This document shows, piece after piece, positions 1 to 64,000 of a DNA stretch of 64,000 nucleotides. Position 1 is the stretch's first letter. Each line of letters begins with the position of its first letter. The stretch spans positions 140,444,262 through 140,508,261 of the forward strand of contig CM031595.1 in the NCBI GenBank assembly GCA_018398815.1, in the 5' to 3' direction. The notes beneath the pieces were generated by a model that saw only the letters and a program-made list of their open reading frames with translations, did not search any database and was not told the origin of the DNA. The position numbers and the translations under genes were made by a program. The DNA is from Conus ventricosus (lineage: Eukaryota; Mollusca; Gastropoda; Neogastropoda; Conidae).

Positions 1-1002
1 TTTTGAAATTTTACTTAATTTATTCATTCATTTTAATAGAGAGTTCAAGACCAGTTAGCATACACAGAATTGAATACAGGTGAAATTTCAATGATTTAGG
101 TGTATTTGTGTTATCTTGAAAATCAACTGTACTCTTAAGCAGACTGAAAATTTAATAGTCAGTCAACTTCTTGTAAACCTCAGAGGGGCCTGCTATCGAA
201 TGGATACAGCATTTAGCTATGGAGCTGAGTCATGAATTTGAACCCACTGAAAGGGTGAAATTTGTGCTGTTTGAAAAGCCTGTCTGTCCCTCCAGCAGTG
301 AACAGGTGTTTGGTTCAGTTCGGGGAAGGTTGATGTGGTGCAGGGAGAAGGATGGGCGCTGTCTTTGGTAAAGTTGTGCTCTTATGGCCATGGGCTATGG
401 AACGCTTGGCTGTGGAGCTGATGGTAATTTGTTTGAACAACTCATGGGACTGAATCCATACAGCTTCACAACCCTTTCTGTCCTCCCAGCAGTAATTAGG
501 CATCTGATTCAGTTCAGGGAAGATTAAAGTGGCAGAAGAGGAGGATGGATCTTGGCTATCATGCTGTGCCCTTGACATGATGAATCTCTGTCACCACAAC
601 CATTAGGCTATGGAACTCAACCTTCATCTTTACCTCCAGATAAGACCTCTCCAAACAGACTTTGTTCTCCTTAAACAATGTAAAATATGTTATCTCGTTT
701 ACATAAGATTAGAATATCTCCCATTGGAGTCTCCTTGCCTTTATGTACCCAGTTTTCAAGGATCTTCTTTGGATCTTTATGGAGAGTTTTGACTGCATAA
801 CAGCAAATGTTACTGAGATATCAATGTATATAAGAGTGAATGTTCTTATCTTGTAATTCATGGCTTCAAGTTTATAGAGGAATTCATCTGTTTGACAATT
901 ATTAGATCGGCAACTACTTTTTTTCCATTTAAATTCTCAAAAGAAAAAAAAAAGTTACAGTTGTGTTCTTTTAATGACTTTGTCATTGACTTTGTCTTTC
1001 AG
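1..1002. other. 5' flank or intron upstream of the first exon seen
   Basis: No exon is recognised. Positions about 205-370 and 400-560 form an imperfect direct duplication (offset about 194 bp; shared cores around 'cagcagt', 'ttcagtt' and 'ggggaaggtt/agggaagatt'). A polypyrimidine tract with an A-rich run precedes the first acceptor at 1001-1002. The preceding D exon expected by the module rule is not in this stretch. Confidence 0.5.
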
Positions 1003-1225
1003 TTTGAGCTGTTGATGCAGCCAAATGCCACTCTGGAGATCAACACGACGGCAGCAGCACTTGATCAGAAGGAGTTCACTGAGCTTCTGAACAGTCTTAC
1101 TGCCTACCCGCCCACTTTCACCTTCTTTGACAACGACCGCTGGATGAATGCCAGCTTGTATGAAGGGCCATGGAAGAAACTGGGCCAGGAGATGGAGAAA
1201 CTGTATCAAACCTACCAGGCGCAAG
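1003..1225 (+). CDS. Exon A1 (module 1)
   Basis: Acceptor ctttcag before 1003, donor gtgggc after 1225. The frame opens FELLMQPNATLE and has sequons NAT, NTT and NAS. At 223 nt it ends in phase 1 where A exons end in phase 2, so one base may be missing near the 3' end. The start resembles other A exons (F-x-P-N-A/S-S/T). Confidence 0.75.
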
Positions 1226-3252
1226 GTGGGCTCTGATCTTTTTTGTTTGAGTGTGTAGGTTTTCTTTCCTCATTTGTGAAACAGTCTGAAGTCGTAACTG
1301 AGATTATCTTGAGAGCAGGGTTTTAAAGAGCCACAGAATGTGAATAAGTCTTACATCATCACTACTGTTGTTACAGTCGGCAGCATTGAAATGAGCGGGA
1401 AAAGTTAAGTTGTATTCATTTATTATTTATCAACCATTTGACTACTGTTGATGGCATACTCCTCAGTGAGAGAGTGTCACATTCTTATGATAGGATGAGG
1501 CAAATGGATCAGGTAACCAGTGAAAGACATATCTTTGAGGTGGGATAGGGTGGACAGATCAGAGACTGTCACTGCCTTGAGGTGGGATGGGGCAGATGGG
1601 TCATCAGTGAGAGACAATCTCATGTTTGTATTGGGATAGAGCAGACAAGTCAAAGCATCAGTGAGAGACAATCTCATGTTTGTATTGGGATAGAGCAGAC
1701 AAGTCAGGGCATCAGTGAGAGCCTCACATTTTTATGATGGGTGGGACAATCAGTCAAATAACCTGGCACAGTTTTTTTTTTCTCTTGACCTCTTTCAAGC
1801 CTTACATTCGTAAAGATGAATCAGTGATACTTGTAGATTTTTAAAAAAGAACATTCTTGGCTGCTGTAATGAAGATTGGGGTAATTCAAGGTTAACAGTG
1901 TTGTAACCTGTTCACAGTGTCATGCTGCTGGTTGCTTTTCCTTTCTCTGCATTCAAGGTGAGTTGATTTTAACGTGGTGACAGCCCTGATATGGCCCTTT
2001 GCGGTCGGCTGGGGCTATAAGCAACATTATCTTATTTATCTCTGCATTCAAACTATGACACTTCAGTGAATGTCTTTTTTACTGTTTATTCATTAAATTT
2101 GTCTTTATACTGTTTATTCAGTAAAAATGTCTTTATACTGTTTATTCAGGCTATCATGAGCAACCTGCAGTCCATGTGCGTAACTTTGCCGCCATTCCTG
2201 AAATGCAGTTCCTCGCTGCTGGGGCTGGATGCTGTCTGGATGCTGTTTCAAAATGTATACCTCTTCTATGGGTGAGTACACACAGGAAAACACCACCATC
2301 TCATAATTGACAAGAGTCAAATGAATGATCAAAAATAATGTTCTAAACATTTGCAGCAGAATTATCTAACAATAAACCATTCAGATGTGTATGCATGAAA
2401 AATTAAGAAAACTTTTTCTACATTTTTTTTTTTAAAAGTACTAGCCATTCAAAATGTATCTATAGCACTTATTTCTCTTCTTCACTGAAAAGCGTCATCA
2501 AATATAAAAAACCAGTTGCATGAATTGTACCCCCTCCCCCCCAAAAAGTGCTGTCATTGCATTTTTCATAAACGATATAAAATGGCTGCTATGACTGAAG
2601 AGTTTTTAAAGCTTAGCTTGGGGTTTCAGTGAAAGGTTGAAGAAAAATTCATTCAAGGTAGTTTAATCATTTACAAAATGCTTCATGGCTGTGTCCAGTT
2701 TGAATTGTATCCGAAAGAGTTCAGGTCAGACAAGCTTGTAGAGTAGTCTTTGCAAGTTGTCCTCAGGTATTCCAAGGTTTTTTGTCATGCATTGTTATAC
2801 CTCACTACATGCAATTTATGATGTTCAGAAGTTTTCACAGTGTCATTGCGTGCTTTTTTTCTCTCTCTCTCAGGTGTTCCCGAGTCCTTTGAAACTATCT
2901 AACATGGAGACCTTCTACTCCCTGTTGGACAAGCTTCCTGAATTGCTGGAGATGTTAGCTTACACCACCATGCAACATTCCAGAGAGGTCAGTCAGACAG
3001 TCAGTCAGTCAGTCATTCTGTCCGTAGTCACTTGGTCAGTCTTTCTCATAGCTGCTCAGACAGTTTTTTCATCACAGGAAGTTTATTGCTACTCATTCTG
3101 CTGCAGGGCTAAAACTATACAAACATCCCCAGCAAAAAGGGTTAACACCTTTTTGAACGTCCACTCCCAGCTACTTGCACTTAGGTGACCATGCACAGTC
3201 AAATAGAATGCTTTCCTGATATCAGTAAATGAATAAATGAATTTGTGTGTGT

Positions 3253-3304
<52 letters not shown>

Positions 3305-6300
3305 TAAATTTAACACCTGTTAATTAAAATGTAGAGGCGTTTGTAGTGTGAAAATCCATTACTTTGGAACAAAGAAAAACTTCAATGACACATGTCTAAT
3401 GAAAACATCAAGGGATTTTCAGTTGAATAACTGGGCCGGAGCCATGACCTCATGGGAAACGTTTGTGGAAACTGATCCTTTCGACCTTGATGACAGCGCC
3501 CTCTGGGGGAGGCCTTGACGTGAGGAAGTGTTTGAGCAGATGTGTTCCATCAACATCACCCAGCTGGGTGTGGAGTTTAATACCTACCAGGACTGGACAG
3601 ACTGAATGTCATGTGAGTAGATCATGACTGCTTTGTTATGGTATGCTTGATTGAAGAAATGATTTTCCACCGCATAAACACATTCAAATTCGCATCGAAA
3701 CATGTAAGCATGCTTTATACTTATGCATTTTCATATATTCGGGTATCACTTAAGTCTGCATTCTTTCTCTCACTCCCCTTTTTTTTTCTTTTTCTTTTAT
3801 TTTTTTGGTTTTGTTTTCCTGTGCCATTTTCCAAGCTCCCACAGGGCATTACTCCACTCTGCTCCTTCTGGGTCTTGCACATAGCTGTACCCAGTGTAAT
3901 CCTGTGAGAGCCTCAACACAGCTTGGCTAGGGAGCAGTCCAATTATCATGAGGCAGCTCATGAGAGGGCATGCTCCACTGCTGTTGAGTCATTTTAGTGG
4001 AGTTCAGTGGTGCTTGTTCTGATGCAACATACACAGGACACCCGGGGTTAGATCCCTTATAGAAGGGCAGTAATATGGAGCCTGCATGAGGGAAAAAATC
4101 CTCCCTCAAAGGGTGTCAGCCACCACTATCCAACAATGGTGCCCATGAACTTGATGATTCCAGAGACTTCAATATAAACTGACCAAGGTGGCCACAGGAG
4201 TTAATTCAGTCAATGATTTTTTTTTGTTTGTTTTCTAGAGACATTCTTGAGGTTCACACTTCTGCCTATTGTTCAGTCATGTTGTTACGATTTGATTTTT
4301 TACTGTGTAGAATTAAAGAGCTTCAGAATGATGGCTTAGGCATCAGTTTTCCAAACATGTTAGTTTGAAGAAGAAAAAAAAAGCTGTGTATTTTGGTGTC
4401 TCATTTTTTCTTTCCACAAAGTGGCATTACTCCCGTGATGTTCCTTCCAACTCAAACCCGCACATGGCCACACCCAGTGTCATTCTTGTACAGCCCCGGG
4501 CAAAGAGTCTATGGGAGCAGCCACTATCAGGCCACTGTATGACAACCAGAGGAGACCATGTGTACACTGCTGCTGAGTTACTGTTTATATTGTTCAGTGG
4601 GTTTCCTGTTCTGATTGATGTTGTGATTTGATGGAGATTTAATTCTAGTGTAGAGGAGAAAAAGGCCAGGAAATCTTTTTCTTAAACTGTGTAGTTTTAG
4701 TGGCACTTGTGATCTGACAGTTTAGCGTAGGCCCGGAAATCTTTTTCTTGATTTTTTGTAGTTTTAGTGGCACCTGTGATCTGACAGTTCAGCGTGTTGT
4801 TTTCACTGCTCTTCACGCTTTCTGTCTGCATTGTTGTGACGGGCAGATGGCTGGAGGAAACCTGACAGAGCCCCTCATGTGACGGCTTGGCAGGAAAAGA
4901 TGGGCCGGGTGCTGAAAGACTTTGAAAGTATGAATGCCCCTCTTACTTCTGGGGACATGACATGCGCTTCCTCAATGCCTCAGTCTGGGCCCGCTGTCTT
5001 TGCCCGCCTGGGACAAGACTTCAATCAAACCGTGGACAAACTCATGTAAGGCTTTTTTAAAGGTTGTTTTGGGAACTGTTTCCCTTTTTTAAAATTCAAA
5101 GTTTTTATATGTGTTTGTCACTTGAAAAATTAATCTGAGTTTTTGTTGTTGTTAAATGATAAGTATGAATGTAGAAACTGTACGCAAGGAAAATTTGAGA
5201 TAACAAATAACAACAGTGACAAAGAAGGGAAGAAGAAAATCAGGACCATATAGAATACAAAGTGGTCAACACCAGTAAAAGGGAAAAATCTGAACAAAGA
5301 AAAGAGATTGCATTTAAGTTTGTTGTCTACAGACATGTCTTAAATATCATGATGAAGCATACATACTGTGTTTTAAACAGTGTTTGAGACTGAAGGAAAA
5401 ACAGTCTGCAAATTGTTTCCCACATTTTTTTTATGACAGCCTGTGTTAAGTGAATACAGGTAATATTTGAGAGAAATAGGGCTGAAAGATACCGACAAAT
5501 AAATGCCTTGTATAGGACTCAAACCCACAACCTCCTAGATGGCAACATGAGGAGCTAATCTGTGCACCATGACAACTGTTGTGTGTGTGTGTTTTTTATT
5601 TAAAAAGTTGAGGTGCCTGGACAAAGTCCAGTTTTGCTTCTAATCTGCAGGTCCCCAGAGGCAGTGTTGAAGCAGCTTTACAGCATGTCCAACATCTTTG
5701 AGGAGTTCAAAGGACTGCAGATGACTGCAGAACAGCTGATGGCCATCACTGATGTTGTTCTGGACCAGATACTCCAGTCAATGAAAGGTCAGTTTTAGTA
5801 GTAAGCTACTTCTCTTCGCCAAAAAGAAAACACACACTAAGCAGTAGTTTCAAGACTTAATGGGCGTACTGGGTTAATCCAATGGTTGGACATCTGCCAA
5901 GACTCATCCCACCTTTAATGGTTCTCCTATTTTATGGCTTAAATTTGACCTTTTTAATATTTTTCTGAATATGATACATACAGATGTTATTCTAGTTCTC
6001 ATTTGCTGATTCTCTGATTGTCCCATCCCATTATAAACACTGTCAAGTCAAATGAGATTCATATCTGAAATCTGTCCAGAATATTGAGAGCAGAATATCA
6101 TAAAGTTAATCATCATCTGTTTAACTGATCATCCTTGCATCTGTTGGGTTTCTTGGCTCTCACTTCTGGCCAAAAGGACACACATATGTGCTGACAGCTG
6201 TTCCATTATAAATAGGAATGTAAGCTGCGTTATAGAGGGCTATACATAAAAGTTTAGTTCGATGTGTTTCTAAATTCAGCTCAGTCGGCTCCTTGAGTTG

Positions 6301-9300
6301 TGTGTCTAAGTGTTTCTGGTTTTATATTCAACATGGGAATAGGAATTTCTGGCTCACTTTTCTACTTATTTTTTAAATGATTTTCTGCTCAAAACTAAGT
6401 TTATCGTCCTGTTTTTGCTTTCACCCTCTTTGTTTTCATGACTTCAATGGCCTTTTACCATTTTTCAGGTGGAAGTCTACAAGATATGTTCAGCAAATAT
6501 CTTTTTATTTTATGAATTTTTTTGTGTTCAACACTAAGTTTCTGGTTCTCTTACTGCTTCTACTCTCTTTGTTTAATTGACTTTAATTGCCTTTCATCAT
6601 TTTCAGGTGGAAGTCTGCAGGAAATGTTCAGCCAGTATCCTATGGTGACTTCAGCAGTCGGTCTGCTTGACAGGCTGCCAGAGATCTATGAGACCCTGGC
6701 CTACACTGGACTGTACACACCGGAAAAGGTGAGAGACATGACATTACTATTTCACATGATTTAATGCCCTCACTTCACACGAGAGACGGGACTGTTGATT
6801 CTTGCCCAGGTATGCTGTGGTCGGATATTTAATTCAGTAAATAAACTCAGTTTTAAAACACATTGGTTTTGTCTTAGGATTTGACATTCACTTTGTTCAC
6901 TGGCATATAACGCAGCTTTTTTTCCCAAGTCATATTCATTATGACAGAGGGCTTGTTAACCAGCATTTATTTTACTGTGACAGTTACTGTGGATTTCGCA
7001 TGGTTGTGCAGGTGACGTTTGTGATGGGAGAGAAGATGAGAAGATGAAATTTTTCTGCAGCTGATATGCATTGATCATTCTGAATGTTGTTCATTTGCAT
7101 CCTTAACCATAATCTGAATGATTCTCCTTACAGCTGATGGAACACTTCACCAGATGATGACCTTCGACACATTCTGCAGCATGGATATCTCACTGATCCT
7201 GACAGCGCCCCCTGGGTCCCACTACAACCTGACGTCATGGCAACACACACTGTGCTCCATCAACGTCACTGTCATGCTGGAAGAGCTGGGCCAATATCAG
7301 GGCATTGACGTTGTATGTGCTTTAGTTCAGGGTGTTTTGTTTTTAACATTCTCAATATCAGGGCATTGATGTTGTATGTGCTTTAGTTCAGGGTGTTTTG
7401 TTTTTAACATTCTCATATCAGGGCATTGATGTTGTATGTGCTTTAGTTCAGGGTGTTTTGTTTTTAACATTCTCAATATCAGGGCATTGATGTTGTATGT
7501 GCTTTAGTTCAGGGTGTTTTGTTTTTAACATTCTCAATATCAGGGCATTGACGTTGTATGTACTTTAGTTAAGAGTTTTTTGTTTTTAACATTTTCAGTA
7601 TCAGGGTTGACATTGTATGAACTTTACTGAAGGGTGTTCTTTTTTGTTAATTCTCAAAGAGCCATACCAGTCAGTGAATTTGAGAAAAAAGAATGAATGA
7701 ACAAAGTTATTATTAATGAAAATAAGCAGTACTGTTTTTCATATTCTGTCATCAACAAACAGGAAAAAGTAAAGCTAAAAACAAACAGCACAATATTCCA
7801 CATAAATGTTGCAGACAGAGAAAGACGGGGACAGGGTTGGGACGGGGGAAGAAGAGACTGAGCAAAGCGATTCCTTTTTTTTAAGGAAATCATGTGCACA
7901 ACTATTCATTTCTCCTAGCTAAGAGAGAGCTCTTCAAATAATGCCTTCCCCAACATGCATTTCACACATTGACTGATACAGTTACTTTAGTAATACAAAT
8001 GTTCCATAACAACCTTTACAGCTCCCCCTCCTCAGTGTCCACCCTCCCACTGTAAGATAGAACGTTTTAAGTGAGGATTGAGAAGGTGGAATTGAGAGAA
8101 TCGTTATATCAATGATTTTTTTTTGTTTTTGATGATATGCATGCTAATTGATGAAAAGATTGTAAATACAAGAATGCTTGGAAACTGAATTTGTTTCATG
8201 TGTAGAAGAAGCAGAGATTTTGTGGTCATTTCAGTACATTTGGAAATGTTTTCTGTCGACAGTTTATGCCCAACGCTTCAGTTTCTGTGAATCTGACATC
8301 CATTTCGGAGAAGCTGGAAAAGGTGATTGACGAGTTCAGGCAAGCAGCGTCAGGAGATGGGTCCAGCAGTCTGGACATCAACAACTACTTCAATCTCACA
8401 GCGTGGGAAGGAGTCATGCAGCGTCTGCAGACCTGGATGGAAGGCGCCTCCCAGGTCTGGAGGTAGGTGGAAGGAAGCACGGAACTAACTAGATGACCAG
8501 GGCGTTAAGTGACTGACCCATGCACACAGCCTAACCCTGCCAGATGTGGAGGTAAGTGGAACAAAACATGGAACCAGGTTTGCACCAGTCAGTTAGGTGA
8601 CTGGCCCATACACAGCCCAGTCCAGCCAGGTTTGGGGGTAAGTAGAACAAAGCGTGGAACCACTTTGGTGACCAGTGATTTCAGTCAGAACCAAGGGTCT
8701 CGATGAATCAAGTGGAGTGCAATATCTGGTCTCATGCCTCGCTTCTTGATGTTCTCGGAATGGTTTTCCCATTCTGAAAGGTGTGCTGTGCACTCCAAGT
8801 GATCCACTCCCACTAGTGAACCCTGAAGCCATGCTTTTGTCAGGTCAATTCCACACCATGATTTGTGGCCTCCTGACGTATAGAACATCAGTGCTGGAGC
8901 TTGGGGTAATGTTGTGTTTCCTCTGGCAGTGCTGGCTGCAGGTACAGTCTCTTTATACCTGGGTTCAGTTCCTGTATGATACAGCTGGGTCAGGATTTTT
9001 GTCTTCTGAACAAACGTCTGCTCCATGCAAGACTATAGGATGAAACTTTAAACTAAGATTTCTTCATGTATGAATACATGCATGAAAACACACACACACA
9101 TGCGCGCGCACACACACACACGCACACGCACACGCACACGCACACACACACACACAAATTTGCAAGCATAGGATCCCATTCCGTCTTTCGGAGAAGAGTG
9201 GATCATTAGGTTTCAGTCCAATTGGTGAGGCAAACACACTGCAGAACAACAACAACTAATATGCACACAGGTGTCATGTTTAGATATCACTCTTGATGAC

Positions 9301-12300
9301 CAAATATGGGTACCTTCATCGTGGATTGATTATGGTCCCATTATAAAAATGGTACCAGTGATGAAGCTCAGAGTTCTAGCCTTGGCATGATGAAGATGAA
9401 GAAGAAGGTTGTACAGTGTTGTGATAGTGTTGTAGTGAGATGGTCATCCCTCTCAGGGTGAAATATTGGTGGTCAATGGAGGAAAACGTGATGCTCCTCA
9501 TCACCTTTCAAGCATACTGGTGCATGATGGGCATCTCTGTGTTTTGTTTTTGTTTTTCTGTAACTCGTTACAGTTTTCACATCTGTACTGCAACTTGGAT
9601 AGTCGATGCAGATCTCAAAAGATGAATCCAACCCTGGAGATGAGGGTTGTGTGAATGTGTGTGTGGCTGTTGTCTATCAGCTCGATTTCATGTCAGCGCA
9701 ATGGTTCCTTTTTTTCAGCTCCACCTCGGTATACAAGAAATTGATGTCTGCTGGCATCCTGTCCAATCTGCAGACAGCTATCCCAGAGGTGAACACTGCT
9801 CTGACCTACACGTCTGCCATTCTGGACTTGTTCCTCCAACAGCTGGAACGCAGCACCAGTCAGTCTTCTTTTCTGTGTGTGTTTTAAACGTCTGATTGGG
9901 AGCAGTGGGGAGACTCCAACGGTATTCTGTCAAATGTTTTGTGATTAGGGCGGTGAGGCTACTCTTTGAAGCTATGGCATGATCTGGGACTGGTGGAATG
10001 CTCTGATGGCATTCTGTCACTTAATATGATTATGAACCTCCGGGGTTACTGTTTGAAGACATGGTATGATTGGTGATTGGTGGGTTTATTACTTTTTGAT
10101 GACTTCGTATGTTTGAGGATCAGGTGAGGAGGGGTGGGGGAGGGGGGAGGGGGCTACTGCTCTTTGATGGCAGTCTTTTAAATGGTATGATTCATGGCAA
10201 GGAGGTTACTTTGATAGTATTTTGTCTTACAGTGTGATTGAAAGCAAAGGGATTACTTTGATAGTATTTTGTCTTACAGTGTGATTGGAAGCAATGGGGT
10301 TACTTTGATAGTATTTTGTCTTACAGTGTGATTGGAAGCAATGGGATTACTTTGATAGTATTTTGTCTTACAGTGTGATTGGAAGCAATGGGATTACTTT
10401 GATAATATTTTGTCTAGTGTGATTGGAAGGAATGGGGTTACTTTCATAGTATTTTGTCTTACAGTGTGATTGGAAGCAATGGAATTACTTTGATAATATT
10501 TTGTCTAGTGTGATTGGAAGCAATGGGGTTACTTTCATAGTATTTCGTCTTACAGTGTGATTGGAAGCAATGTGGTTACTTTGATAATATTTTGTCTAGT
10601 GTGATTGGAAGCAGTGGGGTTACTTTCATAGTATTTCGTCTTACATTGTGATTGGAAGCAATGTGGTTACTCTGAAGGCATTCTGCCGTAGGAGCCATGG
10701 GGTTACTCTCTGATGGCAGTCTGTCCAATGGTTTGATTAGGAGCTGAGGGGAGGACTTCTGATGACAGTTCGTTTATTGGTGCAAATAGGAGCAGCGGGG
10801 CCAGCTCCTGTCTGATCATGTTCTAATGGTAAAATTGGAGGCCATGTGGTTACTCTGATCATATCCTGTCTGATAGCTTGGTTGGAAGACTACTCTCTGA
10901 TGAAATCCAGTCTAATGGTGTGACTGGGGACAGTGGAGTACTCTCTGATGAAATCCAGTCTAATGGTGTGACTGGGGACAGTGGAGCTACTCTCTGATGA
11001 AATCCAGTCTAATGGTGTGACTGGGGACAGTGAGGTTGCTCTGACTGTGTTCTGTCTAATGATGTAATGGGGGGACAGTGGATCTACTCTCTGATGGTAT
11101 TCTGTCCAATGGTGTAATTTGGGTTGTGGTTGTGATGGTATTCTGTCTAATGGTGTAAATGGAGGTAGTGGGGGCTACTTTCTGTCTGATGGTTTAGTTG
11201 GGTGCAGTGAGGTTTGTCTTTGATTACCGGTATATTCTATCAATTGGTATAAGGAAAGCAGCTGGGGTAGTCTCTGATTGTCTACTAATGGTGTGATTTG
11301 GGGGCAGTGTGGCAACTCTCCAAATTCTGTACAGTAAAGCTGAAACTGGAAGTTGTGTTGCTTAATCTACACATGTGCTTATCTGCATCAGACTTTCAAT
11401 GATCTGAAAGACAGGAGACTGTTTAGAAATCACCAGTAACAAATTAAACATAAAACATCTCTTCAAAGTGAGCCTAGTTGTCAACTGAAATCATTTCCTA
11501 TATAATGTTTATGTACTTGTGCTCTTACTGTGGTCAGTACCTACAGGCTGTAAAAAGTTACAATCTGATCACATGCTGTATGCTCTGTTCCCAATTGTAG
11601 GCTCATTGTCAGTATCGTTTGCTGAGTACCCTCACATGAGCACCATGTTGTCTCTGCTGGAGGAGGTGCCAGAGATCTTTGAGATGTTCGCCTATACCAC
11701 GCTGTATCACCAGGAGCAGGTGAGTTGGACTAGTGGAGAAGGACTGTTGGGATGAAGAGAATGGGGACTGATTGCAGAACACTGAGGAGAAGTATGTTTA
11801 CTTGGAATAAAGGGTTATTGAATCCTTCCTAACTAATTGTTGGAGCAAAATTGATGAAATTCCAGCATTTATGGTGAAGAAATCAGTGTTGTTCAGTGGT
11901 AGTGTGGAAGAAAGTGGAAAAAAAGGGTGAGGAACAAAGTTTTCATGGTGTGGAGAAGAGAAATGAAAGAATGACTGTGATTGGGAATGGTGCACAGACA
12001 GTTAGCTACCTTCAACACCCTGCCCACCAGACAAACAAGTGGATGTTTATTTTGTGATTTGTATGTGTGATAAATGATTTATTTATTTACATATTTTTCT
12101 TCTGAATGGTAAAGTGTTGGACGTTATTTTATTCATGTGATGGAATGTCACAATAATGTGGATGATTTCCTAGATTTCAATTATCATCAATTTCCCATAT
12201 CATATTCAATGGATTTATTTCATTTTGGCAGCTGGCAAGATGGGCACCTGCCATGGCATCCTGGGAAATGTTCTGCAGCTATGATCCTAATTCCCTGCTG

Positions 12301-15300
12301 ACAGCGCCCCCTGGCAGCAAAGTGAGCGTGAGCAGTGTGCTGCAACGACTTTGTTCAATCAACGTGACGGAGTTGATGATTGAACTCAACCAGTACCAGG
12401 GCATGGAAAAACTGGAGGCTGTGGTGAGTTGTCACCGAGTGCGCAGAGATGGTTGTGGTGTGCGTTTATTGACCCATATCATTCACCTGGATCTGAGGGC
12501 TAGGAATACAGTCATCATCATTGTCTTGTTGAGGCAGGTGACAATGCTTAGTCAGTGATCTCCATGAGTTCTGTAGCTCTCAGTCCACAGTCATGTGCCA
12601 CAGGGTAGAGGTGTGATGATCTGTTTTTCACTTCATCCAGAAAGGTTTTGGCGGTCTTTGTGATCTTCACCCTCCATTGTTTTTGGTAGTACTTAGCTCT
12701 TTAGCCACATGTGCCTTGTGCATTTTGATGTAATGAGCAATGGCGATAATTTATACAGTCAGATGTTGTCTGTTAAATCCTAGCACAAATTTTAATTGCT
12801 AAATTCAGACAGAATTGATTTGTAATAACACTCAAAAGAAAAGAATTTTATGTTTATTTGGAAAACATTATGAAGAGTTTTTAAGTATTGTGAATGGACC
12901 AAGGAGTGGTGACTGCTTCAAAGTTCAATTACAAAATGGAAAAAAATTGATTGCATGTGACTTTGAATCATACACATTTGAATGTGTATTCAGTCAATTT
13001 TCAATGCATCACTGTTTAGAACATCAGCATGTGTGTGTTGAAGAGTTTGTGGATAAATGCACCACACAGCACCTGAACAAATGTTGGGACTATGTACACT
13101 TTGGGGAAGGAGATGTAAGAGGAGCAAATAACTTGATGGTCAGTCTATAAATCAGTATGATTTAAAACAGAATATTATGATAACTTAACCTGTCCTTTAT
13201 GACTGTTTGTTGTTAGATGTCTGGCAGCGTAACGGAGATGGCGAATACAACAGCAGTGGCAGAGCAGCTGTCAGAGTTGATAGACAGCATGGCCCAACTG
13301 TTCACCGCCCCCATGGAGTCTGGCTTTAATCTGCGCATGTTCAACCAGACAGTGTGGGAACAAGTCTTTCAGCGTCTGGGCCAGAACCTGAGCACCAGCC
13401 AGCAACAGTTCATGTATGTGGGAGATGACAGAAAACAAGCAGTTGGGAGGACAGGGGGCTGGGATGGGATGGCAGTAAAAGAAAAGGGGGGTATTAGTGA
13501 GGGCGGGGGGCGGGGGTGGGTGGGTGGGGGGTGGGAGTGGGCGTGCATTCTTTGAGGGATGTGATGATAAGAACGAAGGAAGTGAAAAGGAAAAGATGGG
13601 GTGAGAGGACGGGTTTTAGTTTTACAATTTTCATTGGTGTGGCTGGAAGGAGAGGAGAAATGAAAAGAGAAGAAAAGGGGGAGGGAAAGTGGGAGGGAGA
13701 CGGGGGAGAATGGATTAAGGTAGGAAATGCTCAGACATGATTTTCTGGAAGGAGAGACTAGAGGAGGGGAAAAAGGGGTGGATGATGGGAACATTTCTTT
13801 CTTTCTTTCTTTCTTTCTTTCTGCGTACGCAGGCTGATACTCCTGTGGACACTGCCTGTATAGACAGGCAGTGGAGTTTTGTGTGTATGACTGTTTTTTA
13901 TCCCGCCATTAAGGCAGCCACACTCCATCTTCAGGGAAGGTGCATGCTATGTGTAACGTGTCATCCATACTAACGGCCAGACTGGCTTTCTCTTCTGAAA
14001 GTTGGTGATGGGATTTTACGTGTGTGCAAGATGTTTTGCGTGCGTTCACAAACGGAACCTCGGTTTATAGTCTCATTCGAAGGACTGTATGGAAAATGGA
14101 GTCAGAACCAATGTTAACTCCGAGGGAAAAAATCCCCCTGTACCGAAATTCGAACCCGCAACCCCTGGATCACGAGTCCGGCGCTCTACCAACTGAGCTA
14201 TTCCGGCCCCTTGATGGGGGAATGAGGGTGGGACAAGATGAAAAGAGAAAGACTGTTTTATTTTTCACGACAAGTCCAAATTTTTAATAATTAAAACAGA
14301 TTGTGTTTAAAGTTCTAAATTTGAACTTAGTTGTTTATTATTTTTTGTTTATTTCATTGCAGTAATATCTTGCAACTCGCTTGCTGACCCCATTCCCCTT
14401 TCTTAGTTTGTGAAGTCATTCCAATCATTCCATATCCATTTTGTGCCCAATTTGAGGAGGTAAGTGATTGCTCATTCTTCATTTTCCCGTCTTGAATGTT
14501 TGTCTTGCCTGAAGAAGACCCAAGAGGTCGAAACGCGTCGTGTTTGGTCTTGTAATTTCTTTGACTCTTTTGTTACACTTGATCACAGCAAAAAACACCA
14601 GTTGTTCTCTGCCAAATTTTCATCTTTACTTGACTTCTTCAGGACTGTCACCTTGGAACACCACCTTTGACTCTTTTGTTCAGAGAAACAGTAGTTTTTC
14701 TTTTGAGTTTAATTTGTGAAGTCAGTCAGATCAACAGATAGGTTTTCATCCAAACACTGTTGTTGTGCATATCTGTTGATGATCAGGTCGCCAGCCACAA
14801 TCATGGATTTCTATGACAAACTGTTTGGAGGCTTTGCGGAGCTGAATGACACTCAGCAGACAATGAACAAAGTGTGGGCAGTGATGGACGTTGTTCTGGA
14901 CCAGATGCTCCGCAGTTTTCAGGGTAGGCAGTCTTGCTTTTCTTTTCTTTCTTTTTTTTCACCCTAATATATTCATACCCCATGCTCAGCGCTAGTGGAT
15001 TTTTTTTTTGTAAACCATTATTTGTACACAGGATACATACCATATGTAAACATGTCATTTGTATTGCTGGTTCATGGGGCCTAGTCTTCTGAAGGATGAT
15101 GACGGTATTGAAACGTGCCCAAGATGTAATGCATGCATTCCTACAATGAAACTCGGTGTACAGTCTCATTCAAAGGAGTTTTAGGGAATGGCATCATTAT
15201 CAATGTTAGGAAGGAAAGAAAACTGCAATTCAGATGCCTCAGTGGAGGTTTGAACTCATGTCTCCACCATCACCAGCATCACAAGCCTACCACCTGAGCC

Positions 15301-18300
15301 ATTTCATCCCCTTTTCTTCTGGTTTCAAACTGGTATGCCCTTGTTGGCTTGCACTGCGGTTAATTACGCTTGATTCTTTCGATATTTTAGCTGTAATGTT
15401 GTCCATGTGTACCTGTTTTTTTGTTATTACTTTCCAGTGTAAAAAAAAATCTTATAATGCTTTGTAATTGTTTGATTTAAGTGAGTTATATGATCAGATA
15501 ACTCTGTTGCTTGCATGTATCAATTGTTTGAGCACTTAACTCAAAATATGGCAGGGCTCACTGGGGTGATGAAGCTGGATTTTCTCACTCTTTCAAGTCG
15601 GCATGTGCATTGCAGACTAGCTTACGTCAAGAACATTTGTGAAAGATCATGTAATTCATGTTGACATTGATGGATTATGGAAAGGTGCAAATACCCAGTA
15701 GGCATTGGAATGATTTTAAAGGACAGGGGCACAACCATTCCTTCTGTACTGCCCACTGAAATACTGTAACCAGTAGTCAGGTAGTGATGGCCCCATTGTT
15801 TGTGTGTTTGAGTATCTCTACAGCCTACTCTACAGCCTAGTCGCAGTGAGTGATGTGTGTGTTTTCTGCAGGTGGCAACCTGGCAGACCCTGCTGAGCAG
15901 TACCCCACCATGCAGTCAGCTGTGAGTCTGCTGGACCACCTGCCTGAGATCTATGAGACCGTCATGTACACTGCATTGTTCACACCTGACAAGGTATGCA
16001 CTTTTGTTGCACATGTTTTTTTTTAAGATAGCAGTGCAGGGGTTCATTTGTTGTTGTTTTTTTCTTTTTTTGCTGCCAAATGTGTTGCTGCAGCTGATGG
16101 TGTTGTTATGATTGTGCCTGAGGCTGTCACTATTGTTGCTACTGCTGCTGTTGGGGCTATTGCTGCTACTACTGCTGTTACTAGTACCCGTTTTCTTCCC
16201 TGCAATAAAAATTCCCACCTTTCAAGATTTGTTACTTTCTAGAACACTTCTGTCTTTGCCTTTTACTAGATGTACCTCACAGTACAAATTCCCTCCCTTT
16301 AACAATCTGGAAATTGAAAATTAGTAGACCCACTTTGTTACGGACACAGTGATGGTGACAGCAAAGACAACAACAACTACCACTGTTATTGCTGCTGCTG
16401 ATGTTAGCGCTGTTGCTTTTTCTCCTCGTATTACTCCTATTGCCACTTACTACTACTGAAACAACCTCCGCACTATCACTGCCATCATCAACCATTACAA
16501 CACCTTTGTCACCACCACTGTCATTCCATTGCCAATGGGGTGGTACAACAGCTTTGCTGCTAATGGTACTTCTACAACTGATATACGATCGCTGCTTCTT
16601 GTGTCAAAAAGTATTCCTCGGGAGAAGAAGAGAAAACAAACAACAGTGACTGACTTTGACAAATTCAGTCTTTATTCTCTCAGTGGTTCTTTTGCTGTTT
16701 GGTTGACATGTCGTGATGTGTTGATCTCGTTACAATGTTGCTGCCTATGCTGTCAGGTGATCACCAGAGTGGATGCCTTCAGTTCTCTGGAGACGTTCTG
16801 CTCAACAGACATGTCCACTGTGTTCACTGTGCCCGATGGTGTGACCTTTGACCTGACAGCCTGGCAGACGCAGTTCTGCAATCTGAACCTGACCGTGCTG
16901 ATGGTGGAACTGGCTCAGTACCAGGGGCAACAGACATCGCTAACATTGTGAGTTTTCTCCCTTGTCCTCAAAAGTTCTCACTAGCAAAGTTTCTTGGTGA
17001 TTAGATTTTCTAAATCTTCGCTTTATCATTTAAAACAAAAATGAAATGTCCAAGAAAAGGAAGCAGTATGTTTAATGCTTAAGCCTTTCCTGTACAAATG
17101 AAAATTGTGTTTTTAGACACTTTTCAGTTGTTTTAAGTGAGGTCTGTTTTCAGTTGGTATCAGACAGCATGGCAGCTGATCATGTATCATTATTTTGGTC
17201 TGTTTAAGTTGTCACCGTTCTGCATGGTATCTGGCATTGTATGAATGGGGTTCTTTTTGTGTTTTTAAGTTGTCACCGTTCTGCATGGTATCTGCATTGT
17301 ATGAATGGGGTTCTTTTTGTGTTTTAAGTTGTCACCGTTCTGCATGGTATCTGGCATTGTATGAATGGGGTTCTTTTTGTGTTTTAAGTTGTCACCGTTC
17401 TGCATGGTATCTGGCATTGTATGAATGGGGTTCTTTTTGTGTTTTCAGTTCTCACCCAACAGCACTGTGACTGTGAACATGACGTCGGTAGTACAGAAAA
17501 TAGAGACGGTGATTAACAAGCTGTCCATGATGAACGACAGTGCTGACACCTGGCAGACCCTCAATGCCAGGTTCCTGAACTCCACTCTGTGGGAGCTGGC
17601 CAACAGTAATGTGCAGAACTGGGTCTCCAACCCCAACAACCTGTTTTGGATGTGAGTGTAACATACTGCAAAATTTGTAATGATGTATGCTGTCAGTGTA
17701 ATGCAATGCGATGTGATGTTGCGCAGTGCAGTGTGTAGCAAAGTGCCATGTGACGTGGTGCCATATTGTGTGATACAATGCAGTATGTTGCTATGTAAAG
17801 CAGTGTAATGCATAGAATGCACTTGAACCCAGTACATAGTATACCACACAAAGCACATCATAACATAAGATAATAGAGAATATCACAGCGCACAACAGCG
17901 CACTATGAAACAAGACAGCACAGCTTGGCGCTGTACAGCACAGTACAGTATACATAACACAGCATGGCACTGTACAGCACAGTACGGTATACATAACACA
18001 GCATGGCACTGCACCACACTGCTCAACACTGCACTGTGTGACACAAACCAGTTGAAGTGTGCCAGAGTATACAGCAGAGGGTGGTTCCATCACTGTTTAC
18101 TCTCTACCATGTCGCCAGTGACCAGGCTAACTGTGATGAATCTTTCACCATTTTCTCTTTAGTGAGTCACCAGGGAACCTGTCTCTCACGATTTACTTTG
18201 TGTCACTGAGTGGCCAGACATTGTGACAGTGTGGTGAACTTTCCATTCGTCAGTTACTCTTTATTATGTCACCAATACACCAAAACAAAGTAACAGTGTG

Positions 18301-21300
18301 GTGAACATGTCACCATTTACTCTTTATTCTGGCTCTAGGTAGCCACAGTGACAGTGGGGTGAACTCCCCCGAAGTCGGAGTGTGGCTGCCATGTGGCGGG
18401 GTAATCAAAAACGGTCACACACGTAATGTTCTCATCCCCAGCTGATGCATTTGTACCATAGTGTTCAAGTACTTCGGCTGTTTGGATGATCCCTGGAGTC
18501 TTTTAGCCAGGGTACGACAACAACAACAACAACAACAGTGTGGTGAACTTGTCACCATTTACTCTTTATTATGGCTCTAGGTAGCCACAGTGACAGTGTG
18601 GTGAACTTGTCACCATTTACTCTTTATTATGGCTCTAGGTAGCCACAGTGACAGTGTGGTGAACTTGTCACCATTTACTCTTTATTATGGCTCTAGGTAG
18701 CCACAGTGACAGTGTGGTGAACATGTCACCATTTACTTTTTAGTGTGTCACTAGATGACGAAAGTGATTTTGTGTTGAACTTAATTTCGAAGTGAGGTGA
18801 CTGCAGGCTAAAATTGTGGGATTTTTGCTGTCCCATCTTCTGCGCCACTTCAGTGGCGTTGCATCCATGCCGCTCATTCTCAGCCCCCATCCACAGCCAC
18901 AGCCTGTCCTGTCCTGCTGCAGCCCAGGTACCGGCAATCCACAGGGGGCAGCCAGTGTCAAGTCGTCAAGAGGCAACCCACTGGAGGAGACACTGCACTG
19001 ATGCCAAGTCACTTCAGTAGAGTTCAGTGGTACCTGTTTTGATCCAACATATGCAGAACACCGCATCCTAAGCCCCCTACTGCTAGGTTGCAGAGCCAGC
19101 GTGAGTGAGCTGAGCGCTACCACATCTGTCCAGTGACAGCCCTCATGAATTTGCCGATACCGGTGACCCCGACAGAACCAAAACAATGCCATAGATGCAG
19201 AGAGAACAACGAAACTGAGGTCACCATGAGAGCAGGGCATGAAGGGCTGCTGAATTTGATACTTATTTTTATAATGTTGCCATTTACTCTTTACTATGTT
19301 CCAAGCATACTGTTTGCCAGGTGACGAAGTGCCAGAAGTGACCTGGTCATCCTTTACTCTTTATTATGTCACCAGGTGATCAAAGTGCCAGTAGTGACCT
19401 GGTCATCATTTACTCTTTATTATGTCACCAGGTGATCAAAGTGACAGTAGTGACCTGGTCATCCTTTACTCTTTATTATGTCACCAGGTGATCAAAGTGA
19501 CAGTAGTGACCTGGTCATCATTTATTCTTTATTATGTCACCAGGTGATCAAAGTGACAGTAGTGACCTAGTCATAATTTACTCTGCATTTTGTCATCAGG
19601 CGACCAGACAGAGTGATGTGCTGTATGCCGACATGCTGAAGGACCCAATGTGACCCAGGATCTGGCGTTCATGCAGCCTGTTTTCTCAGTGATGCTCTGC
19701 TCATGGACAAACTGTTCCTGTATGAAAACAGTAAGTTGCATGCTGCTGAAATCGTGCATGCGTGTGTGCGTGTGTGTGTGCATGCGTGTGTGTGCGTGTG
19801 CGTGCATGTGCATGGTGTGTGTGTTGTGTGTGTGTGTGTGTGTGTGTTTTCCCACAGTACCCAAACTATACCTTTGTAGAATGTCGTTTGTCATCATTAC
19901 CGATAATGTATGCTTATCGTTTATCTGATTGCGTTCTATTGCCTATAGTTTTTTCTCAGTCTAATTTCTTTTCCTCTTGTTCTTTTTTGTCGTTTGACTA
20001 GAACTTTGAAGTCCGTCACTGGTGACCATTTTCATCTGACTATTTTAAGGTAGCCAATTTTGTCAATGGGGATGATGTCTAAGTCACAACTCCAGTGGTT
20101 TTTGTTGTTGTTGTTGTTGTCTTTTTTTTGACCAAAGGGATTTAATGTTTGCAAAATCAAAAAACGAAAGAAAAGTTCAAGCTCATGTTCACAAATGAAC
20201 CAAGTTTTAAAGTCGCATCTTGAGGATGTGATGGGGTGAAAAGCTGGGCAAATGTTGAATCTTGAAAGAAAATCTCTAACCCATCTGACTGCAGTTGGCA
20301 TTGGGCCAGCCCGTTTCCCTTCCAACAATTTGTGTGTGAAATATGGGGAGTTTGTATTATACTCCCTGTTTGGCTAGTATACTTACCATGTCAGACAATA
20401 GCATTCACGGCAGTTAGTCTGCTCTGCAGCCGAAGTTTTTGTGTGGCTAATGCAGTGATAAGACAGTCACGTGGTGCCCAACCCACTTCCGCCGTCGGAA
20501 GAAGCCAGTGTCAGTCTCCCATACCTCATTCATCGAGGCCTGCGCGCAAGGTAACCCCCAGAACCTTGGCGCTAGTGGGGAAGGCAGGGCGGGCATTAGA
20601 GTCTGACATGGTAAGTATACTAGCCAAACAGGGAGTCATATACAAACTCCCCATTTTGGCGTCATATACTGTACCATGTCAGACAATAGCGAATTCATAG
20701 TAAAAGGAGGAGGGCGAGTGCCCTAGTGGTTCCTGGGTTACCCGATATGGATGCATTAGCCGCCACAAAGGATATCCCATTAGAACCATCAGCCCTGGTC
20801 ATGCGGATGTCCTCAAATAAAATTTTATGAAGGGATTCTCCGAACCCCAGAAGGCTGCCTCCAGGAGGTGGCGCATGGGAACAGAGTGCTGGAATGCTGC
20901 CGAAGTGGCCAGCGCTCTGACCTCATGGGCCCGGGGGGAAGAGACGGGGAGGTCCTCGGATGCCTGGGAATAGGCAGTTCTGACCGTCTTGGAGAGCCAC
21001 CTAGAGGACAGTGCCAGCTGAGATGTCTTTCGTGTTACTGGGGTTGATGGAATAAGAAGACGTCTTTGTGAAACGCGCCTGGGGCGCGAGCTTTCCCCAG
21101 TAGTGTGTTAGACATCGAGAGGGGCAAAGGGCTATGTCCGAAGAGGTGTCGCCCCCTAGTGTACCCGCCAGCGGGCGGATGACGAGGGTAAGGGGAGGGA
21201 CTGCCGGGTTCCTGGTTCTTAGCTAGGAACTCGGGAAGGAACTTAAGAGAGACGGAGCCGTCTCTGTGGAAGGCAATGTCTCTGGGGTCCCCGCTAAGGG

Positions 21301-23329
21301 CATGGATCTCGCCTCGCCGTCTGGCGGAAGCGAGGGCGAGGAGGAAGGTAGTCTTCATAGACAGAAGGTCGAAAGGATTGGAGGACAAAGGCTCAAAGGG
21401 GGGTTTATTGAGGACGTCAAGAACAGTGAAGAGGTCCCAAAGGGGAACACGTCTAGGGGATTGGGCCTCACGAAGAGAAGCCCCTCTGGAGATACTCTTG
21501 AGAAGGAATCATTCTCAAAGGAAGGTCGCCCCTTTGGGGATGGTCGTGCAGATGGCCGACCTGTAGCCCCGGATGGAGCTAGCAGAGAGGTTAAGGTGGG
21601 ACAGGAAATTTCCTATTTGGATGTTGGTGGGGCGATTGTGAGGGACAGAATTGTCTTTGCACCCTGAGACCCATTTCCTCCATCTGCAATCGTAAAGGGA
21701 CTCTGTGCTAGCTCTGCGAGAGGACATGGCTAGGTTCGGAGTTCCTGAGAGGCCCCGGCGATGGAGAGGGTATTTAGGACGGAACGGGACCTGTCCGTTC
21801 GAGAGGAGGATTTGGATGTTGCCAGCGGGCTGACACAGAAGCCAGGCGTGGAGGTGAAGAATCTGGGGATTGGCGTGAGGGAGGCCCCAACGGGGTTGCC
21901 TGAGCATGTCCCACCTGGTGTTCAACTGGAGAGGGGTGTTTGTGAGTGAGGGACTGAGGTCGGGAACCAGGACTGAGTGGGCCACCATGGGGCTATGAGA
22001 ATGAGCCTGGGTCTCTCGAGTCTCGCCTTCCTGATCACCTTGTGGAGGATCGGGAAGGGAGGGAAGGCGTAAGCTATGAGGCCGGACCAGGGAAGGGACA
22101 GGGCGTCGATGGCGTAAGCCTGGGGGTCCGGGACCGGGGACACATACACTGGCAGACGATGGTTGAATCGTGTGGCAAACAGGTCGATCATTGGTCTGAA
22201 CCAATGTTCCCACACGGTTTGAAAGGGTAAGCCGGCTGAGGGTCCATTCCGTGTGGAGGACAGACTTGGATCGGCTGAGAGAGTCTGCCAGGATGTTGCT
22301 GGAATTAGATGAAATAAAGACACGTTCAGCAAGGTTTGAATCCACCAGTTTCCTCCCAACAGTTACTGTGTGGGAAATATATGACTGAGTCGACAGGCAT
22401 TAGATATGATAAAAAAACTTGTTTATCCTATATCATTCAACTAAAGTTAATCATCATTGAGAAAAAAAAATTGAATTCACACCCATAAGATTTTGTTTTG
22501 TTTTCTGGATGAGAATTGATAATTAGAAAATAGCAAATCTGCAGACTAATAATTAATGAATAAGAGAAAAATAAGCCAGAATGAATCAAAAGAGAAATGC
22601 TGTTCAGAGATGTACATATGCACATTAGAAGTTCATGTTAGAAGTTGATCAGGCTGTTTGTTGATATGGAACATGTCAAGGTGCTGTTTACGTCACCAAT
22701 TTTTTTTTTTTTTAATATATAGAAAAAAAAGAGTACATGATGATTTACAGAGAGGTTCACCCCACTGATCATTCATTTTTAGTTTGGGTCAGCAGTAATC
22801 AAAGTGTTAAAACAGGAATCCATTAATGGCCAGTCATTTCCAGACTGAATGAACAGCTGGGTGCCCTAGTGTGTGGCTGTTTGGGCAGACTGATAGGTGA
22901 ATGATGGTTGGATATAAAGAGGGACTGGAGATGGAACTGATTGAATGATAGATGGACAGATCTGTAACATATGTGCACTTGTATATGTTTTCAGAGACCA
23001 TAATGATTGAATGATGGGTGGACAGATCTGTAACATACGTGTGCTTCATATGCTTTCAGAGACCACGATGACGCTGGAGGAACTCTTAATTGGAGCTCCA
23101 GAATTGCAAAAGTTTTTGCATCTGATACAAGAACCAGGTGTCATTGAGGTGCTGCTGGAGTCATTAAATTCTGAAAAGGTACACCATTTCAGTTTGTGTT
23201 TCTAAGTGTGTGGGGTATGTTTTGTGTGTGTTTTGTGAGTGTGTGTGTGTGTGTGTGTGAGTGTGTGTGTGTGTGGTGTGTGTGTGTGTGTGTGTGTTTT
23301 GTGTGTGTGAGTGTGTGTGTGTGTGTGTA

Positions 23330-23388
<59 letters not shown>

Positions 23389-25698
23389 TTTTAATAAACA
23401 TCCATTATTGCTTTGGACTTCTGTGTTTTCTATTGTTTGATTTGTACACTGTGTGAGTATGTGTGTCATTATCAAACAACCATGAAATCTCAAATTTGAT
23501 GCTGTTTTTCTTTGCCTTGTGATTTCAGTTTGCACCGGTGCTGCGTACAAACAACATAACGACGACGTTCATTATGTTGTGCTACCCAGGGGTCAGTCTG
23601 GATAGGTACCTGACTGTTCCTGCAGCGTCACCATTGACCTGACATCAGTCAAGGCACAGCTGTGCTCCATCGACCTTCAACAGTTTCCCCTGGAACTCAT
23701 GGAGTTCTTCGACATTGAACGTTTCGCTGAGGCTGTAAGACTGACTTCTTTTATGTGGGACATTATATATATCGAAAAGAGAAATGTCCTTCTTGCTATA
23801 TGGAGAAGTATAATAATATTCATTGTCTGAAAAAGTTCCCAGCATTTTTTTATCACCAGTTTACTTGCCTATGCATAAGCATGGACCTTTACGACTGGTG
23901 CTTTTCTTCTTTCTTTTTTTTCATTTTCAAATAAAATGAAAAAGTATGAACTTGTTCTCCATACAATCGTTCTGTTAAATTACTGTCAGTTTTAGTAATC
24001 TGTATAGAAGCAGTCATGAATGTGTTATATAGCTGGTAGTTTTCAGTCCCTTTTGTGAATAATGAATAGGTATTGTTTTATTCTCTGTCAGATAATTATT
24101 CTGTGGACCACAGTTTAGTGTGTGTTATCAGTTTCTGAATCTGTCATGCATGTGTTGTGCAGCTGAATGGTTCCTTGCCTGTGGATTACTTGGCCTTGAG
24201 CCAGCAGTATGGCCGTCTCTCAACGCTGATTGAACGTTGGTACAGTCCCCTCCTGTCGTCACTTTACCAGCTAGATGGCTGAACGAAACTTTCTGGCTGC
24301 AAATCTTGGAACGCTATGGCACAGCCCGTCAAGACACCACAACTATTTTTGAAGAGTAAGAGCTCATCTTTAGTCAAAGGTTCTCCTGTGCTATATGAAA
24401 AAGTTGCAGTTCTCCAGAGCTATTGTATTTTATATTTCTTTTTTTAATGTCTGAATGTATGCAATTCAGTAAAAATGAAACTGTCAAGCTGCAAAAAGGC
24501 AGATGTTGAATTAATTAATGCAGATAGATAATTGTAGAATGTGACACATAATGCCTTATTCATATGACACCTTATTTTTTTTCTTTGCATTAGACTGGAG
24601 AGGTTTACCGACAGTCTGGGACCACTGATGACGGATGATCCGATGAGACAGGTGGGGCTGGTTGCCCAGACTGTTCTACGACTGCTGAGTGAAAACCTGC
24701 TGGCCCTGCAGGGTCAGAACCTCACCCTGGAAAACCTGGTTCAGCATGTCCCTGTGCTCCATGATGTCTTCAGTGCCCTGGGCGTGGAAGGAGACATTCT
24801 GAACGCCATGATGAAGGCTCCCGTGCAGAGCTCCAGCATGTTGTTGGAAGCTCTGCTGGCTGATGGGACGACGGCGCAGGACTCTGTGTGCAACATCACC
24901 AGACTGCAAGAGCTGCTTCAGCTGCCTGTTTCTTTCAACACCACAGCTCTGTATCAGGCGGTGTGCCTGAAGGATACCACAGAAGCGGTGAACAATCTTG
25001 TCAGGAATCTGGATCTGCAGGAACTGATTGATGGGTTGCAGTCACCTGTGACTGCTGCCAACTGGTCTGAGGTCTTCCAGCAGTCTGAGGAACTGCAGAA
25101 GCACCTTGAGGCTGTCATTGCCCACCCCCCAACATTTAATGCCAGCAGCCTGATGGCCATGCTGGATTCTGCTTTCAACACCTCCAGTATATGGCAGATG
25201 ATGTCCATGTTCAATAACCCCGAGCTGTTCCAAATGCTGGCTGCCTTCCCAGAGATGAAGATAATGGAGGACATATTTAGGGTGAATGCTGTGTTGATGG
25301 AGTTCCTTACGGAGATGGTGGATCGACTGGTGGTGGATGGGGTTACTCTGGACCTGGCTTCCCTGTTCTCCTCCAGTCCATCTTTTGTCAGGCTTATGGA
25401 TGCTGCTCTTCATGCCAGACCTGATGTTGTCACTGCTCTGGCCTCTGTGCAGTTCAATCCCACCAAGGTGAGATGATCATTCTGTACATAAAGCTGACAG
25501 TAGGAAGTGAGGTGGCAAGGATGAGACAGTGTTTTGAAAAACAATTGAAATTGGTAAAAATGTAATAAATGGGTGGACACAGTTTCCAGTTAGATACATT
25601 TAAGGGGGCTTTGTATTCTCAAATAAAACTATTGGTTTTTTTTTTTTAAACCGTGAAGTACTTTGGGAAAGGAAGAGGATTTGTAGGCTCAAATTTCA

Positions 25699-25744
<46 letters not shown>

Positions 25745-25802
25745 TGAGTGAGTGAGTGAGTGAGTGGTGAGTGAGTGATGTGGTGTGTGTGTGTGTGTGT
25801 GT

Positions 25803-25866
<64 letters not shown>

Positions 25867-28475
25867 GTGCGTGCGAGCGTGCGTGCGTGCGAGCGTGCGT
25901 GCGAGCGTGCGTGCGTGCGAGCATGCGTGCATGCATGTGTGTGTGATTTTGACTCTGTGTTAGAGCTGTGATGCTGTTTGATAATCATCATTTGTTGATA
26001 CATAAATTCAGTCCTACTGCCTTAAATTAGTAATAGATTAAAAGAAATAGGTTGTTTGTGTTGCTATGTACTCAGACTATAACACCCAGTACTGAGCGGC
26101 ACATTGTGAATGGAGCATGATGCTGCCGCTTATGTAATGCATAAATTCTGTCAGTAGCATCAACAATTTGTCTTTATGAAGCTAGATGCATGGTCCTTGT
26201 CAACTGGCTGTGTGAGAATGAATCTTCCCCGACATGTAAAGAAGTTTGACAAGCAGTATTATACTGCTCTAGTCACAGGAAAGCCCAAACATCAGCCATT
26301 TCATCTCTCCAGTGACATTAGGTGCACTTCCTGTGACTGCAGCCACTCTTAATGCCTAAGCCAGACCCTGTGCCGTAGATTCAGAGCATTTCCATACCCT
26401 TTAATGGATTTTTTTTTTTTTTGGTTCTGTACACATTTTTCACTTTCCTCGGTTTCCCCAATGTGCATTATGTTAAATTTCAGTGCATTTCTGACATGCC
26501 CCCTCAAACAGGTCGGGAATGACATGTCATGAAAGCTTTTTTTTTTTCTTCATGCTTTTTCTCATGGAGGGAAATCACTCCTCAGTGTTTCTTCAGTACC
26601 TGCAATATAATGCCAAAATAGTGGTGTGTGGATTTGTTGGGGATAGTAATTCATGCCAAAAATAAACTGATGAAGAAAAACAATATTTTGTATTTATTAA
26701 AAAAATGTGATTCTGATGGAAATATATGAGTAGTATTTACACATTTGTCATCCCTGCTTCTTTCCACAGATTAACGAATTTATGAATCTGACCGCTGACA
26801 CCATGCAGTCCATCATGTGCTCCCATAGCGAATTCCAGAAGTACTTCATCATTGCTGACAATGTCAACATTACAGAGATCTTGGACACGCTCTGTTCACT
26901 CAATTTCACACTGTTTGTGGACGAACTGAGTGACAACTTTATGGTGGAAGCTCTTGCCAAAAAGGTAAACACTTCTTCTACATTTAGAGTAGGAATTTTT
27001 CATCTTATCAGGCAATGACACATCTTCTGGTTATTGATGACACAGAAGATTTCATTTTATTAAGTCAGTACACATCTTATGGAATATTGTCAACAGGAAA
27101 AAATTGGAAGTATTATATTCTTTTTTATATATATTCATTTCTTTTTTTTAGGGGTGAGGGTGGGTGGCCAGGTAAGGCGCTCCTTCTGGTTTATAACTGA
27201 TAGAGAGGAATAGGAAGTATTCATGCTCTTAGGTAAGGACAGGTCAATTGGATTATTGTCGGCATGATAGATTAGGAAGTGTTATGTTCATTTTGTCAGG
27301 TAAGGGTGCATATTTTGCTTTGTTGTTTACAGAAAAGAACAGAAAGTATTATCCTCTCTTTTTGTAAGTCTTTCAGTGCCTAAAAGAATGAAAAATTCTG
27401 TGATCACTGCCCGTGTTTATCTGTGCCATGATGGAATATTCCACTGTTTAGCCAGTCCATGGTTAATCTGGCATACTGTCCATGATGGCATTGTGGTTAT
27501 CATCATGGACTCATGACTGGTACCTTCAAGCTCCATCAGAGGCACATCATTCTGGGAATTTTTCAGTCACAGCTGACTGACTCTGACAGCTGAGTTTGCT
27601 ATGGCCTCAAACAGAAACGCTGGAACCAAAAAGCTGTTGCCGTCTAGATGAAAGGGCAGATGGCAATTATAGCTTGGATTTGTTTGGAGTAGTGTCAGCT
27701 TTTAATCAGTAATTTAAGTGTGTGTTTTTTCTTTCTTGGCCGCTCCACACAGTGCAGTCTGAGTGCCCAAATCAATGCGATTGTGCATAATTACCATACC
27801 ATGGAAACAAGTGAAAGAGGAAATCGCAGCCCAAGAACATCAACAAAGATTTCTGGAATTGCTCTTTTTCATGTGTGTGTATTCATTTGTTAACTGCCTA
27901 GCTATATGTTTTTGACAGTGCTTTTATTTGTTGATCATTTATTTTTGTGTTTCTAGCTTCAGATGGCCATGAACTCCTCTGCACCAATTGACATTCAGAA
28001 GTACGTCAAGGAAGCCCAGAGTCTGGTGGAGGAAATCATGAAGCTTGGTGATGTGAAAAATGTCACGTTCCACGGCACTGATCTTCAAGACGCTTTCAAT
28101 GTCAATGCCACCAAGCTTTGGGAGGCCATGGAACTTGTCAATGGCAAACTGCTGACAGAGTATTCTGCCCTTTCCTCTTTCTCGTGAGTATTGTCTTATT
28201 TTTCACTTGATCATTTTTAATTATTCTGAACTGAAAGATGTTTCATGCTTTTAATGAAAAAAAAAAGCAAATGATAGAAATTTAAGCCCAGTTATTCTAT
28301 GAATAATTCCACTACAATGGTCTGTACAATACAAATGTAACTGCTTGAGTACAGGCACTAACACAGAGACACACAGACACTCAGAAACATGCACACACAC
28401 ATGTGTGCACATACATATACTCACACATACACATATACATGCACAGAAGCATGCACACACACACACACACACTGA

Positions 28476-28519
<44 letters not shown>

Positions 28520-28589
28520 ACACGCACACATGCACACACACTCATACACACACACTCACACACACACACATACATGCACATATGCGCAC

Positions 28590-28672
<83 letters not shown>

Positions 28673-29157
28673 GACCAAAAAGCAATCCTCACATACCTGG
28701 CATTAAAGACAAAGAGAGGGGCTAACACTTACCTATATACTGCAATAACTGGACTGTCCAGAATAAAAAGAAAAGCAAAACCTGGCGCTCTTTAACATCA
28801 ATGAAGCCATCAGCTTTGCTGTGTATTGCAGACTGAACAGTGCCCTGGCCAGTATCATCACCACGTACGAGGGGCAGAGTACGGTACTTGCCCTCAAAAT
28901 CATTGAGCTGTATCTTCACAGCTTCAACATCATGCTGCAGGACATCAGCTGTGAGTCAGCTGTGGTGTTTAACATAGCTGCTTTTACGATTTGTTTTTCT
29001 TTTTTTGATAATGGATGCCTGTTTGTTTGTTTTTTGTATTGTTTGAAAAGTAAATTGATGTCTATGTGTCATGTTGCTCTTGTTCTTAGACATGTCATCT
29101 GAAAATGGCAATGAGTGCTTCTGAAGTAAAATACTGTTTGGTTTATAAAGATATGCC

Positions 29158-29198
<41 letters not shown>

Positions 29199-30598
29199 GG
29201 GGGGGGGGGGGGGCGCTGTGTCAAGTCAAGTCAAAATTATCTTTACTAAGGATTAAAAAATAAGCTTTCCAGCTTTTTTACATCCTGCCCTCTGTGTGTA
29301 TGTGTGTGTGTGGATGATTGGTGAGTGGTGTATGTGCACATGTGGTGTATCTGAGTGTGTATGGTGTGCATGCGTACACTCTATGTTCTTGGTTTGTGTT
29401 AGCATTTCAATACAGTTTGCTAAATGAGATATTAATGTTGAACGTTCAAGATATGTGGCTCAACTTTTCATGGTAGAGTCACCATACTTTCTGTAGAGAA
29501 ATTGTAAAATTGGATTGTAAATGAAAGGCAAAAGTGTATGACTCTGACAGTCATCTACATATTTTGTGACAGCGGGTCCCATCACCTTGGCAACCATCCT
29601 GAACAACACTGAGGTGGGCAACATCGTCATACCCTTCCTGCAGAATCCCCAGTCCTTAGAGGAGTTGCTGAACTTGAATTTACTGCCTCAGCAGGTACCT
29701 TAGTGTGTGTGTGGTATCAAATTCCTTACTACCTCAGCAGGTACCTTAGTGTGTGTGTGTGGTACCAAATTCCTTACTCCTCAGCAGGTACCTTATTTTA
29801 GCCATATTGAAGCTCATCCAGTGGAACCCACTATTCATTAGTTCAAGCATAGATAAGCCTAAGAAAACATAACATTGTATCCCCATGCTTTCCTCCAGTG
29901 TCATCTGCCCCCACTGTTCTGTTCAAACGTTTTGCAGCAGTGGTACAGAATGTGTTTGACTGCATTCCTTTTTGTTTCTTTGATATCTCTTTGTGGCATT
30001 AGAACTCTGAGGTTAGAACTGTTGTTATCTGTGTCGAAACCCTGTGCATTGAATCAGTGTGTAACGTAGATAAAGCAATGAATGAAATGTTTGTGGAGCT
30101 TTCTGCAAATACAAAACTAATAATATGCACGAAATGATAGATTGATCTGCAACAAACAAAAAACTAATAATATGCATGAAGTGATGGATTGATCAGCAAA
30201 TACAAAACTAATGATATGCATGAAATGATAGACTATCTATCTTAAGTGCGCTTTGATAAGATGGTACTAGAGATAGGTGAAAGTCTCCAAAGCACAGTGG
30301 TTTGTCAGTGAGAGAATGTGCACATTTGCTCATGTTCTTCTCATCTGGGAACTGTGCTGTGTGGACAGCTTGGTGAGCTCCTGATGAGAGAGATGCCGTG
30401 GATGCCCTGTGTGGTCCCGAGCTGTTCCATGCCTTTGCTGCCCCGGATAATGAGAGCGCTGTGCTGCAGCAGCTGCAGAGATCAGTGTGTGGCACCAATG
30501 TCACGGTGATGATGTGGCAGGCCATCATGGGACAGGCAAATGGCTACCAGCTGTATCTGCAGGTTGGTTGGTCTGTCACTATGCCATGTGGGGTGGAT

Positions 30599-30647
<49 letters not shown>

Positions 30648-30674
30648 GTGTGTGTGTGTGTGTGTGTGTGTGTA

Positions 30675-30719
<45 letters not shown>

Positions 30720-33278
30720 TGTGGTGTGTTGTTGTGTGTGTGTGTGTGTGTTGTGTGTGTGTGTGTGTGTATGTGTGTGGTGTGTGTGTGTGTTGTGTGT
30801 GTGTGTATGTGTGTGTGTGTGAGACAGACAGGGAGAAAGAGAGAGAAGGAATCACACAGAGACAGAGAGAAAGAGGAGATAAATTCTTATAACCATGAGT
30901 ATAAAAGTTACAACAAATGCATTTTCTGTGTCAGTAGGGTCAATACTACTCACCCAAACAGAACAAAAAAATGTCAGTTTATGAGAGAGAAACACAGAGA
31001 GAGAGACAGAGAGAGAAAGGGAGAAAGAACGCATTCTTTATGTGAGCAAAGTATAATTATGACAAACATGTTTCTTTTATGTATGCAAGGTCAATACTGC
31101 TTGCAAAAAAGAGCAAGTGTTAGTTTATGAAATATGAAAAGCTGGATAAAGCATATGTATACACAATCAAAAGAATATAAGAAATAAAGTGGGTTTTTTT
31201 GCTGTCAGTCTCCTGTGCCACCCCAGTGCCACTGCACCCACACTGCTCATTATGACACCCGGTCCACAGCCACAGCTTGGCTTGACCTGCCGCAGCCTTG
31301 GCACGGCAGTCCACAGGGACAGCCAATGTTATGTCATCAAGAGGCAACTCACTGGAGGAGACACTGCACTGCTGCTGAATCACTTCGATGCCTGTTCTGA
31401 TCCAGCATATGCAGGACACCACCTGTGAAGCCCCCAACTAATGACAATAATTGTGGAGCCAGCGTGTTGAGCTCTCCCTCCGAAGAGCACCACCACGTCC
31501 ATCCAACAAAAGCCCCATGAATTCGCCGATACCGGTGACCCAGATGAAAACATACCAAGGCCACAGACTGGAGAGGACATTGAAAAGTGAGGTCACCATG
31601 AGAGCAGGCATGAAGGGCCACACAGAATTTTAGATTTTTTGTTTAAAGCTGATCAATGAGAATGAGGAATGATGAAGATGATGCTACGGATTTCCATTCA
31701 AATCTGAGACTGAAGATGACAGGGCTGTACTCTACATTACTTTCATAATATATCCTGGACATCAACGGGGCCTGAGAGATACAGATACCTGCAGTGTTGA
31801 TCAGAAATTTGACCAGCACCTCAGAGACTCATCCATCAAGTGGATGAAACTGACTGTCATGGTCCCAGTCTTCCCAGCTGAGCCTATTGCAAGCTCAACT
31901 CTGGATAGGAGCCTGTCGGGCAGAAAAATCTCACTTGGCTCTGATGGGAATTGAACCCACAATCTCCCAGCCGAGAGTGTGCGAGCTAACCACTTCACCA
32001 CAGCAGTTGGCTTAAGAAATGAACTTGATATCATATATACAAGAAAAGAAATTATGCCATTAGTATTCCATATTTGTCAAGACAATGACTAATTCAGCTC
32101 AAACCAACTTATGCATCTTTCTCACAAATTCAACTCATTACAATTTTTTCAATCAGATTGGAGCATTGTCGGAAGAGGTTGCATCTGGCAGAGCCACTGT
32201 CAACGTCAGTGCCATTGACAGCGATGTTCAGAACCTGATCCAGCTGGTGACACAGCTTGTTATGGAGTATCAGAATGGGACTCGTTCTGCCGATGACTTG
32301 CTGGACTGGAGGGCCTTTGAGGACATCTTCAACCGCTTCAGTTCCTCTATAGGAGAGAAGCTCATGAATGTGTCACAGGACTGGTTAGTCTTAGCATTGT
32401 TAGTGTATGCATGATTTGAATTTTGAATGTTTAACTCTTTGATTGCTGTGGATGAATATCAACTGTTTGTACCAAACTGTATTATTGTTTTTTATGTATG
32501 GATTCAGTGCTCCATTCAGCAAGCCAGGAACATGTTTTATGATTCCCAGCATGTAATGACATCAGGATGCATGGTCCAAAATAAGAAAAAATTCAAATCT
32601 TCCTGAATCTTTTTTTTTTTTATCTAACTCTTAAAGTGTCCCTCTGCGTATCTAAATTACAGAGCAAGATGCATTTATCACAAGGTCAGTTAAAGTGCTC
32701 AAAATCTGGCACTCTTTAAGTGCCTGTTCTCAGTTGAAAAATCATGTGATGAACAAATGTTAATGAAGAATTGTTAGTGTTATAGGTCTGCATTGCTGTA
32801 ATTGTTTAGCTTGTTGATGTTCCAACACTTTTCCTGTGCCTACAGGTCAGTTGATTTGATGAAAGCACTGATGCCAACTCTACAACCCAATGACCCCATG
32901 TCGATCAATGCTCGCACCATCAACACCGTCAACATCTTCATGGATATCATCAATGACAGATTAGAAGATATGATCAGTGAGTATAGTACACCTGTTGGCA
33001 TTTGAATTGAAAATTAAAAAATATGGCATGAATGGGTGAATGAATGACCAAGTGAGTCAGTCAGGGAATATGACCAAATGAATATAGGAATTTCAGACTT
33101 TTATAGACAGGTTTCCACTGACAAAAAGAACCCAGCGACCATGGAAAAAAATAAAGTTTCGTGAATGATTGAATGATGACATGGATTCTGTGTTCTCCAG
33201 GGAAATTGGAACTTTATGTCAAAATTGATTAGCTTTTAGGTACTTGTATTACAACAGCAGTATAGTGTGTGTGTGTGT

Positions 33279-33325
<47 letters not shown>

Positions 33326-36300
33326 TGTGTGTGTGTGTGTGTGCATGTAAATCTTATTGTTCTGTTATAGGTATTAATATACTGAAGAATTCTATGCCTC
33401 ACAAGACATTCTTTGCAGAATCTGTGATGGCATTCTTTGTCAGCTATCAGATTCATGTGGGACTCATGTTAGCCAGATGTGAAAGCAAAAAAAAGCAGTT
33501 TGAAACTGAACTTAATGGAAAAAAAAGAAAACAGATTGCCATGGCTCATTTTGGTTCTTATTTACTTCCTGTGAATGGACTAAACTGAAACAGAATTTAC
33601 AGTGTCCTCTTTCTGTGGTATGAATGTCCAAGTCAGACTGTACCTTTTCTCTTTTACTTCTCTGCTTGAGTTGTCTGAAAAATTCTGTGATGCGTTGATA
33701 GCCGGGAAGAATTTCATATCACATTTTGTAGACAAAATGATTTTCTTAATAACAGATAACCATTAAGATATTTAAGGCTTTGAAAGACCTGAGATCTAAC
33801 GCACTCAGCATTTTCTTTGTTTCATCTTTGTTTGTTAATTCAGAAATCTTCTATTCTTTAACAAAATCAAACAAAAGTACAAACAAATGAAAACCAGTTT
33901 GCTTTTCCAAAAAGTTCAATTGTCTTCATCATGTTCTAGTCATAACAGGGTCTGCAAACATGTCTTTTTTTCTGGAAGTAGTCTTTCTTGTTGTATCTCT
34001 GGTGACAGCCATAATATGGCCATATTATGGTCGGCTGGGCTATAAGCAACATTACCTTTCCTTACCTTTTGTTGTGAGTTTTTTCTCATGTGACTTGCAG
34101 AGAATGGTGTCAGCCTGTACACGTTGCTGAACAACAGTGCATCCCTGGTGAACCTGATGGAGGCCTATCTGGATGTCACCCGCCTCACTCCTCAAGGCTG
34201 GCTAGACAACCAGTTCAACCTGTCCAGGGTACTTACACACTCCTAATTTCCCACTGACCGACTCTTTGCAACAAAGGCTCTGTTTGCTCTTTAACACATA
34301 CTGCATTAACAGCATTACTCAATGGATGTGCCATTGTTATAAGAATCATCTTGATATCATGACACATTCACTTTCTGATCAACCTACAGTCATCCATGAA
34401 ATACTGACATGATTAAATATTGTTCAGTGCAATATGAAATGTCAAGATATTGTCAGGGTGTTATACATTTAATAACAAAATCATGTACGTTAGGAATTCC
34501 CACCATATGTTATTGAGAATAACTTACGAAAGCATGTTTTAGGAATTCTACCCAGTAGTTGTTCAGAATAATAATTTCAAAAGTGTGTGCTTTAGGAATT
34601 TTCTCCTATATGTTAGTTAGCCCCTAAATGTCATCGTAAGGCGAACTCTTCTTCTTCTTCCTCTTCACTTAAAACATCAGCCATCATGTTTGATGGTAGA
34701 GATGTGTGTACAAACCCGATCGACCGAACTAGACGAAGATCGATCGTCGAAGTGAATTTACCGACAGAGTGTGAGGATAAACAAAGCGCCGAGATCGATG
34801 GAAATCGAAGTGGGAAGAGAATAAAGAGAGAGGGGGGAATGTGTTACTATCAGGGAGGGACGTGTTAGAGCACCGGTGAGTAAGGGCCGAATGGAGAACA
34901 ATGGCGTGAAGAGAAATCGTGAGCAATCACGCCGTTAGAGCGTGAATAAAATGAAATAAAACGCCATCCATAAGCCTCATGTGGCAGTGGTACCCATGGT
35001 CTAACGTAAGCCACAACAGAACAAGTAAAGAAGGCAAGCACACAAGCAATCTCTACAAAAACAGAAGTATAGGTGAGGACAGAGCAAAAAAACCTGTCCT
35101 TGTTAGGCAGGAGGCTGAGGTTGAATGAGGAACAGGAAGTTTACACCTGCTTCTTCCCTGGCGGAAGTAGTGTGGGCGTCACGTGATGGTCTTATTACTG
35201 CATTAGCCACAAAAAATCTCGGCCTGGCAGAGCTGACTAACTGTCGTGGAATGTTAGGGTCTAACATGGTAAGTGTACCAGCCAAACAGGGAGTATAATA
35301 CAAAGTCCCCATTTTTGTCCAATGTTTTTTGTTTACAATTTTTGTTCGATATAATCATCAGTATTCCTTTCAATACTTTTGACAACTGATATTATGGGGG
35401 GGGGGGGGGGGGGGCATTGGGGAGAGTGCGGAGGGTGAGCACAACCTTCCCTCAGCATAGCCATGTTTTATCTGCCTTCAGAATTTCACAGTTTAGCTGT
35501 CATGTGAATAAATTGATGGAAATGTTATAGACAGTTGTCTTTGTTGTTAATTTTTCAGGACAGACTGTGGGTTTCTGTGTGTAGTGGCAGCCTGATGTGG
35601 CTGCCTTATTCAGCTAGCCAATAAGCAGTCTGACTTGACAGTCCTGAAAAGGGCCTTTGTGTTGACTGGGCTGTGACAGTACTGAACACAGTGGAGAGCA
35701 AACCCTAACCTCATTGTTTTGTGCACTGCTCGTGCATTGCGCAGGTGATAGAGGTGTCGACCAATAATGCCTTGCTGATGAACCTGTGCACAATGGACCC
35801 TTGTCGGCCTACCTGGCTGACGGCTCCCCCAACACCACCCTGGCTGACATCATGCAGATCGTGATGTGCAGTGTCACCACGGAGCTCCCGGAAGCCTTCC
35901 GTCAGTTCATTGACTACCAGGCATTGCAAACACAGGTGGGGGTGAGAGTGGTGGTGGCCAGGAAAGGGGAGGGGAGTGGGTGGTGGGACAGAGAAAGGAG
36001 GGAGACTTACTTCTGTTGCATGTGTGTGTGTTCTGAGTTCTTAATTTGATGCGTGTACTACTTTTCTGGACTTAAACAGCAACAATAAAACAGCAATAAC
36101 AACAACAATAAAAACCAGCAACAACAACAACAGTAAAAACCAGCAACAACAACAACAGTAAAAACCAGCAACAACAACAACAGTAAAAACCAGCAACAAC
36201 AAACAACAACAATGAATACCAGTAACAAACTTTCAGCAGGATGACCATCACCTGTTTACCCTCATTGGCTGCTGCTTTTCTAAGATTTTTCTTCTTCAGT

Positions 36301-39300
36301 GTTTTGAATTTGATTTCAAATGTGTGTGCGTGCGCAGTTGCGCGCCTGCGCACATGCAGGCATGCTAATGTGTGTGATTCTGTTGGTATTTGCAAATTAT
36401 ATATGAGTAGAACAAAGCAGGAGGTTTTCTACAAGTCGTAAGAAAACCACAGATCAAGACAAATTGTGTAAATTCTGTCTAGAACTGTCCTAGATCAGAT
36501 CACTGCAGACTGTCACAGAGTGTAAACAAAGTTGAATTTGTTTGCAAGACTATGAGCAGCACGGATCAGGAAAAAGCATGTGAAATTTCCCAAGTAATTT
36601 GTCCTGGATTGAATTTCCTTAGATACTTAAGAACACTAGACTGTCATAATGTCATAGAAACATTATGATAAAGTAGTCACAGTTGTTTCTTCAGTGCATC
36701 GAAAGATGCAAAAAAAAGCATGTTCAACAGATGCATTTGTGAAACGGTTTTGCAGATTATAGTCCCAGTTACTTCATCAGTACATTAACAGTTACCAGAA
36801 AACATGTTCATCAGACACCTTTCTGAAACAGTTACTTCATCAGTGCATCAACAGTTACCGGAAAACATGTTCATCAGACACCTTTCTGAAACAGTTACTT
36901 CATCAGTGCATTAACAGTTACCGGAAAACATGTTCATCAGACACCTTTCTGAAACAGTTACTTCATCAGTGCATTAACAGTTACTGGAAAACATGTTCAT
37001 CAGACACCTTTCTGAAACAGTTACTTCATCAGTGCATTGACAGTTACTGGAAAACATGTTCATCAGACACCTTTCTGAAACAGTTACTTCATCAGTGCAT
37101 TAACAGTTACTGGAAAACATGTTCATCAGACACCTTTCTGAAACAGTTACTTCATCAGTACATTAACAGTTACCGGAAATCATGTTCATCAGACACCTTT
37201 CTGAAACAGTTACACAGATGGAAATCTTAAATGAAGCAGGAAGACACAGATAATAAATAACAAACAAGAAAGGTGACTTATGATACCATGATGAGACAAT
37301 TAAAGGCCCATAATTCTAAGCAGTTTATGACACCAAGTGCGGACACAAGGCATACTGAGCAAACAACCAAAATTTGAGGATGTTTTCATATTTGGTCAAG
37401 TTTGAGGATGTTTGCTTGTTTGTTCTGTGTGCTGTGTGTTACCATTTGTGCAATTAGAATTGGTGCTAAAGCATCATTAGTTTACAGTTATGGGCACATA
37501 CTTCTCTTGCCATGGTAGCAAAAGCGATCTTTCTAGTTCGTAATATACACCAGTTGTTTAGAATACTGATTGAATATATGATTAATATTTTCAGCTAACT
37601 GCGTTGTGGAACATGAGTTTGCCAGTGGAGCCCCAGTATCAGCAGTACGTGGACAACACAGCACGTTTTAGTGAACTGATCACAAAGCTCGCCACCACAC
37701 CTCCAACGGTCGACCCCAACCTGTCATCAAAATTCGACTTCACCAGCATGCTAGAATCTCTACAGAACATTGCCACACAGCCAGAAATGTGAGTCTGACA
37801 ACTGTCAGTATAATTGTGTTGACAGGCTAAATCAGGGCTTTGTTTCTCCATCTCTCATATAATTCTGTGGTGACCCTTCTTCATCGAGAAATGAACTTCA
37901 CAATTTGTTTCTGTGCGAGCTGGTAAGGACCAGTGATGACCAAGACAGCACTTGGGTTCCTCTGGAGTAGGACATTCTCATGCTGGCTACACAACTAAGC
38001 AATAATTATCATCTTCAATTAGTTTAGTAGATGGTATCCTGCATTTTGCTCAATTAGAACAATTAAAACTTAACACTACTGAAGTTGCAAAGCGAGACGA
38101 CTGCAGGCGGGAATCTAAACAAATCTTAAATAAATGTTAGCGAACCACCAAAAGAACGTGGACAAGACAAAACACAACGCGTTTCGACCTCTTAGGTCTT
38201 CGTCGGGTGATAAATAAACGAATAAAACAACGAAAATTCACTTAGCTTTGATCGCTTCAGATCGCTTAGGGTTCAGCGCAAGGAAGAAGGTGTTGAATCT
38301 GAAGCGATCAAAGCTAAGTGAATTTTCGTTGTTTTATTCGTTTATTTATCACCCGACGAAGACCTAAGAGGTCGAAACGCGTTGTGTTTTGTCTTGTGAC
38401 TCGTTTGTCCACGTTCTCTGGGCGGTTCGCTAACATTTATTTAAGACTACTGAAGTTGTTTGGCAGCTTGCATCATCTCCTCTGGTAGGTTGCCTCATGA
38501 TGAATTAATACTGATGGCTCCCTGTGCGCTGCTGGGGTTGCAAACTGTGACAGGACATACCTGGGTGAGGCTGTGCGCAGGGAGCCAGAATGAAGGGAGT
38601 GAAAGTGATATTGCTCGGGAGAAATGAACAACAAGACAGCGAAAAAAACAAAGAAAAAAAAAACAGGAAAAAAACAAACAAGAGACTGGAATCAGTGTCA
38701 TAAAGTTAAATGTGGTGTGAAAACTGGTCTAGTTGGTATTGTCTTCTGATGGTTCTTGTGCCAGCCTTTCAAGATGACCTCACAGCTGGCTGTGAGGGGT
38801 GCAGACGCCTAGCTCAGGATGTCTTACAGGCTGGTGATCTAGTGGGCTAGATTACCTGTAAGCTGTGAAGCTAGATCTGTTTCAAAGTTTAAAGATCAAG
38901 TTAATGCATACTCCAGATGCTGAAAGTGTGTGTTTAGAATTTTTATAATCATATCTTGATTACGTTACTAAAATCAAGTGTGCTTATCCATTATCAGAGG
39001 TTAAAGGCCACAACATTCACCAAGAGGGGAAAGGAGGAACAGTTTCTCTGTTTATTTGCATCTGACAGTGAGGAAGGAAACCATGTTTTCTAAGCTTTTA
39101 TACTTGTTTTCATTCCAGGATCTTTCGGTTATTGAAAGCCTTGAGCATTGTACTGGATGGCCCCGCAGCGACCAATGACCTGCAGAATACGTTTTACGGC
39201 ATTGACACCTACGTTGCCCAGACATTGCTGTCACTGGTTGAAAACATGGATGGTAAGCTGTGCCCATGGTTATTGTTGTATGTGTTTGGTACCAAATTTA

Positions 39301-41276
39301 TAGTGATGGGAACAAAGGGCACTGAACCCTAACCGACCTGACTCACTTGAATTCAACTTGTGTTAGCTGATGACGGTAATATCAATCACTAGAGGATATA
39401 GAAGAACACTTCACTAGTGTGTTCTGCCACACAGGCATGGGTAGATGTGAAGAAGGGGCTAACTGTGTGTCAGCTTTGAACAAAATTGTAGCTGTGTTGG
39501 ACTAGGGGAATGAAATCGATCACATGCAGCTTCTCCTCTGCCCGATGGTGACTTGGTATTGATTGCTGGTCAGACTGTGGTGGTGGGATGTAATGGGACA
39601 TAGCTTGGTGTGGCTTCACATCAAGGAGTATGAATGAGAGGCACAAGCGCAATGCCACCTGAGGGAGATATGAAAGACAAGACTGAAAAAAGAAGAAGAA
39701 AGAGAACAAGAAAAAGATAATGTGACATTATCCATTTTATTCGGGGGGAAGAATGTTACCAAATGTCGGCCTATTTATTGGCATGTTTCATATGAAGACA
39801 CTGGACAAAAAAGTTTGAAAATGGGCAAAACTGGTTATCTTTATTTACCTTGTTTTCAGAACTTGTTAAGTAAGTACAATTGAAATTGAAGTGGACAATT
39901 CACAATATCAATTTGTCACATCAAAATGTTGCTGAATTATTGCTGGGTCCTTTGATGTAGGTGGTTAAGGTGTGTGACATATGCACAACATGTGCTTCTC
40001 ATTTGAACTATGGCACTTGTGTGGCTATCACAGTATTGGAGCTCCCAACTTGCCTGTGTGTATCCTGTCGGTCATGGTCCCAATGCACATATACGAATCC
40101 ATCTGTAGGGTCAAAGCCCTACCAAAGGGCCAGGTAAGTAGGAAGAAGTGACTGTGTCAGCATGTAATGAATATACATGTAAGATGTCAATTTGTTTGAA
40201 GAAGTAATGGGGTTAGTGATAACGTTATTGTGAGCAAAAGCAGTTAGTGGACTGACTGCCAACTGGATGGAACAAACAAATGACGAAACAAGACACATCT
40301 GTGCATCTGTTTCGTTAATTGTTTGTTCAGTTTGTTTTGTGACCCAGTAACTTCGTTTTTGCTCGTATTGTTCAGTTACCACCTGCAGTCACCCCCACAT
40401 TGAAACCAGATGTGATTTTGGTATTTGAGAAGAATTGACAGAGATGGAGTGTGTCATGGTGTTTGCAGAGGCGGGCGTGTCTCTGACCCAAGTGATGCAG
40501 GATCCTTCCAAACTGCTGGAGGCTGTGCCTGTTCTGATGAACTTCAACCTGCAGTTTGATGTCCTAACCACCACATACCTTCAGCCTGCGGTACTACAAT
40601 GTTTTTGTCTCCCATTTTGATTTCATGATACAACATTAATTTTCACCTTTCTCTGATTTTAGGTTTAATGATGCCTCATTAATTTGGCAGTTCTTGCTTT
40701 CCGCCACTTCAATGAATCTCTTCCTCACTATCTCTCTTCTTCTCTCTGCACCTACCAAAGCTCTCGTACCCTTCGCTCTTCTTCACAAAAACTTTTGAAA
40801 ATCCCTAAGCGTTCTCTGAAATCTGTTGGCGAAAGAGCCTTCAGTTTTAGAGCACCTTCTATTTGGAACTCCCTCCCTGAAGACCTTCGTAATCAGCCTA
40901 CTCTTTCTTCTTTTAAATCTCAGCTCAAAACTTACCTCTTCAAAAAGGCCTATTCTCTTCTGTAGATGACTAGATCTCTCCTAAATTTCTCCACAACTAG
41001 TTTGGTGAGGCAGTTTATGCATGTAGGTGCGTCTGCAATTGTGTATTTTCTTTTTGCTGTGTACATGAATATTGTATGAATAAGTGCAAATGGTGGATGT
41101 AAGCGCATTGAGTTGTACAACAAGAAATGCGCTATATAGTATTATACATTATTATTATTATTATTATTAATTTTCTGCCGTAATTACTGGGAGTGGAAAA
41201 TTTAGGATTTATGAGATACATCAGTGTTTGTTAATGTGCATGTGTGATTTTGTGGATTTATGTGCATGTGCATTGC

Positions 41277-41350
<74 letters not shown>

Positions 41351-41970
41351 AAGTATACTGATATATGATATGGGTGCTTTAGATTTGCTCACTTTTAAAG
41401 GTACTGAATATTGACATTAGTCCTTTCACGACTTAGTATTTCTATTCACACCTTGTAGCCATATCAAAAGCAACATTTGGGAGAATGCAGTCTTGAAAGC
41501 TGTTATATGTTCAAGGTAAAACCTGGGGAAGACTGTTGTCATTTTTCCTGTTGATTGTATAATTATGTTATTCTACAGATGAACAGATTCTGGAACAATG
41601 AAATCTTCCGCAATCAACACCTGTGCAATGGCCAACTGCCAGAGGAAGTGTTCACCTCATCGGGGGTAGACCGGTCAGTGGTCAGCACATTGTGCACGAT
41701 ACCCAGCACAGAGTGGATTCAAACCTGAAAGAGCATAACTACACTGAGGCCCAGATCATCTCGTGGGTGAAGAAGGTGAAGGGAGATTTTGGCTCACATT
41801 TGTGTATTGTGTTTGTTTTCAAATGTTTTTAAGATTTAGAACTGTATTAGAATGTTAGGAGAGTTATATATATATCCTGTGGTGTTTAAAAAGCGTAAAG
41901 GTTGCCTGTTTGTTGTCGGGTGTGGGATAATTGTGTTTATGTGCGTGAATGTATGTGCTAATGTTATGTA

Positions 41971-42068
<98 letters not shown>

Positions 42069-45000
42069 AACACACACACCGGTCCTTACCCTCTCCTCAC
42101 TTTTCCTTGAAAGCAGTATGGAAACACATGCACAGAAATAAGATAAGTAATTCCATGTGATGTAACACAATATTGAGATGGAGTAGTAAATAACTTTGCA
42201 TGTACAGATAAAACTGTTACTGTAAATTTATGCTTTTTACATGTTACTATATATTACAAACTAGAATATTATACAGGTAAACTGATCTATAAGTGTATAA
42301 TGATTGGCCATAGAAAACTGTCTGTCTGATGCTGGTTGTGGCGTGCAAAGTGTGTGCTGGGGGATGGGTGTGTTTTGTTGTGTACTTCCTTCCCTCGCCC
42401 ACCTCCCATCCTTCCCTTGAAAGCATTTTGTAAACAAACAAACAGAAATAAGATAATTCATGTCACATTTTGTAAACAAACAACAGAAATAAGATAATTC
42501 ATGTCACATTGATGTTTTCTGAGGAATGGACAATAATAATCAACAGGCAATGTTGATGTGAATTTATATTTTTACAATTTAATGTTCATTACAAACTAAA
42601 ATGTACATTTAGACTGATATATATATACCTACACATTGATATGTCATTTAAACTCCTGTCACCACTGCAACATACCAGCAGCTGCTAACTTTTACCTTTC
42701 TTCTACCCCAGGTGGAGGATGCCTACCAGTCAGTCCCGCGCTGTTACACCACCATAGACACAGAGACAGGGTCAAAGATCCAAGTGTGCACCTCCATGAA
42801 TGCTGACTTGTTTGACAACAAAGGAATGTACTGGATGCGCCTCATGACCACATTGGAATCTCTTGTGTCCCACTTGGTCCCCAAAGATGACAAGGACAGT
42901 GCTGTAGGGACGGTGGATTCTCTCACACGAATGATGGATGTGCTGAAGGATGCTTTCTTGAACAAAACTCTGCAGAGGTGAGGTCTTCATCCTGATTTTT
43001 CAATCTTAAGTCCTGATGATTATGACTGATCAAGGTGGGGAGAGGAAAAAAAAGTTTTGTGGGACAGACACTCATAAGACTAGGCTCTGTCTTGAAGCAT
43101 GTCATTCCAGTTGGCAGCTGTTCACTGTAAAGGTTGATTGTCATAAGTTATCTTTAGACTTTACCTAACAATTTCAGAGTCTCTCTTTTTTTTAGTGTTG
43201 GTCTCTTAGCTTTCACACCTTCCTTGCCCTCCCCCATTGCTTTTATTCCCATGCCGCTCATTTTCGCCGCTGACACACAGCTCTACCCAGGTATTCTGTC
43301 ACAGTCTCAGGTATCTTGTAAAGGTACAGTTGGTCAGGAAGCAAACAATGGAATATGCCATTAATAAGGATTCGTTTCTCAATCTGTATTTTTCAATTCT
43401 TTGTGGGGTTTTGTTCTGACACTTTAATCTGTGTTCGGAAATGTGTTCTGTTTCCTCCTCAAACAAATGAGGGATGAGAACACTTGACTGACAATCTGAT
43501 GGTCAAGGGGTTGAGCTCCAACAGTATGTGGTGAGTGAAACATGGCGACAGACTTTTCTGTTGTCCCAGGTCAACGCGGTCTAAGTGCAAACCTGCTAAT
43601 AGTTACTCTCTTTCACCTATATACCCACAAAGAAGATCAGACACCTATGTTAGAGCTTCTGTAATCTGTATGTGAACACCACAAAAATGATAGGTAAATT
43701 GGGCTAGACAGTGCTGCAGGCAATAAATAGTGGGGGGCGGGGGTGGGGGGGGTGGGGGGGGGAGTTCAATCTGAGGCAAAATGAGTTTTCTTCACCTGGC
43801 TGTTGCAGTGTCATTGATTGAATATGTACTTAATTGATTTTGCTTGAATGAACTAGGTATGTGATAGGTTCATAATTTTGCATACCTTTGCCTTCATATT
43901 ATGTGAGAATATTTTCCCTCAAAAGATTTCCTGTTCAACTGCACCACTTTGGAGCTCCGTACCTTTTGATTTTTCAATGTAACTTCATAAGAGACCGTTT
44001 ATGTACCATTGAAAAGATCTTTCTCTGCCCTTTCTATTACATACATCTCTCAGTAAAAATGCAGCTTATCCATTATTTTGTGGGAGGTTGTCACATATGG
44101 GCATTTGGTGGGCTGCACAAACACAAAGTACCGAGCATGTACCAAGACACTTGGAGAGGAGGTGGGCATTACAAAGCATTCCCCATTGTTTATTAAAATG
44201 TTGTAAGGATCACTGAGATAGCTGAGATATCATTACATTTATCAAGGACATCATGTTTTCACCCATCTCTGTTTGTTTATTTGTCTACAAGATCGTGCAT
44301 AAATAATAATGATTTGTATTTCCCCACATCCTATGCATAAAAAGAATGGGAAGTGACTCTTCAAGTCCATACCCACTTTTACTTCCCCTGGTGAGAAAAT
44401 TATTTTCGTTTACTTGGAAACTGACTTCTCACTTAAAATGAGAAAGTGAATGAACACAAGCCCACCCATTGACCCTTTCTTTTTTGCCTCTCATGTTACA
44501 ATAGATCATGTTTTTTTCTCTCATTTCGCACAGATCCATATCAAACAGCGTAGCCAGCATATGTTGAACCTGTACAGGGGTCTGTGCTTCTCTTGTATGC
44601 ACTTCTAGTTTTTCAAATGTATTACATGACACTCCTGCGACCTGTTGGTCATGGGATCTCACCATGGTACGATTTTGAAATGTATTCTGTCGGAATGGTG
44701 ACTCTGACTTCATAATTTAAAAAAAAAGAAATGTATGTTTTTGTTTTACCCAGTGCCATGAACTATCTGGAAGCCGTGGACAGAATGGGGGAGAAGTCAC
44801 AGGAGTGGCTGGTGTTCAAGCAGATCATGAGCTTCCTTCAGTCAGCTGGTGAGCTGCTCAACTCTGGGTTGCACCGAGCAACAGGTCAGTCAGCTTTTTT
44901 GTTGTTGTTGCTTTTTTCCTTCAGATATCATTTCACAACACTCATCATCTTCTAGACCATACACACTGAGAGTGGAGGGGGTGGATGAGGAGGGAGAAGA

Positions 45001-48000
45001 AACAGGGTTTGGAGGAAAGGCTGAGAAGGAGAAAAGGAGCGGGGAGGAAGTGGGTTGGAAGGGAGACTGAGGAGGGGAGTTTCCTAGTGTAAATTTTTTT
45101 CCATAATGGATTATAGCTTTTGTGCTTTTTTTTTTCAGTTTCAAATCAGTTTGCCAAGGTGGAAAAGAAAGACAAAATAGTTAGATGTTCTGATAGTCAC
45201 ATTTGACTGTTCATGTGAAGAAAAAGAAACACCCGAAGGTGCTGGGGAGGACCCAGAGAAGCACTGTCTTCACCTGCCTTTAGAGCAGCCCTGTACCACC
45301 CTTGGAGGCCTGCGCTGTGTTGACGATGGGTACAGGCACGCGCAGGACACTCCATTAAGATATCAAGGGACATAACTGCTCCTGAACAGAGGCAAATCAG
45401 ACTGCAGGATGCAACTCATAACAGCCTTAAAATAGCATCCCCCATGGGTGTACCAGCCCGTATTTCATGACTGCAGAGCCCACCGGCGAGAAACACCACC
45501 CTCCAGCTGCCGAGCACACCCCACAGACCCAACCACCCATGCCCACGGACAGATGAAGACAGTGCCACTCCAGACACAGCCAAGCTTTCGCCATACGGTC
45601 TTATGTGCCCTCAAGAGAGAATCCAAAGTTGTAGTCTTTCCCACTGTCAACAGGACTTTCCCTGTGGTCAGTGGGTCTTTCCTCACCGTCACTGGACCTT
45701 TCTCCAGGGTCAGCCTAGTTAAGGCAAAGAAGAAAAAGAAACACCCGAAGGTGCTGGGGAGGACCCAGAGAAGCACTGTCTTCACCTGCCTTTAGAGCAG
45801 CCCTGTACCACCCTTGGAGGCCTGCGCTGTGTTGACGATGGGTACAGGCACGCGCAGGACACTCCATTAAGATATCAAGGGACATAACTGCTCCTGAACA
45901 GAGGCAAATCAGACTGCAGGATGCAACTCATAACAGCCTTAAAATAGCATCCCCCATGGGTGTACCAGCCCGTATTTCATGACTGCAGAGCCCACCGGCG
46001 AGAAACACCACCCTCCAGCTGCCGAGCACACCCCACAGACCCAACCACCCATGCCCACGGACAGATGAAGACAGTGCCACTCCAGACACAGCCAAGCTTT
46101 CGCCATACGGTCTTATGTGCCCTCAAGAGAGAATCCAAAGTTGTAGTCTTTCCCACTGTCAACATGATTGACTGTCAATGCTGTGATTGTCCCATGATTG
46201 ACTGTCAATGCTGGGATTGTCCCATGATTGACTGTCAATGCTGGGATTGTCCCATGATTGACTGTCAATGCTGTGATTGTCCCATGATTGACTGTCAATG
46301 CTGGGATTGTCCCATGATTGACTGTCAATGCTGGGATTGCCCCATGATTGACTGTCAATGCTGTGATTGTCCCATGATTGATTGTCAATGCTGGGATTGT
46401 CCATGATTGATTGTCAATGCTGGGATTGTCCCATGATTGACTGTCAATGCTGGGATTGTCCCATGATTGACTGTCAATGCTGGGATTGTCCCATGATTGA
46501 CTGTCAATGATGTGATTGTCCCATCATTGACTGTCAATGCTGTGATTGTCCCATGATTGACTGTCAATGCTGTGATTGTCCCATGATTGACTGTCAATGC
46601 TGGGATTGTCCCATGATTGACTGTCAATGCTGGGATTGTCCCACGATTGACTGTCAATGCTGGGATTGTCCCATCTTTGACTGTCAATGCTGGGATTGTC
46701 CCATGATTGACTGTCAATGCTGGGATTGTCCTATGATTGACTGTCAATACTGTGATTGTCCCATGATTGACTGTCGATGCTGTGATTGTCCCATGATTGA
46801 CTGTCAATGCTGGATTGTCCCATGATTGACTGTCAATGATGTGATTGTCCCATGTTGACTGTCAATGCTGTGATTGTCCCATGATTGACTGTCAATGCTG
46901 GGATTGTCCTATGATGACTGTCAATGCGTGATTGTCCCATGATTGACTGTCAATGCTGTGATTGTCCCATGATTGACTGTTAATGCTGTGATTGTCCCAT
47001 GATATGACGGGTTTAGATGCTGTAATCTGATTGTCCCATGATAAACTGTTAATGCTGTCATCCCATGATTGACTGTTAATGCTGTCATTGTCCCATGATA
47101 ACTGTTAATGCTGTCATTGTCCCATGATTGACTGTTAATGATGTCATTGTCCTGTGATAGTGGATGCTGTGGTTTTTCCACGATTGACATTTGATGCTGT
47201 CATTGTCCTCTATCTGATATTAATGCTGTGATTATGTCATCATTAATTGCTGATGGTATGATTGTCCCATGATAGATGTTAATGTTTTGACAGGCCTGTG
47301 ACTGACTGTTGATGTTTATGCTGTCATTGTCCCATAATTGGTTGTTACTGTTGTGACTGTCCCATGGTCAACGGTTAATGATGTCATTGTTCATTAATTG
47401 ATCGTTGATGTGGCATTGTTCATTAATTAATCATTGATGTGGCATTGTTCTATAATTGACTGTTGATGCTTGCCATGATTGACAAGTCAGGCTGTGAAAG
47501 TTCAGTGACTGACTCTTAATGACTGTTAATGTTGTGATTGTCCAAGATTGCTGTTAACTGGGTTGTGATCGCCTCATTGTGTGGCAGATGGGTCTGGCAC
47601 AATATCTCTGCAGAAACTGCTGCCAGATTCCCAGAAGCTTGCCGACATCCTGGGTGACCTTCTGGGTCCTACCTCTGCTGCTGAGATGTTAACTGCTTCC
47701 ATCAATCCCGAGCTGGTGAGAATTCAATGAGATCATTTTTTTCTTGATTGTTATTGGTAACTATACGGCGGCATTTATTGAGTTCTTGAAACACTAAGTT
47801 ATGCACAATGTTTACACCCTTAAAATGAACGCAGTTGCTGGTTGCAGCACTGCACAACACAGGAAAGGTTGAAGTTCTGCATCAAACGTCATAGTCAGAA
47901 ACAGAGATTTGGGGGAATGTGATTTTGCTTGTTATCTAAACTTTGATTGGTCATTAGTTATTTCTGCATAGATTCAAGTTTGTTAGTGATGTGAACATTG

Positions 48001-51000
48001 ATTTTGTTTGTTAGTGGATGTGAACATTGATTTTGTTTGTTAGTGGATGTGAACATTGATTTGTTTGTTAGTGGATGTGAACATTGATTTTGTTTGTTAG
48101 TGGATGTGAACATTGATTTTGTTTGTTAGTGGATGTGAACATTGATTTTGTTTGTTAGTGGATGTGAACATTGATTTTGTTTGTTAGTGGATGTGAACAT
48201 TGATTTTGTTTGTTAGTGGATGTGAACATTGATTTTGTTTGTTAGTGGATGTGAACATTGATTTTGTTTGTTAGTGGATGTGAACATTGATTTTGTTTAT
48301 TGGTTTGTTTGTTTGTTTTGCATCTACTGTGGAACTGTTGTCTGTTTTAGAATGAATATCATTCTCATTCAGGCTTTTTTTCAATTAGCTTTGTGGCCCT
48401 TTGCGGTCGGCTGGGCTATAAGCAACATTATCTTATCTCTTATGAGCTTCTGGTCAAGTGTACCAATTCGGACCAATGTAAGAAAGAGAGAGAGAAAAGA
48501 CAGGTAACAGTAGCTTATGTCTGTTCCTGATAACAAATAAAAGTCAATAAACTGGAAAAATTTCACACAACATTTCAATTTTTGCTGTTACTTACAAGCA
48601 AAGTGAAAAGCATTTCTTTTCATGATAACAGTTGATCAATTATCATGATTAATCAATAAAAGCAGAACATGACATTTGAGACATAAAAAAGGAACCATAA
48701 AGAATCTGTCTTGAGGAAAGAATAGTTGGTTACTTGTCAGTAACTTGTGCAATTTTCACACATCATAGTCACATTTCACAAGTTCTTGTATGGATGTTGC
48801 AGTTCTATGAGTTATCCATCGGCAATCTTCAAAGAGTGGCATGTGACCCATCCAGTTTTCGTCAATGTTCAAGTTCCCAACCGGCACCAATGTCACCGCC
48901 GTCCAGGTGTCACTGTGTGAGGCTGCAACACAGCGTGCATCCCGCATGCAGGAACTGATTGATCTCTTCCAGGCTGGAGACGTGCTGATGGAGGTAAGGT
49001 GCTGAAAAACAGCGAGGGGTCATTGAGAAATGTATCATCTGGCTCTCATGGGTATTTTGAACCATTCAGTACTCGTATTCATTTGATGATTCTTACCAAG
49101 TGCATTCAAAGACTTTATTTGCACATTTAATTGCTGATTCTCTTTCATTTTTTTGTTTTGTTTTTTGTTTATTTGTTTTTGTTTGTTTGTTTTTTGTCAT
49201 TTGTTTAGTGTTGGACTTATTTGCCTTTGTTTTGTTATCGTGTTTTTTGTACATTTTATTTGTCTGTTTCTTAGTATTGTGTAGAATTTTTGTTATCCCG
49301 TGCCACTGCAAGAAAAAACTGAATAGATACATGAGAAGAAAGAAATGAAATGTGAAAATGTAGTGAAAGAAAATAAAGAATAAAGACTTTTGACTTTCAG
49401 CTGGACCAGTTGGTGAGAGGGAACTACAGCAGTGCTGCCAGCGACATGGGTCTGTGGCAGGCATTGCACACCACAGTGTCAGACATGTTGGCCTACTTTG
49501 AGCAGATCCAGAATGGTCAGCTGGACGCGTCCATGTCTCAATCATGGCTGGATCCCATCTTGCAGCAGCTGACCAACCTGAACGAGCAGCCAGTTGAGAA
49601 GTAGGTATTGTGTAGCGGATGTGGAGTGACTGACTGTTTGTATGGGAGTTATGGAGTGACAGAATCTGTATATGGTTTGTGTCGTTTTTGTAGGGAAGAA
49701 GGGCAAGGAGAAGTGCATCACAAGTGTGTTTGTGTGTGGGCATGTCTGTGAGAGAGAGTGAGTATGAATGAGTATGCTTCCTAGAAAGAGAAGTGGAAAG
49801 GAGAGTGATGGCAGTTATTTCTTTCTTTTTCCTTTCAGAAGAAATATTTTGAATAAAGATGTAAAATGTTTTTCTTCTGATTAGTACATTTTAAAGATGA
49901 TCTTGTCACAATCACATGTAATTTCATCACCTTTGTCGGAATACTGCTGTAGCTTAGCCTTTTAAAAGTATTGCTTATTACATTTATGTATTGTTTGGAA
50001 GCACAGCAAATGCAGGTCAGATTCTATGGTGATAAAAGAGTGGCATATACACTGACATTTTGTTACAGTATGGACATGGTCTGTCGGAGTTACGTGGCCA
50101 TGATAGGAGGCACCACTGTCTTCCAGGCCAGCGAGAGTGATCTGGTCTTCATGTCAAGAACTATGGCTGTTGCTGCCAATGTCATGCCAATGATACCAAG
50201 TGAGTCATGTGTGGATGTGTGTGAGTGTTTGTGCATTTTGTGTGTAATAATGTTTTTGTTGTGCCGCAGTAATGTGCACACTGATCAATGTGTTTGTGTT
50301 TACTGGTCAGTTTGTCTGTTCCTTCACCTGCCATACGTTGATTTATCAAAAGTGGGGTTAAGTCCACCAAAGGGAATGTTTTTTTCATGTGTCTGTCTGT
50401 TTCCTTTTTGTTTTGTTTTGTCTTTTTGTTTTTTACCCACAAGATTACACAAATATTGTGGAACCAGTGCTGAAACATTGTGGTAGGCAAATTGAATTTA
50501 ACCAAAGAACAACCTCATGAACTGTTTGCATGGGTCCCTGGTGCACATCTAGATCAAAGAGAGGATCCAGGTTCTGATCATCAAAAACTGTCCGACTGAT
50601 ATGGACAAAACGTGGTGGAAAGATGGAATGTGGCCCGTGATATTCTGGTCTGGATCCATGGTGCAGGTTTGGATCAAAGGGGGGATTAGGATCTGCTTGA
50701 CCATGGTGGAGGGCTGTGCGCTCGCATGTCTCCTCCTTGTTTGTTTTTGCACTGTTATTGGAGGCAGCACTGAGCTTTACATTGGGATCGTAAATTACTG
50801 TACAGGCACACGAAAGTGATTATGTATCTTACTTTCAAAATGATTGCTATATGATTGTCCCAAGAAGACTGAGCTGAAGCTAACCAAGAAGTGTTTTATT
50901 TCCAGAACTGGATGGGCTGGTTTGCGCCATGACTAAACCAGATGGCCTTGACCTTGTTGCTGGAGTGAACTTCCTGAGACAGAATGGGCTGGACTCTTTA

Positions 51001-53051
51001 TTGGAATCGGTAATACCATTCTAGAGGGTTGAGAGAATTTGAATCCTCCTTCTCCCAGTAAATGAGAGCTTCTGTCTGTCAAATGTGGATATGGATTTAA
51101 TGAGAACAAATCTATGGAATTGTGTATTTCGCCTAAGTATTTTGGAATGTTTGTAATATACTGATCACACATCTTTTCATAAAAATTAAGAAACTGTCTT
51201 TTGGATAGGTGTGGGACTTGGATGGTGGGCTTTTATAGATCTTTCCCAGGATTAGAGTATAGACCCTGACATTGAGCTGTGCAAACACTGATAATGCAAG
51301 TTTACATTTATTTTTCAATAAAATGTGATTTATTTCATGTTGAAATAGTACTGTGGTGGGAACAGAGTAATAAGGCAGACTGATGCTTTGCAGTTTTCTT
51401 CTTTTGCACAGTCACGCACTCACCTTATCAAATGCAGCAACGGGCAACAAGGATGTGATTTGAATCCAAATGATGCGGAGATAGCAGTCCTATTAGCTCC
51501 TTTTTCAGAAGAGATTTTCTTTTCTGTCTTTTTTTTTCTAAAATGAAATATAAAGATTTTATGTATGTGGAGTTTGGCATGACTGAATGCATCCCCACAA
51601 AATATGGCATCACAGAACCATAGCTCAATCAGTTATCAAGATCCAACACTGACAAAACTTTTAAGCTATGGCTGAATGTGCCTTTGAGTGCAGTAACAAT
51701 ACAATATAAAGCTTGAAGAAAGCAGTACTAGACAACCACAAAACTGGCAAAGAAGTAAAGGTCAACCATCATGAGCTCTGAAGGATCAGAACTTTCTCAA
51801 AATTATTGAGAAGTGGTGAAAAGCTGGAAATCATGTCCCCTGTAAATTAAGCTACGAATCATTACAGCACAGTCTTAAGACTGAATGGTAACTGGCCTTA
51901 GTGGCTTAATCAGGCCTATTTCCTCTCTGGGTTTTGCCCAAATTATTCCAACAAAATGCTTAGTTTCCAGGAAATGCCATACATGCCAGGTAAATGCTAT
52001 AAATCCCATGTGTTTGGAAAGCCATGTGTTAATGTTTTTCTTTTTATGTAAAACAATAAAAACGAAAGAAACAAACACATGTAATCTTAAATTCTTCACA
52101 ACTTGTCCATGTATGAAAGTATTTTTGCATTCTGTCTTCTATGTTAATTTTTGTCACACTAGATTGCCACAGCTTTTGGTCTGTAAATATATTATCATTT
52201 AAGAGGCATGTTGGGATGGTTGAAACCTCCATATGCCTATTTCTAACTACATTATTATTATAGCCAATATAGACAAAGCAAAACAAAAACAAAACAAAAC
52301 AAACAAACAAACAAACCTCCAGTAATTCACATGAAAGAAACAGAGCATGCTTCAAGAAACAGGTTATTTTTGGGGAGGGAGGGTTAATGATAGACATTCC
52401 ACGTGTGTGTATGTAACTTATTGATCAACTTTATTGTGCAGGTATCAAACTTCATGGAGAATGGCACAAAGGGTGAGTTTCAGTGCTCTGAGCTGCTTGA
52501 GCCAACGGCGGCAATGCTGAGGTGGGTTCAGAACCTCACCCAGCCTGAATCTGACTTCAACATGGAGCGTTTGGGGTATTGCCTGGAACAGGGGTCTCGT
52601 CAGTTTGCGACTGTCCTAGATGGCTTCAACCAGTGAGTGGGCTGCTTTGTGCCACCATCCTCATTTGATTGATAAAATCTGTTTCTAAAGGGCAACAATC
52701 ATGTTTGATTGATAAAATCTGTTTCTAAAGGGCAACAATCATGTTTAATTGATGAAATCTATTTCCAAAGGGCAAGAATTTCTGTTCAGTATAATGGTTT
52801 TTGTTTGTTAACATTTTTTTGCTTTGAGGTTTATTTGTTGTACTGTGTCCTTGCATGTTGTCAAGGTTGTCAGTATCTTTACTGTCCTTATCCTCATTGT
52901 CCTTGACTGTATTCAAAGTTGTCATGTGAATGTTATTACCATCGTTGCCTACACATACACACACACTCAAACACACATACACACCAATCAAGTGTGTGCG
53001 CAAATACATGTACACACACACACACACACACACACACACCAGCACACGCAC

Positions 53052-53111
<60 letters not shown>

Positions 53112-53217
53112 ACACACACACACACACACCAGCACACACACACACCATACACACATATGCACGCATGCACACTCGCATGCATGCAGGCCCGTACACACGC
53201 ACGCACACGCACGCACT

Positions 53218-53253
<36 letters not shown>

Positions 53254-53270
53254 CACACGCACGCACACAC

Positions 53271-53334
<64 letters not shown>

Positions 53335-54489
53335 CCATTTTATTGGTGATCCAGCATAATTGTTACCCTCTTCACTCCTACCCACTTTCCTCTCATTCTC
53401 TCTGTCTTTCTGCCTCTCCTTTCCTGCCTCTGTTTTATGAACTGTGCTTCATTCCCCTTCTTCTTTCATACATTGTCATTCTCATGCTGACTTCTATCAG
53501 GGTAGTATTGTTTTGTGCATTTTGTTGCCTGTTGAAACATTTGAAGGAAACATTTGTCAAAAAATGACTTGTCTGTTTTACATTGTACACTAGATCTGCA
53601 TTGCTGTACACATTGTTCTGTGTGTTCATTCAGATTCTGTCATGTTGAGTTGTCAGGGTAATTTAATTACTATCCTTGCCCACACCTTGTTGAGGTGTCA
53701 CTGAATATCACAAAGCTTTTTTATCCTCTAATTGCTACTCATGTCCTGCCGGTGTGTTTGCCTGGTCAGGTTGTACCAGGTAGTGACCGACATGTCCCAC
53801 GTACTGAGTGAAGATGATCTCGGCGCTCTGCTGCACAACTCAGGGGAGACAAACAAGGTCCTCAACTTCATCCTGACCATCCTCTCACAGGAAAAAACAG
53901 GTACTGGCTGCACTGATCTGGCAGGGAGAGGTCACAATATACATTCTCTTCCCTTTAGTCTTGTGTTAATGGTTTCATTCAGTGTCATTTTACTTGGATA
54001 AAGTGATGATCACAGAAAATTGAAAATGATGGACGACTTCGCTGATGTGGCAAATAAAAGTCTTCATGTGGTTTTATTTGTTTTGTATTGTGTAAAAGTT
54101 GACCAGTGTACCAAGCGCATGTCAGATGAGTATGTTGTTCCCAGTTTTTTTTTCTTTTTTCTATCACATGCTAACCTTCAGATTTTGACATCTTTGGTAA
54201 TAAACTTGCAGGCTTGGAAAAAGCTATTGAGACAAATTCACTTGTTCTTAAAATGATAAGATCTCACATACCCATTAAAAAGCAATTCATTTTCAACTGC
54301 TGTTTCAACTATATCTACCTAGTCATGAGGTCATGGTTTATAAAGAATAAGAAACTTGACAAATACAGATAAAGGAAAGGCAAACAATGACAAACAATCA
54401 AAAAAAAGGTTAAAAAAAAAGTGTTAACGAACAAAGGAAGCAGCATGAAATGTGCACACACATATATGCACGCACACACTCTCACACAC

Positions 54490-54523
<34 letters not shown>

Positions 54524-57400
54524 ACACACACACACACCGCACGCATGCACGCATGCATGCAGGCACGCACGCACACTACAGGCGTCCATTGTATCACTTC
54601 GTTTTATACTGATGCTCATGGACACTGGTGCCTGTGATACTGACTGTGATACGTATCTCTTGCAGTGATTCTGCAGTTTGCTGACTTGCTGTCCAACAGC
54701 ACAGACGTCCAGACCTACCTGACCAATGTGATGAAACTGACGCCAGAAGCGGTCACTGCCCTACTGGAATCCACCATCCAACTGAATGCTGTAAGTATGT
54801 CACTTAGATTGATGCCATGCTGTACCATTTTGGTGCAGTTGAAGAGATGGTGTCGCCAACTATCAGGGGCAGATAACAATGAGAAGGGTTCTTGATTCAA
54901 GCCGTGCGTAGCCATAGAGTTTTGGTCTGTCATCCCTGTTCTCCTATTCCATTAGATTTTGGATGTTAGTCTGGATGCTAGTCCTAATCATCCATAAAAA
55001 TGGGGCTTGGTGGCCTGCCGGATAAAGCGCTAATCTTTTGATGTAAGGACACAGGTTCAGTTCTCACTTGAGGCAGCCAGTTTTGAGATTACTTCCTGTG
55101 AGTCAGCACTGGTGCAGAAGCCAGTCCCTTCCAAAGTCTATAACTGAGACCCCATATGTTAATATATGCAGGAAAAAATAACAACAAAATCCTCACATGC
55201 ACTTATCAGATTCCTTTCCACCCTTCATAGAAGAATTGGCCGTTGTGTGCCTGTGAGATGGAGGACACAACAAAAGGATATGCATGAACTCTGGTGTCAT
55301 GCTTAGATATCGGCCCTGAAGACAGAGTGTGGCTTCTGTGCAGTAGGACTGAAAACAGTCACACATGCACAAATCACATCAGTGGTGAACTTTGGAGTAA
55401 GACGAGGAGCCTGGAAGAAAAAGAATGTGATAGAATAAGATCTAATGTGCAAGATTAAAGACCCGAAAGCAAAAGAAAATAAAGAAAAGGAAAATTCTCC
55501 TGGGCCAAACCCCTACTTTGACAGGAAACAAGTTTGTATGTATAGTGCAACATCTGTTCAGTGTATTTATTGTTGTGTACAATGATACAAAAGCATTTTG
55601 TTTAATTATCATGGTAATTTGGCAATTTGCCTTTCATTTGTCACTTTACATTTATTGTTTGGTTAAGGTCACTTTAGTTTGTAAATACTGACATTCTGTG
55701 TTTCAGTCAAATTTCCTCATTACACCGTGCCAGAAATCGTCAACATTCTGTGTAATCCTGCTCATCTGGACGAAGTCATGACTTTGCCAGATTTCTCTCC
55801 CTTTGATGAGACTGACATCACCGACATGTTGTGCACAGAAGACGTCAACATTACTGCAGGAATTTTCAAGGATGCTGCTAAAACAGGGGACGTCATTGCA
55901 CAAGTCAGTATACTGTACAATAGAAGTATAGTAAAACCTCTCTTAAAATGAAAAAAAACTTTTTACTGCTGGATTACCCATATCCACACACCTACCGTTT
56001 TTCATTAACTACCAATGCACCTGTGGCCACCCATAGAGGGTGTCTCTACATTACATTTCCAAACTGGTTGTTTAGGGAGGTCAACCATTAAGACTTAAGT
56101 ATTTTCAGGGCTTGTGGGCACCCTTTCAGTATACTTCACAACAAGCAAAAATAAATTGTTACTGATGAAAACGTATGCAACAGTAATAGAGGACAATCCA
56201 TTTTACATTCATGTTGATGGTCTAGCTTCCAGTGTGTTACTAAATTGACAATGGCTCAGACATCAGTGTAGACAATACAGATGCATTTGAAATCATTCAA
56301 ACCTGAGTAATATAACTGACAGGATCAAGGTGTAGGACAGTTGGTGTGGATGTGCAGATCTTCACAGAACAGCAACGGAAACTCTTGAACTTTCAGACAT
56401 TGCCATTATCCCTCGCCCACCTTTTTTTTTTTTACAACAGTTGTTGTTCACATGTGTTTTTCAGCTAATGCGCCTTCTAAGCCAGGACCCCATGGAACAA
56501 TTTGCCAGCACATTGACCAACGACCTGGTCACCCTGGTGTCCCAGCTGCAGAGTGTCACAGCTCTGATGGACATGCTTGGCAGTGGCTTTGACATCAATT
56601 TCATCATGGAAAACGCTGACACCATTGATGCTATTCTGGCAGGAGGAGGCACCATTCAAAAAATCGTGGAGAGGTTAGAACAAAGATTTCTGGGACAGGT
56701 TACATGTTTGTGTTGGGACTAGAATTTGAGGAAGTAAATCATGTTTACTTGTCTCAGAGAAAGAATGGCAAGTAGATAAGAAAAAAAAAGAATGACCATG
56801 AACACATATAGTTGAGTATAAAGGGTACTGGACTTTCAAGATGGGCAAGTTTTTTGTCTTTAACTAAGTTCAGAATGTAGGAAAGTCATAGATGTGTAAT
56901 AATGTATATAAACTGAGAAAACACAAAATGGCCATCCATCTTTCTGTCGTGCAACTGGAAGGGTTGCTGCGATTTTCACATAGCAGGCGTATCAGTGGTG
57001 ATGTGCAGTTGTGCAGAAACTACAAAGATGAAGAAAATGCTGAATTTAACTTGTCTGGTACTGGTGGTAGTAATTGTTTTAGCAAAAGCAAGAACTTTTT
57101 TTCACAGCTGATTCAGAGCACTGCAAACTGATTCACTGTACAGTCACATTTACTAGACTTGCTGTCCTTATGAACAGATTATCAATATGAACAAAGTGGT
57201 ATCAGCTTGAAGGCATTATCAGTGTGAACAGACAGTCAGCATGAACAGACTGTTTAAATACTTTAGACTATCAATATGAACACCTACTGAGCATTATGTT
57301 ATCTCCAGACAGACACACTGACAACACTCTTTGTACATCTACTGGTGTACTTCAGTAGAAAATTTAGAGGGGCATAAAGATAGTAACATATCGTCACATC

Positions 57401-57494
<94 letters not shown>

Positions 57495-60134
57495 TGGTGT
57501 GTGCTGCTGCGTGCATGCGTGCGTGTGTGCATGTGTGTGTGTGTACATGCATGTGTGCCAAGGTGAATGGTGAACAGAAGTGTAATCCATCTACACATGT
57601 TTAGTTTAAGTGTGTGAGGATGTTTTCTGCCTTTGTAAACCATTTTATCTCATAGCAGTTTATGACATGCCAGCTTTTTCTGGTGTGATCTGGCTGATAG
57701 AGAAAATAATATACACTGTCCAGAGTGGACACTAGCTATCCATTCTGCAGTGTCTATTTACCGGTGTCTTTTTTATGTATTTTACTGTGGCGTTCAAATG
57801 TTTCCATTTATTCTCATTTTGTTTTTTAAACTGGGAGAAAACCTGAAGGGGAATGCCTGGCACTCCCAATACTTTTTTATGCCTTAAGACATCAGTAGGC
57901 CAGCTTTGAAGTCATAGCTCTTATGTTTGTTCATTTTTAGAATTGTTTTTATTTTCATGTGTTTTCGGTGACCTGACATCTTTTATAAAGTGGTGTTTTT
58001 TTTCCATTATGAATTTGACAGCCCTGAAAAGGCTATGTGTAATCAGCTGGGCTGTAATAATCCAAATTTAAACATTTTACCCATGCCAATGTGAGAGGGG
58101 AACAGAAGGGTGATCCATTTTTACACAGACTTTATCCTAACCCATGCCAAAATGAGGGGTGAACAGAAGTGTCATCTGTCTTTGCATAGCCTGACGTCCC
58201 TGGTGGAGACGCTGAAGTACATGGTTCCACCAGAGTACAAGAGCGTCATCACGATATCCAGACTTTTATCAAGGGCTTGTTGGGCATCGACCTCGTCCAG
58301 TCTTACCTGTGGAAGCCAGTGAGTTATGGGACCTTGTTTTGATGACCTCCGCCTAGGAGGTGACCATTCCAACTGCATCTCTTGGTCTTTGTTTGTTTGT
58401 CTGCTGTCAGCAAGGTTCTGCACAAAGACCTGATTTTAATGAAACTTGGTGGAAAGGTGCGATGCAGTCCAACGACAAACCCATTTAATTCTGGTGTGGA
58501 TCCAGATGAAGAGGCAGATCCACTTTTTCACTTTCTTGACATTGTATTTTTTCATAATTTTCTTAACTTTCTCCCTATATGCATGGAACTCAGTGGGGAA
58601 AAACCCAGCCTAATAGGATGCTTTGATGTCATGAACTTGTAAGACGTGGTGCTGGTTTGGACTCCAAATGCACTGATTATGGTTTGGTGTGCTATGAACT
58701 GGACTGAGAGGTGGCAGCAGCAATACCAATATGAATAACACAGAAATAATGAGATTGACATGTGCAAGACATGGAGACGTTTGATTATGTCTGTCATGCA
58801 GTAACAAAGTCTTCCCTGCAAAAAAAAAGTTGGAGATGAGTGCATGATCAATGGAGTCTTAACAGTAGAATCCAGATCAAAAATTTGAATTTAATCATTT
58901 ATTTGTCTAATTTCAATCACAGTGCATTTTTTAACGATGATGTATATTACGGAGGATGTTTGTTTGCAGTCCATGTGTCGGACCTTCAATCACAGCGCAT
59001 TTTTTAACGATGATGTATATTACGGAGGATGTTTGTTTGCAGTCCATGTGTCGGACCTTCCATCACAGGCATTTTAACGATGATGTATAGTACGGAGGAT
59101 GTTTGTTGCAGTCCAAGTGTCGGACCTCCAGCAGGACCCAGTGGCAGACGTCTATACCTGAAGATGGCTGGGCTTCAGCTGAAGCTGCCTCTACCTCTGT
59201 CCAGCACTTCTCCATCGATGGTCAGTTATGAGAACAGAACATTCAGAAAATTGCTGCTGTACAGATTGTTATTTCCTCTCCGTGTACTTTCATATTCATG
59301 TATTCTTTGTTCCTCTTCCTTTGTGTTGCATACATTTTCTTTGTTGTCATAGTCATGGCATTTGAGAGTAGCTTATGCTTCCTCTAAGCTGCTTTCATCA
59401 TTGCAATGAATAAAAGGGAAAGCAGAAGGATAGTGGTAGGAGGAGAGGATGGAATGGGAAAGAAGATATATGCTGATTTTGGAATGCAGTATGAAAAACG
59501 AATAATGCAGCATGATTACTTCAACCTGAAAATCATGACAAAGAGATCTGTTTCCCTACGTGTGAGGATAGAAGAGAGTGACACAGAGAGAATGATCTTT
59601 TTTTGAAAGCAGTGACATACTCTTTTTTGTTTGTTCATGAGTTGCCTGTTTTCCAAAAAATACTTAGAGTGACCTTATTTGCTCTTTAGGGATAATTTGG
59701 GGGGAAGAGGAACGGGGAGGGGGTATGTTGTAAGCTCAAATGCACACCTGCACACTTATCCTGCAACAGCCCATCCAATGTGCTCTGTTTTCTACGTGCA
59801 GTTCCTGAATGCCAGTGGTCTGGTGATGACGACGGAGCCCTGTGAGGAGCGGCTGCCACGCTTCATCCTGATGAACAGCACGGAGAAGCTGAGGGGAGGT
59901 CCAGCAAGTCGCACTTCAACTCGCAGCTCACAGATCACATGCAGGTTCATGTGCCCTCAGACTTGCACGCTGCTCAAAAGTTGGTGTGTGGTGAGTGTAT
60001 GTGTATATGTGTGAGTGTGTGTGTGTGTGTTGCGTGTATGTGTGATGTATGTGTGTGCGTGTTGTGTGTGTGTGTGTGTGTGTGTGTGTATGCGTGTGTG
60101 TGTGTGTGTATGCGTGTGTGTGTGTGTGTGTGTT

Positions 60135-60171
<37 letters not shown>

Positions 60172-61141
60172 CCACAATTGGGTACACCAGCTGTCTTTTC
60201 TGCAGTGTCTTTTTTCCCAAATGACATTTTTTAATGTATTTTCTGTTTCATTTATATGTTTCTCAATGATTAAGCCTGCTCTTTTTCACCTGAGAAGAAG
60301 AATTGCCCATGACATTTTTTTACGTATTTTCTGTTTTATTTATGTTTTTCAATGATTAAGTCTGCTCTTTTTTTACCTGAGAAGGAGAATTGGAGCAAAT
60401 GGCAGGCGCTGTGTGCATTACCTAGTCTTACCTGCCTTAACAATGTCAGTGGTTAAGCTACCTTGTCATTTAATGTTTTTGTTTCGTTTGCTTCTCTTTT
60501 TTTTTTAATAGCTGTAACTTTTTTTTTTCATTGATGCAAACTTTTTATTTAAATGTGATAGTTTTTCTTGTTGAAGTTTGACAGGCTGAAAAGGCCCTGT
60601 AAGGCAGGTTGGGCTTTGATAAGAAAAGCTGTAAACTGTTTGCGTCATTATATCACATACTCTTGCAATGCTTTGCTGCACTTGCTGAATATGATAGCAA
60701 TTTCGTTTTGTTGGGAATACATCACATGCTTTGGCAATACTCTTTAGGACTTGCTGAAGAAGTGAACATACAAGTTCTTGCTGTTGTTTTTTTTGCAGTA
60801 CATCACATACACTGGCAATTCTCTGCTGGAGTCGATGAACCTGACCAAGTCAGAGGCAAAGGAAGTGTTTGAGTCGCTATCAGACTGGCAGCCAGAACTT
60901 GCAGGAAGCCACAGTGTTCCTGCTGGAAGATGACAGCTCCTTCAGCGCTCTGCTGTCCAACGTGGAGATGACCGCGGAAGGAAGTATGTTGGCCATTTGT
61001 TTCTATCCCTGTGAAAGAGGATCTATTCCTTTCCTTCAATTTGTATGTCTGATTTGTGACAATATTTGCAAAAAGCTGTGATGTTTGTGAGTAAGATCAT
61101 GTTTTATGTGTGCTTGGGTCTGTGTGTGTGTGTGTGGTGTG

Positions 61142-61177
<36 letters not shown>

Positions 61178-63348: not shown

Positions 63349-63960
63349 GTGAGATAAACAGCCGTGTGTGTAGCACCTTACAGCTCACTGTTGAAAGACA
63401 GACAGCATTGTTTGTAGCCTTTTACAGTTCACTGATAAGAGACATATAGCACAGTGTGTAATACATTCAGTTCACTGATGGAACATAAGCAATTTGTGTA
63501 GCCCTTTACAGCTCACTGATGAGACATACAGTTGTGTATGTATAGACCCATACAGCTCACTGATGAGACATACATTGGTGTGTACAGACCTAAGCTCATG
63601 AGAAATACAGTTTGTATTATAGACCCATATAGCTCACTGATCAGACATACAGTTGTGTATGTATAGACCCATATAGCTCACTGATGTGACATACAGTAGT
63701 GTGTGTATAGTTCCATACAGCTCACTGATGAGACATACAGTAGTGTGTGTATAGTTCCATACAGCTCACTGATGAGATATACAGCAGTGTATTTATAGTT
63801 CCATACAGCTCACTGATGAGACATACAGCAGTGTGTGTATAGTTCCATACAGCTCACTGATGAGACATACAGCAATATGAGCGTAGCCCTTTTAAAAGTC
63901 AGTGGTAAGACATACTGAGTCTGTGTGTAGCCCCTTGAAGCTCATTGATAAGATGCACTT
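63340..63960. repeat. About 44-bp minisatellite starting at the T2 donor
   Basis: About 13 units of 'catacagctcactgatgaga' plus 'catacagcagtgtgtgtat'. The first unit overlaps the donor: 'ggtgagataaacagccgtgt' corresponds to 'gatgagacatacagcagtgt' in later units. Confidence 0.85.
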
Positions 63961-64000
63961 CGATATGTGTGTCACAAGAAATATTTCTTTGGGGCAATGA

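What the first reader, a model, noticed from the sequence alone, without database searches (positions are those of the whole stretch)
1003..60983. About 14 tandem four-exon modules (A-B-C-D) with fixed phases form a 3,000-residue repetitive ectodomain
Seen directly: exon lengths cluster at about 200, 131, 122 and 192 nt, and phases run 0>2>1>0>0 in order through the window. Motifs recur by exon type (A: F-N-x-T-x-W; B: VLDQxLxxM; C: LLDxLPEIYE; D: paired Cys with LCSINVT). The module therefore duplicated as a genomic block with introns. I know of no described animal gene with this exact architecture; an ABCA12/13 ectodomain is the closest idea.
Basis: partly seen in the sequence, partly recalled or inferred. 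Interest (0 to 1): 0.85.

Follow-up and report, generated by a model that had tools for sequence, protein, structure and literature searches.

The report
Giant lipid transporter with repeated ectodomain
An animal gene for an ABCA-type lipid transporter has had one small group of exons copied about fourteen times, building a very long arm outside the cell, and the intron positions still record how it grew.

Summary
An exon-chaining pass with no module order imposed finds 33 exons on the + strand, 2 on the - strand and at most 1 in 20 shuffles. Phases recur as 0>2, 2>1, 1>0, 0>0. I place 39 exons (about 2,330 codons) in 13-14 A-B-C-D cassettes. One 874-nt exon (24594-25467) carries B-C-D-A-B-C without introns and has six relatives in public sequence. 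D and most C exons repeat clearly, A partly; B mainly by position and phase. The gene is an ABCA-subfamily lipid transporter. Downstream lie the ABCA ECD1 end, transmembrane segments (best PDB match ABCA1, 5e-52) and an intact second ATPase; upstream is an ABCA-like ECD1 start. The window is the inside of ECD1, where human ABCA4 has about 286 residues. New here: B-C-D matches human ABCA4 exons 4-5-6 in phase (2>1, 1>0, 0>0) and approximate length; the end of exon C falls on the ABCA4 exon 5 end, and both cysteines align. Sequence similarity alone is weak (HHalign probability about 1%; 6 of 200 shuffles as high). Most likely the ancestral ABCA ECD1 exon cassette was serially duplicated. Function and ABCA12/13 membership are inferred, not shown.

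The parts
1003..1225 (+). cassette 1, exon A (3' boundary unsettled: 1157 or 1225)
   Evidence: leave-one-out 0/300 shuffles
2874..2987 (+). cassette 1, C-type coding stretch (exon boundaries and phase unsettled)
   Evidence: leave-one-out 0/300
3522..3602 (+). cassette 1, partial D-type coding stretch; no valid exon boundaries found
4894..5045 (+). cassette 2, exon A (short; not in the leave-one-out test)
5651..5787 (+). cassette 2, exon B 2>1
   Evidence: 4/300
6607..6728 (+). cassette 2, exon C 1>0
   Evidence: 0/300
7154..7312 (+). cassette 2, exon D 0>0 (acceptor uncertain)
   Evidence: the frame from 7136 scored 0/300
8263..8462 (+). cassette 3, exon A 0>2
   Evidence: 0/300
9719..9858 (+). 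cassette 3, exon B 2>1 (donor uncertain)
   Evidence: 109/300, i.e. not supported by sequence
11598..11719 (+). cassette 3, exon C 1>0 (start 11598 or 11601)
   Evidence: 0/300
12232..12423 (+). cassette 3, exon D 0>0, paired Cys
   Evidence: 0/300
13217..13413 (+). cassette 4, exon A 0>2
   Evidence: 0/300
14787..14923 (+). cassette 4, exon B 2>1
   Evidence: 0/300
15872..15993 (+). cassette 4, exon C 1>0
   Evidence: 0/300
16757..16948 (+). cassette 4, exon D (donor uncertain), paired Cys
   Evidence: 0/300
17449..17651 (+). cassette 5, exon A 0>2
   Evidence: 0/300
23060..23178 (+). cassette 5, candidate exon C 1>0 (weak, profile 0.2 bits)
23606..23734 (+). cassette 5, exon D (short), Cys
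   Evidence: 0/300
24594..25467 (+). one intron-less exon carrying B-C-D of cassette 6 and A-B-C of cassette 7 (phase 2>0)
   Evidence: relatives P0002-P0007 lose similarity at the same splice point
26770..26964 (+). cassette 7, exon D 0>0, paired Cys
   Evidence: 0/300
27957..28183 (+). cassette 8, exon A 0>2
   Evidence: 4/300
28832..28950 (+). cassette 8, exon B 2>1 (by position and phase only)
   Evidence: 229/300
29573..29694 (+). cassette 8, exon C 1>0
   Evidence: 3/300
30389..30562 (+). cassette 8, exon D 0>0, paired Cys
   Evidence: 0/300
32157..32383 (+). cassette 9, exon A 0>2
   Evidence: 6/300
32846..32976 (+). cassette 9, exon B 2>1 (by position and phase)
   Evidence: 68/300
34101..34228 (+). 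cassette 9, exon C 1>0
   Evidence: 0/300
35858..35935 (+). cassette 9, partial D
   Evidence: 2/300
37595..37788 (+). cassette 10, exon A 0>2
   Evidence: 6/300
39119..39252 (+). cassette 10, exon B 2>1 (by position and phase)
   Evidence: 212/300
40469..40590 (+). cassette 10, exon C 1>0
   Evidence: 85/300
42712..42977 (+). cassette 11, exon A 0>2 (long)
   Evidence: 3/300
44754..44884 (+). cassette 11, exon B 2>1
   Evidence: 16/300
47588..47715 (+). cassette 11, exon C 1>0
   Evidence: 7/300
48856..48993 (+). cassette 11, exon D 0>0 (start 48856 or 48874)
   Evidence: 0/300
49401..49600 (+). cassette 12, exon A 0>2
   Evidence: 39/300
50069..50199 (+). cassette 12, exon B 2>1 (by position and phase)
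   Evidence: 240/300
52442..52632 (+). cassette 13, exon A 0>2 (by position and phase)
   Evidence: 112/300
53770..53900 (+). cassette 13, exon B 2>1
   Evidence: 51/300
54666..54790 (+). cassette 13, exon C 1>0
   Evidence: 11/300
56441..56673 (+). A-like or D/A exon 0>2 of the last cassette (not in the leave-one-out test)
60892..60983 (+). B-like exon 2>1 of the last cassette (weak; outside the count of 39)
63211..63348 (+). last ECD1 exon before the ABCA-conserved ECD1 end (outside the count of 39)

Best explanation
The window is the interior of the first extracellular domain (ECD1) of a giant ABCA-subfamily lipid transporter of an animal. The ancestral ECD1 exon cassette, still visible as exons 4-5-6 of human ABCA4 (phases 2>1, 1>0, 0>0), was serially duplicated with its introns, joined by a bridging exon A (0>2), into about 14 cassettes in the window and some more upstream. 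Each unit is predicted helical (low-confidence models) and carries a paired-cysteine element. Most likely (inferred) the array is a long, glycosylated, disulfide-stapled helical arm that extends the ABCA ECD1 lipid-handling tunnel away from the membrane, to bind or hand off lipid or to hold the transporter near an extracellular surface, while the ATPase core does the work. Shown: ABCA identity, repeat, phases, match of the exon C end. Inferred: duplication history in detail, fold, function.
For: Same contig and strand downstream: ECD1 end plus TM2-6 (13 of 13 PDB hits are ABCA chains; best ABCA1 5e-52, ABCA4 1e-49, ABCA7 3e-43, ABCA3 2e-22); TMD2 plus NBD2 (best 13 of 157 hits are ABCA chains, ABCA4 5e-94; Pfam ABC2_membrane_3 and ABC_tran above cut-off). 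Landmarks: the upstream AMPSAG exon aligns to ABCA4 residues 55-80 and the exon after the array to residues 366-416, so the array stands where ABCA4 has about 286 residues. Repeat statistics. Cassette origin: ABCA4 exon limits c.302/303, 442/443, 570/571, 768/769 from passages of PMC7544654 give 140/128/198 nt and phases 2>1, 1>0, 0>0, against B 131, C 122 and D 192 in cassettes 3 and 4 (B and C values are medians). Profile alignment puts the last residue of exon C of cassette 2 on ABCA4 Q190, the last codon of exon 5, and pairs ABCA4 C205 and C230 with the two module cysteines (cassettes 3, 4 and 7 share that junction column). The upstream exon at -30991 is 1>2 like ABCA4 exon 3 (c.161-302); the exon at ext 64579 is 140 nt, 1>0, and starts in phase 1 as ABCA4 exon 9 does (c.1100; its end c.1239 is recalled).
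Against: The sequence match of modules to ABCA4/ABCA1 is weak: HHalign probability 0.9% (E 0.027, B-C-D) and 1.1% (E 0.048, C-D), and 6 of 200 column shuffles score as high. B and late A exons barely resemble each other. Neither profile A1 nor A2 hits ABCA chains in the PDB. The AMPSAG match alone is only 9.9 bits, and the exons at -30991 and ext 64579 have exon scores near zero (0.1 each). Models of the fused exon have low confidence (pLDDT 43.7 and 57.4), with no PDB match at E<=0.001. NBD1 exons look broken and TM1 was not found, so an intact gene is not proven. Pfam names nothing in the TM2-6 part, and a whole-genome PF12698 search did not list this locus, though it scored only 27 of 32,968 candidates. 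No transcript was seen.
Confidence: 0.8

Rival explanations
1. The repeats are an unrelated helical repeat inserted into an ABCA ECD1, not copies of ABCA's own exons 4-6; the phase match is coincidence.
For: Sequence match of modules to ABCA4/ABCA1 is weak (HHalign probability about 1%; 6/200 shuffles as high); PDB profile searches miss ABCA.
Against: Three phases in order, similar lengths, coincidence of the exon C end with the ABCA4 exon 5 end, and both cysteines in register.
Confidence: 0.2
2. Two neighbouring genes: a secreted repeat protein followed by a separate ABCA gene.
For: No transcript was available; the end of the array (56-63 kb) is the least certain part of the model.
Against: An ABCA-like ECD1 start lies upstream of the array (-31 kb) and the matching ECD1 continuation follows it (64.6 kb onward) on one strand; the array fills the gap between ABCA4 residues 80 and 366.
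Confidence: 0.05
3. The locus is a decaying pseudogene.
For: NBD1 exons occur as tandem copies with frameshifts and stops; cassette 1 and some D exons lack clean boundaries.
Against: The 33 chained window exons are open by construction and far above the controls; NBD2 motifs are intact; the fused exon is 47-71% identical in six other sequences that lose similarity at the same splice point; indels between the NBD1 copies are 394 openings (253 of one base) against 552 mismatches, a pattern expected of unpolished long reads (the reading is inference).
Confidence: 0.1

Closest known systems
ABCA13 and ABCA12 (vertebrate ABCA transporters with very large ECD1)
   Same: ABCA layout with an abnormally large ECD1; ABCA13 is 5,058 aa (PMC7948424 and PMC13161189, passages seen).
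   Different: Human ABCA13 codes its extracellular domain in part by one 4.8-kb exon (title of Prades 2002, seen in reference lists); here the region is dozens of short phased exons. My paper searches (listings) showed no report of an exon-cassette repeat in ABCA13. Direct sequence comparison was not possible.
ABCA4 / ABCA1 ECD1 (exons 4-6)
   Same: Phases 2>1, 1>0, 0>0, lengths 140/128/198 in ABCA4 against about 131/122/192; exon C end and paired Cys coincide.
   Different: A single cassette there, about 14 or more here; bridging exon A (0>2) has no clear ABCA4 counterpart (exons 3 and 7 are 1>2 and 0>0).
Exon-phase-preserved repeat proteins such as titin, nebulin, fibrillin (recalled, no call)
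   Same: Tandem modules each carried by exons with fixed phases; occasional fused exons by intron loss.
   Different: Here the unit is a four-exon block and lies inside a membrane transporter.

Membership tests
ABCA subfamily of ABC transporters | TM1-ECD1-TM2-6-NBD1-TM7-ECD2-TM8-12-NBD2 layout | tested here: inconclusive
   ECD1 start and end, TM2-6, TMD2 and NBD2 found in order on one strand. TM1 not found (N runs upstream); NBD1 only as broken tandem copies.
ABCA subfamily of ABC transporters | closest sequence relatives among solved structures are ABCA chains | tested here: met
   13 of 13 hits; best 13 of 157 hits (ABCA1, 4, 7, 3)
ABCA subfamily of ABC transporters | ABC_tran and ABC2_membrane_3 domains | tested here: met
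   second half: PF00005 81.2 bits (cut-off 25), PF12698 94.9 bits (cut-off 31.6); the TM2-6 part matched no family
ABCA12/ABCA13 clade | tree position with ABCA12/13 rather than ABCA1/4/7 | not testable with these tools
   no ABCA12/13 sequence at hand; the ABCA chains among PDB hits are ABCA1, 3, 4, 7
ABCA12/ABCA13 clade | giant ECD1 | tested here: met
   about 2,330 codons located where ABCA4 has about 286 residues
Repeat derived from ABCA exons 4-6 | same exon phases and junction | tested here: met
Repeat derived from ABCA exons 4-6 | significant sequence homology to ABCA ECD1 | tested here: inconclusive
   HHalign probability about 1%, 6 of 200 shuffles as high; no ABCA hit
Repeat derived from ABCA exons 4-6 | same fold as ABCA1/4 ECD1 | tested here: inconclusive
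   low-confidence model

The most novel reading that the evidence does not exclude
The giant ECD1 of ABCA12/13-type transporters in general arose by serial duplication of one ABCA exon cassette (exons 4-6 plus a bridge). This gene keeps the introns as a fossil record, and the vertebrate ABCA13 giant exon is the same array after intron loss, as the fused B-C-D-A-B-C exon here shows on a small scale.
Probability: 0.45. Interest if true: 0.72.

Novelty: new variant of a known kind. Interest (0 to 1): 0.6.

Why it matters
The long N-terminal region of ABCA13 is needed for its cholesterol-internalising activity but was described as having no homology to known human proteins (PMC7948424, passages). 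If it is a repeat of ABCA's own ECD1 cassette, its fold and role can be approached through ABCA1/ABCA4 structures, the repeat number can be compared across animals, and whether the array carries lipid becomes testable one module at a time.

Tried and rejected
Pfam on joined repeat exons: nothing above any cut-off. PDB sequence searches with repeat segments: hits of E 0.068 or worse, taken as chance. First protein search with 629 joined residues: nothing at E<=0.001 among the 8,000 candidates scored; the profile re-search returned the same six. Own-genome search with the fused exon found only itself among 13 scored candidates. Viral-contig scan: 45 pattern matches, no relative. Structure models were of low confidence; Foldseek gave 46 matches at E<=10, none at E<=0.001; VIA-align gave middling Z (best 6.4) with common helical folds, and no ABCA chain among the 50 rows shown, which says nothing either way. 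DNA self-comparison of the window listed 11 matches over 150 bases, none cassette-long, so the duplications look old. Paper searches for a prior report (listings) showed none; subscription papers are not held.

In one search two stretches (2874-2987 and 7134-7312) were read in a wrong phase and show stops; their boundaries are marked uncertain, they stay in the 7,001-nt total, and the residue counts from that call are rough.


Full report
What is there. I scanned the window for internal exons with a simple splice and codon model, with free phases and no module order. It chose 33 exons on the + strand. The same settings gave 2 exons on the - strand, 0 or 1 in each of 20 dinucleotide shuffles, and 1 in each of two 30-kb flank stretches, with no A>B>C phase triple in any control against 7 in the window. 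Two caveats: the codon model was trained on exons from this window, and the chaining favours phase continuity. Gap-by-gap inspection added further D, C and A exons. I settle on 39 exons and about 2,330 codons, in 13-14 cassettes.

How good the repeat is. In leave-one-out profile tests D is unmistakable: 8 of 9 pieces beat all 300 shuffles, and the ninth is reached by 2 of 300. C is good (6 of 11 beat all shuffles, 9 of 11 within 15 of 300). A is clear in the early cassettes (4 of 11; 8 of 11 within 15). B is weak (1 of 11; 3 of 11). Among later C units, 34103 and the second C of the fused exon beat all shuffles, while 40471 (85/300) and the first C of the fused exon (22/300) do not.

The fused exon. 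Window 24594-25467 is a single open exon of phase 2>0 that contains B-C-D-A-B-C. A protein search returned six relatives of 47-71% identity, and similarity stops at the same splice point in all six. So the fusion is conserved beyond this genome and intron loss (or absence) inside the array is not recent. A plain MAFFT alignment put five separate D exons onto the D part of the fused exon with both cysteines in register, and three early C exons onto its second C part; their tails were scattered.

What gene it is. The window lies at C1:140444262-140508261 of a 3.5-Gb genome. I fetched 200 kb downstream and 50 kb upstream, with N runs in both. Downstream exons in order encode the conserved ABCA ECD1 end, TM2-6, then a second half with TM segments and NBD2; Walker A and signature motifs of NBD2 are intact. 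PDB comparison gives ABCA1 5e-52 and ABCA4 1e-49 for the first part and ABCA4 5e-94 for the second. Pfam agrees for the second part and names nothing for the first. Upstream, at -30991 to -30865, is an exon with the ABCA ECD1 start (its exon score is only 0.1). On ABCA4, this exon meets residues 55-80 (9.9 bits) and the exon after the array meets residues 366-416. The array therefore stands where ABCA4 has about 286 residues, with about 2,330 codons located in the window alone.

Where the cassette came from. Human ABCA4 variant descriptions (PMC7544654, passages) place exon limits at c.302/303, 442/443, 570/571 and 768/769. Exons 4, 5 and 6 therefore have 140, 128 and 198 nt and phases 2>1, 1>0, 0>0: the phases of B, C and D. 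A profile of C-D units aligned to ABCA4/ABCA1 puts the last residue of exon C of cassette 2 on Q190, the last codon of ABCA4 exon 5, and pairs both cysteines with C205 and C230. The score itself is weak (HHalign probability 1.1%, E 0.048, 6 of 200 shuffled targets as high; a B-C-D profile gave probability 0.9%, E 0.027). The case therefore rests on phase, length, exon end and cysteines together. The upstream ECD1 exon also keeps the phase of ABCA4 exon 3 (1>2). Bridging exon A (0>2) closes the phase circle from D back to B; I did not find its source.

How it probably works (inferred). ABCA ECDs form hydrophobic tunnels, and ABCA2, 12 and 13 have abnormally large ECDs (PMC13161189, passages). 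[quoted passage not shown] The located repeat codons contain about 45 N-glycosylation sequons, about 23 cysteines of which 14 lie in D exons, and more acidic (266) than basic (118) residues (rough because two stretches were misframed). Both models are all-helical, of low confidence. I read the array as a long, glycosylated, disulfide-stapled helical arm extending ECD1.

Limits. No RNA was available. TM1 was not seen. NBD1 appears as tandem copies with many one-base indels; I think that this is an assembly fault, but real decay is not excluded. Membership in the ABCA12/13 clade was not testable.

Noticed in passing
L003-L005, about 15-37 kb past the window end (ext 79095-92331 and 97554-101112): NBD1-coding segment present as tandem copies (82.7% identical over 6.9 kb, 394 gap openings, 253 of them one base, against 552 mismatches), with frameshifts or stops and an altered Walker A; probably unpolished false duplication, possibly true decay.
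   Followed up: partly
L004-L005, ext about 93.7-96.9 kb: Open stretches that look like a non-LTR retrotransposon (endonuclease- and RNase H-like peptides; motifs recalled) inside the NBD1 region.
   Followed up: no
window 45181-46403: Stretches 512 bases apart with identical translations in four ORF pairs (72, 52, 41 and 25 residues): a very recent tandem copy in an intron.
   Followed up: no
window 36766-37213, 47978-48298, 46163-47152, 10197-10675: Long minisatellites in introns (63 bp x 7.1 at 97%, 29 bp x 11.1 at 98%, 30 bp x 33 at 91%, 47/91-bp arrays).
   Followed up: no
window 18822-19267, 31196-31836, 61858-62510: Three related interspersed repeat copies, 66-73% identical.
   Followed up: no
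upstream, window -29920 to -13961 (L022-L026): Further B-, C- and A-like exons, so the array began before the window; three 5-kb N runs hide part of the upstream 50 kb.
   Followed up: partly
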